A stretch of 46,920 nt of DNA. Origin: a virus. Of the stretch, positions 1 through 46,920 are shown one piece after another. The notes under the pieces were generated by a model. That model was not told the DNA's origin, searched no databases, and was given only the letters and a program-made list of their open reading frames with translations. The stretch's first letter is position 1. Each line of letters opens with the position of its first letter. The position numbers and the translations under genes were made by a program. The stretch lies in the IMG/VR virus record IMGVR_UViG_3300008267_000084, positions 1-46,920 of that record; one strand, 5' to 3'.

Positions 1-114
1 AGTTTATAGGGTTCAAATGGATTTCCATTTAACTGGTGGGACTACTGCGTATATGCCTAAAGTATTTGGAGCACCTTTAAAATTTGAGGCAAAGAGTATT
101 ATTTTATTTAAGTG
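1..114. repeat. Left copy of 114-base terminal direct repeat
   Basis: Bases 1-114 are identical to bases 46807-46920. The reading frame crossing the right end continues in phase here. This is what a circular, or circularly permuted, genome gives when an assembler leaves one overlap at both ends. A short physical terminal repeat is possible but less likely, because the repeat lies inside a coding region. Confidence 0.95.
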
Positions 115-184
115 CATATCTGCAACGGGTGGTGGGACTTGGGATGTGGCTATTGATTATGATATTTGGTTAGTAGCAGATTAA
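1..184 (+). CDS. C-terminal part of virion structural protein split by the window ends
   Basis: This is the 3' end of the gene that starts at 46241. Joining the two parts through the 114-base overlap gives 249 residues. The frame enters at base 2 and stops at TAA 182-184, ending in TWDVAIDYDIWLVAD. The joined protein has the Thr/Gly-rich repeats (for example GTGARTISITG and GSGGTAAGNITIT) common in capsid-decoration or tail-decoration proteins of marine and environmental phages. It lies among connector and tail-completion candidates, so a virion role is likely; the exact position in the particle is inferred only. Confidence 0.8.
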   Translation, partial: VYRVQMDFHLTGGTTAYMPKVFGAPLKFEAKSIILFKCISATGGGTWDVAIDYDIWLVAD

Positions 185-253
185 AAGATTTAAAGACCAG
201 TAATCTTTTTAATAATAGGCAAAAGACTTTTTAATAATACTTATTTTTATATT

Positions 254-805
254 GTGATTTCAGACGTAATAACATATCTTAACGCTAAACTAACTACTCT
301 AGGTTTCTTTAATAACGTCATTTGTTTAGCCGAACGAATCGAGAGAGAGGGTAGAGTTTACCCAGCTTTATACGCTTCGGGCGGTAATTATGTTGAAATT
401 AACCTAGACAATAGTGGCTCAACTTGTTATTGGAGAAAAAACGGAAACGTATCTGTAAACGAGGAAGATAATGTAAGTGGGATAGGAGTTCAATATAGAA
501 CTAATATCCCATTAAAGTTCGTTGGATTCATTCCTAAGACATATGCTGATAATCAATACTTTGCTGATAATATTATTGCTGAGATAATCGGAAATCTAAC
601 AACAAGTAATTCAGCATTAAAACAAGCATTAAAAGCTAAAGTAGCAAGGGTAACGGCTACAAGTTATAATACCGATGGGCGATTGGTGGGGCTAGAGGAA
701 TATGATAATATAAACTTCGAGCCTAACTACACACACGCTTATTTCAGTATTGACTTTAATATAATTTTCGTTACTAATAACCAATGTTATAATACTATTT
801 GCTAA
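254..805 (+). CDS. Candidate tail terminator / tail completion protein
   Basis: A protein of 183 residues from a GTG start (MISDVITYLNAKL...). It opens with a short helix followed by mixed beta-rich sequence, as in small tail-terminator proteins, and its size fits that class. It follows the connector-type genes at 44163-46239 and the junction gene, where a head-closure or tail-completion gene is expected. No catalytic motif is visible. Its stop TAA shares its last base with the ATG of the next gene (TAATG), so translation is probably coupled. The assignment rests on position and size and is tentative. Confidence 0.5.
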   Translation: MISDVITYLNAKLTTLGFFNNVICLAERIEREGRVYPALYASGGNYVEINLDNSGSTCYWRKNGNVSVNEEDNVSGIGVQYRTNIPLKFVGFIPKTYADNQYFADNIIAEIIGNLTTSNSALKQALKAKVARVTATSYNTDGRLVGLEEYDNINFEPNYTHAYFSIDFNIIFVTNNQCYNTIC

Positions 806-954
806 TGGCTAAGAGATGTTGTCCAAAATCTAGTCCAGCGTTTATAAGAACTCTTTTGAGTCCTGCGGCTGCTGTTTCTACAAATTGGATTTTAGATAGT
901 GGATTTTGGGCTGATTCTCGTGTATGGGAAGATACAAATGTTTGGATTGACTAA
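805..954 (+). CDS. Small virion-associated protein with CC...SSPAF-RTLL N-terminus
   Basis: A 49-residue frame starting on an ATG that overlaps the previous stop. It begins MAKRCCPKSSPAFIRTLL and ends with an aromatic, acidic tail (WILDSGFW...VWID). Its first 18 residues resemble the start of the SGNH fibre at 1459 (MARCRNKRNCFGSSPAFRRTLL). The short segment may therefore be a shared anchor or assembly tag of the tail tip. Tight TAATG coupling and this similarity are the reasons to call it a gene. Confidence 0.7.
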   Translation: MAKRCCPKSSPAFIRTLLSPAAAVSTNWILDSGFWADSRVWEDTNVWID

Positions 955-979
955 TAATTAATAATTAATAATAAATAAA

Positions 980-1459
980 ATGGCATCAATTTCAGATGGT
1001 GAGTCAGGAGCTTCGGTTCGTGCAAAATTAAATACAGCATTAGGGCAACTATTTGTTTGTTCTAGGAAACTAGGATGGGCTTCAGGTTACTCTGTTCCAA
1101 ACGCAAGTACCGTATATTGCGGGGATAGTCCAACAGGAACTCCAAATGCAACAGCAACAAACAGGCAATTTAGACTTCAAACAGGAGTAATAAAGACTGC
1201 TGATTTTTCTGTTTCTTGCACAGGGTTGGGAACAACCGAAGCGGTTACATTTAATTTGAGAAACATAACAGACGCAACTAGCACTCTTATTTATGCTTCA
1301 TTAACAATGAGTGCAACGACTAAGGGATTTGTGGCTACAGGGTTAAACATTACAACGGATGCCACAAAGGAATATGCTATTGAAATGGTTACACCAACAT
1401 TCGGTACACCACCAACAGGAGTTGCTTTATCGATGAACTTAAATATTTTTGTTGCTTAG
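980..1459 (+). CDS. Tail fibre or tip structural protein
   Basis: A 159-residue protein. Its N-terminus, SDGESGASVRAKLNTALGQL, matches a segment that recurs in phage fibre and collar proteins (GESG-xSVR-xK-N). The rest is Thr/Ala-rich and beta-strand-like, as in decoration or receptor-binding jelly rolls. The start ATG follows a very AT-rich leader with no Shine-Dalgarno site. The stop TAG overlaps the GTG start of the esterase fibre, so the two are probably translated together and may sit together on the particle. Confidence 0.65.
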   Translation: MASISDGESGASVRAKLNTALGQLFVCSRKLGWASGYSVPNASTVYCGDSPTGTPNATATNRQFRLQTGVIKTADFSVSCTGLGTTEAVTFNLRNITDATSTLIYASLTMSATTKGFVATGLNITTDATKEYAIEMVTPTFGTPPTGVALSMNLNIFVA

Positions 1460-2898
1460 TGGCAAGATGTAGAAATAAAAGAAATTGTTTTGGGAGTAGC
1501 CCTGCATTTAGGCGAACACTCTTGAATGGATATGGTAATTCTTATTCAGATGAGGCAATTGCTTTGTTTGACAAATGGGATTCACTAGGAACTCCCGCTG
1601 ATTCAACTAGAAAAACATTAGTAAATAATACTATTGTTGCTTTAAAAAATGAAGGTGTTTGGGATGAATTAGATTTTCTTTATATGTGGACTGCCCACTC
1701 TCAAACAGCATCTTTAGTAGATTGGAAAAACCCAACAACTAGAACAGCAACAGTAGGGGGTAATTTAACTTTTACGATTGATGATTATTGGGCAGGAGGG
1801 ACAACAGGATATATTAATTTAGGATACAATCCAACTACCAACGGAGGGAAATTCACACAAAACAGCAATAGTTACGGGTGTTACATTGTTGATAGGGTAA
1901 CAGAAAACAAAAGAGATATGGCTGCTATGACAGCAGGAATAGCGGGGATTGATTTAATGGCTGTTTCTAATACAGGTTCGTTCTTTACATACAATAATAG
2001 TGCTACTCAAAACTTAGGAGATAGTCGTGGAGGTCGTGGATTACACGCATCAAAACGCACAGGAGCAACAACCCATTTTAATACCTACGGAGGTTATAAC
2101 AACGGGACAAGTTTTACAGGTGCAAGTTCGGCAGTAGAGAATCAAAATTGGTATGAATTCTGTCGTAGTTTGAATGGGACTTTAGGATTATTTACAACTC
2201 GTAAACACAGATATTCTTTTGCAGGAAGTGGAGCTTTTTCTTTGTATAATTTCAATACAACTATAGAGCAATACTTTTTAAACCCATTAGGTAAGTGTCC
2301 TGTTAAGAGAATTACTTTTGATGGGAATAGCTTTACAGCAAATGGGGAATATGTTGCTCAAACATTATTAGCGATTAATGATTATGCTAATATTGATATA
2401 AGTGCTAGAGGATTGGCAGGATATGGAACACCTGCATTAATAACAGATGCACAAACTTACGTTTATCCGTTTACTAAAAATTGGCTCACTAAGAACATTT
2501 ATTTCTTATGGGAATTAACAAACGATATGCAGTTGAATGGTGCAAGTCCAACAACGGCTTATGCTAATTTAGTATCGTGGTGCGACCAATTAAGAACAGC
2601 GCAACCCGATGCTATTATAATTGCTGGGACGATGTTACCGAGAGGGACTTTAACACTAAGACAAAACGATGCTGATTATTATGACGATACAACAACAAAC
2701 GGAAAGATAAGAAATCATTTAGTACAAGATGGACACGCTGATTATATTTGTGATGTTGGAGCAGATTTATTAATGGGGCAATATTTACAGAATACGGACT
2801 TAACGTATTACAATGCAGATACGATTCATCCAAACGCAACAGGATTTCAAAGGCTAGTAGACAATTATATTTATCCATCAATTAGTGCAGTATTATGA
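1459..2898 (+). CDS. SGNH-hydrolase tail fibre (host-surface carbohydrate esterase candidate)
   Basis: A 479-residue protein starting at GTG within TAGTG. Residues 1-22 hold a Cys-rich SSPAFRRTLL segment shared with the 49-residue protein at 805. Residues 40-260 resemble beta-sandwich fibre domains. The C-terminal part has SGNH/GDSL blocks: DGNSF with the likely nucleophile Ser291, Asn355 in WELTND, and DTIHPN with Asp454 and His457. SGNH enzymes of this kind usually remove acetyl or other ester groups from polysaccharides, so it may trim capsule or O-antigen during adsorption. Its place just before the lysis genes fits a receptor-binding fibre. Confidence 0.75.
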   Translation: MARCRNKRNCFGSSPAFRRTLLNGYGNSYSDEAIALFDKWDSLGTPADSTRKTLVNNTIVALKNEGVWDELDFLYMWTAHSQTASLVDWKNPTTRTATVGGNLTFTIDDYWAGGTTGYINLGYNPTTNGGKFTQNSNSYGCYIVDRVTENKRDMAAMTAGIAGIDLMAVSNTGSFFTYNNSATQNLGDSRGGRGLHASKRTGATTHFNTYGGYNNGTSFTGASSAVENQNWYEFCRSLNGTLGLFTTRKHRYSFAGSGAFSLYNFNTTIEQYFLNPLGKCPVKRITFDGNSFTANGEYVAQTLLAINDYANIDISARGLAGYGTPALITDAQTYVYPFTKNWLTKNIYFLWELTNDMQLNGASPTTAYANLVSWCDQLRTAQPDAIIIAGTMLPRGTLTLRQNDADYYDDTTTNGKIRNHLVQDGHADYICDVGADLLMGQYLQNTDLTYYNADTIHPNATGFQRLVDNYIYPSISAVL

Positions 2899-3062
2899 TA
2901 CACAAGATTTTAGACTACGTAGATGTACCATTGTTACATATTCTAGCGATAGGAGTTACGTTTACTAATGTGGAGTTGTTTTTAAAAATAACATCTTTAT
3001 TATTAGCGATAGGTTACACCGCTTGGAAATGGATTCACGAGTATAAAAAGAGGAATAAGTAA
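2895..3062 (+). CDS. Small membrane protein, holin candidate
   Basis: A 55-residue frame whose ATG overlaps the fibre gene's TGA and whose TAA overlaps the ATG of the endolysin. It holds hydrophobic stretches around VPLLHILAIGVTF and FLKITSLLLAIGYTAW, then a basic tail (WIHEYKKRNK). Small size, two possible membrane segments, a charged C-terminus and direct coupling to a peptidoglycan enzyme fit a holin, though the gene at 3615 is an alternative. Confidence 0.65.
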   Translation: MIHKILDYVDVPLLHILAIGVTFTNVELFLKITSLLLAIGYTAWKWIHEYKKRNK

Positions 3063-3523
3063 TGGGTAATATTAGTGAACATTTTGATTTAGAAGAATTT
3101 ATAGACCCTGTTACTTACAAAGCAAGGGGTGAAGATTCGGTGGGATTAATTAATAGAAAGCTAATTGATATAGCAGAGTTTATACGCTCTAAAATTGGAA
3201 AGCCTGTAACGATTAATAATTGGCACGATGGAGGACAATACAAAGAAAGCGGATTAAGAAACCCAAATACTAAAACAGGGGCTAAGTTGTCTCAACACAA
3301 ATTGGGGAATGCAATCGACCCTAAAGTAAGCGGATATGGAGGGGATGAATGGTATAACTTTGTGAAAGAGAACGCAAAGGAGCTTTATAATTTAGGGGCT
3401 AGAAGGATTGAGGATAAAAGTATAGCTACCACTTGGTTACACATTGATTGCAAGGAACACGGTAAAAAATGTATTCAGGTAGTTGATTTAACTAAAGTAA
3501 CTGAAGAAATAGCAATAAAATAA
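3062..3523 (+). CDS. Peptidase M15-family endolysin
   Basis: A 153-residue protein with the zinc-binding pattern of M15 peptidases: SQHKLGNAID (His79, Asp86) and TWLHID (His127). These enzymes cut peptide bonds of the peptidoglycan stem or cross-bridge. No signal peptide is visible, so it needs a holin to reach the wall. It sits between two small membrane-protein genes and upstream of a spanin-like pair, a normal lysis cassette for a Gram-negative host. Confidence 0.85.
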   Translation: MGNISEHFDLEEFIDPVTYKARGEDSVGLINRKLIDIAEFIRSKIGKPVTINNWHDGGQYKESGLRNPNTKTGAKLSQHKLGNAIDPKVSGYGGDEWYNFVKENAKELYNLGARRIEDKSIATTWLHIDCKEHGKKCIQVVDLTKVTEEIAIK

Positions 3524-3585
3524 ACCCCTAACAACTGCCGTGAAGTTATCCCATTAGGAAACTTGTTAACTCAAGTACGGGTTTA
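3521..3585. ncRNA. Candidate structured RNA or leader between endolysin and membrane gene
   Basis: TAAACCC at 3521-3527 can pair with GGGTTTA at 3579-3585. Inside are a 5-bp hairpin ACTTG/CAAGT (3561-3565 with 3572-3576) and a weaker AACT/AGTT hairpin. The shape is cloverleaf-like but lacks tRNA signatures such as a canonical T-loop. On the minus strand a TATCTTTG element (3615-3608) would point into it, and U-rich sequence follows GGGTTTA. Its reality and strand are uncertain. Confidence 0.25.
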
Positions 3586-3614
3586 AGTATCAATAAAACG
3601 AATAGTGCAAAGAT

Positions 3615-3872
3615 ATGAAAAAAATTAAAGAGATATTCAATAATATTTTACATTCGTTAAAAACGGACAAAGAGGGTTATAGTGCAAGAAAATTAAGTGC
3701 CTTTGTTATTATCTTAATGGTAGTAATCTTACACGTTAAATGGTTTCGCTCTGATAGATGGGAGTATATTGCGGAGGTGCTAGGGTTTGACTTTATGTTT
3801 ATTTTATGCTGTTTAGGATTAGCCACGTGGCAAGCTGTAAAAGAAAAATCAAATGACCTACCTAAAGAATAA
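3615..3872 (+). CDS. Two-span membrane protein, alternative holin
   Basis: An 85-residue protein with a basic N-terminal helix, then hydrophobic segments around residues 29-43 (AFVIILMVVILHV) and 57-74 (LGFDFMFILCCLGLATW), then a charged tail. This is the layout of small phage holins. It lies 91 bases after the endolysin and overlaps the next gene by 20 bases. Which of this gene and the one at 2895 is the holin cannot be settled from sequence. Confidence 0.65.
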   Translation: MKKIKEIFNNILHSLKTDKEGYSARKLSAFVIILMVVILHVKWFRSDRWEYIAEVLGFDFMFILCCLGLATWQAVKEKSNDLPKE

Positions 3873-4161
3873 CATCTTAACGATAATACTTTGTTTAGCT
3901 CTAGGGCTTTATATTTGGCGTTCTAACACACTCAAATACCAACGTGATAACATTGAGTCAAAGGTATTAAAAGAGTTCGTTATATCGCATTTAAAAGAGT
4001 TGGATAAACAATTAGATGAGGTACAACTAAAATCAACAGCCGATTCAATAGCTAGAAACGAAGTACTAAAAACCCTACCAAAATATGAAAAAAATCTTAG
4101 TATTACTCGCCTTAAATTTATTCGGGATAGCTTACGGGCAGGACACCATTTGTCTAACTGA
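3853..4161 (+). CDS. Inner-membrane spanin (Rz-like) candidate
   Basis: A 102-residue protein with one N-terminal membrane segment (NNILTIILCLALGLYIW) followed by a charged helical region likely to form a coiled coil (residues 30-95). That is the plan of an i-spanin, which links the inner to the outer membrane in the last step of lysis. Its 3' end overlaps the next gene by 77 bases in another frame, as in many nested Rz/Rz1 pairs. The family was not matched by homology. Confidence 0.55.
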   Translation: MTYLKNNILTIILCLALGLYIWRSNTLKYQRDNIESKVLKEFVISHLKELDKQLDEVQLKSTADSIARNEVLKTLPKYEKNLSITRLKFIRDSLRAGHHLSN

Positions 4162-4411
4162 TAGAGAGTTTAATGCCTTACTAGTTAAGTCTAATTGCAC
4201 CGAACTATACAAAGCTGATTCTGTTTTACTTTGGGATAAAAGTAAACATATAGATTTACTTAATGATAAAATAGTAAACAAAAATGTTTACATTGAGGTT
4301 ATGGATGAGCAGTTAAAAAAGACCAAACGACAAATGTTTAAGTATAAGTTTGGGATGTTCACCGCTATTATAGTTGGAATTTCAACAAATATTTATTTGA
4401 TATTCAGATAA
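4085..4411 (+). CDS. Exported protein, possible partner of the Rz-like spanin
   Basis: A 108-residue protein with a signal peptide (MKKILVLLALNLFGIAYGQ), a charged helical middle, and a second hydrophobic segment at the C-terminus (FGMFTAIIVGISTNIYLIF). It starts inside the Rz-like gene. A usual Rz1 is a small lipoprotein, but no lipobox Cys is seen here; the C-terminal membrane anchor is different. It may be an atypical spanin subunit or an unrelated membrane protein. Confidence 0.55.
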   Translation: MKKILVLLALNLFGIAYGQDTICLTDREFNALLVKSNCTELYKADSVLLWDKSKHIDLLNDKIVNKNVYIEVMDEQLKKTKRQMFKYKFGMFTAIIVGISTNIYLIFR

Positions 4412-4424
4412 TTGTTTATATTTG
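4396..4424 (+). promoter_or_regulatory. Bacteroidota-type promoter TTTG-N17-TATATTTG
   Basis: TTTG at 4396-4399 is followed after 17 bases by TATATTTG at 4417-4424, a full match to the Bacteroidota -33/-7 consensus. It overlaps the end of the spanin-like gene and would give a leader of about 18 bases before the ATG at 4448. It probably drives 4448-6497. Confidence 0.75.
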
Positions 4425-4447
4425 CAATCTAACTAATACACAAAACT

Positions 4448-4810
4448 ATGAAAGCAAGTGAATTAAGGGTTGGGAATTGGGTGCAAACCGATAAAAATAG
4501 AGAGTATCAAATTTACCTAAGTTGGTTTGAGTGTTGTAAGGATTCACAATGGGGTAGAGATATTCAGCTAGATACACACCCCATCCCCCTAACAGAAGAA
4601 TGGTTGGTTAAGTTTGGGTTTAAGCGAGATTCAACTCTATATGGAGAAACAAGAAAATTGGGATGTTTTAATATTGGCAAACTAACTAATGGTTATTTTA
4701 TTGAAGGTGGAGTTGATTCAAACAAAACATCAATTAACATCCAATACGTCCACCAACTACAAAATCTTTACTTTTCTTTAACTAATGAGGAACTAACTAT
4801 AAACCCCTAA
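4448..4810 (+). CDS. Conserved Bacteroidota phage protein of unknown function
   Basis: A 120-residue protein beginning MKASELRVGNWVQTD and ending with IQYVHQLQNLYFSLTNEEL. This start and this C-terminal YVHQLQNLYF-LT-EEL phrase recur in small proteins of many Bacteroidota phages and prophages. No enzymatic motif is seen. It is the first gene after the promoter at 4396-4424, so it is probably made in quantity. Confidence 0.7.
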   Translation: MKASELRVGNWVQTDKNREYQIYLSWFECCKDSQWGRDIQLDTHPIPLTEEWLVKFGFKRDSTLYGETRKLGCFNIGKLTNGYFIEGGVDSNKTSINIQYVHQLQNLYFSLTNEELTINP

Positions 4811-4814
4811 AACT

Positions 4815-5810
4815 ATGGCAAATAATAATGGTGAGGGATTGCCAGTAAAAACAGCAAGGGAATTGGTAAAGCGATTTCCTGATTCTCCTAAATTAACACT
4901 AGCGAAAAAACTATACAAAGATAATCCAAAGATTTATAACTCCGTAGAACACGCTAGGGGTTGTATAAATAAAATAAGAGGGTTGTATGGGGATAGAAAA
5001 ATGACAGACAAGTCTTTATTCCAAGAGCCTAAATTTAATTACAATCCTTTTAATTTACCCGAATCCAAGTCAGAGCCTAGAGAAGTTTGGAAACTTCCAA
5101 AATCGCTCTCTAAGGTGTTATTATTATCTGATATACATTTCCCTTACCAAGATAACAAAGCATTAACCACAGCCCTAAAATACGGGCAAAAAGAGAATGT
5201 AGATGCTATATTCTTAAACGGGGATATACTAGACTTTTACCAATTAAGCTTTCACGAGAAAGACCCACGAGTTACCTCGATTGCTGATGAACTTGAAATG
5301 GGCAGAGAGTTCTTTAAATCGCTCCGTAAAAACTTTCCAAAGGCAATGATTTACTATATAACTGGGAATCATGAACATAGAATGGAAAGATACTTAAGAG
5401 TAAAAGCTCCTGAATTATTAGACATCCAAGAATTTAGAATTGACGTATTATTAAGAGTAGCGGAGTATCAAGTAAACTATATTGAACACGGGACTAAATG
5501 TTACTTCGGTAAGTTATTAGTTGAACACGGGGACAAAATGAAAGGAAGCGGAGGTGTTAATCCTGCACGTTCTTTATTTGCTAAATTAAAACGTCACGCT
5601 ATTTGTGGGCACTTTCATAGAACATCTGAGGCGACTGAAAAGGTGTACGATGGGGACGTAGTAGTAACTTATTCTACTGGATGCTTATGTGAATTAGAAC
5701 CACGTTATATGGAGGTAAACAACCACAATCACGGGTTCGCAATGGTTGAAATGGACGGGGATGAATTTAAGGTAAGAAACTTAAAGATTGTAAACGGAAA
5801 GGTGTACTAA
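4815..5810 (+). CDS. Calcineurin-like metallophosphoesterase
   Basis: A 331-residue protein with all five metallophosphoesterase blocks: SDIH (Asp106, His108), NGD (Asp137), GNHE (Asn185, His186), VEHGD (His238) and CGHFH (His266, His268). These bind two metal ions and cleave phosphomono- or diesters. Residues 1-65 form a separate helical region that could bind nucleic acid. The substrate is unknown: nucleic acid ends, nucleotides or phosphoproteins are possible. It lies 4 bases after the preceding gene in a short operon outside the main early region. Confidence 0.85.
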   Translation: MANNNGEGLPVKTARELVKRFPDSPKLTLAKKLYKDNPKIYNSVEHARGCINKIRGLYGDRKMTDKSLFQEPKFNYNPFNLPESKSEPREVWKLPKSLSKVLLLSDIHFPYQDNKALTTALKYGQKENVDAIFLNGDILDFYQLSFHEKDPRVTSIADELEMGREFFKSLRKNFPKAMIYYITGNHEHRMERYLRVKAPELLDIQEFRIDVLLRVAEYQVNYIEHGTKCYFGKLLVEHGDKMKGSGGVNPARSLFAKLKRHAICGHFHRTSEATEKVYDGDVVVTYSTGCLCELEPRYMEVNNHNHGFAMVEMDGDEFKVRNLKIVNGKVY

Positions 5811-5839
5811 CATGGAAACAATATCAACCCACAAATCAA

Positions 5840-6364
5840 ATGTTTGATAAACTAATAGATTTCTGTATAAGTATAATCGACCACATTAACCCTATATTTA
5901 TTATAAGGGAATATCAGGAGGCTGTATTTTTACGTAATGGTAAGTTTAAAAAAGTCCTAAGTAAAGGGATTCATTTTAAATACCCTTTCGTAGATGAGTA
6001 CATTCAACAACATATTATGCTTACTACATTAACTTTGCCATCTCAATCCTTAGTAACTAAGGATGGAAAAGATATAGTTATTAAGTCGGTTGTTAAGTAT
6101 AGAATAAAGGATGTTAAGGTATTTTGTTTAGAGTTGTTTGATTCAGTTGATGCTATTTCAGATATTTCACAGGGTATAATAAAAGAGATTATAATGGATA
6201 GGGATTGGGATAGTTGTATCTCAAATGACATTGATAACTTACTCACTAAAAAAATACGCTCAGAAGTTAAGAAGTACGGAGTAGAAATAGAGCAAGTAAC
6301 ACTAACCGACATCGCTAAGATAAGAACTATTCGCCTAATAAATGAAGGACAGTCTATTGGTTGA
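5840..6364 (+). CDS. SPFH/band-7 domain protein
   Basis: A 174-residue protein. Its N-terminus is hydrophobic and probably membrane-associated (LIDFCISIIDHINPIFII). The SPFH signature follows: EYQEAVFLRNGKFKKVLSKG-HFKYPF, then DGKDIVIKSVVKYRI and a helical part ending GVEIEQVTLTDI. SPFH proteins (prohibitin, stomatin, HflK/C) form membrane rings and often control FtsH-type proteases. It is short and lacks the long C-terminal coiled coil. A second, longer SPFH protein is encoded at 37444-38259. Confidence 0.8.
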   Translation: MFDKLIDFCISIIDHINPIFIIREYQEAVFLRNGKFKKVLSKGIHFKYPFVDEYIQQHIMLTTLTLPSQSLVTKDGKDIVIKSVVKYRIKDVKVFCLELFDSVDAISDISQGIIKEIIMDRDWDSCISNDIDNLLTKKIRSEVKKYGVEIEQVTLTDIAKIRTIRLINEGQSIG

Positions 6365-6497
6365 TACTCTAGATATTTATGAGTACTCAATAAAATTCAA
6401 TCACAACGTACCTATTGACTTTCCTTATGATTCTAGCTTCGATATACAAGTTATAGGATGTTTGATTATATTTTATCACACCCTTAGTACCCTTTAG
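6342..6497 (+). CDS. Small ORF of unknown function
   Basis: A 51-residue frame (MKDSLLVDTLDIYEY...) whose ATG lies inside the end of the SPFH gene, overlapping by 23 bases. It has a hydrophobic stretch near the C-terminus (VIGCLIIFY) and uses codons like its neighbours. It would be the last gene of this plus-strand operon before the convergent early region. Evidence is only the overlap and plausible composition. Confidence 0.5.
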   Translation: MKDSLLVDTLDIYEYSIKFNHNVPIDFPYDSSFDIQVIGCLIIFYHTLSTL

Positions 6498-6519
6498 TAT
6501 AATACCATTTAGTATAATA
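6493..6519. repeat. Two 12-base direct repeats between convergent operons
   Basis: TTTAGTATAATA occurs at 6493-6504 and again at 6508-6519. It lies where the plus-strand operon ends (6497) and the minus-strand early operon ends (6537). It may be part of a weak bidirectional terminator, but no GC-rich stem is seen. Confidence 0.6.
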
Positions 6520-6536
6520 GTATTGTTTGTATTGTG

Positions 6537-6734
6537 TTAAGCATTTAGATTATTTAATGCGTTTCTGTATGCTTCGAATTTAGTTTTACCATCTCCTTCT
6601 CCATACTCTTTTTGACCTCTTCCTATGCGTTCTAGCCAGTCTTTATGCCATACACGGCAAAACCATAGTGTTAAACAATTATAGTTTAAATCAACGGAAT
6701 CTAATTTTGGGTTTTTTGATTTATAGAATTTCAT
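6537..6734 (-). CDS. Hypothetical small protein
   Basis: A 65-residue protein (MKFYKSKNPKLD...) with a C-terminal segment GDGKTKFEAYRNALNNLNA that resembles small alpha/beta domains with a final helix. Aromatic residues are frequent (LWFCRVWHKDW). It is the last gene of the minus-strand early block. No function is recognised. Confidence 0.65.
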   Translation of the reverse strand: MKFYKSKNPKLDSVDLNYNCLTLWFCRVWHKDWLERIGRGQKEYGEGDGKTKFEAYRNALNNLNA

Positions 6735-6742
6735 TTCCTTAG

Positions 6743-7546
6743 TTATTTACTTTGATTAAGTGATGCAATAGTTTTAGCAATCAATTCAAGTTCGTTTCTA
6801 AAGTAGACAAACTTTTCTCCCGAAGGATTACTTGAAACCAGTAACCCCATAATTGCTTTTTCTAAATCTTTCTTTTCTCCTATATCTACAATAGGTAGAG
6901 AGTAGTTAGATTGCTTTAACCAAGCAAATGAATCTCTCCATGTTAAAAATTGAAGGTCAAATGGAACATTCTCTTCTTCAAATTCTTTTTCCACCTTATC
7001 CCAATCCTCCACCTGTTTCTTGTTATCTAGTTGAGAAAAGTAAATGGGTTGAGCTTCTTCAATTATTTTTATCAACGCTTGTCTTTCCTCTTCTGAAATA
7101 CCACACTCTCTATCAAATCGTTCTGCTATTTGGTAAGCATCAACTATACTCTCTTTTTCGGGTTGCTTTTCCTCTATCGGTTGAGATAGAAAAGGAGCGA
7201 AGTAAAATGCTTCAGTATTTGCAGACTCTTTTAATCTACGAATCATATCATCTGAACAATCTTTTTTTAATCTACCATCAAAGCGAGGTTTTCTTAATTC
7301 GTTATCATAGCTTTCTACAAGCCATCCATCAGGCTCTATCATCCCCTGCAAAGAGTTTGATGAGGGTGGGAGGTAGATGCGGGAAACCTTTATTTTACTA
7401 TGATGGTAGTCTATTTCGGCTTGAATCTGATTTGGATACGAATGTCTTTCATTTCCTACTTCATCAAGATATAAATACCTTTTATTTGAATCGAGCTTAC
7501 TCAAATCGACATCTTTAATTTCTGTTAATACTAGTTGCTTTTCCAT
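6743..7546 (-). CDS. Hypothetical protein, 267 residues
   Basis: An acidic and largely helical protein. Residues 70-120 include LPPSSNSLQGMIEPDGWLVE and a Cys/Asp-rich turn. The middle is Glu/Lys-rich and may be a linker, and the C-terminus is helical (ELELIAKTIASLNQ). It lies one base from the DUF551-like gene upstream, so the two are in one operon. No family is recognised. Confidence 0.65.
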   Translation of the reverse strand: MEKQLVLTEIKDVDLSKLDSNKRYLYLDEVGNERHSYPNQIQAEIDYHHSKIKVSRIYLPPSSNSLQGMIEPDGWLVESYDNELRKPRFDGRLKKDCSDDMIRRLKESANTEAFYFAPFLSQPIEEKQPEKESIVDAYQIAERFDRECGISEEERQALIKIIEEAQPIYFSQLDNKKQVEDWDKVEKEFEEENVPFDLQFLTWRDSFAWLKQSNYSLPIVDIGEKKDLEKAIMGLLVSSNPSGEKFVYFRNELELIAKTIASLNQSK

Positions 7547-7547
7547 G

Positions 7548-8024
7548 TTACTTTGCTGTTTTAAATAGGGTTATTAAAAGTTCTCGATGCTTGGCGTAAA
7601 TTTGTTGAACTTCATAAATATTTACTCCGTCATGTTTTTCTAGTTCCATAAAAAACATTCCTAATCTAAAATCAATATCTTTATCACTTGGAACGGAATT
7701 ATTGGTTAGCGGTTTCCAATGTGTTGGAACAATTGAGCAATCTTCTGGAAACGAATCAAATTGATTATAAAATCTTTTTTCTGAATCCATTTGTCCACTT
7801 ACACTCCAATCATCTGTAATATTTTTTAAGATTACCAACTTATCTATTTCAGGCAATCTTTCCTCCACACTAATCCACCCATCGCTTACGGGAGTGAATT
7901 GGTTTTTGTATTTATTTATAGCTTGAATGATTAAATCAATTTGATTTTCAAACAAGTCTAGTTTATTGTTGGGATATACTTCTTCAAATATTTCCTCTGC
8001 TGTTTTCTTATCGTTTGTTTCCAT
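7548..8024 (-). CDS. DUF551-like protein
   Basis: A 158-residue protein with the DUF551 phrase DGWISVEERLPE in the middle and VPTHWKPL about 45 residues later. DUF551 segments are common in phage early genes; their function is unknown. The flanking helical parts (residues 1-40 and 110-158) are specific to this protein. Confidence 0.75.
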   Translation of the reverse strand: METNDKKTAEEIFEEVYPNNKLDLFENQIDLIIQAINKYKNQFTPVSDGWISVEERLPEIDKLVILKNITDDWSVSGQMDSEKRFYNQFDSFPEDCSIVPTHWKPLTNNSVPSDKDIDFRLGMFFMELEKHDGVNIYEVQQIYAKHRELLITLFKTAK

Positions 8025-8039
8025 TTAGTTAGATTGGGG

Positions 8040-8171
8040 TTAGTTGAATTTAATGCGTTGAATTTTCTTTTTCTTACTCCGCTTTGCTTTCGCTGAATGG
8101 TTGCCACAAACACAAGATTTTTTGCCTCTGTTTTCTGGGTCTTTACAATCAGACATTATTGCTTTCTTCAT
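8040..8171 (-). CDS. Very basic small protein with Cys residues
   Basis: A 43-residue frame (MKKAIMSDCKDPENRG...). It holds a short CVCGNH segment and a Lys/Arg-rich tail (AKAKRSKKKKIQRIKFN). It fills the gap between two early genes. A second in-frame ATG is at codon 6. Nucleic-acid binding is plausible from the charge alone. Confidence 0.55.
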   Translation of the reverse strand: MKKAIMSDCKDPENRGKKSCVCGNHSAKAKRSKKKKIQRIKFN

Positions 8172-8186
8172 CTCACTTGTTGGTTT

Positions 8187-8375
8187 TTATTGGGTTAGTA
8201 GGTTTTTAATATTTTGGTCGTGATTATACAATTCGGGGCTAACCAAAGGAGAGCCACAATTTGAACACTTCATTTCTAAGTTTAGCCAATCCGCAGGGAC
8301 AATAACATCGGGTTGTGTGCAATTAAACTTAGGCTTTATTTTGTCTGAGCAAGTCAGTTGTATTGTGTTTTCCAT
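8187..8375 (-). CDS. Small putative zinc-binding protein
   Basis: A 62-residue protein with CSNCGSPLVSPELY near the C-terminus and two more Cys residues at 9 and 19, which could form a zinc ribbon. Function unknown. It belongs to the chain of small early genes read leftward. Confidence 0.6.
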   Translation of the reverse strand: MENTIQLTCSDKIKPKFNCTQPDVIVPADWLNLEMKCSNCGSPLVSPELYNHDQNIKNLLTQ

Positions 8376-8399
8376 CTCTTTATAGTTAAAAGGTTAGTG

Positions 8400-8519
8400 T
8401 TAAAATAGTTGTTTTATTCCTTCTTTAAACTCGCTATTAGCATTTTTAATACTTAAGCTCCAAACGAGAATAAAAAGCCATACAATACATATAAAAATTA
8501 TTCCTACGGGGTACTTCAT
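8400..8519 (-). CDS. Single-span membrane peptide
   Basis: A 39-residue frame with one clear membrane segment (VGIIFICIVWLFILVWSL) and a charged C-terminus. The reading frame and its place in the minus-strand gene chain support it. Such small early membrane peptides often act on the host envelope, but nothing here shows that. Confidence 0.55.
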   Translation of the reverse strand: MKYPVGIIFICIVWLFILVWSLSIKNANSEFKEGIKQLF

Positions 8520-8562
8520 TTTTCTTTAGTTATTAGTTTATTTAATTATCAATAGGTTGGTG

Positions 8563-8892
8563 TTAGATTATGGGGGTGTATGGTAGCCTATAATTAACTC
8601 CATTTACATAATAATTCCCTTCGCTTGTACAATTCATTCCACGACAAAATGGGTATTTGCAATTATTTTCTTGTCTGCAATATGCTGTAACAAACAACTC
8701 TTGCCCCTCAGTCCATATTTCTGTAACACTTAATGGAAAAGCTATGTGTGAATATCCAATACAAGTACTTTGATTAACCTGTATTAATTCTCCATTATTA
8801 TCAACCCAGTGCCCAGCCTTTACATCTGCTTCAATAACACAGCAAGGGATTTTTCTTTCTTCAACAATTAAGTATTTAACAATTCCTTTCAT
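8563..8892 (-). CDS. Hypothetical Cys-rich protein
   Basis: A 109-residue beta-rich protein with Cys clusters (IPCCVIEADV and CRQENNCKYPFCRGMNC) that could bind metal. It is preceded by a long untranslated leader (8893-9074) with two hairpins, so it may be separately regulated. No family is recognised. Confidence 0.65.
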   Translation of the reverse strand: MKGIVKYLIVEERKIPCCVIEADVKAGHWVDNNGELIQVNQSTCIGYSHIAFPLSVTEIWTEGQELFVTAYCRQENNCKYPFCRGMNCTSEGNYYVNGVNYRLPYTPII

Positions 8893-8918
8893 CTTATAAT
8901 TATTTAGTTAATCTATTC

Positions 8919-8969
8919 ACTTAAAAACAAAAACCTAACATTCACAAGTTGCGTTGCGAAGTTAGGCTT
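8919..8969 (-). terminator. Intrinsic terminator on the minus strand
   Basis: On the minus strand AAGCCTAAC (8969-8961) pairs with GTTAGGTTT (8939-8931): eight Watson-Crick pairs and one G-U. It is followed by TTTTTGTTTTT. It lies between the methyltransferase gene and the 8892 gene, so it could terminate the upstream message or act as an attenuator for the downstream one. Confidence 0.6.
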
Positions 8970-9003
8970 GTTATATCCCGTTGTTTCCGTCAGGCTATTT
9001 CAC

Positions 9004-9023
9004 AATGGTTCGCAACAACCATT
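9004..9023 (-). promoter_or_regulatory. Leader hairpin with a loop complementary to the terminator loop
   Basis: A perfect 7-bp stem AATGGTT/AACCATT (9004-9010 with 9017-9023) carries a 6-base loop. On the minus strand the loop is GTTGCG, and CGCAAC occurs twice in the loop of the downstream terminator hairpin. A kissing interaction is possible. No other gene is seen in 8893-9074. Confidence 0.45.
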
Positions 9024-9074
9024 TTTAATTTCGGTGTAAAGGTAATCAAATATTTTTAAATTCCTAATTTGTTT

Positions 9075-9722
9075 TTAAAATAATTCTGTTTGGTTTACAT
9101 TTGACTTGTGTATTATCCCCATAGCTGTATCTAGGATTATTTTTCCTACTTCATAATCAACAAGGTTTCTTGCCATTTTTATTTTACTTTGCTCCCCTTT
9201 GTACTTATTAAAATCATATTGATGAAACTCACACAATTTTTTAAACTCATCATTTACTTGTCCTCCAATTATACCTTTTGATTCGGGGCGGTCTATCTCA
9301 TTAGGCAAAATAAAATTACACCAATATAAATGCCTACCTCTTTTTTGAGCTGGGATTAATGGCTCATAATAAGGTATAACATTTTCAATACAATATTTAC
9401 CATTAAAGTGGTGTTCAATAAAAATAATCTCTTGGTAAAGCATCATATTTGGGTATTCGGGTTTATAAAAATCCTGATTCTTTTGTGTAAACCTAACCTT
9501 TGAATGTGTTGGACAAGGTGGACTACTCCAAATAAAATCAAACTCTTTATAATGGTCCAGGAGATATTGGTGTGCATCCGCAACTATTACTGTATCATTC
9601 GGGAATCTTTCTTGATATAATCTTGCTGCTTCGGGGTCAAGTTCCACAGCTGTAATTTCGTGTTCATTGCCCCACTTGTATCGGTTTCCTCCTAAACAAG
9701 CATATAGGTTAAGTATCTTCAT
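9075..9722 (-). CDS. DNA (cytosine-5) methyltransferase
   Basis: A 215-residue protein with C5-methyltransferase motifs in order: NLYACLGGN (motif I, SAM site), SSPPCPTHS with the catalytic Cys70 (motif IV), ENV at 113-115 (motif VI) and QKRGR at 126-130 (motif VIII). It methylates cytosine in DNA. It is much shorter than the usual 300 or more residues, so the target-recognition region is very small. No cognate nuclease gene is nearby. Protection of phage DNA from host restriction is the likely role. Confidence 0.85.
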   Translation of the reverse strand: MKILNLYACLGGNRYKWGNEHEITAVELDPEAARLYQERFPNDTVIVADAHQYLLDHYKEFDFIWSSPPCPTHSKVRFTQKNQDFYKPEYPNMMLYQEIIFIEHHFNGKYCIENVIPYYEPLIPAQKRGRHLYWCNFILPNEIDRPESKGIIGGQVNDEFKKLCEFHQYDFNKYKGEQSKIKMARNLVDYEVGKIILDTAMGIIHKSNVNQTELF

Positions 9723-9733
9723 ATCTTCATCTT

Positions 9734-10030
9734 TTAAAAATTAATATTCTTTTTTAGTTCTTCGTTCTGCTTTTCAAGTGCTATTATTTTGTCAGTCAAT
9801 CGTTTTCGCTCAATTAAAACTTTTCCACTATTCGTTTCTATAATCTGCTGTTCGTTATACATTTGGTGAAAAAGGATTTGTAATCTTTCTAATGTTTCAA
9901 TCATTTTCCATTGCTCTGAGTAATCTTTTGCCCCATCCTTTCCCATAGCCTTTAATAGCTTATCTCTCATATTATCTATAAGGTTTGAGTAGTCGGCATA
10001 GTTTACGTAAAATTCAGCGTTTGTAAGCAT
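9734..10030 (-). CDS. Hypothetical coiled-coil protein
   Basis: A 98-residue, mostly helical and charged protein ending in a likely coiled coil (LIERKRLTDKIIALEKQNEELKK). Its start overlaps the end of the helicase gene by one base. It may be a small partner of replication proteins, by position only. Confidence 0.65.
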   Translation of the reverse strand: MLTNAEFYVNYADYSNLIDNMRDKLLKAMGKDGAKDYSEQWKMIETLERLQILFHQMYNEQQIIETNSGKVLIERKRLTDKIIALEKQNEELKKNINF

Positions 10031-10998
10031 TAAAATGGGTCGTTAATTGGTTGTGTAAAATCTTTACTTGGTGTTAATGGTGGTTGTTTTTCTTCTTTTG
10101 GCTTTGCGTAAATATTTAACCCACCACTTTCATTTGTCATATCATAATACCTACTTACACTAACATCGAAGTTTATGGCAAAAAACCCCCTTTTCCCTAT
10201 CGCCTTTGGCTTAACTTTTAACATCTGTACATCTGCTACCTTTGTATCAAAAGTTTCTCTGTGAACGCTTATAATCGTTTTTCCTGAGTTATTCCATTGA
10301 GCCCCTCCTTCCATATCATCAACTTGAGGGTGGTAAAACTTACCATTGCTATCTCTACGAGGTGTTTTAGGATGAACAACCGTATGAAAATGTATATTAT
10401 GTTTCTCGCTTAAAAAGTTTCTATAAGGCAAAACTACTGATAGGTATTGAGCATAGCCTCCGTAATTGGAGTAATCGTGTCGCATATCCTTCCAACTATC
10501 AATAACGGCTGTATTTATTCCGTGTTCTTTTTTATAGGCTACTGCTCCATCCCAAAACTCAATAGGGCTTAATATTGGCGACCCGTCAACTTTGTGTAAT
10601 ATTCTAAAGTGTTCTAACAACCAAGCACACGATTTGTAGGCTGTCCCAATATCAATATGATTGTTGTATCTTTTATCGAAAGTCATACCCGTATGTTTAT
10701 GGATTAGGATAGCCATAACTTCAACAGCATCACCAATATCAGGAACACAAAGTAAGTGTTTCCAACCATAAAAAGTAGAGGTGTTAAACAAGCATTCTAG
10801 CATTAATTCAGTCTTACCGCTTTGAGGTATCCCTGTCCAATCCGTTACGCTGTTTTGTCGCATTGTATAGTAATCTTCAAAGGATTTAAACCCCAAGTAA
10901 ACTCCTGGATTTCCACCCGTCTTATGGTATAATTGCAAATCTCTGTCAATATCACCAAACTCTAATATTTTATATCCTTTTAACATAAGTGTTCCCAT
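10030..10998 (-). CDS. DnaB/Twinkle-type replicative helicase ATPase
   Basis: A 322-residue RecA-fold ATPase. Walker A is GIPQSGKT (56-63) and Walker B is AVIDS (164-168, Asp167). The phrases [12 protein letters not shown] and [14 protein letters not shown] match the sensor and arginine-finger region of phage replicative helicases. No primase domain is present. It unwinds DNA at the fork. The start may be residue 5 (ATG at 10986), which overlaps the upstream stop by 7 bases. It follows a replication-initiation-like gene, a typical phage replication pair. Confidence 0.8.
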
Positions 10999-11642
10999 TT
11001 TTTATCAAACCATGAAGGGTATCCCATACCTGCCGATTTTTGTGCTTTAACCTCTCTTATTTGTACATCAGTATAAGGGCACTGCTCGTCTTTAACTACG
11101 TTTGGATATTCCTTTTTTAGCCATTTAACGGCTGTTAAATATAGGCTTGTGTAGTTTGTGTTCTTTTTATAATTTTCGATTGAATCTAATGTGCTATCAA
11201 TTTGCTGTTTTGTGTACCCGAAATCTTTTAATTTTATAAGTTCTTCAGTAGTTATTTTCAGGTGCTTAAATTTACGATAGTAAATTATATCTGTATCTAT
11301 TACTTTAACATTTACATTATCATTTACATTAACAGCCATTTTTGCTATTGGCAAAATGCGTTTGCTATCCTTTGCTATGTTTTGCCATCGTTTGCTAGCC
11401 CCTGCCTTACCCGCTTCGCTTCTTACCAACTTAGTTGATTCCCAAGTCTTTAAGTCCCTTTTTAGCTGTAATTTAATAGGCTCAAAAGCAAGATTAACCA
11501 ACGGATTATCGCAAATTGGATTCTCGTCATTAACATAAGAGTAGATATGTTTTAGTAATTTACCTGCTGTTTCATTATCTAACATATCAATAATGCTCCG
11601 TTGGTCAGCGTAAAGTATAAACCCTTTTTTATTTTCTGCCAT
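10980..11642 (-). CDS. DUF6291-like replication-associated protein
   Basis: A 220-residue protein. Residues 7-40 ([32 protein letters not shown] is the region, spanning 8-39) match the conserved start of DUF6291 proteins of Bacteroidota phages. A basic hinge with [11 protein letters not shown] follows. The C-terminal half is helical, with a [17 protein letters not shown] segment as in primosomal and helicase-loader proteins. Its end overlaps the helicase gene, so loading that helicase is a reasonable guess. Confidence 0.7.
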
Positions 11643-11811
11643 TTCGCTGTAATTTTTTTATTTTTTTGTCTAATAATTCTGCCATCATTAAAGCCCAATA
11701 ATACTTTTTTAATTCCTCAGTAGGCTCTCTAAATTCCCCATAATGATAACACATTCTTTCTACTGATTTTTTACAGGCTAAATCGAATTCTTTTTGTTCT
11801 TGTTTTGTCAT
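11629..11811 (-). CDS. Hypothetical small helical protein
   Basis: A 60-residue charged helical protein ([16 protein letters not shown]...) with a basic C-terminus ([12 protein letters not shown]). It overlaps the next gene by 14 bases and its ATG overlaps the preceding gene's TGA (ATGA), so it is part of the translated early chain. Function unknown. Confidence 0.65.
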
Positions 11812-11975
11812 TTCACAATAGTTATTAAAAGGTTTTTCTTAAGCAAAGACAAAGGGAAAATGCTCACAAAAAAATTGTTATTTGAGGCATTAAATAAGAT
11901 GTGAGGATTAAATCCTAACGACTTCATTTTGTCGTATTCTTGTTCCGTTTTTAGTGGTGCTTTCATTCCGTTCAT
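11808..11975 (-). CDS. Hypothetical small protein
   Basis: A 55-residue frame (MNGMKAPLKTEQEYDKMKSLG...) ending in a hydrophobic stretch. Its TGA overlaps the ATG of the 11811 gene. A second ATG at codon 4 is an alternative start. The gap-free fit between two genes supports it. Confidence 0.65.
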   Translation of the reverse strand: MNGMKAPLKTEQEYDKMKSLGFNPHILFNASNNNFFVSIFPLSLLKKNLLITIVK

Positions 11976-11982
11976 GGTTGGT

Positions 11983-13194
11983 TTATTTTAAGGTTTTTTC
12001 TATTTGTCGTTTCTTTTTTATCTCTTTAAATTTTCCATAGGCATCTGAGAATGGTTGCGTTTGTCCTAATCCTTTACACCAATAATCATTTCTTAGTAAA
12101 ACCTTACACATTCTTCGCCACGATGGAACCCAGCATTTTGACTCTAAATCTTCGGGGGCTTCATCAGGAATAACCAAATATCCCCTATCCTGCCAACCCT
12201 TAATAAACTTTATAAATCTTTCTCTATAATGCTCTCCTGTTTTTCTAGGCATTGTTGAAAGTAAAAGATTGCAAAATGATTCCCAAGTATGACCTTCGGG
12301 TTTATAGATTTTATTATATCCGCTCACATTCCCATTTTCTTGAACATACAAAGCCCCACTATTAACCCCGTTTACACGAGCGATTAATTTATACCACGTA
12401 TTTGGCTCGATAATGTGATATAGCCACAATCCACGTCTTTGGTCATCTCCATAAGGTTGGCACAATCGCTGTTGGCTTATTTTAACTCCTGCCATCATCA
12501 TTTTATCGTAAACCTTATTGTGTATCAACTCTTTATATTTTCCATGAAACACCCAAATATCCTCAGTTCGCCAATCGTAAATAGGATAAATATTGTAAAG
12601 TTTTGAGCTAACCTTTGTACTCCATTTCCAGTTGTTAAACATTAAGCCATCCTTTCGAGAGGTAATAGCACGATAACGATGTAGTGATTCATCTGAGCGA
12701 ATCCCAATAAAAGCACAAGTATTTTGCCCTTGTGAATACCACTCTCCAAATATTACCATAAATTCCTCAAACTCCATTTTTGGTTGGTAGAAATCGTATT
12801 GAGATAAGTCGGACGCTAATTCAGGTTTTTGTCTTACCCAAACATCTTTCTTTTCTTCATCCCAACAAACCCAACGAGGCTGGTAGTTACTTACAGCGTT
12901 TCTTAAAAGCAATTCGGCACAAATCCAATGTAGTTCGATATTGTCTTTGTACATTTCAATCATTTGCTCAATGTGAATTATCGTGTCGTTATATTGAGCC
13001 TCTAAATCAATAATTAATAAACCTACTTTTCTATTTCTTTTTCGTGCTTCTGCTAAAACAAGGTGCGACATTACGCTACTATCCTTGCCTCCTGAAAACG
13101 AAATATAAATACGTTCAAAATTATCAAAAACCAATGACACTCTTTCTCTACTTGCTTCAAGCACAGATTTATCGTTATATACTTTTGTCGCCAT
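11983..13194 (-). CDS. PAPS reductase-like (IbrA/DUF3440-type) protein
   Basis: A 403-residue protein with the N-type ATP pyrophosphatase loop SGGKDS (34-39) near the start and the GIRSDES motif (164-170) of the PAPS-reductase/DndC-like superfamily. Aromatic residues are rich in the C-terminal half (DUF3440 type). It lies one base after a ParB-like gene, the same pairing as IbrB-IbrA. Relatives act on sulfur-containing or adenylated substrates; the role in phages is not established. DNA modification, anti-restriction or host regulation are possible. Confidence 0.8.
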   Translation of the reverse strand: MATKVYNDKSVLEASRERVSLVFDNFERIYISFSGGKDSSVMSHLVLAEARKRNRKVGLLIIDLEAQYNDTIIHIEQMIEMYKDNIELHWICAELLLRNAVSNYQPRWVCWDEEKKDVWVRQKPELASDLSQYDFYQPKMEFEEFMVIFGEWYSQGQNTCAFIGIRSDESLHRYRAITSRKDGLMFNNWKWSTKVSSKLYNIYPIYDWRTEDIWVFHGKYKELIHNKVYDKMMMAGVKISQQRLCQPYGDDQRRGLWLYHIIEPNTWYKLIARVNGVNSGALYVQENGNVSGYNKIYKPEGHTWESFCNLLLSTMPRKTGEHYRERFIKFIKGWQDRGYLVIPDEAPEDLESKCWVPSWRRMCKVLLRNDYWCKGLGQTQPFSDAYGKFKEIKKKRQIEKTLK

Positions 13195-13195
13195 C

Positions 13196-14320
13196 TTAAT
13201 AAATATTTACTTGTCTACCAATCGAAAGAGCTTCTTCCATCGTTAATTCACTTCTATTGTATTTTCGCATCCAAAAATTTAATGCTTCCAACGCTAATTC
13301 ATTTGCGTGTTCTTGTTGTTTGGTTGTTAATTGATTAAAACCTGAACAAAACTTAGATGGAATACCAGTTGCATAACACATTGAGGCTTGTCCTAACCAA
13401 GCAATTCTATTCATCGCCTTATTAGTCAAATAGTGTTCACACGAATTAATCCAGTTATCTAAAACACCTTGCAAAGCATCTCTAAATAGTTCGTCATTAG
13501 ATAAAAATTCAGCATAAGCCTTTTCGCATTCCTCCGCTTTCATTCCCTCTTTACTTCCTGCATAAAATCCTGCTTTGTGGCATTCCCATTTTTCAAAGGT
13601 GTGAAATATTCTCTCAGGGTCACTTGTGTTTGTAGTTCGGTAGTGTTCAACTTCTTCTTCACTTAAATCATCCGTTAATACTTCGTAATTAGCTATTGAA
13701 TCGGAGGATTCCCACGACTTACTAAAATCATCATCTTTGAAAATATCCTGTAATCCTGTAATTTGGCAAAGTCTTAAAATTTCTTCTTCATCCATACCAA
13801 GCTCCCTTGCAATCCTTTCATTTTTCCAGTTACGATTTTTTAACTCTAAAATAATCTCACTCATTGCATCAACTTGGTGCTTACCTCTTGCTCTGTTGTG
13901 TCGAATAGTAGAAGCGATACGGTCGTTTTTATTACTTTGTTCTTTACGAATAATTACGGTAGGGGTGTACCCTTTTACACGTTCACGAACTATTTTAGAT
14001 TCTTTACTTACTCTAGTTCTGTGGAATCCATCCACAACCTCTATCTTATCACCATTCGGAAATGTAACAACTGGCTGTGTATATCCATCATTCATAATTG
14101 AAATTTCTAACAATTCCATTTCAGGTGGTGCAACTTTATTTGGGTTGTAATCATTTGCTGTCACGTTTTCAGCTAAAACCCATTTAACAAAATCAACAGG
14201 CTCGTTTTTAAAGGGAGAAAATTGGTGTATAAACTCTCTAATTTCATTCATGTTATTAACCTGTTCATTCAGGTCGCTAACATTCAATAGTTTTTCAATT
14301 TCTTTTTTAAGTAACTCCAT
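13196..14320 (-). CDS. ParB/sulfiredoxin-fold protein (IbrB-type)
   Basis: A 374-residue protein. The ParB-like nuclease fold is marked by VVDGFHR (95-101) and IRHNRARG (139-146). A helix-turn-helix-like segment follows at about 167-185 (NERIARELGMDEEEILRLCQ). A long C-terminal domain of unknown type is rich in Trp, Glu and Cys. It forms a two-gene unit with the PAPS-reductase-like gene. The pair has its own promoter at 14426-14455 and a hairpin leader, so it is regulated apart from the recombination genes. Confidence 0.75.
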   Translation of the reverse strand: MELLKKEIEKLLNVSDLNEQVNNMNEIREFIHQFSPFKNEPVDFVKWVLAENVTANDYNPNKVAPPEMELLEISIMNDGYTQPVVTFPNGDKIEVVDGFHRTRVSKESKIVRERVKGYTPTVIIRKEQSNKNDRIASTIRHNRARGKHQVDAMSEIILELKNRNWKNERIARELGMDEEEILRLCQITGLQDIFKDDDFSKSWESSDSIANYEVLTDDLSEEEVEHYRTTNTSDPERIFHTFEKWECHKAGFYAGSKEGMKAEECEKAYAEFLSNDELFRDALQGVLDNWINSCEHYLTNKAMNRIAWLGQASMCYATGIPSKFCSGFNQLTTKQQEHANELALEALNFWMRKYNRSELTMEEALSIGRQVNIY

Positions 14321-14331
14321 AGTTTTATAAT

Positions 14332-14378
14332 TAAAAAAGCCTTTTCGGGTTTGGATGTGCGTCCGCCCCCTAAAGGCT
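14332..14378 (-). terminator. Terminator-like leader hairpin, candidate attenuator
   Basis: On the minus strand AGCCTTT (14378-14372) pairs with AAAGGCT (14344-14338), with smaller GGA/TCC and GGG/CCC helices inside. TTTTTT follows at 14337-14332, just before the ParB-like gene's ATG at 14320. Because a promoter lies upstream at 14426-14455, the element is in that gene's leader and may control read-through. Confidence 0.65.
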
Positions 14379-14425
14379 AATGAGTTTTTTATTTATTGAA
14401 TGAATCGCACAATTCATTAACTCTG

Positions 14426-14455
14426 CAAATGTAATTTATTTTTTCAATTCCGCAA
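14426..14455 (-). promoter_or_regulatory. Bacteroidota-type promoter TTG-N19-TACATTTG
   Basis: On the minus strand TTG (14455-14453) is followed after 19 bases by TACATTTG (14433-14426). It overlaps the end of the NinG-like gene and would start a leader of about 100 bases containing the terminator-like hairpin. Confidence 0.65.
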
Positions 14456-14984
14456 TTTTATTTTTATATTTTTTAATTAATTCTTGAATCTCTATTATAG
14501 GTAAGTCAAGTTTATTGTGAGCGTTATTGTCTAACCATTCAACTTTTTCTAGTCCGATTTTTTTTATTAATCTCGGACGGTATTCGTGTATGTTTCCGCT
14601 CTTAAATTGGTTACAAGGGACACAACTTAAATGCACGTTATCCTCATTAAACCTAAGAAAAGAGTAAGTTGTTGCGTAAAAATGTGAAGCATCCCCTTTT
14701 CTATTAGCCATTGGTGTATCACAACTAATACAATTATCTTTAGCATCTCGCATCCGAATATACGTGTTAAAGGTTGCTTGTAAAAGTTTAAGCCAGTCGC
14801 CTTTTTTCATTAGCCCCTTTTTCATTTCCTTAACTTTCTCACAAAGTAGCTTTTCTCTTTTGGCTTTGTTAAGTTTATGGCTACGTTCAACAGCACAAGG
14901 TATTGAACAGCAATTTTGTAAGGGGGCTTGTTTTTGAAACTCGACACCACACTCAGCACACTTTCTTTTATTTAGTTTTGCCAT
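14436..14984 (-). CDS. ninG: NinG/Rap-like recombination protein
   Basis: From the preferred ATG at 14984 the protein has 182 residues; a longer frame starting at 15011 adds nine residues that overlap the exonuclease further. It has an N-terminal Cys cluster (CAECG at 9-13, NCCSIPC at 24-30). An HNH-like part follows with CISCDT, DASHFYATTYSFLRF and LSCVPCNQFKSGN, the signature of lambda NinG/Rap, which aids recombination by cutting branched DNA. It directly follows exonuclease and annealing genes, which supports the call. Confidence 0.85.
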   Translation of the reverse strand: MAKLNKRKCAECGVEFQKQAPLQNCCSIPCAVERSHKLNKAKREKLLCEKVKEMKKGLMKKGDWLKLLQATFNTYIRMRDAKDNCISCDTPMANRKGDASHFYATTYSFLRFNEDNVHLSCVPCNQFKSGNIHEYRPRLIKKIGLEKVEWLDNNAHNKLDLPIIEIQELIKKYKNKIAELKK

Positions 14985-15696
14985 AATAGAATTTATTACC
15001 AATACGAACACACTTATCTAAGTTTAAAATATTGTTACAATCTTGCAGTTTGCGATATGCGAAACCCGAAATTTGCTCATAAAAAAACTGCTCTTCATCC
15101 ATTAATTCGGCTTCAGTTAATAGCTTAATCATTTGTTGTTTTTTAGGCTCGGATTCCTCAACCTTTTTTAAGATGCTTTCTTGTAACTCTTCGTCCTTTT
15201 TAAACTCGAAAATCTTAAATCGTAGCTCTAAAGGAAAAGGATATTCGGTTATTTCTTCAACCCCCCATTCCTCAGGTTTAGTAAGATAATAAACTAAGTG
15301 TCCGACCTCAGACTTACAAGCCATCATTTGCATTTGAACCTGTGCGAAGTATTTACTAGATTGTTTATTAATCTGTTCTAGGTACGAATCAATGTGATAG
15401 GGACACTTTATATCCATCGGAGCGGAATTGTTAAGGATGTCAGGCGAAGCCCCGCAAAACTCGTTTATTTGGATAAATTCATCGTGCCATTCAGCATCAG
15501 GATAAAGCGGTTTAATAACTTGCTCAAAAGCGTTCATTTGGTTTTGTATTCCGTGCTTCATTGCAGGGGTTGTAAAATCGTCTTTAAGCCCTATTGATTG
15601 CATAGCTAAATCTAGGATATAAGATTGTGCTGTTTTCCCTTGACCTCCCGCTAGTAATTCACTAATACGGGAGGCACTAAATCTTGTTTGTATCAT
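14968..15696 (-). CDS. YqaJ/lambda-type exonuclease
   Basis: A 242-residue protein with the viral recombinase nuclease core: GASPDI (Asp86), then DIK (Asp95, Lys97) and AQVQMQMMAC (Gln119-Gln123). Lambda exonuclease has Glu-x-Lys at the second site; here it is Asp-x-Lys, a conservative change. The enzyme makes 3' single-stranded tails for the neighbouring ERF annealing protein. Its start overlaps that gene by 4 bases, a classic two-component recombination unit. Confidence 0.85.
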   Translation of the reverse strand: MIQTRFSASRISELLAGGQGKTAQSYILDLAMQSIGLKDDFTTPAMKHGIQNQMNAFEQVIKPLYPDAEWHDEFIQINEFCGASPDILNNSAPMDIKCPYHIDSYLEQINKQSSKYFAQVQMQMMACKSEVGHLVYYLTKPEEWGVEEITEYPFPLELRFKIFEFKKDEELQESILKKVEESEPKKQQMIKLLTEAELMDEEQFFYEQISGFAYRKLQDCNNILNLDKCVRIGNKFYYGKTK

Positions 15697-16250
15697 ACAG
15701 CTAAAGATAATTGAGCGGTTAATTTAGTTAGGTATTCGGTTTTCATTCCTTTGCCTTTTTGTCCGTTAAAAACTCCCAACGTAGCAAGGATTTCTTTTTT
15801 AGTTCCCTTCATTGCTTTGTTAAATTGCTCTTCACTTAGCCACTCTGTAACTATTGGGGCTTTTTCTTCTTTTTGTGGTGTACTCGACTTATTCCCATCA
15901 TCATCTTCAGCTCCTACATTTACAAAACTTTGTAACCCATAACGTCTAGCGTAAGTAATTCCACTACCTTGACTCTGAGCATCGTTTTGTTTGCTGTAAA
16001 TGATTTCTGTTAGGCTCTCCATACTTTCTCCCGACTCGTGCAAAAGAATCGTTTTAATGAAGTTTTTGCCATCAATAAAGGCAGTCGGTTGTAATACTAC
16101 AATCCCGTGTTTATTTAAAGACGGCATACAAGCCTCTCTAATTGAGTTTAAATCTGCATAGGAGCTTTTGAAGAAAGGATTTTTAGAGTCCTTAAGTGCT
16201 GTTCCCATTTCTTTTTGTGCGTCTAATAACGCTTTGCTAATCTGTTTCAT
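15693..16250 (-). CDS. erf: ERF-family single-strand annealing protein
   Basis: A 185-residue protein with the ERF core: KNPFFKSSYADLNSI near residue 23 and GSGITYARRYGLQSF at 95-109, then VNVGAEDDDGN. ERF proteins coat and anneal single strands, and help phage genomes circularise and recombine. The C-terminal third is a linker plus a small domain (TEWLSEEQFNKAM...). It is coupled to the exonuclease. Confidence 0.9.
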   Translation of the reverse strand: MKQISKALLDAQKEMGTALKDSKNPFFKSSYADLNSIREACMPSLNKHGIVVLQPTAFIDGKNFIKTILLHESGESMESLTEIIYSKQNDAQSQGSGITYARRYGLQSFVNVGAEDDDGNKSSTPQKEEKAPIVTEWLSEEQFNKAMKGTKKEILATLGVFNGQKGKGMKTEYLTKLTAQLSLAV

Positions 16251-16255
16251 AGTGT

Positions 16256-16357
16256 TTAGTATTTAAGTATTTGTTTTTTTTGCCAATCCTTTCTATTCTT
16301 GTATCTCTTCCATCTTTTGCAAAGTTTAGGAAAGAGTATGCGGAGGGTGAGGCTCAT
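16256..16357 (-). CDS. Very basic small peptide
   Basis: A 33-residue frame (MSLTLRILFPKLCKRWKRYKNRKDWQ...) starting two bases after the stop of the 16557 gene and ending 6 bases before the ERF start. About a third of its residues are Lys or Arg. Its position supports it; function unknown. Confidence 0.5.
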   Translation of the reverse strand: MSLTLRILFPKLCKRWKRYKNRKDWQKKQILKY

Positions 16358-16359
16358 AG

Positions 16360-16557
16360 TTAATCCTTTATACTTTCTGATAATACACCACATAAAACAA
16401 GCATAAAAAACAGTAGCATTGTTGTTGGAAATGTTATTGCAAATGATTCTCCATTAGTTAAATTAAAGTATCTAGTAGAAAATACTATTAGTGCAGGAAG
16501 TGTTAAAAATGATACCGCAACTATTATGAGGTATATTACATAGTGTTTCTTTTTCAT
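16360..16557 (-). CDS. Two-span membrane protein
   Basis: A 65-residue protein with two hydrophobic segments (YVIYLIIVAVSFLTLPALIVF and FPTTMLLFFMLVLCGVL is the second) joined by a short polar loop (STRYFNLTNGES). It lies in the early chain, so it may affect the host membrane soon after infection. Family not recognised. Confidence 0.65.
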   Translation of the reverse strand: MKKKHYVIYLIIVAVSFLTLPALIVFSTRYFNLTNGESFAITFPTTMLLFFMLVLCGVLSESIKD

Positions 16558-16584
16558 AGTTTTTAGTTATTTGGTTTATAATAG

Positions 16585-16890
16585 TTAATTAGTTGCGTTA
16601 AAGTGAACATAAGTATGTTCTAATTGTTTAATTCTGTTAAAGTCTTGTGGGCGATTCTTTTCGTAAAGTTTAAATAGTTCGGATTCGATTGCATAGATTT
16701 GAGCAACCTTATCATCTCTCCTTAATGCTCTTTGTAAGAAAGCCTCCTCACCAAAGTTAGTGTAATAATTTTGAACAGCAACGTAATGAGCACCACTTTG
16801 TTTTACTGCTTGTTCAATAGAGAAACCTTTAAGGTATAACTCGTATATCTGCCCCTTTCTAGCTTGGTAGCGGTGTCGTTTAGCTTCCAT
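16585..16890 (-). CDS. Putative helix-turn-helix protein
   Basis: A 101-residue protein. Residues 11-45 (KKG-like start, then QIYELYLKGFSIEQAVKQSG and VQNYYTNFG) look like a resolvase-type or sigma-type HTH. The C-terminal half is helical. It overlaps the upstream gene by 11 bases. A regulator of phage genes is possible. Confidence 0.6.
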   Translation of the reverse strand: MEAKRHRYQARKGQIYELYLKGFSIEQAVKQSGAHYVAVQNYYTNFGEEAFLQRALRRDDKVAQIYAIESELFKLYEKNRPQDFNRIKQLEHTYVHFNATN

Positions 16891-17074
16891 TTCTCATTCT
16901 TTTTTTATACTCTCGTAAATTCTTAATTTCAGCCTCTGTTATTTCTTTTTGCTTTTCCCAGTAGTCATATTGGCAACCTAGACTACCTCGATTTGGTTTA
17001 TGATAAGCCATAGATTCTTTTATCCCCTTTAATTTTTCTTTAAGGGCTTGTAGTATAGTTTTTTGTCTTGCCAT
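16880..17074 (-). CDS. Hypothetical basic helical protein
   Basis: A 64-residue protein (MARQKTILQALKEKLKGIKES...) that is strongly basic and helical, with a KEITEAEIKNLREYKKRM coiled-coil-like end. It overlaps neighbours on both sides (35 and 11 bases). Function unknown. Confidence 0.6.
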   Translation of the reverse strand: MARQKTILQALKEKLKGIKESMAYHKPNRGSLGCQYDYWEKQKEITEAEIKNLREYKKRMRNGS

Positions 17075-17282
17075 ATTTCTTAGGTATATTACGTTTAACT
17101 AATTGATTGTATTCGTATTCTAATTTAGCACAAGAGCAAAGAGGGTAAGACTCATAAAAATCTAGTCTAGTTTTAAGGTCAATCAAAGCCTTATCTTTCT
17201 TGTCGCATTGCTTTTGCTTTTCTATTCCAAACCAACCGACAAATAGTAGGGTGATGAATAGGAGTATTTCGGATAGCTTCAT
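17040..17282 (-). CDS. Single-span membrane protein, periplasmic helix
   Basis: An 80-residue protein with an N-terminal membrane segment (EILLFITLLFVGWFGI) followed by a charged helix and a Cys pair (PLCSCAKLE). The plan resembles small i-spanins or phage inner-membrane proteins, but it lies among early genes, so a lysis role is unlikely. Confidence 0.6.
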   Translation of the reverse strand: MKLSEILLFITLLFVGWFGIEKQKQCDKKDKALIDLKTRLDFYESYPLCSCAKLEYEYNQLVKRNIPKKYGKTKNYTTSP

Positions 17283-17284
17283 AC

Positions 17285-17548
17285 CTACCCCTCCACAATT
17301 ATAGGTTCAGAAACAATAAGAGGCTTGGTGGTAAACTCGATATAAGCACTTCCTTTTAGTAGGTTCAATATACCAACTCTTGAAACAATTTCAATCTTCT
17401 TATTATTCTCAAAAGCTAATTGTTTTAGCTCCTCATAACCACAATCTGCTACCTTATAGATAATGCAGTCAATGTGTGGATATTCTTTTTTAATAGCCTC
17501 TGATTGTGCTACGTAATTGTCGGTGATGTACTTTAGGGTGTTGTTCAT
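17285..17548 (-). CDS. Hypothetical protein, 87 residues
   Basis: A compact alpha/beta protein (MNNTLKYITDNYVAQSEAI...) with alternating strands (DCIIYKVAD, KIEIVSRVG, SAYIEFTTK). It is separated from the next gene by two bases. No family is recognised. Confidence 0.65.
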   Translation of the reverse strand: MNNTLKYITDNYVAQSEAIKKEYPHIDCIIYKVADCGYEELKQLAFENNKKIEIVSRVGILNLLKGSAYIEFTTKPLIVSEPIIVEG

Positions 17549-17552
17549 AGTT

Positions 17553-17720
17553 TTATTTGTTAGGTTTGATTAGTTTGCCCGTAGGTCTAGGTTGGTCGTA
17601 ATAATAAAAAATCATATCGGCTATATTTTGTATTGATAATTTGCCGTCTGTTGGTAGAGTGTATTCCCACTCACAAAACCCATCATTTATTTTTATTTTA
17701 AAATTGTTATTGTATCCCAT
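17553..17720 (-). CDS. Hypothetical small protein
   Basis: A 55-residue frame (MGYNNNFKIKINDGFCEWEYTL...) of beta-strand-like N-terminus and a helical IQNIADMIFYYY segment. It fits between flanking genes with short gaps. Function unknown. Confidence 0.6.
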   Translation of the reverse strand: MGYNNNFKIKINDGFCEWEYTLPTDGKLSIQNIADMIFYYYDQPRPTGKLIKPNK

Positions 17721-17731
17721 AGTTTTAAGTT

Positions 17732-17890
17732 TTAGTTATTTAATTCATTTACACAATCCTCACAACAAAGTGTAGGTTTAAAGTTTAAGTTTATTAGGGT
17801 TAATTCACTTGAAAAAACCTCTTTGCCACATCGTTCACAAGTTGGCTTATCGTTTGGCTCGTCTTGTTGTTTGTATTCGTCTAGGCTCAT
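17732..17890 (-). CDS. Small zinc-ribbon protein
   Basis: A 52-residue frame with two Cys pairs, CERCG at about 18-22 and CCEDC at about 42-46, spaced as in zinc ribbons. It sits in the early operon. A DNA- or RNA polymerase-binding role is possible but not shown. Confidence 0.65.
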   Translation of the reverse strand: MSLDEYKQQDEPNDKPTCERCGKEVFSSELTLINLNFKPTLCCEDCVNELNN

Positions 17891-17895
17891 AGTGT

Positions 17896-17997
17896 TTAAG
17901 TATTAAATTGTTTTAGTTGTTTGTTTGTGTAATAAGCGGAGGGTGTTCTTTCGTTAAGCATAAACTCTGTTATTATACTACAAGAAATCCATCCCAT
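17896..17997 (-). CDS. Small ORF with an unusually strong Shine-Dalgarno-like site
   Basis: A 33-residue frame (MGWISCSIITEFMLNERTPSAYY...). GGAGGGG lies 9-15 bases upstream of the ATG, which is rare in this genome. The same bases form one arm of a 9-bp inverted repeat whose other arm is inside the frame. It ends 5 bases before the zinc-ribbon gene. Confidence 0.5.
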   Translation of the reverse strand: MGWISCSIITEFMLNERTPSAYYTNKQLKQFNT

Positions 17998-18015
17998 AGT
18001 CGAGTCCCCTCCGCT
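17935..18015. repeat. 9-base inverted repeat closing a 63-base loop
   Basis: AGCGGAGGG at 17935-17943 is the exact complement of CCCTCCGCT at 18007-18015. It resembles a tRNA acceptor stem in spacing, but no anticodon arm or T-loop is present. On the minus-strand RNA it would mask the GGAGG site of the 17997 ORF. Confidence 0.6.
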
Positions 18016-18057
18016 ATATTTTTAATTATACAATATTAACTCTCTACTCTCAATATG

Positions 18058-18186
18058 CTAGTTCAAACAGATTGAATATTTAATTAACTCAATATGGCTA
18101 ATAAGTTTAGCCGATAAGATACAAGCATTAAACTCGCAGTAAAATGTTTGGTCTATTGTTACGATTTCTCCTGTTAGCTCACTCAT
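18058..18186 (-). CDS. Hypothetical small protein coupled to the RHH gene
   Basis: A 42-residue frame (MSELTGEIVTIDQTFYCEF...) whose ATG lies 8 bases inside the end of the ribbon-helix-helix gene. Such a pair recalls antitoxin-toxin or regulator-partner units, but no toxin motif is visible. Function unknown. Confidence 0.6.
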   Translation of the reverse strand: MSELTGEIVTIDQTFYCEFNACILSAKLISHIELIKYSICLN

Positions 18187-18340
18187 TGTCTTTCCTTTCT
18201 TTATTTTCTGTTCTGTTCTTTTGGTCGGATAGATACTTGTTTATCATTCCGCTTAATGTTCTGCCATCTTTATTGGCTTGTTTTCTTAAGAATTTAACAA
18301 CCTCGTTATCTATTCTTACTCCTATTAGTTCTGTTGCCAT
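18179..18340 (-). CDS. Ribbon-helix-helix (Arc/CopG-like) DNA-binding protein
   Basis: A 53-residue protein. Residues 4-38 fit the RHH fold: a strand (ELIGVRIDN), helix A (EVVKFLRKQANKDG) and helix B after the typical turn (TLSGMINKYLSD), then a charged tail. RHH proteins bind DNA as dimers through the strand. It lies near the start of the early operon, 3 bases after the 18577 gene, so it may repress early promoters such as those at 18885-19014. Confidence 0.75.
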   Translation of the reverse strand: MATELIGVRIDNEVVKFLRKQANKDGRTLSGMINKYLSDQKNRTENKERKDNE

Positions 18341-18343
18341 AAT

Positions 18344-18577
18344 TTAGTTTGTTTTGTATTTATATGAATATCCCTCTTTTGTTCTATCAATAACCTCTAA
18401 ATCTTTATGTCCCGATAAGTTATTAGTTGCATCATTTCTTAAATTGAAATGTCTTGTGCCATCTACAAAGGTTAAATCCCAATAAGAATATACTCCGTAG
18501 TGTTTTCTGAGTATTGCACCATTTTTAATTGCTTCTAACACTTCTGATTTTTTTAGTTTTTGATTTGAGTAAGCCAT
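18344..18577 (-). CDS. Hypothetical protein, 77 residues
   Basis: A small beta-rich protein (SEVLEAIKNGAILRKHYGVYSYWDLTF region) ending in a Lys/Tyr-rich tail. It is the second gene of the leftward early transcript and is directly followed by the RHH gene. No family recognised. Confidence 0.65.
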   Translation of the reverse strand: MAYSNQKLKKSEVLEAIKNGAILRKHYGVYSYWDLTFVDGTRHFNLRNDATNNLSGHKDLEVIDRTKEGYSYKYKTN

Positions 18578-18606
18578 AGTTTTAAGTTTTTTGTTTGTTT
18601 TAGTTG

Positions 18607-18852
18607 TTACTTTGTTGCTCCGTAAATTCTGTATAATCCGGATACTTTTCTACACTTAAATATCATTGCCGGATATTCTTTTTCAAGTTCTAAAATTTCT
18701 TCTTTTGAGTTTTCTTTAGTTAGGTCGCTCATTTCGTTTGTATCTCTTTTTAATCTGAAGTCTGTAACTTGATTCCACTCTTTGCCGGATATTGTTAGGT
18801 AACAATTTGATGAATCTTTTACTCCGGATAAGTTTCTATTGTTATTTTTCAT
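18607..18852 (-). CDS. First gene of the leftward early operon, unknown function
   Basis: An 81-residue charged protein (MKNNNRNLSGVKDSSNCYL...). Its ATG is about 32 bases from the -7 element at 18885-18892, so it should be among the first phage proteins made after infection. Early first genes often act on host functions; nothing in this sequence shows which. Confidence 0.65.
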   Translation of the reverse strand: MKNNNRNLSGVKDSSNCYLTISGKEWNQVTDFRLKRDTNEMSDLTKENSKEEILELEKEYPAMIFKCRKVSGLYRIYGATK

Positions 18853-18884
18853 AGTTTTAAAGTTTTTTGTTTGTTTCTATAAAG

Positions 18885-18914
18885 CAAAGATACATACTAT
18901 TTCTATATGTGCAA
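18885..18914 (-). promoter_or_regulatory. Leftward early promoter TTG-N19-TATCTTTG
   Basis: On the minus strand TTG (18914-18912) precedes TATCTTTG (18892-18885) by 19 bases, a good Bacteroidota match. It is the natural driver of the whole 18852-to-6537 gene block. Confidence 0.8.
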
Positions 18915-18982
18915 CAAAAAAATACATTATTTTACAAAGTTATACGCAACTCGTTGATAATCAAAACAATTATTTTTAAAAA

Positions 18983-19014
18983 TTTGCAAGTTATTGAAAC
19001 TTTGTTTATATTTG
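18983..19014 (+). promoter_or_regulatory. Rightward promoter TTTG-N20-TATATTTG
   Basis: TTTG at 18983-18986 and TATATTTG at 19007-19014 match the consensus fully. The first ATG is only 4 bases downstream, so the message is either leaderless or starts translation at the second ATG (19028). It diverges from the leftward early promoter 70 bases away. Confidence 0.8.
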
Positions 19015-19018
19015 TCGG

Positions 19019-19321
19019 ATGAAAACTATGAAATATTTATTTATTGCGGTATTATTAGCATCCTGCACAACAGAGAAAGACGAAATACACGTTTGTTCGC
19101 AATGCGTTCAGATTGTTTCAGACTCAGCAACGGGGGCTTATATTACAACAAAGCATGGAAGCCCTGACCCTAGTAAAATGTACTATTGCGATGGAGTCCT
19201 AAAGATTATTAAGAGTCAAGCCCCTAGCTATGTTAGGCAGACAATGAAGATTCATAACACTGGAATAAAAGAGATTGATATTTCTTATTGTCAGAAGTAT
19301 CACTACGTTTGCGAGGAATAA
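19019..19321 (+). CDS. Small lipoprotein, superinfection-exclusion candidate
   Basis: A 100-residue protein with a lipoprotein signal (MKTMKYLFIAVLLASC, lipobox LASC, lipidated Cys16). The mature part is Cys-rich (CSQC, YYCDG, SYCQKYHYVC), which suggests disulfides in the periplasm or at the surface. The start may be Met1 (19019) or Met4 (19028), given the promoter position. A first-expressed lipoprotein from a divergent control region is the usual setting for exclusion proteins that block receptors, but this is inference. Confidence 0.75.
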   Translation: MKTMKYLFIAVLLASCTTEKDEIHVCSQCVQIVSDSATGAYITTKHGSPDPSKMYYCDGVLKIIKSQAPSYVRQTMKIHNTGIKEIDISYCQKYHYVCEE

Positions 19322-19323
19322 AT

Positions 19324-19719
19324 ATGCTTACACCAAAGTCGGTAATAAACATCGTTTGTCAAGTATTAGAGCTTGACGTGGAAAAGTTATCGATTAAAGG
19401 TAAACAAGTTAATCAAAAGTACAGAGATGCAAGGCTAATAGCAACCTACTTAATGCGAAAATACATCTTTGAAGATAGAGTAGTAATGTCTAAGATAGGT
19501 GGTAAAAGAGTTTATTGCGAATCAGAAAAGCATATAACCTACAAAGAGATAAGTAAATCACTAAACAGAAAAGCCCCTGAAACATCAATGGCTTCTTATC
19601 TAGCTTGTAACGACCTACTAAAAACAAACAAAGAATTTAGATTAAAATACCAATCAGTAATAGAAGAAATGGATAAGAAGGGAATGATTAACATTGAAAC
19701 GCAATCGAATGGTAGATAA
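19324..19719 (+). CDS. DnaA domain-IV-like DNA-binding protein
   Basis: From the ATG at 19324 (a longer frame begins at 19288 inside the lipoprotein gene) the protein has 131 residues. The pattern of DnaA domain IV is visible: an N-terminal VINIVCQVLELDVEKL helix region, YRDARLIATYLMRKY, then YKEISKSLNRKAPETSMASYLACNDLL. An insert of about 20 residues separates the two parts. Only the DNA-binding domain is present, without the AAA+ ATPase. It may bind an origin or the packaging region, since terminase genes follow. Confidence 0.7.
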   Translation: MLTPKSVINIVCQVLELDVEKLSIKGKQVNQKYRDARLIATYLMRKYIFEDRVVMSKIGGKRVYCESEKHITYKEISKSLNRKAPETSMASYLACNDLLKTNKEFRLKYQSVIEEMDKKGMINIETQSNGR

Positions 19720-20134
19720 GCCTATTAGCAAAGAACATATTAACTTTTGTAAGCTAGTTTCAGAGGGGCAGGAATATTTAAGTGCATACGTAACTGCTTG
19801 TAACCCAAAGCTAACCAACAATAGTAATAAAGTAACAGCTAGTAGATTAGCCAAAAAATACACATTATACATCGCTGAGTTGAAAGATAAAGCAACTAAG
19901 CTAGTAGAGTCCGCTCACGATTCAGATGTCGTTAAAAACGCTTTAAATGCTATTTTAACACAAGCAGAGGTGGATGCTGAATTGTGTAAGATAATGAAGA
20001 AAGCTAAGTACGATGGCGATAAACTAAAAGCTATTGACTTATACAATAAAAGGTTTGGAAGTAACGCACCAGTTAAAAGCGATGTTAAATTAACTGATAT
20101 GGTCGCTCCTGTTATCAAAAAAAGTGCGAAATAA
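19709..20134 (+). CDS. terS: Terminase small subunit candidate
   Basis: From the ATG at 19709 the protein has 141 residues (a TTG start at 19694 adds five). It begins ISKEHINFCKLVSEGQEYLSAYVTA, which matches the N-terminal HTH helices of small terminase subunits of the Terminase_2 kind, followed by a helical middle and the ending NKRFGSNAPVKSDVKL. It binds phage DNA and guides the large subunit. It overlaps the DnaA-like gene by 11 bases and is 39 bases ahead of the large subunit. Confidence 0.8.
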   Translation: MVDKPISKEHINFCKLVSEGQEYLSAYVTACNPKLTNNSNKVTASRLAKKYTLYIAELKDKATKLVESAHDSDVVKNALNAILTQAEVDAELCKIMKKAKYDGDKLKAIDLYNKRFGSNAPVKSDVKLTDMVAPVIKKSAK

Positions 20135-20173
20135 TTTAAAAAATAAATACTCTAGACCAATAACAATAAGGCT

Positions 20174-21517
20174 TTGGAAAAAGAGCAGGTAGAAATAGAG
20201 TTATCTTCTAAACAAACAATAGCTTGGGACTTTCTTGAGGATAAAACTACAAACGAGATTCTTTATGGTGGCGGTGCTGGTGGTGGTAAATCTTATCTAG
20301 GGTGTATTTGGCACATCTATCGTAGGACTACATACGCAGGGAGTCGAGGGTTAATAGGTCGAGCAAAGATAGCCATACTAGAACAATCCACTTTAGTTAC
20401 TCTTTTCAAGGTAGCAACCTTAATGGGTTATAAGCAAGGAACTCACTACACCTACAACTCACAAAAACACACAATCAATTGGGCTAATGGTAGTCAAACG
20501 GTCTTAAAAGATTTGTTCTTATATCCATCCGACCCTGATTTTGCTTCACTAGGGTCAACCGAATATACTGATGCTTTCATTGACGAGGTGACTGAGATTA
20601 CGCTAAAGGCTTTTGAGATTGTAAGCACCCGTATTAGATGGAACTTGGATGAGTACGGATTAGTACCTAAGTTATTATGTACTGGAAATCCTGCCGATGG
20701 ATTTGTAAAAGAAAGATTTATCGAAAAAGATGGAGAGTTAATTAATTTGCCACCTCATCAAAAGTTTGTTCAATCGTTAGTAACTGAAAACCCTGATGAG
20801 AAGTTTAAAGAGCTTTATATTAAGCAATTAGATAGATTAACCTCTGACTACGATAAGCAAAGGTTGTTGTATGGTGATTGGAGTGCTACTAGAGATGTGC
20901 AAAGTCCGTTTGCTACTCAATGGGATGATAAAAAGCATATTTCAGACAGCGTAGAATACGACCTTAAGAAACAACTGATAATTAGTATTGACTTCAACTT
21001 AACTCCGTTCTGCGTTACGTTCCACCACTTTTGGCAAGATGTTAATGGAGTTCATGGATGTCAATTCGATGAGGCGGATATAAAACAAGGGTCTATCCCT
21101 GCAATGATTGACTTAATTAAAACAAGATACGGACACTCACTACCAAATGCCATACTAACTGGTGATGCGATGGGTCTAAGAGGGGATATATCTCAAAGGG
21201 ATAACGCTTCTTTGTATCTTCAGCTTATTCGAGGGCTAGGGATGAGAGAATCACAGATTAAAATATCAAACAATCCAACTCACGAGAATAGTAGAGCCGA
21301 TGTAAATTATGTTCTTTATCACTTCCCAGACTTTAAGATTCACAAGCGATGTGTTAACTCAATTCGAGATATGCGTAATGTACAAGTTGATGCGTTCGGA
21401 GGTATTCTAAAGAAGGATAGAAAAGACGTAAACCAACGAGCAGATTACATTGACACGATACGTTATTTAATTCATAACATTTACTACAAGTGGATTGAAA
21501 CTCATCAAAAGAAGTAA
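20174..21517 (+). CDS. terL: Terminase large subunit
   Basis: A 447-residue packaging motor. Walker A is GGGAGGGKS (32-40), Walker B DAFIDE (133-138), the coupling motif TGNP (170-173). The nuclease core has SIDFN (Asp273), TGDAMG (Asp331) and a C-terminal acidic region near NQRADYIDT. It translocates and cuts DNA at the portal. No ATG lies before Walker A and an in-frame stop is at 20153, so the TTG at 20174 is the only reasonable start. Confidence 0.95.
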   Translation: MEKEQVEIELSSKQTIAWDFLEDKTTNEILYGGGAGGGKSYLGCIWHIYRRTTYAGSRGLIGRAKIAILEQSTLVTLFKVATLMGYKQGTHYTYNSQKHTINWANGSQTVLKDLFLYPSDPDFASLGSTEYTDAFIDEVTEITLKAFEIVSTRIRWNLDEYGLVPKLLCTGNPADGFVKERFIEKDGELINLPPHQKFVQSLVTENPDEKFKELYIKQLDRLTSDYDKQRLLYGDWSATRDVQSPFATQWDDKKHISDSVEYDLKKQLIISIDFNLTPFCVTFHHFWQDVNGVHGCQFDEADIKQGSIPAMIDLIKTRYGHSLPNAILTGDAMGLRGDISQRDNASLYLQLIRGLGMRESQIKISNNPTHENSRADVNYVLYHFPDFKIHKRCVNSIRDMRNVQVDAFGGILKKDRKDVNQRADYIDTIRYLIHNIYYKWIETHQKK

Positions 21518-21520
21518 CTA

Positions 21521-21562
21521 TTTAATAAAATGCAAAACTACCTATTCAAAAGGTTAAATTTG
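21521..21562 (+). promoter_or_regulatory. Late-type promoter, copy 1 of the 16-base motif
   Basis: TTTAATAAAATGCAAA (21521-21536) is followed after 18 bases by TAAATTTG (21555-21562), and the start codon at 21567 is 4 bases further on. The same arrangement occurs at 38475-38516 and 42902-42943. There is no TTTG at -33; TGCAAA takes its place. Confidence 0.75.
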
Positions 21563-21566
21563 CAGT

Positions 21567-21947
21567 ATGTCGATATGTAGTCCTTGCTCTAAACTTAAAT
21601 CAATCAGCCTTTGTACTGATTCTATTGTGGTTGGTAAAGCACCACTAGCCTTAACTCCCTATGCTATTTACTTTAAGAACTTAGCAACAGGAAAGATACA
21701 CACGTATTACGTTACATCGGACGCATCGAGATACTTAACAATTACTTTAGATGATGGATTCCCATTAGCAACATTGACTTATTATGAGTTGTGGATTAAT
21801 ACTTTAGGGGACAGCATCGAATCACAAGAAGACTTATTAATAGGAGCAACAACAGACACTTGCTTTACTATACAAGCTGTAAATGTTTACAATTCTTACT
21901 ACGATATTAATCAGAATTATTCATCTCAAACACTAGAAGTATTATAA
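21567..21947 (+). CDS. Virion protein candidate, Cys-rich N-terminus
   Basis: A 126-residue protein (MSICSPCSKLKSISLCTDS...) with Cys at 4, 7 and 16, followed by a beta-sandwich-like sequence (YAIYFKNLATGKIHTYYVTSD...). It is the first gene after a late-type promoter and heads the tail gene block, so a tail or connector role is likely. The start is predicted leaderless. No family recognised. Confidence 0.65.
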   Translation: MSICSPCSKLKSISLCTDSIVVGKAPLALTPYAIYFKNLATGKIHTYYVTSDASRYLTITLDDGFPLATLTYYELWINTLGDSIESQEDLLIGATTDTCFTIQAVNVYNSYYDINQNYSSQTLEVL

Positions 21948-21949
21948 CT

Positions 21950-22054
21950 ATGGAAGCATTGATATTAATTATTACGCCTATTATTTGCATTGCACTATGT
22001 ATGCTTGAAATAAATATGGTAGACGAACAAGGCAATAAAAGAAAAATATGGTAA
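21950..22054 (+). CDS. Tiny membrane protein
   Basis: A 34-residue frame (MEALILIITPIICIALCML...) with one membrane segment and a charged end (VDEQGNKRKIW). It starts two bases after the preceding stop and overlaps the next gene by 7 bases, which supports real translation. Function unknown. Confidence 0.55.
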   Translation: MEALILIITPIICIALCMLEINMVDEQGNKRKIW

Positions 22055-22437
22055 CATTATTTTGGATAGTAGCATTTTGTTTAGGTTGGCGCATTGTAAC
22101 GGATGAGGGGCAACTATTACACTTCATTCGTAAACCTTTCGACACTAATTGGAATCATTTAGAAACAATATTAACTCGTATCGAACATTTTGAGAAGTAC
22201 GACAAGTCTTTAGTAGATGCTCTGAAATGGACGCTACTAAAGCACAAATTGATTAACTACTTTGGGAAACCATTTGTATTATGTATTACTTGCTTTGCGA
22301 GTATATGGGGGACGCTTGTGTTTGTTTCCTTGAATGGATTTACTATTCACTTGCTCCCTCAACTTATTATCACTATAATTTCTGCTTCATTCATTCAAAC
22401 ATTTATATGGTCATTGTATGCTAAGTATATTCAATAA
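22048..22437 (+). CDS. Membrane protein in the tail gene block
   Basis: A 129-residue protein with an N-terminal membrane segment (VTLFWIVAFCLGW) and two more near the C-terminus (FVLCITCFASIWGTLVFV and LIITIISASFIQTFIWSLY). The middle is a charged helix. A membrane protein between terminase and tape measure is unusual. It overlaps the next gene by 20 bases. Confidence 0.65.
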   Translation: MVTLFWIVAFCLGWRIVTDEGQLLHFIRKPFDTNWNHLETILTRIEHFEKYDKSLVDALKWTLLKHKLINYFGKPFVLCITCFASIWGTLVFVSLNGFTIHLLPQLIITIISASFIQTFIWSLYAKYIQ

Positions 22438-23086
22438 AGAGAGGTATTTTGCTAAGAATGAAAAGGATTTTTTAGCTTACCTTCATAAAAAGAACGGGAC
22501 TAAAATCACTAAGGATAACCTAACCTTTGCTTTCAACGACTTAGACGGGAATGGATATTATAAGTTCGGTAAAGACTTAGGATTGCCAATGGCTCGACTA
22601 GGTAAATTACACGAATACATTAAATGGCTTTCGGCAGGGATTACTGGTGATGAATTAGACGTATTACTAGACCAAGCAGATAAAGCTCTAACAGACGGGC
22701 TAAAAACAGGCAAAAATGCCTCAAAGATTGGCTTTGTATTATCAGAGATTAGAGATAGAAAGCAAATGGTTGTTCACGATGAGTTGTTTTATAACATTAT
22801 CGCAGTACAATTTGTAAGACACGATGAAGACGTTACTACGTTTAACAACGATATTCAGATGCAAAAGGTAATGGCATTCAAAAGGTTAAACACAGAAAAC
22901 GACACTTTTTTTTTGAACATTCACGAGTGCTTAAAAGCATTAAACTGGTCGACTATTACAATAGACGAGTTCAAGAGCTTACTTCTCGACTCTCAAACCC
23001 ACCGCAACGCAACAGCAAAGATGGTGGAAAGTCTATTCGGACAATTATCGGAAAGTCAGCTAGCGATTTTAAGCAGTCGCTTATGA
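22418..23086 (+). CDS. Tail assembly chaperone candidate
   Basis: A 222-residue helical protein just upstream of the tape measure gene, where tail assembly chaperones (lambda gpG-type) lie. It has a conserved-looking middle (YIKWLSAGITGDELDVLLDQADKAL). A run of nine T (22906-22914) near its 3' part offers a T-TTT-TTT slippery site for a -1 frameshift into the frame open to 23187; the shifted product would be 256 residues. Without a shift, its TGA overlaps the ATG of a 34-residue ORF. The call is by position and size. Confidence 0.65.
   Translation: MLSIFNKERYFAKNEKDFLAYLHKKNGTKITKDNLTFAFNDLDGNGYYKFGKDLGLPMARLGKLHEYIKWLSAGITGDELDVLLDQADKALTDGLKTGKNASKIGFVLSEIRDRKQMVVHDELFYNIIAVQFVRHDEDVTTFNNDIQMQKVMAFKRLNTENDTFFLNIHECLKALNWSTITIDEFKSLLLDSQTHRNATAKMVESLFGQLSESQLAILSSRL
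22906..22912 (+). other. Candidate -1 ribosomal frameshift site
   Basis: T-TTT-TTT in the frame of the chaperone candidate lies within a nine-T run. The -1 frame is open from here to the TAA at 23187 next to the tape measure. The region just after the site reads less naturally in the -1 frame than in the zero frame, so re-initiation at 23083 is the competing explanation. Confidence 0.35.
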
Positions 23087-23187
23087 TAATCTCGGGTAAT
23101 GATATTTCAGAATATCACGAGTTATTGAAGCTAAGTGTAGAGGATTTTTTAATAAGATTTAAACTTTTCATTGACGATTTAGAGTAA
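23083..23187 (+). CDS. Short second chaperone ORF or frameshift extension
   Basis: A 34-residue frame (MIISGNDISEYHELLKLSVEDFLIRFKL...) whose ATG overlaps the TGA of the chaperone candidate. Its stop overlaps the tape measure ATG (TAATG). It is either a separate coupled peptide or the C-terminal part of a frameshifted chaperone, as in gpG/gpGT pairs, where the extension binds the tape measure. Confidence 0.55.
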   Translation: MIISGNDISEYHELLKLSVEDFLIRFKLFIDDLE

Positions 23188-25433
23188 TGGCAGCAACGGA
23201 ACAAATCATAATTGAATATATTGCTCAAGTCGAGGGGATGAAAGCCCAACTTAAAACCGTTGAGGCTTCGCTAAAGCGTGTTGAAAATGCTGGTAAAGAA
23301 TCAGCAGATGCTACCAAAAGACACTTCCAATCATCAGCCGATTCTATTAAACAAGGTGCAACATCTATTGCTAGTGCATTAGGTTTAGCGTTTGGTGTTC
23401 ATAAGGTAATTGAGTTCGGTAAAGAGTCAATAAAAGCATTTACAGAGGCAGAAGAAAACGCACACAAGTTAAGATTTGCAGTAGAGAAAATAGGTGGTGA
23501 GGGGTCTAGTGCTTTTGGTAAGCTATTAAAGCAATCAGAGGAATTACAAAAGATTACTATATTTTCGGATGATTCAATCCAACAAGCCCAAACCGCTTTA
23601 GCAACATTCGGTTTAACATCAGACCAAATAGAAGCCCTTATCCCTCAGATTACGGATATGGCATCAGCTACGGGAACAGACTTAGCAACAGCTACCCAAA
23701 AAGCTATTCAAGGTATTAACGGGCAAACACGAGGGTTAAAAGAAGTTGGTATTCAGTTTAGTGATACAGGAAGTAAGACCGAAAACCTAGCTATCTTAAC
23801 AGAGAAGCTAACTAAGTTTCAAGGTGCAAGTGCTGAAGCATTAGAAACAACAGCAGGAAAGGCTAAGAGATTAGAAAACGCATTTGGTGATATTCAAGAA
23901 CGTATTGGAGAGTACTTAGTTGGTGAGGGTGCTGCGATATTAGATAACTTCGAAATAGTATTTGGCGGTAAGGCTCAAGAAATTGCAACAAGAAACGCAA
24001 CGGGTGGAGCTATTAAAATACTTGAGGAAGTTAATGAAAAGAACATCGAAAAGATTAAGTCGGGGGAGAAAACAAAGTATCAAGTAATCTTAGATAACAA
24101 TAAGTTTATCGCAGAGTTATTTGAGGCTAGAGGTAAACAAGAAAACGCAGAGCAACAAAAGAATATTGACGCTCAGATAAAGGCTGTTCAAAAGTTTAAC
24201 GAAGATTTACGTAATCTAGGTAAAGAGAATAAGATAAAAGATGACGCTACCACAGGCAAGGATGCACAAGTAAAAGAGCAAAAAGATTTACTTGAGGAAT
24301 TGCGTAATTTAGATATTCAAGCGGATGAAGCTAGTTTGGCTCAAATGGCAAAGAGTGAATCTGAAAAGATTGAGTTAGCTAGAGCAAGTGCAATCCAACA
24401 AGTAAAATTAGCCGAGAAAACCGCTATTGATTCAGGTGTTGCAGAGGCTGATGCTAAGTTAATATCCCAAAATGCGATAAGCAATATTAATAAGACGTTT
24501 GATGATAAACAATTAGACCAAGAAGAAAAACTTTGGCAAGAGGCTATTGCTATTGCAGAATCCGAAGGAGATAAAGAGGCTCAAGTTGTTGTAGGTAAGT
24601 TAAAAGAAAGATTAGCAGAGGAAGAAAGATTAGTAAAAGAGTCTGAGGCAAGAAAACAACAAGCAAGAAGACAAACTGAGGAAGCTGTTGGAGCTTCTAT
24701 TGATGCGTTTGCTCAAATATCAGCCAATGAAACAGAAAGAGAGATTCAGGATATTGATAAGAAAACTAACAAGCAGATTGAAAGTTTAAACTACCAATTA
24801 GAACATAAGTTAATCTCTCAAGAAACATACGACCAAAAGGTTGAGGCATTAGAAAAGGAGAAAGCGGAGAAACAAAGAAAATTAAAGAAGCAACAATTTG
24901 AAACTGATAGACAAATTGCACTTGTTAAGGCTATTATTGCAACAGCCCAAGCGGTTATCACTCAGTTTGCAGAAACGGGATACTACGGAGCTATATTGGC
25001 TGGTGTTGTGGGTGCTGCTCAAATATCAATCATTGCTTCTGAGCCTACACCACAATTTGAAAAGGGTGGTAAGGTAAAAGGCAAAAGACATAGACAAGGA
25101 GGTACTCTTATAGAGGCTGAAAAGGATGAGTGGATTATTAACAGAAAGGATTCCATCAAAAATGATAAGCTACTAGAAGCTATTAATAAAGGTAGTGCCG
25201 ACAAGTTTATTTTTGACCACTATATTGCTCCATCGTTAAAGGCTCAACAAAAAAAGAATATTGAAGCTAGAGAAAAGTCATTTGCTAGTAACTTAGCAAG
25301 TTCAATGAATCTTAATTTTAAAGATGGCAATTTATTAGACAGCCTAAAGCAAGTAAGAAAAAACGATAAAGAGATTGCACACTTTTTAGTTAGAGAGTTA
25401 AAGCCACGAGATAGAGATGCAAGGAGGATTTAA
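23187..25433 (+). CDS. Tail tape measure protein
   Basis: A 748-residue protein, long and Ala/Gln/Glu/Lys-rich, with extended coiled coils (residues 10-50 and 410-570). A hydrophobic stretch follows at about 575-612 (ATAQAVITQFAETGYYGAILAGVVGAAQISI). The C-terminus has the FEKGGKVKGKRHRQGGTLIEA phrase common to tape measure proteins. It sets tail length and helps DNA entry. At roughly 1.5 angstroms per residue it predicts a tail near 110 nm. It starts at TAATG after the chaperone frame. Confidence 0.9.
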   Translation: MAATEQIIIEYIAQVEGMKAQLKTVEASLKRVENAGKESADATKRHFQSSADSIKQGATSIASALGLAFGVHKVIEFGKESIKAFTEAEENAHKLRFAVEKIGGEGSSAFGKLLKQSEELQKITIFSDDSIQQAQTALATFGLTSDQIEALIPQITDMASATGTDLATATQKAIQGINGQTRGLKEVGIQFSDTGSKTENLAILTEKLTKFQGASAEALETTAGKAKRLENAFGDIQERIGEYLVGEGAAILDNFEIVFGGKAQEIATRNATGGAIKILEEVNEKNIEKIKSGEKTKYQVILDNNKFIAELFEARGKQENAEQQKNIDAQIKAVQKFNEDLRNLGKENKIKDDATTGKDAQVKEQKDLLEELRNLDIQADEASLAQMAKSESEKIELARASAIQQVKLAEKTAIDSGVAEADAKLISQNAISNINKTFDDKQLDQEEKLWQEAIAIAESEGDKEAQVVVGKLKERLAEEERLVKESEARKQQARRQTEEAVGASIDAFAQISANETEREIQDIDKKTNKQIESLNYQLEHKLISQETYDQKVEALEKEKAEKQRKLKKQQFETDRQIALVKAIIATAQAVITQFAETGYYGAILAGVVGAAQISIIASEPTPQFEKGGKVKGKRHRQGGTLIEAEKDEWIINRKDSIKNDKLLEAINKGSADKFIFDHYIAPSLKAQQKKNIEAREKSFASNLASSMNLNFKDGNLLDSLKQVRKNDKEIAHFLVRELKPRDRDARRI

Positions 25434-27490
25434 TGTTTGAATTTTGGATAGATGGCGTTCGATACCAAGACCCTTTAAACTGGAAAGATTTTAAAGAGAG
25501 TATTGAGTTTGACGACCAATTAAAAGTATTTATATTCAAGTATGAAAACAAGTTAAGGTTTTCAGGAGATGCGTATGCTTATTTGTATAGCAAACGAGGC
25601 ACGAATGGGATTTGTTATGTAGCAGATATTATAATTAAAAAGAGTTGTGCAAACGGAACGCCTAAACAGATAGTGAAAGGTAAAATATTTGTTTCTGATT
25701 GTTTGTTCTTTATAAATAATTGTATAGTAGAATGTTCCATCCACGATGATAACTATTCGGCTTTACTATTTAATAACAAAGATATTAAAGTTCAGTTTGA
25801 GCAGTTTTGGAGTAAGAATCATGTAATTGGTAACGATACTACAGTCGGATTAGGTTTAACATACCTAAACACTGTAACAACCCAAATGAAACAGCAGATT
25901 AATTACTTTAATCCTATCACTGGTGCTTTGGTTGGGGGACAAGATACGTCCATATACTATTTACACGATGCGTTTAATTACTTGGTTGGTTTTTTAACTG
26001 ATGGACAATGTACATTTAGAAGTAATTACCTAGATTGGACTCAACCGATTGTAACAGAAGCCGATAAGGTAAAGCAGTTAGTTATTACAACGGGTTATAA
26101 TATACGTGTTTACGGGACAAACACCCAAATACCATTAGCTGTAACCTTTGACGAATTATTTAAAGAGGTTAATAGGCTTTATGCTATTGTTCTTTATATT
26201 GAATACGACTCATTAGGGAATCCAGTAATAGTTATTGAAGATGAGGCTTCAGTAAGACAAGATGCAAACTTAATAACACTAAATAGCGTTCCTGATGTTA
26301 GAGAGAAAGCTGATAATGCCTTGTTGTTTGGTAGCATTAGAATTGGTAGTCCATCAACAGCTTATATTAGTTCAATACACTCGTATCCACCCGCTCCAAA
26401 CATTTCTTTTGGAGAGGAAAATATGTACTTAAACGGAGAGTGTAACACCGCTACTCAAAAAGATTTATTTGGACAATTTGTTTGTGATAGTAATATTATT
26501 CAGGAATTAACACTAACAAACACTAGTAATACTGGATACGATTCTAATATATTCTTTATAGAAGTAGACCCTGCGTCAGTAACATTTGGAGGGGTTTATA
26601 ATGCTATTAAAACAGCAAACTATGACGACCCAACTAAATACCACTATAACGATAGTTTATTAAACGTCAATGTAGTGGATAGAACTTTGTTACATAATAG
26701 TGTTTCTAATTCTGTTGGATTAAGTGGAACGAATCTAACCAACTACTCAACAGGGGTAACGTCTTCTGTATTACTAGGAAGCCATTATAATTGCGCTTCA
26801 GGTGTTCCAGTATTACCACAAACAAGTGCTTATTCGGATTTAAACTTTATAATTGATAACGCTGTTGTATTTGATGGGATTAATTATACAGCATTGGAGG
26901 ATGGGAGTTATTCTTTTATATATCAAGTGCAATACTCGATAGAAAATTATATAGCACTTTGTTATTCAACTACAATCAATAGAGAGGTAACTATAACTAA
27001 TATTGTAAGAAGATACAATTCTTTAAACGTGTTGCAAGAAACAAAAACATACACAGGAACAACAAGATTCTCGGCTGGTAGTTACTTAGAAACTTTTTCA
27101 CCAACATTCGCAATGGAAACTGGTGATTATATCAAAGCATCTTCTAGTTTTACATCTGAGCCTATTGTTTATACCGTAAATAGCGCTTGTAAGGTTACGA
27201 TGAATCTTATTGCTGGGTCGCTAGTGTTTTTTCAAGCAACATCAACCCCAACTTATAACGGACAAATAACAGCTAGTGATTCATTAAACTATTTGTGTAA
27301 CATTATAAACTTCAACTATCCAATAGATGAAACAAGTTTTGATATACTAAAGAGTAGCATATTTAACTCTATTTTATTTAATACAGATGGTATAGCTAAT
27401 AAAAAGGCTTGGATAAAAAGAGTAACAAGAACAACATCGACTTCTGAAACAGAATGGGAGTTAATTAGCAACGTAAATAATAGTCAATAA
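25433..27490 (+). CDS. Baseplate/distal tail protein
   Basis: A 685-residue beta-rich protein coupled to the tape measure by TAATG. The N-terminus (MFEFWIDGVRYQDPLNWKDF) resembles distal-tail or tail-hub starts, and the rest is Asn/Thr/Ser-rich. Position after the tape measure is where the distal tail and hub genes lie. It probably forms the tail tip; no enzyme motif is seen. Confidence 0.7.
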   Translation: MFEFWIDGVRYQDPLNWKDFKESIEFDDQLKVFIFKYENKLRFSGDAYAYLYSKRGTNGICYVADIIIKKSCANGTPKQIVKGKIFVSDCLFFINNCIVECSIHDDNYSALLFNNKDIKVQFEQFWSKNHVIGNDTTVGLGLTYLNTVTTQMKQQINYFNPITGALVGGQDTSIYYLHDAFNYLVGFLTDGQCTFRSNYLDWTQPIVTEADKVKQLVITTGYNIRVYGTNTQIPLAVTFDELFKEVNRLYAIVLYIEYDSLGNPVIVIEDEASVRQDANLITLNSVPDVREKADNALLFGSIRIGSPSTAYISSIHSYPPAPNISFGEENMYLNGECNTATQKDLFGQFVCDSNIIQELTLTNTSNTGYDSNIFFIEVDPASVTFGGVYNAIKTANYDDPTKYHYNDSLLNVNVVDRTLLHNSVSNSVGLSGTNLTNYSTGVTSSVLLGSHYNCASGVPVLPQTSAYSDLNFIIDNAVVFDGINYTALEDGSYSFIYQVQYSIENYIALCYSTTINREVTITNIVRRYNSLNVLQETKTYTGTTRFSAGSYLETFSPTFAMETGDYIKASSSFTSEPIVYTVNSACKVTMNLIAGSLVFFQATSTPTYNGQITASDSLNYLCNIINFNYPIDETSFDILKSSIFNSILFNTDGIANKKAWIKRVTRTTSTSETEWELISNVNNSQ

Positions 27491-29133
27491 TGGCAACTTG
27501 GATTCCAAATCAACCCGTGTTTTTCGGTGATACAAATACTTGTGATGGTGATGAGATTACCATTAATCAAATAGTTGATAACACGGATGTTACTCAATTT
27601 CAATTTGAATTAGAGCCTTGTATTTCTGCTCCGCAATTAGTGCCTGACCCTAATTTTGGGGACACAGATAATTATGTATTGTCTGAAAATTGGAGCATAG
27701 CAGATAATCAATTATGCCTTACTGGAACGCCCGAAGTTGGAGCAAGTGCTGGAACTGGAACAGGAGGGGTTACGTTTTTATCAATCTTTACAGCAGATAA
27801 ATACTACCAAGTAACTATTATTGTTGATTCAATTTCAGTAGGGGGAGAGGTAGATGTAAAGATAGGGGCTAAAACTATTGGAACAATAACATCTACTGGA
27901 ACACACACTTTTTACGGGTTTGCAGATACGCCTTTTGGAGTATTTGATTATCCGTTGTTCTTAGTAGCTATGACTACTGATACAAACATTTGCATATCAT
28001 CTTTGACCGCTTTAGAGATTTTAACAATATTTAAGTTCCCTATTTATGACGGCAACGGAGTTAATGTTGCGGAATTTGGATATGTAGATGGAGGGGTTGA
28101 TGGATTTACTTTTGTAGATAACACTGTTACAGTGTCTATTGATTGGGCTGAATTGGGTCTATCAAATGGGTGTTATTATATCTGCTTATTAGACCCTTGT
28201 GAAAACACAAACGGGCAAAATTACCCTCCTGATATTGATAATTGCGAGATTACAGGAAGTGCAACAGGGTGGACGTTGGCAGGAAATGCAACATACGGAG
28301 CTGATGCTATATCTTCAGGGGTTGGAGCGTTCGGCACAATGGAACAAACAGGCGTATTTAATAGCTTTACAACAACCTATTCGGTTACTATTGAGGTAAC
28401 TGCTGTAACTGGTACTTTAAGTGTGTTTTTTGGCTCTAATATAGTGGCGAACATAACTACAATCGGGACTCATATTGTAACTGGTGTCCCATCTAGTACT
28501 TTTTCTTTATTGATTCGTTCGTTGATTAATAATAGTATGACTATAGCCTCTGCTTGTGCTACACCTATAACAACATACGTTTGTAATCAACAATCTAACA
28601 ACTTTTCATTAGCAGATTATACAGGAATTTGTACTAAACTAATTAACGCTTGTAATAACGAAAACGGATTAGGATTTAACTTTAATGGGTCGGGGTTTAC
28701 TCCTAGAATAAGACTTGAAGCTAAGTTAAGACAATCTAAATACGCTAACGAACGCACAATCTTTGAAGATAGTTTAGGAGATAAGAAGGTAGTGTATTTT
28801 AGTGGACGCAAAACAAAAGATTTGTGTATTGACTTACAACCCGAATATGTACACGATTTTCTACGATTGCTTTTAGGCTTTGACAATGTTTATATTGATA
28901 CTGAATTATATTCGGTAGAAGATGACGAGTATTCGGTAGAGTATGATGACTCTCAAGATAACTTAGGAAAAGTAAGAATTGCAGTAAGCAAACGAGCGCA
29001 AAATATTAAAAACATTAACTGCTCAGACACTCAAAATGTTTGTACCTTGCCTCCTGATTACTTGCTTAGAGCCAACGACTTAGGATATAGAATTGTTCAA
29101 ACAGATGGTTATGGAATTTTAATTAACGGATAA
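27490..29133 (+). CDS. Tail tip protein with two related beta-sandwich modules
   Basis: A 547-residue protein. Two segments, at about 51-172 and 249-356, look like copies of one jelly-roll module: YYQVTIIVDSISVGGEVDVK...TSTGTHTFYG and YSVTIEVTAVTGTLSVFFG...TTIGTHIVTG. Such modules often bind sugars. The C-terminus (RIVQTDGYGILING) is typical of baseplate-attached proteins. It is TAATG-coupled to the preceding gene. Receptor or glycan contact is the likely task. Confidence 0.65.
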   Translation: MATWIPNQPVFFGDTNTCDGDEITINQIVDNTDVTQFQFELEPCISAPQLVPDPNFGDTDNYVLSENWSIADNQLCLTGTPEVGASAGTGTGGVTFLSIFTADKYYQVTIIVDSISVGGEVDVKIGAKTIGTITSTGTHTFYGFADTPFGVFDYPLFLVAMTTDTNICISSLTALEILTIFKFPIYDGNGVNVAEFGYVDGGVDGFTFVDNTVTVSIDWAELGLSNGCYYICLLDPCENTNGQNYPPDIDNCEITGSATGWTLAGNATYGADAISSGVGAFGTMEQTGVFNSFTTTYSVTIEVTAVTGTLSVFFGSNIVANITTIGTHIVTGVPSSTFSLLIRSLINNSMTIASACATPITTYVCNQQSNNFSLADYTGICTKLINACNNENGLGFNFNGSGFTPRIRLEAKLRQSKYANERTIFEDSLGDKKVVYFSGRKTKDLCIDLQPEYVHDFLRLLLGFDNVYIDTELYSVEDDEYSVEYDDSQDNLGKVRIAVSKRAQNIKNINCSDTQNVCTLPPDYLLRANDLGYRIVQTDGYGILING

Positions 29134-29136
29134 AAA

Positions 29137-29673
29137 ATGGCAGATAAAAGTGTACCCCAATTAACAGCAATAACTTCAACAACTTCAGGTGATTTATATC
29201 ACGTTGTAAGAAGTAGTATTGATTATAAAATTGATTACGATGATTTAGAGGAATCTATTAGAGGTGGGGCAGATGCTGATACTATCTATTACGCTTCGCT
29301 AGTTATCGCATCGGCTGATGTTCTAACACTAAACGCTACTCCGTTGTTGCTTATTGCAGCGCCAGCAGCAGGAATTCATATTCATGTGATTAAGTCTTCT
29401 GTAAAGGTTACGTTTAATACAACAGCTTATGCAGCAAATATGCACATTGATATTTACACCGATACAGCAGTAATCCAACAAGAGCGAATTTCATCTTGTT
29501 TAAATGCAACTGTTACTCGTACATCTCAAGGGCAACCTCAAGCAATTTCGGCAGCAACAGACACTCAATTAATCGGTGGTAAAGCTGTTTATGTAAAAGT
29601 GCCAACAGGAAACCCAACAACAGGAGATAGTGATATTGAAGTATTTGTATCTTATAAATTAGTAACCGAATAA
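29137..29673 (+). CDS. Tail fibre-type structural protein
   Basis: A 178-residue protein. Its start, VPQLTAITSTTSGDLYHVVRSSIDYKID, is of a kind widespread at the N-termini of phage fibre proteins, where it docks to the baseplate. The rest is a small beta domain (VIKSSVKVTFNTTAYAANMHIDIYT) that may be the tip. It begins 4 bases after the previous stop. Confidence 0.65.
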   Translation: MADKSVPQLTAITSTTSGDLYHVVRSSIDYKIDYDDLEESIRGGADADTIYYASLVIASADVLTLNATPLLLIAAPAAGIHIHVIKSSVKVTFNTTAYAANMHIDIYTDTAVIQQERISSCLNATVTRTSQGQPQAISAATDTQLIGGKAVYVKVPTGNPTTGDSDIEVFVSYKLVTE

Positions 29674-29682
29674 GTTATAATT

Positions 29683-29724
29683 GCGTTGTAACTTAGTGCG
29701 TTGTAGCCTATTCGTTCAAGGCTA
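29683..29724 (+). promoter_or_regulatory. Leader of the tail-tube candidate: direct repeat and hairpin
   Basis: GCGTTGTA occurs at 29683-29690 and 29698-29705. A 6-bp hairpin TAGCCT/AGGCTA (29704-29709 with 29719-29724, 9-base loop) follows. The leader then becomes pure AT and ends in A7 before the ATG at 29757. It may be a weak terminator, an RNA stabiliser or a translation signal. Confidence 0.45.
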
Positions 29725-29756
29725 AATTGAATGATTAAAAATTAAATTATAAAAAA

Positions 29757-30317
29757 ATGGCAAATTGTGTTAGTTATGAATGTGATGATGCGTTAGGCAC
29801 ACACCTTCTTAATGAATGTGCAGAGGAGCTATTGGCTGGGATTAGTGGAACAGTTCTTTTAGAATGTAACCACCAATTAACAGACCCAAGTTCAGCAGCG
29901 CAAATAAATGCTGAGATTGCAGCAGGTAGAGCAACTCTATTTGACAATCTTAAAATAGGATTAGGCGACCCAACGCCTGTAACAGTAGACTCGAATATAG
30001 TAGGAGGAACACCTAAATTGGTGACTTATGACCGTTCGGGAACAGCTATTGATGCAAACGTAAATCAAAATAACATCAACACTTACAACCAGCTTTTAGG
30101 TGGTAAAGTAATGGGCGGTGCTATTATGTATTTAAAGGGAACAGAAGAAAGCACAGCGGGTGCAAAGGTTTTATGGATTGATGCAGCTATCACTTTCACG
30201 GGTGGGCTTCCGATTCAGAATGACAACAACGTGAATATGTTCTTTAACAACTCTTTTACTTGGAGAAAAAAGGATATGCCATCGATGTACACAGCGCCAA
30301 CAGGTATCTTTACTTAG
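29757..30317 (+). CDS. Major tail (tube) protein candidate
   Basis: A 186-residue protein with a Cys-rich start (MANCVSYECDDALGTHLLNEC) and a beta-rich body ending in GIFT. An 83-base untranslated leader with A7 before ATG, similar to that of the capsid gene, and a strong terminator right after the stop point to very high expression as an independent product. Size and location in the tail block fit the tube protein, which is not seen elsewhere. Homology was not tested. Confidence 0.6.
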   Translation: MANCVSYECDDALGTHLLNECAEELLAGISGTVLLECNHQLTDPSSAAQINAEIAAGRATLFDNLKIGLGDPTPVTVDSNIVGGTPKLVTYDRSGTAIDANVNQNNINTYNQLLGGKVMGGAIMYLKGTEESTAGAKVLWIDAAITFTGGLPIQNDNNVNMFFNNSFTWRKKDMPSMYTAPTGIFT

Positions 30318-30337
30318 TTCTTGGTTTTAATGGGGAG

Positions 30338-30369
30338 AAACCTTATGCAGAAATGTGTAAGGTTTTTTT
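30338..30369 (+). terminator. Intrinsic terminator after the tail-tube candidate
   Basis: AAACCTTA (30338-30345) and TAAGGTTT (30358-30365) form a perfect 8-bp stem with a 12-base loop. The T-run 30363-30369 follows. It closes the tail transcript just before the promoter of the glycan cassette. Confidence 0.85.
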
Positions 30370-30397
30370 GTTTTAATGAAATAATGTTTTATATTTG
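30367..30397 (+). promoter_or_regulatory. Promoter TTTG-N19-TATATTTG of the glycan cassette
   Basis: TTTG at 30367-30370 shares bases with the terminator's T-run. TATATTTG is at 30390-30397, and the ATG at 30404 is 6 bases further. A leaderless message is predicted. Confidence 0.8.
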
Positions 30398-30403
30398 CCA
30401 ACA

Positions 30404-31228
30404 ATGACTCAAGGCGTTATAATCCTTTCACTAAACAAGCCCTCATATTCAATGGGAGCGTATAATCTAGCTTTATCAATTAAGCATTACAACCCTTCTA
30501 TACATATAACATTAGTAACGGATAACGAACACCAAAAGCATTACAGACCCGAACACTATTTAGTATTTAACTCTATTAAGACAATCGCAAGGCATCATTA
30601 TATTAACGATGGAATGTTTCAACCAGCATTAGCTAAGTTAAATATTTATCGTTATTCGTCCTACGATAAAACGCTTTATATTGATGCAGATAGTTTAGTC
30701 TTACAAGATATTCAACCAATGTTCGATAAGCTATTAGGTAACGAATTTAAGGGCAATGTGCTAGATAATTACGTACAATGGACTGATGCGGAAACATTTA
30801 AAGACTTCTTTGGAGTAGAGCAAGGGTTAATGATTAACTCTAGTTGGTTTTATTTCGAAGGTAAAAGTGTATTTGAACAGGCGAATGACTTTTATAGTAA
30901 GGGATTTGATAAAGAAAAGATAACGCCTAAATGGGGGCTGTCATATCCCGATGAACTATTCTTAAATGCTTCGCTAATCAAATTAGGTATTAATCCAAAG
31001 GTTGATTTTGAGCCTATGTTCTTTGGTAATCTAATAGATGAACGCACCCTATCTGCGTTGCAAAATGACTTCTTTATGTTTACTTTATATGGTGGACGGA
31101 ACACGGTAAGAAGTATTTACGTAGATTTCTACGATAGGTTGTGTCAAAATATGAACAGAGCAAGAGGCTTTGAACACTTGTTTAAAGCTAGAGATATATT
31201 GAATAATAAACACGTTAATAATAAATAA
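30404..31228 (+). CDS. GT8-like glycosyltransferase
   Basis: A 274-residue protein from the ATG at 30404 (a TTG three codons upstream lies in the -7 element and is rejected). It has the GT-A fold pattern: SMGAYNLALSIKHYNPSIHITLVTD at 15-39 in two parts, KTLYIDADSLVL with the metal-binding DAD (94-96), and a C-terminal PDELFLNASLIKLG region. It transfers a sugar from a nucleotide donor, acceptor unknown. It opens the glycan cassette. Confidence 0.75.
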   Translation: MTQGVIILSLNKPSYSMGAYNLALSIKHYNPSIHITLVTDNEHQKHYRPEHYLVFNSIKTIARHHYINDGMFQPALAKLNIYRYSSYDKTLYIDADSLVLQDIQPMFDKLLGNEFKGNVLDNYVQWTDAETFKDFFGVEQGLMINSSWFYFEGKSVFEQANDFYSKGFDKEKITPKWGLSYPDELFLNASLIKLGINPKVDFEPMFFGNLIDERTLSALQNDFFMFTLYGGRNTVRSIYVDFYDRLCQNMNRARGFEHLFKARDILNNKHVNNK

Positions 31229-31232
31229 AACT

Positions 31233-31403
31233 ATGGAACTAACAGAAGAAGAAGTGTTAATCTTAAAGGAACTTATAAAGACTAATAATCTATATATGAA
31301 AGGCAAGGTTTTAACTAACCCTAAAAGAGAAAGTCTTATAATGAGAATACAAGAAGAATCAAAAAAGAAATGGTATCAAAAAATCTTTAGTTTGAATGAT
31401 TAA
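31233..31403 (+). CDS. Small helical protein in the glycan cassette
   Basis: A 56-residue charged protein (MELTEEEVLILKELIKTNN...) with two helices and the ending KKKWYQKIFSLND. It starts 4 bases after the glycosyltransferase and overlaps the next ORF by 8 bases. Function unknown. Confidence 0.6.
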   Translation: MELTEEEVLILKELIKTNNLYMKGKVLTNPKRESLIMRIQEESKKKWYQKIFSLND

Positions 31404-31524
31404 ACACATCGACATAAACAAAGTAAACGGCTCTACTACAATAGTAAAAGGTGTGCCTTGTTTTAGTATTGCTGTTATGTATCAGTTTGATAAATTGTAT
31501 TATACTTATATTTGTTTAAACTAA
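31396..31524 (+). CDS. Small ORF in the glycan cassette
   Basis: A 42-residue frame (MIKHIDINKVNGSTTIVKG...) whose ends overlap both neighbours, the last base being shared in TAATG. The chain of overlaps supports translation. Function unknown. Confidence 0.55.
   Translation: MIKHIDINKVNGSTTIVKGVPCFSIAVMYQFDKLYYTYICLN
31486..31514 (+). promoter_or_regulatory. Internal promoter TTTG-N17-TATATTTG
   Basis: TTTG at 31486-31489 and TATATTTG at 31507-31514 lie inside the 42-residue ORF, 10 bases before the ATG at 31524. It could give extra transcription of the rest of the glycan cassette. Confidence 0.6.
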
Positions 31525-31628
31525 TGATAGAGAAAGCTATAATATTAATTGTATTTAGTGCTATTGTTTTATTCTTAGGCGGTATGCCTATTTGGATTGA
31601 ATGGCTTGAAAATAGAAAGAAAAAATGA
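31524..31628 (+). CDS. Tiny membrane protein in the glycan cassette
   Basis: A 34-residue frame: one membrane segment (AIILIVFSAIVLFLGGM) and a basic end (WLENRKKK). TAATG upstream and ATGA downstream link it to both neighbours. Two similar tiny membrane proteins occur later in the cassette. Confidence 0.65.
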   Translation: MIEKAIILIVFSAIVLFLGGMPIWIEWLENRKKK

Positions 31629-32338
31629 TTTGCGTTACTTCCATAGCACCCAAACACATTAACGAAGGCATACAGGATAAAGCTGTAAAGTCTTGGATTG
31701 CTCTAGGGTTAAAGGTTTATTCAATGAATAACCAAGCGGAGTGCGACTTATTAGCACCTTTGTATCCTAATGTAACCTTCATTCCTACATTAAGAACAAT
31801 GGAGCATACATTCGGTAAACCTTACCCATCCGTTAATGCTATAATGGATTGGTGTAAGGGACAAATGGAGGCTCACTTCTGTATTATTAATTCAGACATT
31901 GAGTTAAGATGTGATGCTGAAACACTAGAGCGGATTAAAAAAGAAATGGACACATCTATTGTAATGGCTAATCGAGTTAATCATAATGGCGATTATGTAG
32001 GTGCGCAATATTTAGCAGGGATTGATATGTTTTTTATTCACAAAAAATGGTTATATTCGTTCGCTCAAACAATCTTTTGTTTAGGTCAATGCCACTTTGA
32101 TTATTGGATTCCTTATTCAGCAAATCAGAAAGGTATTGAACTAACATTTGTAAAGCAGAACATAGCGTTTCACTTAAATCATAATGCACAATATAACCAC
32201 GACCAATGGTTAAAAACGGGACGTTATTTTATTTGGGAGGCTGGATTATACAACTTTGATAGTACAACGGGAGTAGGTAAAATGAGTACCTACGTTTTTA
32301 ATTACATTTATACTAACGCTAAACGTAAGCAGATATGA
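31625..32338 (+). CDS. Putative glycosyltransferase (GT-A type)
   Basis: A 237-residue protein beginning MICVTSIAPKHINEG with an acidic CIINSDIEL site at about 86-94 that could bind metal and nucleotide sugar, then YLAGIDMFFIHKKW and HFDYWIPY. The pattern resembles small GT-A enzymes of phage and capsule clusters. Its start overlaps the tiny membrane gene and its end overlaps the next transferase. Donor and acceptor are unknown. Confidence 0.65.
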   Translation: MICVTSIAPKHINEGIQDKAVKSWIALGLKVYSMNNQAECDLLAPLYPNVTFIPTLRTMEHTFGKPYPSVNAIMDWCKGQMEAHFCIINSDIELRCDAETLERIKKEMDTSIVMANRVNHNGDYVGAQYLAGIDMFFIHKKWLYSFAQTIFCLGQCHFDYWIPYSANQKGIELTFVKQNIAFHLNHNAQYNHDQWLKTGRYFIWEAGLYNFDSTTGVGKMSTYVFNYIYTNAKRKQI

Positions 32339-33075
32339 GTAAGTCGATTGATATTTTTTACAAGACCTATCACCAAGATAAGAAGTGGCTTGAATACTCT
32401 TTGCGTTCGCTAACTAAGTTCGTAACAGGATATAGAAACGTAGTTATATTAATCCCTATAAGAGATAAAAGGTATTTTGAGGGGATTAGTTTTCCTGAAC
32501 GCACAATTATACATTTTGTTAAGGAGTATGGAGATGGATATTTATATCAGCAAGTTTGCAAGATTCAAGGACACAAGTATTCCGATGCTGATTTTATTTT
32601 ATTTTCCGATTCTGATTGTATATTCGACCACCCTATTAACTTACAAGATTTTATAGCCGATGATAAGCCCGAAATATTATACACAGAATACGAGAAGTCA
32701 GGCGGTCTTATTTGGAAAAAACCAACAGAAGATTTTATAAAAGCACCAGTACAATATGAGATGATGCGCAGAAATTGTCTTATCTATCACACATCAACAT
32801 TAAAAGCTATTGCAGAATATGAGCCTAATTTAGAGCATATTATTATGACTTCGCAAAGGTTTTCAGAGTTTAATGCGATGTCTGTGTATGCTTGGACTTA
32901 TGAAAAAGATAGGTACACTTTTATTAATACGGACGAATGGGAATATGTTCCCCCAAAAGCAACTCAGCTTTGGAGTAAGTGTAAAGATGGAAACACAGAA
33001 GACCACAAAAAAGAATACCAAAGAGCGATTGAAACAATAAACAGAGTATTTGAATTAAACTTAACTGAACTATGA
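32335..33075 (+). CDS. Putative glycosyltransferase, DUF6492-like
   Basis: A 246-residue protein with a GT-A start (IDIFYKTYHQDKKWLEYSL), FILFSDSDCIF with the acidic SDSD site (91-94), and KAIAEYEPNLEHIIMTSQ-type acceptor region. It overlaps both neighbours by 4 bases, so the enzymes are translated together. Substrate unknown. Confidence 0.65.
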   Translation: MSKSIDIFYKTYHQDKKWLEYSLRSLTKFVTGYRNVVILIPIRDKRYFEGISFPERTIIHFVKEYGDGYLYQQVCKIQGHKYSDADFILFSDSDCIFDHPINLQDFIADDKPEILYTEYEKSGGLIWKKPTEDFIKAPVQYEMMRRNCLIYHTSTLKAIAEYEPNLEHIIMTSQRFSEFNAMSVYAWTYEKDRYTFINTDEWEYVPPKATQLWSKCKDGNTEDHKKEYQRAIETINRVFELNLTEL

Positions 33076-33623
33076 CAGACGTGAACGGACAACTACCATT
33101 TGAAGGAGATACATTTATTCCACAAGAGATACTTAAACTAAAAGAAAAGTTTGGGATAAGGAATGTTTTAGAAACAGGGAGTCAATATGGAGCTAGTTTA
33201 GAATGGTTTCATAATAACTTTAATGTTGCACTTGGGTGCGAACCCAATAAAGAGTTTTTTAAGATAGCAAAAGATAAAGGGCTTAATGTTTATAATCAAT
33301 ATTCATTAGATTTTTTAAGCACTTCAATTGGTTATAAATCAAAGACACTTATCTACATCGACTCCCATTGGCACGACACACCTTGTCCGTTAAAAGACGA
33401 ACTAAAACTAATAGCAGAACTAAACATTAATCCCGTTATCTGTATTCACGATTTCAAAGTGCCAAACAAAGACTTTGGATATGATGAGTATGATTATGCT
33501 TTAGAGTTGTCAGAAATAGAACCATTGCTACCTGCTATTTATCCTAATGGTTACGAGTATCATTATAATACAGAAGCAAACGGAGCAAATAGAGGAATCA
33601 TTTTTATTTATCCTAAAATTTAA
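33072..33623 (+). CDS. Class I SAM methyltransferase-like protein
   Basis: A 183-residue protein with NVLETGSQYGAS (residues 28-39, SAM-site glycine loop), ALGCEPN, and TLIYIDSHWHDTPCPLKDEL. These fit the FkbM-like or related small methyltransferases of sugar clusters. It may methylate a glycan made by the adjacent transferases. Confidence 0.65.
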   Translation: MTDVNGQLPFEGDTFIPQEILKLKEKFGIRNVLETGSQYGASLEWFHNNFNVALGCEPNKEFFKIAKDKGLNVYNQYSLDFLSTSIGYKSKTLIYIDSHWHDTPCPLKDELKLIAELNINPVICIHDFKVPNKDFGYDEYDYALELSEIEPLLPAIYPNGYEYHYNTEANGANRGIIFIYPKI

Positions 33624-33626
33624 ACT

Positions 33627-33806
33627 ATGGTAGCATTTATTTTCTTTTTATGGTTTTTTATTTATTTGTTTGGATTAATTCTTTGTGCGAAATACACATA
33701 TAAACATCCAAATGCATTTTTAATTTGGGTTTGTGGGTGGGGCTTTATCGGTATTGCTTCGATTCTTTTAGTTGCATATTTTCATAATTGTAATTGTTGT
33801 CAATGA
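33627..33806 (+). CDS. Small two-span membrane protein
   Basis: A 59-residue protein with two hydrophobic segments (FIFFLWFFIYLFGLILC and WVCGWGFIGIASILLVAYF) and a Cys-rich end (HNCNCCQ). Its TGA overlaps the next ATG. It is the second of three small membrane proteins set between glycan enzymes. Confidence 0.65.
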   Translation: MVAFIFFLWFFIYLFGLILCAKYTYKHPNAFLIWVCGWGFIGIASILLVAYFHNCNCCQ

Positions 33807-34501
33807 AAAAAGTCCTAATCCTAGTCGTTTCCTGCGAAGAAAAGCCATACGGACAAATGATTTATAATTCATTAGCTACGTGGGATTCAACAGAAGTTGA
33901 AGGAGTGCAAACTATTTACTATTGTGGATTGTCACCACACCCCGACACTGATAAGATAAAGCACTTTCCTATACACGATGGACTTTATGAAATGGGTAAA
34001 AAAGGATTACTAGCGTATGAGTGGGCTTTAAATACTTTGGAGTTTGATTATGTCGCTAGAGTTAATTCGAGTTGTTACGTATCAAAAAAGAAGCTATTAG
34101 ATTACGTTCAAACACTACCAACCGATAATGTATTTGAGGGACTAAAAATTGAAGATAAAGAAGATTGGATTTGGGGAGGTGGGCAGTTTATAATTTCTAA
34201 AGATGTACTCCAAAAGCTAGTTGATAATAAAGAGCATTGGCGACACGATGAAATGGAAGATAAGGCTATGAGTTTTCTAGCTACTAAATTGGGAGTTCCA
34301 TTTAAACAAGGTAACGCTTGTAGTATAAATAAACATGAAAATAATTGGGAGTTATTGTCGTATGGTTTTGGAAAAAGTATTATATTTACAGACTTCAAAG
34401 ATGTAGCTAATAGCCCTCATTATTTTTGGAGGGTAAAACAGGATTTACAAAGGCACATTGATAAACAGATAATGAAGGAATTACATGGAGTTAACGCCTA
34501 A
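33803..34501 (+). CDS. Putative glycosyltransferase
   Basis: A 232-residue protein from the ATG at 33803 (ATGA overlap; an upstream start at 33794 is not needed). It has KVLILVVSCEEKPYGQM at the start, FDYVARVNSSCYV at the position of a GT-A acidic site, and a WGGGQFIISKDVL phrase as in fringe-like (GT31-type) transferases. The canonical DxD is replaced by RVNSS, so activity is uncertain. Confidence 0.6.
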   Translation: MKKVLILVVSCEEKPYGQMIYNSLATWDSTEVEGVQTIYYCGLSPHPDTDKIKHFPIHDGLYEMGKKGLLAYEWALNTLEFDYVARVNSSCYVSKKKLLDYVQTLPTDNVFEGLKIEDKEDWIWGGGQFIISKDVLQKLVDNKEHWRHDEMEDKAMSFLATKLGVPFKQGNACSINKHENNWELLSYGFGKSIIFTDFKDVANSPHYFWRVKQDLQRHIDKQIMKELHGVNA

Positions 34502-34679
34502 ACAACAAGCTGATAACCTATGGAAAATTCACGCTTTCTACTGGATAGATGATACGCTAGAAGCAAAGCAAAGAATATCAATGCAGATAGGCGAAATAGT
34601 AAGAACGCTAAAGAAATACGGAATAAAGGATTTAGATTATTGGCACGAAGTTAAACGTCATATATACGAAATGGAATGA
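34485..34679 (+). CDS. Conserved small phage protein
   Basis: A 64-residue protein (MELTPKQQADNLWKIH...EAKQRISMQIGEIVRTLKK). The TPKQ-A-L start and AK-ISMQIGEI middle recur in small early proteins of Bacteroidota phages. It overlaps the genes on both sides. Function unknown. Confidence 0.65.
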   Translation: MELTPKQQADNLWKIHAFYWIDDTLEAKQRISMQIGEIVRTLKKYGIKDLDYWHEVKRHIYEME

Positions 34680-35494
34680 TAAACACTATTCAAATAAAAG
34701 CAGGGCAATTTCAAAAAGGGACTCATTCAGTAGGCTCAGGAAGTGAAGTCGTTTTAATCATTGGTTCGTGTCGTGCTGTCCCGTATTTAACCTATCTAAA
34801 CGATTGGAATTCCCAAAATGGTAACAGATTTACTATACACTTTATTGACCCGTTCAACTGGAATTGGGATATGCAAGAAAACAGAACAGACTACAAAGCC
34901 GAATTAATAAAACAAGAAACAAACCCTTACCTATTAGATGTTCTTAAAAACTGCTCAATCTTTATACACGAATATTACAACAATGCCGAAATGTTTAACT
35001 GCGATAAAACAGCAGAAAAGAACATCTATCAATTCGGACTTAGTCCAAAACAAGATATTACGCTACCGAATTACAACGATATTTTTATCCTAACTAGAGA
35101 GATTGTTTCCTTTGATTTAGAGATTAGAAAAATGGCTATCCAAGATTATAACGTAAATGGAAAGTTAAGCGATTACACGTTGCAAAAGATAGAGAATGTA
35201 CGAGAAAAGAACTTAGAAAAGTTTTACGATATATGCTCAAAAACTGACGTACCTGAATTTGCTGAAATATTCAAAACACATTATAAGCAAGTAAGATTCT
35301 TTTGGACTTTTAATCATGTAGCCCGAAGATTCAACCAAGTTATTTTTGACCTTATTAATAAAAAGTTTTTGCGATTAGAAGGATTAAAAATGACTGATGA
35401 GGATTTGTTTTCAAATAATTATACTTATCTTTGCGAATACGATAAAGGATATTCGTGGAGAGAGGAAGTTAAACCATTAAAAGAAATACTATGA
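34676..35494 (+). CDS. WcbI-like polysaccharide-modification protein
   Basis: A 272-residue protein. VVLIIGSCRAVPYLTYL (residues 26-42) resembles the GNCQ-type start of WcbI proteins, which are thought to acetylate capsule polysaccharide. A helical middle and C-terminal FFWTFNHVARRFNQV follow. It overlaps neighbours by 4 bases each. An acyl-transfer role in the glycan pathway is tentative. Confidence 0.5.
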   Translation: MINTIQIKAGQFQKGTHSVGSGSEVVLIIGSCRAVPYLTYLNDWNSQNGNRFTIHFIDPFNWNWDMQENRTDYKAELIKQETNPYLLDVLKNCSIFIHEYYNNAEMFNCDKTAEKNIYQFGLSPKQDITLPNYNDIFILTREIVSFDLEIRKMAIQDYNVNGKLSDYTLQKIENVREKNLEKFYDICSKTDVPEFAEIFKTHYKQVRFFWTFNHVARRFNQVIFDLINKKFLRLEGLKMTDEDLFSNNYTYLCEYDKGYSWREEVKPLKEIL

Positions 35495-35595
35495 GTGATA
35501 AAAATCTAATACGTGTAATTAAAATATTGTTTCCAATAGTTGTGATTGGAGCAATTAGTAATATAATATTATTAATAATAAAATTAATTCAATGA
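35491..35595 (+). CDS. Tiny membrane protein in the glycan cassette
   Basis: A 34-residue frame (MSDKNLIRVIKILFPIVVIGAI...) with one membrane segment. ATGA overlaps join it to both neighbours. It is the third such protein in the cassette. Confidence 0.6.
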   Translation: MSDKNLIRVIKILFPIVVIGAISNIILLIIKLIQ

Positions 35596-36140
35596 AAACA
35601 CTAAAAGAAATCTTTGCAAGAATTGGAAACCACACAGGAGTGGATATTGGATGTAACGATAAGGATGGAATCCATACCTACGTAGACACCTATGATAAAC
35701 TATTTGCACCATTCCAAAATGGTTGCTCTTTTATGGAAATCGGATTAGCAATGGGTGACTCAATCGACTTATTTGATGAGTACTTTGATAACTCTGAGAT
35801 TGTTGGAGTAGATATTTCAGTTGTTTTCCCACCTAAAAAATATAAGAATGAGGTCGCAATTATCGAAGCGGATGCTACAAAAGCAAACTTCTTAAAGGCT
35901 ATTGAGTTTAAAACATTTGATATTATTATTGATGATGGTAGTCACATGACTCAAGACCAGTTAGACACGTTCGACCTATTAAAAGGTAAGATGAACAAAG
36001 GCGGTGTTTATGTGATTGAAGATTTATTAGCTTTGGATGTTGAAAGACATCGCTATATGAGAATGCACAAGAACGTAGAGATAATTGATATGCGTTCTAA
36101 TGGCAGATTCGACAATGCACTTGTAATTATAAGATTTTAA
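35592..36140 (+). CDS. Class I SAM methyltransferase (sugar O-methyltransferase type)
   Basis: A 182-residue protein with GCSFMEIGLAMGDSIDLF (SAM loop, about 44-61), IVGVDIS, FDIIIDDGSHMTQDQLDTF (about 108-126) and GGVYVIEDL. This is the pattern of macrocin-O-methyltransferase-like enzymes of glycan and antibiotic clusters. It probably methylates a sugar hydroxyl. Confidence 0.75.
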   Translation: MKTLKEIFARIGNHTGVDIGCNDKDGIHTYVDTYDKLFAPFQNGCSFMEIGLAMGDSIDLFDEYFDNSEIVGVDISVVFPPKKYKNEVAIIEADATKANFLKAIEFKTFDIIIDDGSHMTQDQLDTFDLLKGKMNKGGVYVIEDLLALDVERHRYMRMHKNVEIIDMRSNGRFDNALVIIRF

Positions 36141-36184
36141 CTTAACAACTAAAACTATGGCTAAACTAAATAAACCACCAAGCT

Positions 36185-37414
36185 ATGAGTTCACCAAAAG
36201 AACACACCAATTGTCGAGTATGTAACTCTGACAAATTAATTAAATATTTAGACTTAGGATTAATGCCTATGGCTAATAGCCTTTTTGACTCCGAGAAAGA
36301 GGCAAAAAATGCAAAGCGTTATCCTTTAGAGTTAATGTTTTGCGATGATTGTGGACTATCCCAATTATCAATCGTAGTAGACCCTAAAGAACTTTACGAG
36401 TACTACACTTATAGAAGTTCGGTAAATGGCGGGTACGTTCAGCACTCTCGACAAATGGCTAAAGACCTAGCTAACAAATATAACTTAAATAAAAATAGTT
36501 TTCATATTGACGTTGCAGGAAATGATGGGGCTTTGCTAAAAGAGTTCAAAGATGAATTAGGATTGAGAGTTTTAAACATCGACCCAGCTAAAAACCTTTG
36601 CAAGATAGCTAGAGAAAATGGTGTCGAATCGTTTGCTGATTTCTTTAACTACGAGAATTCTGATATTGTTTTAAAGTCATTTGGTAAAGCTGATTTAATC
36701 ACAGCAACAAATGTATTTGCTCACGTAGATAATGTAACAGACTTCTTAAATGCTAGTAAAAACCTATTAAATAAAGACGGGGTTTTAGTATTAGAGTTTC
36801 CTTACTTAGTAGACTTTATCGAAAACAATGAGTTTGATACTATTTACTTTGAGCATTTATCTTACTTTAGTTTACTACCTATTATGAGATTGTGTTCTAA
36901 TTCAGATATGAAAATTATTGATGCAGAAAAGAAATCAATTCATGGAGGGACTATTCGAGTAACGATTGCACACGAAGAAAGTAAATACGAGATTGCACGA
37001 AATGTATCTACGTTTATTAACCTAGAGATTCAAAAAGGGTACAACAAAATTGATACTTACTTAGGTTGGTCGGATAAAGTTCAAGATATGATTGAGAATT
37101 TAAACCTTAACTTACAAGCATTAGATGGCAATTGTATTGGGTTTGGGGCATCCGCTAAAGGTAATACTTTGTTAAACTCATCTAAGATTGATTCAAAGTT
37201 AATTCGTTTTATAGCAGATGAAACACCTGAAAAGATAGGTAAATATTCGGCAGGAACAGGAATCGAGATTGTTTCAATCGACAAAGTAAAACAAACGGAT
37301 GCGGAATATTGTTTGATACTTGCTTGGAACTTCAAGGACGAGTTGATGAAAAAGTTAAATCCGATTTATAAGGGTAAATATTTAATACCTATTCCTGAGT
37401 TGGAGTGTATTTAA
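36185..37414 (+). CDS. Deoxysugar C-methyltransferase-like protein
   Basis: A 409-residue three-part enzyme: an N-terminal zinc part (CRVC at 10-13, LDLGLMPMANSL, then CDDCGLSQL), a central SAM domain (HIDVAGNDGALLKEF), and a C-terminal domain (CIGFGASAKGNTLLN). This is the architecture of sugar C-methyltransferases such as TylC3/NovU. It is the last gene of the cassette, just before a terminator. Confidence 0.85.
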   Translation: MSSPKEHTNCRVCNSDKLIKYLDLGLMPMANSLFDSEKEAKNAKRYPLELMFCDDCGLSQLSIVVDPKELYEYYTYRSSVNGGYVQHSRQMAKDLANKYNLNKNSFHIDVAGNDGALLKEFKDELGLRVLNIDPAKNLCKIARENGVESFADFFNYENSDIVLKSFGKADLITATNVFAHVDNVTDFLNASKNLLNKDGVLVLEFPYLVDFIENNEFDTIYFEHLSYFSLLPIMRLCSNSDMKIIDAEKKSIHGGTIRVTIAHEESKYEIARNVSTFINLEIQKGYNKIDTYLGWSDKVQDMIENLNLNLQALDGNCIGFGASAKGNTLLNSSKIDSKLIRFIADETPEKIGKYSAGTGIEIVSIDKVKQTDAEYCLILAWNFKDELMKKLNPIYKGKYLIPIPELECI

Positions 37415-37419
37415 AATAA

Positions 37420-37436
37420 GGGGGTGATTAGCCCCC
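37420..37436. terminator. Bidirectional terminator between convergent genes
   Basis: GGGGG (37420-37424) and CCCCC (37432-37436) form a short GC stem. GTTTTA follows on the plus strand and TTATTTT on the minus strand. It separates the glycan cassette from the minus-strand SPFH cassette. Confidence 0.7.
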
Positions 37437-37443
37437 GTTTTAC

Positions 37444-38259
37444 TTATCGAATGTTTTGTAATAGCATTGGAGCTTGACCATAAAGCGGTGTGCTTCCGTT
37501 CCACTTCTCAATAAATTGTTGTTGAATAAGCATTGGAGTTAATGTTTGTTGCTTTAGCTTGTTAGCTTGTGCCTCTCCTTCGGCTTGAATAATTAAAGCA
37601 TCTGAATAGGCTTTTGCATCAACAATCCTTTTCTTTGCTTGTGCCTCGTTAATTCTTAATTCGTTTTCAACTTTCATCGCATCCTGAACAGATTTATTCT
37701 TTGCATTAACAGCATCTACAATAGTTTGTGGATATTTTAAACCGCTTGTTAGTTGCTCTAGTTTAAATCCTTCGGCTTGTAAAACACCCGCTAAAGATTT
37801 CTGTACATCTGTTTCAAACTTCTCACGATTACTTACTATTTCGTCCGTTGTGTATTTATTCATTTGTAAACGAAACGCATCTTTAACATAGTTTAGAATA
37901 GTAGTTTTTCCTACTTCATCCAACCCCTTTCTATACTTTCTAAATATGTTAGGACTATTGCCAATAACGATATTGTAAGATAGAGTAGGGTCTACAATAA
38001 ACTCACTTCCATCTTTAGCATTGACATTAAAAGCCTCGTAGTCGATTGTTTGAATAAACGTAGCGTATTCTTCTACATCTTCTGTAATAGGGTTATACCA
38101 AACACGACCAGTGACTAGGGTTACATCTTGCACCCCTTTGTCGCTTCCGTATTGTTTGATTAAAATACCCTCGTGTCCCGCATCAATTCTTGTACAACAA
38201 GAAAGGCAAATGATAATAATTAGGAATGTTAAAATCCCTCCAATAGTTAGTGTTCTCAT
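37444..38259 (-). CDS. SPFH/prohibitin-like membrane protein
   Basis: A 271-residue protein with an N-terminal membrane or lipoprotein signal (LTFLIIIICLSCCTRID; a Cys in LSCC could be lipidated). The SPFH domain (residues 28-190) has GHEGILIKQYGSD and AFNVNAKDGSEFIVDPTLSYNI. A long Ala/Glu/Lys helix follows (ELRINEAQAKKRIVDAKAY...QAEGEAQANKL), the coiled coil of prohibitins. It probably forms a ring on the membrane. It lies in a minus-strand cassette among plus-strand late genes. Confidence 0.85.
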   Translation of the reverse strand: MRTLTIGGILTFLIIIICLSCCTRIDAGHEGILIKQYGSDKGVQDVTLVTGRVWYNPITEDVEEYATFIQTIDYEAFNVNAKDGSEFIVDPTLSYNIVIGNSPNIFRKYRKGLDEVGKTTILNYVKDAFRLQMNKYTTDEIVSNREKFETDVQKSLAGVLQAEGFKLEQLTSGLKYPQTIVDAVNAKNKSVQDAMKVENELRINEAQAKKRIVDAKAYSDALIIQAEGEAQANKLKQQTLTPMLIQQQFIEKWNGSTPLYGQAPMLLQNIR

Positions 38260-38456
38260 AGTTTTTTGTTTTTAAATTGTTTAATTAAATAATTTATTAA
38301 TATAAAATTTCCTATAACCAAGCCACAGGATAATGCTATTCCGACTAATACTGCAACGTCAGATTGTTGCCTTAATAATTCCACAATCCACGAGAATAGA
38401 TAAAGTTCTGCGAATATCAATAGTGGCAATGCAAATAATAAATACTTTAGTTTCAT
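38256..38456 (-). CDS. Small two-span membrane protein paired with the SPFH protein
   Basis: From the ATG at 38456 (a longer frame from 38489 includes the promoter and is rejected) the protein has 66 residues with two membrane segments (YLLFALPLLIFAELYLFSWIV and VLVGIALSCGLVIGNFILINYL) and a basic end. Its stop overlaps the SPFH start (ATGA). It may be an SPFH partner. Confidence 0.65.
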   Translation of the reverse strand: MKLKYLLFALPLLIFAELYLFSWIVELLRQQSDVAVLVGIALSCGLVIGNFILINYLIKQFKNKKL

Positions 38457-38460
38457 ACTG

Positions 38461-38490
38461 CAAATATACAACTTTTTAATAAAATGCAAA
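38461..38490 (-). promoter_or_regulatory. Leftward promoter TTTG-N18-TATATTTG
   Basis: On the minus strand TTTG (38490-38487) and TATATTTG (38468-38461) are 18 bases apart. The ATG at 38456 is 4 bases downstream, so the message should be leaderless. Its -33 box is the complement of the TGCAAA end of the rightward late motif. Confidence 0.8.
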
Positions 38491-38516
38491 CTATTATTTA
38501 ATAATCCTTACTTTTG
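38475..38516 (+). promoter_or_regulatory. Late-type promoter, copy 2 of the 16-base motif
   Basis: TTTAATAAAATGCAAA (38475-38490) is 18 bases from TACTTTTG (38509-38516), and the ATG at 38520 is 3 bases further. It drives the portal/head block and overlaps the leftward promoter of the SPFH cassette. Confidence 0.75.
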
Positions 38517-38519
38517 AGT

Positions 38520-38642
38520 ATGCGAAAAACTATACGAAAAGACCGACCACAAGTCAACAATTGCGGTGGCAAAAAACGTGGAAGCTGTAATGTTTGGGCA
38601 GGAGATACTATTGTAAAAACAAAAGTAAAAGTAACTGCTTAA
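38520..38642 (+). CDS. Small basic protein before the portal
   Basis: A 40-residue frame (MRKTIRKDRPQVNNCGGKK...) with a basic start, two Cys and a Lys/Val end. It is the first ORF after a late-type promoter and its TAA overlaps the portal ATG. A short virion or regulatory peptide is possible. Confidence 0.6.
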   Translation: MRKTIRKDRPQVNNCGGKKRGSCNVWAGDTIVKTKVKVTA

Positions 38643-40468
38643 TGGCAACAGAGCAAGAGATTGTAGAGAAAGCCCTATTGTTATCAGTAGAGGCTAATAA
38701 AAACATTACTAATAAGAAGCCAATAGGGTTACACGAACTCTATAAGGATTCGGTTGAACTTGCAAAAGCCAATTCATACCACGCTGTAAAAGGGATATTC
38801 CCTGAAGACTTATTTGCTCATCGCTCTCCCAATCAAACTCAAAAGGAGTACGATTACATTAAGAACAACTATAAACAGCATACACTTCCTGTATTCTTAG
38901 ACTACTTAAATACTATTACCCGTTCATTTGGGGACGGGAATTGGGGTATAGAATACAAAGAAGATGCTTCTACATTTAAGACTGCTGGACTAACAATGCA
39001 ATCTTATGTAGAGAATGAATTGCCTATTTATGGCTCACTAGAAACATTTATTAAAGGGATTTTACCAAGCATCAAAACAATCGATGCTAACGGATTTATT
39101 GGCGTTCGTCCCGAAGAAATTGAATACGAAGAAACTGAAGGAGGCGAAAAGGTTATATCAAATAATTTATATGAGCCTACTATTTATTATTATCCATCTG
39201 ACAAAGTAATTGAATACGAAGAAAAGGAGTATTACTTATTTATGTCGTGCGATAAATCATACGTAGAGTATGGTGGTAAGCAAATTAAAGAAGGTAACAT
39301 TTATGAACTATACACTAAGAACGCTGTATATTTTATTAAGCAATACGGACGCAAACAAGATAACTTATTTGTTGTTGAAGAGTTCTTTGTTCATAATTTA
39401 GGCGAGTGTCAAGTCCACCAATTAAAAGGAATCCCAACTTTAAAAGGAGATGATATTTTATGGCAATCACCATTTAGTTACGCTACCGACTTACTAGATT
39501 TAGTTGCTACAAACGGAAACTTCTTACAAGCATTAGTAAATAATTGCGTGTTTCCTGTTAAAGTAATGTTTGGAAGCCCTTGTGAATTTAGAGATGTCGA
39601 TGGAGGGATTTGCTCAGAGGGTAGAATTATCTTTGAGGGAAAAGAAAAGACTTGTCCATCTTGTAATGGTATTGGATTAAAGTCCCGTATTAGCCCATTA
39701 GGGACGTTATTATTAAACCCGACTACTAAGTTTGTGGTAGGCGAGGAAAAGACCACACAAGACCCTTTAAAATACGTTTCCCCCGAAGTACACACTTTAG
39801 AGTTCTTAGATAAAAAGATTGCATCTGATACCGACAAGGCTAGAAAGATTTTACACCTAGCAACTTCAAATAGTAATGTAAAAGGAACAGAAGATGTAAC
39901 AGCAACTGGATTAAGCCTAGATAATAAGGCGATGTATTCATTTGTGAAACCTATCTCTGACCAAATATTTGAAATATACGAATTCTGCTTGAACTCAATC
40001 GGTAAGCAAAGATATGGCGATGCGTTCAAGGAAGTTGTAATGACTTACCCTAAAACATTCGACTTTAAGAGTGCTGAAGATTACTTAATTGATATTGGAA
40101 ACGCAATCAAAAATAACTTGCCTCCTGCGTTCGTTCAATTATTATTACTACAATTCATTAATTCATACTACGGAGATAACCAAAAATCAACTGGTATCTT
40201 TAAACTTGTTATGAGTGCTGATAGATTATTCGGGCTTTCACAAGATGAGATTAATATGAAGTTGGCTAGAGGCACTATTGCTAAATGGGAGGATATTTTA
40301 CATTCATCTGTATTAAACTTTATTAACGATTCTATCTTAAATGACGAGAAGTTTATGGATAAAGATATAGAAGTACAGATTGAAGCATTACAAACAATGG
40401 CAAAGGTTAAAGCTGATGAGATAAACGCAACAGCACAACCACAAATCTATACGCCACCAAAAGCATAA
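38642..40468 (+). CDS. Portal protein
   Basis: The start ATG at 38642 (TAATG) gives 608 residues; a longer frame from a TTG at 38594 overlaps the preceding ORF and is rejected. It has the length and mixed helical plan of SPP1/phi29-class portals, with a long C-terminal helical region. A four-Cys insert (Cys314, Cys324, Cys338, Cys341, with CPSCNGIG) looks like a zinc finger and is unusual. The minor head protein and scaffold candidate follow, which fits the portal slot. Confidence 0.75.
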   Translation: MATEQEIVEKALLLSVEANKNITNKKPIGLHELYKDSVELAKANSYHAVKGIFPEDLFAHRSPNQTQKEYDYIKNNYKQHTLPVFLDYLNTITRSFGDGNWGIEYKEDASTFKTAGLTMQSYVENELPIYGSLETFIKGILPSIKTIDANGFIGVRPEEIEYEETEGGEKVISNNLYEPTIYYYPSDKVIEYEEKEYYLFMSCDKSYVEYGGKQIKEGNIYELYTKNAVYFIKQYGRKQDNLFVVEEFFVHNLGECQVHQLKGIPTLKGDDILWQSPFSYATDLLDLVATNGNFLQALVNNCVFPVKVMFGSPCEFRDVDGGICSEGRIIFEGKEKTCPSCNGIGLKSRISPLGTLLLNPTTKFVVGEEKTTQDPLKYVSPEVHTLEFLDKKIASDTDKARKILHLATSNSNVKGTEDVTATGLSLDNKAMYSFVKPISDQIFEIYEFCLNSIGKQRYGDAFKEVVMTYPKTFDFKSAEDYLIDIGNAIKNNLPPAFVQLLLLQFINSYYGDNQKSTGIFKLVMSADRLFGLSQDEINMKLARGTIAKWEDILHSSVLNFINDSILNDEKFMDKDIEVQIEALQTMAKVKADEINATAQPQIYTPPKA

Positions 40469-40471
40469 TAA

Positions 40472-41377
40472 ATGCCATCATTCGAAGACCTTATAAAGCA
40501 AAAGAGTAAGCGACTTGAGGATATACCATTAGAACTACAAACACTTGCTGAAAAGCAACAAGGTAAGATTCTAAATGAGATTATCGCTAAACTCGATAAG
40601 CTAGAAAAGGTAAACGGGCAAATCAAAATAAGCTCTAAAAATCTACGGGCTATTGCTGATATATCGGACGACTTAAAATCTATTTTTGTAAATAAAGATT
40701 ACTTAAAAGCTGTTAGTGAGTTTGCAAAAGAATTTGACGTACAAGCGGGTGTTAATGATAATTTAATTAAGAAAGGATTCGGAGCGGTTGAAACACCATT
40801 AGCATCTAAAAGTTATTTGGATATAGCTAAACGTAACGCTGTTGATGCTTTAGCTGGTGAGCCTTATGTAAACATTTCAGTAAAGCCGATTCAGTCAATA
40901 CTTGAGAATGCAGTAGTAAACGGGGCGAATATAAACGACACAATTGATTCATTAAGACTATTTATTGAGGGGGACGAGGGGACTGCAAGTCAAATATTAA
41001 AGTACACAAAGCAAATAACAAACGATTCGTTTGCGATTGCTGATAGAAGTTATACGTCTATTGTTTCGGAGGAATTAGATAACGATTGGTTTTACTTTAG
41101 TGGAACGGTTGTAAAGAATACAAGATGTTTTTGTGAGCAAAGGGTAGGTAATTATTACCACTATAAAGAAATCGAATCTTGGGGCAGAGGGGAAAACTTA
41201 GGAACTTGTGATACGGGCGATGGAACTTGGGGTGGAGAGATAGATGGAACGAACGAAAGTACAATCTATTCTTACTTAGGTGGATATAATTGTTTGCATT
41301 CATTAATTCCTGTTTCAGAGGCTATCGTTCCTGATTCTGATTTAGAAAGAGCAAGAAGTTTAGGTTATATCGAATAA
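40472..41377 (+). CDS. Minor head / head morphogenesis protein (SPP1 gp7-like)
   Basis: A 301-residue helical protein ending in the SPP1 gp7/Mu gpF pattern: YFSGTVVKNTRCFCEQRVGNYY in two parts, and GGYNCLHSLIPV. These proteins sit inside the portal-capsid region and affect DNA delivery. It follows the portal by 3 bases. Confidence 0.8.
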   Translation: MPSFEDLIKQKSKRLEDIPLELQTLAEKQQGKILNEIIAKLDKLEKVNGQIKISSKNLRAIADISDDLKSIFVNKDYLKAVSEFAKEFDVQAGVNDNLIKKGFGAVETPLASKSYLDIAKRNAVDALAGEPYVNISVKPIQSILENAVVNGANINDTIDSLRLFIEGDEGTASQILKYTKQITNDSFAIADRSYTSIVSEELDNDWFYFSGTVVKNTRCFCEQRVGNYYHYKEIESWGRGENLGTCDTGDGTWGGEIDGTNESTIYSYLGGYNCLHSLIPVSEAIVPDSDLERARSLGYIE

Positions 41378-41383
41378 TATTAT

Positions 41384-41391
41384 TATGTTTG
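41384..41391 (+). promoter_or_regulatory. -7 element TATGTTTG next to a start codon
   Basis: TATGTTTG at 41384-41391 is 4 bases before the ATG at 41396. No clear TTTG or 16-base late motif lies at -33, so it may be a weak or activator-dependent promoter. Confidence 0.4.
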
Positions 41392-41395
41392 CAAT

Positions 41396-41764
41396 ATGAA
41401 AAAACTATGGATTTGGTTTAAGAGTTTATTCTCTTTTAAGTTCGTTCATCCAGTAATTGACGAGCCGCTACAAACAGCTATAACAGACAAGTTAGATGCT
41501 AGACGTAAAGAACAAGAAGCCCAAACGGATAAGTATAATGAGATATTAAGTAGTTATTTGCGTACCTACTTTTCTACTCCATACGCTAATAATGAAGAAA
41601 TGTCAATAGCGTTCGACTTAACTAATCAAAAGTGGAAACAACTATGTAAAGATGTTAATAGAACCAATAGGCTAATTAACATTAAGAAAGAGGCTTTTCA
41701 AAACAGAGTAAAAATGACAATCGAACAATTAAAACAAAACAAACAAAATGAACTACAAAACTAA
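41396..41764 (+). CDS. Hypothetical protein of the head block
   Basis: A 122-residue basic helical protein with an aromatic N-terminus (MKKLWIWFKSLFSFKF) that could lie on the membrane, and a coiled-coil end. It overlaps the next gene by 17 bases. A head-assembly helper is possible by position only. Confidence 0.6.
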   Translation: MKKLWIWFKSLFSFKFVHPVIDEPLQTAITDKLDARRKEQEAQTDKYNEILSSYLRTYFSTPYANNEEMSIAFDLTNQKWKQLCKDVNRTNRLINIKKEAFQNRVKMTIEQLKQNKQNELQN

Positions 41765-42017
41765 CGCAGATGGAGATGTAATGGTAAGGGATTCAAAAGG
41801 AAACCCTAAATACATTTCTAAAAAACTAGCAATGGATTCACAACTAATGAAGGCTATGCACTTCGAAGTTGTTGAAGCACCCGTATCTTTTGAAGTAGAA
41901 TTAGAGCAAGGACAAATGGATTCTGAAAGATTAGAAGTCGTTGCTCCTATTGAAGAAATTAAAACAGAAGTAGCTGAAAGCGTTCCAGCTAAACCGAACG
42001 CTAAAAAAACCAAATAA
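41748..42017 (+). CDS. Hypothetical acidic protein of the head block
   Basis: An 89-residue protein with a compact N-terminus (GDVMVRDSKGNPKYISKKLAM) and a Glu/Val-rich, then Lys-rich end (AKPNAKKTK). It starts inside the preceding gene and ends 3 bases before the scaffold candidate. Function unknown. Confidence 0.6.
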   Translation: MNYKTNADGDVMVRDSKGNPKYISKKLAMDSQLMKAMHFEVVEAPVSFEVELEQGQMDSERLEVVAPIEEIKTEVAESVPAKPNAKKTK

Positions 42018-42020
42018 ACT

Positions 42021-42848
42021 ATGGCAGTAGAAGCAAAAGAAGTCTTTGAATACTTAGGTATCAAAGCAGACGACATTAAAGACTTAGACACGTTCAAAGC
42101 AACGTTCGAAAAAGACTTTATTAAACAATCAAACATTACAGAAGAACACGAATCAGTAAAAAAGATTCTTGGTAAAACTTTTGGAACTCTCGAAAATGAG
42201 ATTAAGAAAGTGGCTAAAAACTTTGAGTTAGAAGTAGATTTTAATTCAGAAGATTTGAAAGGCAAAAAAGTAACGGACAAATTAAACTTTGTTGTTAGCG
42301 AGTATGCTAAAAAACAAAAATCTGTTATTGACGAACTAACTGAAAAAGCAGGGAAAGGCAATGACGAGAAAGTAAAAGAGTTAGAAGAAAAGTACACAAA
42401 GGCAATTGGTAAAGCAAAAGATTATGAGAGCCTTTTAAAAGCTACTACTAGCGACTTTGAAACATTCAAACAAAGTGCTGAGAGTGAAAAGAAAGCTGTT
42501 AAATTAGACTTCTTTAAAACTCAAGAGTTAAGCAAAGTAAAATTTAAGGCTGATATTAATGAGTTTGAAAAAGAAGGTTACTTATCTAAAATCGAAAAGA
42601 ATTACAAGTTTGATTTAGATGAAACTGGTAAAGCGATTATCTTGGATAAAGAAGGTAAGCGTATTCCAAACCCTAAAGTAAACGGAGCGTTTATGGATAT
42701 TGCTGATGTGTTACAAGAGGAAGCTGTTAAAGGTAAGTTGTATCAGTTAAATGCTGATGCAGGGAAAAGAGTAGTAACAACTACTACAACCGCATCTACT
42801 ACAACACCACCAGCGAAAGCTGTACGAGTAAGAGCAACACCTTTATAA
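42021..42848 (+). CDS. Scaffolding protein candidate
   Basis: A 275-residue, Lys/Glu-rich, highly helical protein with long coiled-coil runs (DELTEKAGKGNDEKVKELEEK...). A Thr-rich hinge (TTTTTASTTTPP) separates a basic tail (VRVRATPL). Composition, size and place directly before the capsid gene match phage scaffolds, whose C-terminal basic part binds the capsid protein. A strong terminator follows. Confidence 0.75.
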   Translation: MAVEAKEVFEYLGIKADDIKDLDTFKATFEKDFIKQSNITEEHESVKKILGKTFGTLENEIKKVAKNFELEVDFNSEDLKGKKVTDKLNFVVSEYAKKQKSVIDELTEKAGKGNDEKVKELEEKYTKAIGKAKDYESLLKATTSDFETFKQSAESEKKAVKLDFFKTQELSKVKFKADINEFEKEGYLSKIEKNYKFDLDETGKAIILDKEGKRIPNPKVNGAFMDIADVLQEEAVKGKLYQLNADAGKRVVTTTTTASTTTPPAKAVRVRATPL

Positions 42849-42868
42849 TTTTTACCACTCCTAGACTA

Positions 42869-42900
42869 AGCCCTACCTATTAATTTAGGTGGGGCTTTCT
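42869..42900 (+). terminator. Intrinsic terminator before the capsid gene
   Basis: AGCCCTACCTA (42869-42879) pairs with TAGGTGGGGCT (42886-42896) over 11 positions with one G-U. TTCTTTTT follows. It ends the portal-scaffold transcript so that the capsid gene has its own. Confidence 0.85.
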
Positions 42901-42901
42901 T

Positions 42902-42943
42902 TTTAATAAAATGCAAAAATAGTTTTTTTAATACTTAAATTTA
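42902..42943 (+). promoter_or_regulatory. Late-type promoter, copy 3, for the capsid gene
   Basis: TTTAATAAAATGCAAA (42902-42917) is 18 bases from TAAATTTA (42936-42943), an A for G variant of the -7 box. It would start a leader of about 110 bases before the capsid ATG at 43061. Confidence 0.7.
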
Positions 42944-42948
42944 CACCA

Positions 42949-43060
42949 ACAACGCAATTGTTACTATTACCCGTAGGCTGTATCCTTTCAACTACAAACG
43001 TAGGCGACCATCCTTTTCTGGTTTAAATAAAATTAATAATCTTAAACCTTATATAAAAAA
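42949..43060 (+). promoter_or_regulatory. Long untranslated leader of the capsid gene with imperfect repeats
   Basis: Two copies of CGTAGGC-N3/4-ATCCTTT (42972-42988 and 42999-43016) form an imperfect tandem repeat. ACCA/TGGT can pair in the second copy. The leader ends AT-rich with A6 before ATG. No reading frame is seen, so it is likely an expression-controlling 5' region. Confidence 0.55.
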
Positions 43061-44107
43061 ATGAGTTATTTAACTTCGAATTATGTCGATTGTGAAATTT
43101 TGCAAGAGATGTTATACACGCAATTTGAAACGTGTCCGACTCCACAAGAGTCAATGCCTGCGCTAGAGGCTATCCTAGCAACACAAAAAGCAATGGGAAT
43201 CGCTCAATCCGTTGCAGGAGATAATGGTAAAGTAAAAAACATTCGTGTTGTTTACGACCAACGTCTTTTAGAATCAGAGGTTACTTCTTCTAGTGGTGCA
43301 AGAACTTGTACTTCTACAACTGAAACTTTTGATAAATCACAAATCTATGACATCGACCCTAATGTATGGTTGAAAGCTGAAGAAAGTTTTACTACAGCTT
43401 CTTTAGCAACTGTTTGTACTAATGACGTACAATCAATGATTGCTAATAAGATTGGTAAAGTAGTAGATGCTTTAGAGCGTAAAATTGCAACACAGACAGC
43501 TAACCAATTGGCATTGTTATTTGGCAACTGGTCTTCTAATGTTGCAGAGGTAAATGGTTCTGACGAATTAGTTGTATCAACAATGATTTCTGAGGCTGCT
43601 AAAACAATCGATTACACTGCATCAGCAGATATTGATTTGGCTTTACAGCAAACAGGATACTGTGGTACTCCAATCTTCGTAGGTGGAACTAAACTTTACA
43701 AGTATGGTAAGTACTTAGATTCAGGGTGTTGCTCTGATACTGGTGTTGATATTATGGACATCGGGAATAAGTTTGGTAAGGCATATATGTACGATAAGCG
43801 TTTGGCTACTGCTTTAGGTTCTGAATCTAAGTCTATTGTATTCCAAGCTGGTTCATTAGCATTGATTACTTACAACGAAGCACCACAAGTTCCAAATTTA
43901 GGAGCTAACTATGCTAAGTTTAGAGTAAACAGCCCTCGTACTGGTATTCCTATTGACATTGTATTAAATGACTCTTGCGGAACTATTTCTGTAATTGGTT
44001 ATGCTAATACTAAATTGGTTGGATTGCCAACGGATATGTACAAAATCGGAGATGAGTATCAAGGTGTTGTTTATGTAAACAAAATCTTGGTTACGAACGC
44101 TGCTTAG
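43061..44107 (+). CDS. Major capsid protein
   Basis: A 348-residue protein with the plan of phage major capsid proteins: a helical start with GIAQSVAGDNGK, a mid helix (MIANKIGKVVDALERKIATQTA) and beta-rich C-terminus with VNSPRTGIPIDIVLND. Own promoter, own terminator and a long leader support very high expression. It has many Cys residues (CC at the GCCSDTG site). It follows the scaffold candidate. Confidence 0.85.
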   Translation: MSYLTSNYVDCEILQEMLYTQFETCPTPQESMPALEAILATQKAMGIAQSVAGDNGKVKNIRVVYDQRLLESEVTSSSGARTCTSTTETFDKSQIYDIDPNVWLKAEESFTTASLATVCTNDVQSMIANKIGKVVDALERKIATQTANQLALLFGNWSSNVAEVNGSDELVVSTMISEAAKTIDYTASADIDLALQQTGYCGTPIFVGGTKLYKYGKYLDSGCCSDTGVDIMDIGNKFGKAYMYDKRLATALGSESKSIVFQAGSLALITYNEAPQVPNLGANYAKFRVNSPRTGIPIDIVLNDSCGTISVIGYANTKLVGLPTDMYKIGDEYQGVVYVNKILVTNAA

Positions 44108-44115
44108 TACTAATT

Positions 44116-44146
44116 AAGAGGGGTAGTTTCATAGTCTACCCCTCTT
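44116..44146 (+). terminator. Intrinsic terminator after the capsid gene
   Basis: AAGAGGGGTAG (44116-44126) pairs with CTACCCCTCTT (44136-44146) over 11 bp with a 9-base loop. TTTAATTTAATTT-type sequence follows. Genes further right need read-through or another promoter, and none is obvious. Confidence 0.85.
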
Positions 44147-44162
44147 TAATTTAATTTATCCA

Positions 44163-45173
44163 ATGGCTACTTGTTTTGATGATATTATAGGAATTAAAAG
44201 TAAATGCACCACATCAACAGGGTCTAGCGTTTTCTTTATTGAGGATATAGGTGTTACTGCTGATTATGCAGGACAATTTATCAACGCAGAATACTCTAGT
44301 GGTATTGAGTTTATAGAAGATAAGATTCGTTTATCTACTGACTTAGTACGCAAAACTATTCAAAATCATTTTTCGGAACATATTATTTCTAAGTCGGTTA
44401 TCGACTCTCAATTACTTGGACACTACCAAGATTCTCTTTCATTAAAGAGTGGCATTGCTTCTACATTAGGGGGTATTAGTTTAACTCTCACAAATTACCA
44501 ATCATATTTTAATGTGTTTGTAAATGCTATTTCTATACAGATTAGCACTACCCAAACCATTCCTGTATTTGTTTATGACTTAGTTTCAGGCACTTTATTA
44601 GACACGATTAATATTGATGCAGTAGCAAATACAATAGTAACTAAAACGATTAATAAAACATATTCAAGCCCTAAACGTAAATTAGATTTAATCTTTGTTT
44701 ACGATACTGAAGGGATTTCATCAAACACAACTTCGTTAAGATACGATGGCTGTGCTTCTTGTGTTGGGTATGTTTACAACAATTATTATATATCATCCGC
44801 TCCTATTTACTTACTAGAATCGGATGCAAAGATTAGAAGTTCATTAACTACTACTACTCATACTTTTGGGCTTAGTGTTAATTATTCCGTACAATGTTCG
44901 GTAGATAATTGGCTATGTGAATTAGCTAATTTAATGGCTATGCCTATCCTTTATAAAACAGGGATGGAGATAATGACGTATGCCTTGTATTACTCTAATC
45001 GCCAAACTTCAGGGATAAATATTCACGCAGAACGAAATCAAAAAGCATTAGACTTCTTTACTCAAAGTTATAACGAGGCTTTAGAAGCTACGATTAAAAA
45101 GATAAATATTCCTAAAGGAGATATTTGTTTTAAGTGTAACGACTATATTAAGACTGCTATAATTTTACCATAA
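44163..45173 (+). CDS. Head-tail connector or virion structural protein
   Basis: A 336-residue protein with Cys-rich start (MATCFDDIIGIKSKC), an extended beta middle, and a Cys-containing C-terminus (GDICFKCNDYIK). It lies directly after the capsid gene, where adaptor and neck proteins are coded, and is TAATG-coupled to the next gene. No family recognised. Confidence 0.6.
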   Translation: MATCFDDIIGIKSKCTTSTGSSVFFIEDIGVTADYAGQFINAEYSSGIEFIEDKIRLSTDLVRKTIQNHFSEHIISKSVIDSQLLGHYQDSLSLKSGIASTLGGISLTLTNYQSYFNVFVNAISIQISTTQTIPVFVYDLVSGTLLDTINIDAVANTIVTKTINKTYSSPKRKLDLIFVYDTEGISSNTTSLRYDGCASCVGYVYNNYYISSAPIYLLESDAKIRSSLTTTTHTFGLSVNYSVQCSVDNWLCELANLMAMPILYKTGMEIMTYALYYSNRQTSGINIHAERNQKALDFFTQSYNEALEATIKKINIPKGDICFKCNDYIKTAIILP

Positions 45174-45730
45174 TGTCTACCGATGATTTCATAAAAAAAA
45201 TGAATCAAAAGGTCGCACAAATTGAAAAGGTTAATAAGCCTTTAGAATTGGCGGTTAAGTCTATTATGTCATTGCAAAGTAAAAGGATTTTCTTAGATGG
45301 TAAGAATAGTGAAGAATCAATTATTGGACAATATAAAGGTAAAGACATTTATGTTAACCCAACAAAACCAAACAAATGGAGCTTTGCTACGAAAGGCAAA
45401 AAAGGTGAATCTGTATTTAAGAATGGTAGGCCTCATAAAACAGGATACTTCGGTACTTACTTAGGATTTAAAACAGCAGTAGGTAGAAATAGAAGATTAA
45501 AGACTGTTGACTTATTCTTAACGGGTCAGTTGCATAGAAAGTGGGCAAATAGTGAGGTTATCGGCAAGGCTGAAGCAATAAAGATTAACCAACACAATTA
45601 TATCACAACCTTAGACGATGATAACGCTAAGAAGATTGAAAGATATGGTAAAGTTTTTAATCTAAGCATAAAGGAAAAAGGTAAGTTTTTATCAATCATT
45701 CAATTTGAATTAGCAAAGGCTTTAAGATAA
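45173..45730 (+). CDS. HK97 gp10-like or head-closure protein candidate
   Basis: A 185-residue basic protein with VDLFLTGQLHRKW in the middle, a phrase typical of phage virion morphogenesis/gp10-type proteins, and a helical N-terminus (SIMSLQSKRIF). It is joined to both neighbours by TAATG. Its role is likely at the neck; this is by pattern and position. Confidence 0.6.
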   Translation: MSTDDFIKKMNQKVAQIEKVNKPLELAVKSIMSLQSKRIFLDGKNSEESIIGQYKGKDIYVNPTKPNKWSFATKGKKGESVFKNGRPHKTGYFGTYLGFKTAVGRNRRLKTVDLFLTGQLHRKWANSEVIGKAEAIKINQHNYITTLDDDNAKKIERYGKVFNLSIKEKGKFLSIIQFELAKALR

Positions 45731-46239
45731 TGGCAATAAAAATAACGACATTAGCTTTATTTGCCTCAACAAATCCAACATTAGCAAGTGGTGATTATGG
45801 GATAGAGTCCGACACTGGACACCATAAATACGGGGACGGGGTAACAGCTTGGAACGATTTAGTTTACTATGGGATTACTAGTGATTTTATACGTCAATTA
45901 GTAAACGAAATAAACACTACTGCTCCAGCAAACGGAACTAAAGTATCTGCTAAGAGTGCAGACTACTCAATGGTTTATACCGATGGAACTATCCTAGTAA
46001 CAACGGGTGCTTCTAATGTTACAATAACACTACCTAGTATTCAAACCACAGCTTATACGTTTAATGGGGCTACGTATTACAGAATCTATAATATAAAAAA
46101 AGTTGATAGCGGAGCGGGTAAAGTTATCGTAACTCCTGCAAGTGGAACAATAGATGGTGAAACGAATATAGAATTAATAAGTAAAAACGATGCTATACCA
46201 GCTCAAGCTGATGGCTCTAATTGGTTTATAATTTCATAA
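45730..46239 (+). CDS. Virion protein with fibre-type N-terminus
   Basis: A 169-residue protein whose start, FASTNPTLASGDYGIESDTGHHKYGDG in two parts, then TAWNDLVYYG, is the widespread N-terminal module of phage fibre and head-fibre proteins. The C-terminal half is a small beta domain (YYRIYNIKKVDSGAGKVIV). It may decorate the head or neck. Confidence 0.7.
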   Translation: MAIKITTLALFASTNPTLASGDYGIESDTGHHKYGDGVTAWNDLVYYGITSDFIRQLVNEINTTAPANGTKVSAKSADYSMVYTDGTILVTTGASNVTITLPSIQTTAYTFNGATYYRIYNIKKVDSGAGKVIVTPASGTIDGETNIELISKNDAIPAQADGSNWFIIS

Positions 46240-46240
46240 G

Positions 46241-46920
46241 ATGGCATACATAGGAACAAAAGACTTCGGACTAGAAGTACAGCGTGGACGGGTTAATGGA
46301 GTAACCTTTAATAATAAGTTCGGAAGGAATGCAGCAACCGCCACAGGCGATGCTATTTGGGCATCATCCACAGCCTACAATGAACCAGCAACGTGTGAAC
46401 TTTGTAATGTTGTTAGTAGTGATGTTAATGATACGGCAGCGGGAACAGGAGCAAGGACTATATCTATAACAGGGATAAATGAGCTTTACAATATTGTTAC
46501 AGAAACATTAACACTAAATGGTACTACCCCTGTGTCAACAGTTAACAAGTATTGTAATATACATAGAGCTTATGTCTTAACAGCAGGGAGTGGGGGAACG
46601 GCAGCAGGTAATATAACAATAACATCTACAGCAGCAGGAACGCCAGCGATTGCATACATAGCATTAGGATATAATCAAACACAATCGACTGTTTATATGG
46701 TTCCAACTGGTTATACAGCTTATGTTAATCTTCCTAATGTGTCTGGACAAAACACAACAGCCAATTCTTTATGTGATATAGGATGTTTTAAAAAAGAGTT
46801 CGGTGGAGTTTATAGGGTTCAAATGGATTTCCATTTAACTGGTGGGACTACTGCGTATATGCCTAAAGTATTTGGAGCACCTTTAAAATTTGAGGCAAAG
46901 AGTATTATTTTATTTAAGTG
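46241..46920 (+). CDS. N-terminal part of virion structural protein split by the window ends
   Basis: The frame starts at ATG 46241, one base after the previous stop codon ends at 46239, and is open to the last base. With the continuation at 2-184 it codes for 249 residues. See the left-end entry for the joined protein. GTGARTISITGINELYNI and TLNGTTPVSTVNKY are typical of decoration-like proteins of environmental phages. Confidence 0.8.
   Translation, partial: MAYIGTKDFGLEVQRGRVNGVTFNNKFGRNAATATGDAIWASSTAYNEPATCELCNVVSSDVNDTAAGTGARTISITGINELYNIVTETLTLNGTTPVSTVNKYCNIHRAYVLTAGSGGTAAGNITITSTAAGTPAIAYIALGYNQTQSTVYMVPTGYTAYVNLPNVSGQNTTANSLCDIGCFKKEFGGVYRVQMDFHLTGGTTAYMPKVFGAPLKFEAKSIILFK
46807..46920. 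repeat. Right copy of 114-base terminal direct repeat
   Basis: Identical to bases 1-114. Collapsing one copy gives a circular map of 46,806 bases with no frame break. Confidence 0.95.

Follow-up and report, generated by a model that had tools for sequence, protein, structure and literature searches.

A 16-base element at fixed distance from host-type -7 boxes: a putative promoter class before the virion gene blocks of a phage genome

Introduction

What reads the start sites of the virion genes in this phage of Bacteroidota bacteria, the host polymerase by itself or the host polymerase together with a phage protein? The question is raised by a 16-base element, TTTAATAAAATGCAAA, that recurs before gene blocks in the window, by which we mean the whole stretch of 46,920 nucleotides analysed here (IMG/VR record IMGVR_UViG_3300008267_000084). 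An exact direct repeat of 114 bases at the two contig ends (1-114 and 46807-46920) makes it very likely that the map is circular and complete, with 46,806 bases. Genes for recombination and replication occupy the arm read leftwards (18852 to 6537); the arm read rightwards starts at 19019, takes in the virion genes, crosses the junction and continues to about 6364, the endolysin gene included. Rfam and tRNA scans were empty.

Some features of the map lie apart from the element. Between the tail and portal blocks there is a long run of glycosyltransferase-like and other unassigned genes (30410-37414), and a bidirectional terminator of the form GGGGG...CCCCC (37420-37436) separates converging genes. 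Two minus-strand genes (37444-38453; a moron), one of the Band_7 type (HflC-like) and one small, are absent from the relative introduced below. At 18058-18186 a 42-aa ORF has 96.7% DNA identity to that relative and its neighbours align poorly, which may reflect either recent exchange or strong constraint.

The element, its spacing and the genes behind it

Exact copies of the element lie at 21521, 38475 and 42902, where the initial annotation had placed them, and at each copy a -7-like box (TAAATTTG, TACTTTTG and TAAATTTA, all of the form TAHHTTTR) begins exactly 18 bases past the 16-mer, again as that annotation had described. A fourth site has the same spacing, TTTAATAATAGGCAAA-N18-TATTTTTA. 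The features are listed below, with bases kept in IMGVR_UViG_3300037042_001630, the sole close relative found (about 78% DNA identity; hereafter the relative).

208-223, plus strand: fourth copy of the element, TTTAATAATAGGCAAA, two mismatches to the 16-mer; before the gene 254-805
242-249, plus strand: -7 box TATTTTTA, 18 bases past the element; GTG at 254, 4 nt after the box
21521-21536, plus strand: 16-base element TTTAATAAAATGCAAA of the putative tail-block promoter; 16/16 kept
21555-21562, plus strand: -7 box TAAATTTG; 8/8 kept; ATG at 21567, 4 nt past the box, predicted leaderless
38475-38490, plus strand: 16-base element TTTAATAAAATGCAAA of the putative portal/head promoter; 16/16 kept
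38509-38516, plus strand: -7 box TACTTTTG; ATG at 38520, 3 nt past the box
38520-38642, plus strand: ORF of 40 aa (MRKTI...KVTA) with a predicted leaderless start; stop codon and portal start overlap in TAATG
42868-42897, plus strand: intrinsic terminator right before the putative capsid promoter; its T tract reaches the element
42902-42917, plus strand: 16-base element TTTAATAAAATGCAAA of the putative capsid-block promoter; 15/16 kept
42936-42943, plus strand: -7 box TAAATTTA; 6/8 kept
42948-43060, plus strand: predicted leader of the capsid-block mRNA, about 113 nt, apparently non-coding; high identity to the relative

The genome holds no further copy at 0-1 mismatch, and a minus-strand near-match at 18983-18998 was rejected as a promoter site, being without a box at N18. 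TTTAATAAAATGCAAA stands alone among the 16-mers of the genome in having three copies, and no 16-mer reached at least three copies in any of 500 Markov sequences (orders 1, 3 and 5). All three copies are intergenic, in a genome with an intergenic share of 7.8%, and same-spaced copies inside genes, which the initial annotation had named as speaking against its proposal, were not seen; the 38475 copy overlaps a mechanical minus-strand ORF opening with TTG (38256-38489), the likely ATG of that gene being at 38453. From the per-position frequency of TANNTTTR (0.0021), our own arithmetic gives about 1.5e-7 as the chance that all three copies share one offset, whichever of 16 it may be; this agrees with the earlier remark that the fixed spacing is hard to get by chance. 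The shorter pattern TGCAAA-N17-19-TANNTTTR has four matches in the genome against 0.35 expected, one of the four being a minus-strand overlap of the 21521 site.

The four sites stand before four successive blocks of the right arm. The exact copies had been said to front tail, portal/head and capsid genes; PHROGs supports the first two, by the tape measure in the block after 21521 and by the portal at 38642, whereas the product at 43061 has no PHROGs or Pfam match and is a capsid candidate from gene order only. The terminase lies upstream of the site at 21521 rather than in the block behind it, and the block starting at 254 leads on to the endolysin. On the best reading, a single class of phage genes, comprising the tail, portal/head, capsid and 254 blocks, has these four sites as its promoters, and the nature of these genes suggests late timing.

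Conservation in one relative and restriction to its lineage

In the relative, the portal, terminase and capsid candidate show 82-91% identity, and the three exact sites are present at orthologous places with N18 unchanged, the outcome for which the initial annotation had proposed to look. Over these sites the element keeps 47 of 48 bases, the box 21 of 24 and the spacer 26 of 54; the difference between element and spacer has p = 5e-9 (Fisher). At the portal site the left-hand flanking gene is another one, since the relative lacks two of the window's minus-strand genes, and the element is still intact; between copies of the element, flanks and spacers are unrelated. The counterpart of the fourth site is a variant, shifted by one base and without GCAAA. 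A match at 34908 of the relative was rejected as a further site, having no box at N18. This conservation is that of two genomes, the window and its relative, because only one relative carries the element.

Elsewhere the arrangement is rare. A scan of IMG/VR for the element followed at N18 by a TANNTTT or TWNNTTT box gave matches in the relative only. With spacers of 4-34, viral contigs gave 85 stretches; among the 80 of 85 listed, N18 occurred three times, each time in the relative, and no other contig had two copies. A peak at N6 in that scan looks like one conserved coding stretch. The looser pattern AATAAWATGCAAA-N16-20-TANNTTT gave scattered single matches in viral contigs, with N18 not in excess. 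About 85,000 cellular genomes yielded four single matches (Lactobacillus, Syntrophomonadaceae and two Bacteroidota), of which at least one lies inside a gene and two are outside Bacteroidota. Since there is no comparable cluster in the rest of IMG/VR or in these cellular genomes, the element is restricted to this lineage. No further close relative came up with portal, capsid or DnaA-like queries, or with the terminase as a query in genomes. Two contigs with 70% identity in the terminase (G002 and G003) are fragments ending at that gene, with the virion promoters outside them. Flavobacterium phage 11b, Cellulophaga phi10:1 and Polaribacter P12002L/S were rejected as carriers: they have the same terminase family as the window, and match the element only at 2-3 mismatches. 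Footprinting with the relative and lineage restriction together make a distinct, conserved class of putative promoters before the virion blocks well supported.

Promoter anatomy and sigma factor use

In F. johnsoniae, transcription starts 4-5 nt after the -7 box (box at -12 to -5), and a recognisable -33 element is often missing from promoters (PMC6847099). By this rule the element spans -46 to -31 and lays TGCAAA over the -33 region. The earlier observation that TTTG gives way to TGCAAA at -33 extends to the fourth site, in that TTTG is found at none of the four; TGCAAA stands at three and GGCAAA at the fourth. Because flavobacterial promoters commonly lack a -33 element (PMC6847099), bare absence of TTTG proves little, and for the same reason the presence of two promoter classes in one genome is the better evidence. 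Other intergenic boxes of the window (4417, 19007, 30390 and 31507, and 18942, 18892 and 38468 on the minus strand) are mostly preceded by TTTG or TTG at a distance of 17-22 nt. The minus-strand box at 38468 belongs to the promoter of the Band_7 gene and its small neighbour, and its TTTG comes from the 16-mer read in reverse complement; the element is thus common to this promoter and the divergent one of the portal/head block. Canonical sigma-ABfr promoters (TTTG / TAnnTTTG) have the same -7 box and the same predicted box-to-start distance as the sites described here, but carry TTTG at -33 where these have TGCAAA inside a conserved 16-mer. Compared with TAnnTTTG, TAAATTTG and TACTTTTG are exact, and TAAATTTA and TATTTTTA end in A. 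We infer from sequence that the four sites act as promoters, and on the best reading they would keep the host-type -7 half and swap the other half for a phage-specific 16-mer.

The same layout might be taken for constitutive host promoters, in which the 16-mer, with 14 of its 16 bases A or T, would be an A/T-rich UP-like element beside a weak -33 (ATGCAAA) and unmodified host polymerase would need no phage factor. Intact -7 boxes speak for it, as does the frequent lack of a recognisable -33 in flavobacterial promoters (PMC6847099). Yet an UP element is not expected to be kept base for base, as 47 of 48 positions are beside a diverged spacer, cellular genomes give isolated matches only, and TTTG-type promoters are used elsewhere in the same phage, which leaves this explanation unlikely. 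Reading of the element by an activator of the host's own, or by one of its alternative sigma factors, we consider very unlikely. Alternative sigma motifs do exist in flavobacteria (SM4-6 in F. psychrophilum; PMC9723704), but a host regulon should give many copies in some Bacteroidota genome and is made unlikely by the four isolated matches in about 85,000; the -7 box is also of the primary-sigma type, unlike SM6 with its CGT box. It is hardly credible that the 16-mer is a packaging, replication or recombination site or a recent duplication, as sites which a phage DnaA domain-IV protein could bind for replication, given the constant 18-base distance to a conserved -7 box and the single orientation of the copies, always 5' of gene blocks with unrelated flanks and spacers.

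As a whole, the best explanation is that these are sigma-A promoters in which a phage-specific element, to which a phage protein probably binds, accompanies the host -7 box; we would give it roughly two chances in three. The initial annotation had proposed a late class depending on a phage activator or altered sigma use; the conserved class before virion blocks stands, and scans of most left-arm and regulator-like proteins (Pfam, PHROGs and NCBIfam) gave no phage sigma factor or RNA polymerase.

Predicted leaderless starts and the capsid-block leader

At three of the four sites a start codon follows the box closely, beginning at the fifth base at 254 (GTG) and 21567 (ATG) and at the fourth at 38520 (ATG), that is, after gaps of 4, 4 and 3 nt, and these codons are conserved in the relative. 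Since ATG or GTG openings of at least 40 codons fill 0.5% of positions, three of four starts at this distance are not due to chance. The frames behind them are conserved as well: from GTG in the gene 254-805, with 9 synonymous changes in 25 codons in the gene from 21567, and with 19 identical, 15 synonymous and 6 nonsynonymous codons in the 40-aa ORF at 38520-38642. Under the F. johnsoniae spacing rule, three of the four promoters are predicted to start the message at or within one base of the start codon, the gene at 254 among those with a predicted leaderless mRNA. Such messages would be unusual, leaderless mRNAs making up about 4-6% of mRNAs in these hosts (5.5% in F. psychrophilum; in B. 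thetaiotaomicron about 3.7% with leaders <10 nt).

When phages 11b, phi10:1 and P12002L were pooled with the window and its relative, 13 TAHHTTTG boxes lay at a gap of 4-5 compared with about one per position elsewhere, an enrichment pointing to a putative general class of leaderless flavobacterial phage mRNAs. A distance of 4-5 nt from -7 box to ATG is commoner than other distances in phages 11b, phi10:1 and P12002L.

The capsid-block promoter is predicted to give no leaderless start and to have a conserved non-coding leader instead. The terminator before it also occurs in the relative, with stem bases changed and mostly still pairing. Within the leader (42948-43060), indels relative to the other genome break any common frame, and no stable fold was found (z 0.53), a value on which a structured RNA was rejected; a translational control site is possible. 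The leader contains two copies of CGTAGGC-n3/4-ATCCTTT.

Candidate activators

A phage-coded activator for the element is likely. The small zinc-ribbon, RHH and HTH proteins coded at 17732, 18179 and 16585 had been suggested as binders, a suggestion that fares poorly. The zinc-ribbon protein is diverged in the relative, in a comparison of regulators limited by left-arm genes missing there. RHH proteins read DNA with their N-terminal strand. In the 18179 protein this strand differs between the two phages and the C-terminal half is identical, so it fits poorly as a binder of sites that are identical. For the 16585 protein no family was found, and its model (pLDDT 61) was too poor for use. The better candidate is encoded just before the terminase genes.

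19007-19014, plus strand: -7 box TATATTTG of a canonical TTTG-type promoter, before 19019, the DnaA-like gene and the terminase
19324-19719, plus strand: candidate activator, a DnaA domain IV (HTH) standing alone and carrying a beta-hairpin insert

The promoter at 19007 has the form TTTGCA-N18-box with ATG 4 nt downstream, and its arrangement is identical in the relative. A DnaA domain IV fold for the 19324 protein is supported by profile (Pfam Bac_DnaA_C, E 4.5e-5, under the curated cut-off) and by model (pLDDT 82.7; Foldseek to 3pvp and 1j1v with probability 1.00 and TMt 0.86-0.88). This predicted fold is that of the DnaA-box binding domain; unlike full DnaA, the 131-aa protein is domain IV alone, without the AAA+ ATPase module and with the hairpin insert, and TTTAATAAAATGCAAA contains no DnaA box. 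The RDHST motif, which we take to be the signature of DnaA domain IV, is not kept. The protein is 63% identical in the relative, its second helical pair (NRK.PE..MASYLAC.DLL) being mostly identical. Stand-alone DnaA domain-IV proteins are widespread in phages, and this one may act in replication. From gene position and conserved HTH residues we infer it to be the preferred single candidate. That a DnaA domain-IV protein has turned activator, replacing the -33 contact at Bacteroidota sigma-A promoters and switching on virion genes with mostly leaderless mRNAs, is in its full form rather unlikely.

Proposed mechanism and known systems

In the mechanism that we favour, host RNA polymerase carrying the primary sigma factor of Bacteroidota would read the -7 box (TAHHTTTR, -12 to -5), and the 16-bp phage-specific element (-46 to -31), in place of TTTG at -33, would be bound by a phage-coded activator that holds the polymerase or substitutes for the contact of sigma region 4 with -33. 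The need for an activator would make the promoter class depend on earlier phage gene expression. The 19324 protein, as best candidate, would be expressed with the terminase from its canonical promoter, and three of the sites would yield leaderless mRNAs, with transcription beginning at the start codon or no more than one base from it.

In T4 middle promoters, which work by sigma appropriation, the host -10 is kept, the -35 is replaced by a phage MotA box (consensus WWWTGCTTtA) 12 +/- 1 bp off, and an early phage protein activates (PMC2988021). By analogy the layout described here appears to work like these MotA/AsiA promoters, with a host -10-type element kept and a phage element over the -35 region at fixed spacing, although by sequence it is not a member of that system: TTTAATAAAATGCAAA is no MotA box, lying 18 bp from its box at -46 to -31 with a Bacteroidota sigma factor, and the sites are few, stand before virion blocks and would give leaderless mRNAs. 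Scanning with Pfam, PHROGs and NCBIfam, which covered most of the left-arm proteins and of those resembling regulators, gave neither MotA nor AsiA; highly diverged forms could escape it. The late promoters of Mu (C), P2 (Ogr) and Firmicutes phages (ArpU, RinA, LtrA) depend on activators, each of which turns on several virion promoters via one common site. Their site sequences and positions differ from those here, and no homologues of C, Ogr, ArpU, RinA or LtrA were seen among the proteins scanned.

Biological meaning

In the literature consulted (open papers only, hence weak evidence) neither a late activator nor a mapped class of late promoters turned up for a phage of Bacteroidota. With its small size and strict spacing in both phages, the element is a direct handle for finding the activator, and is itself a possible inducible promoter for Bacteroidota bacteria.
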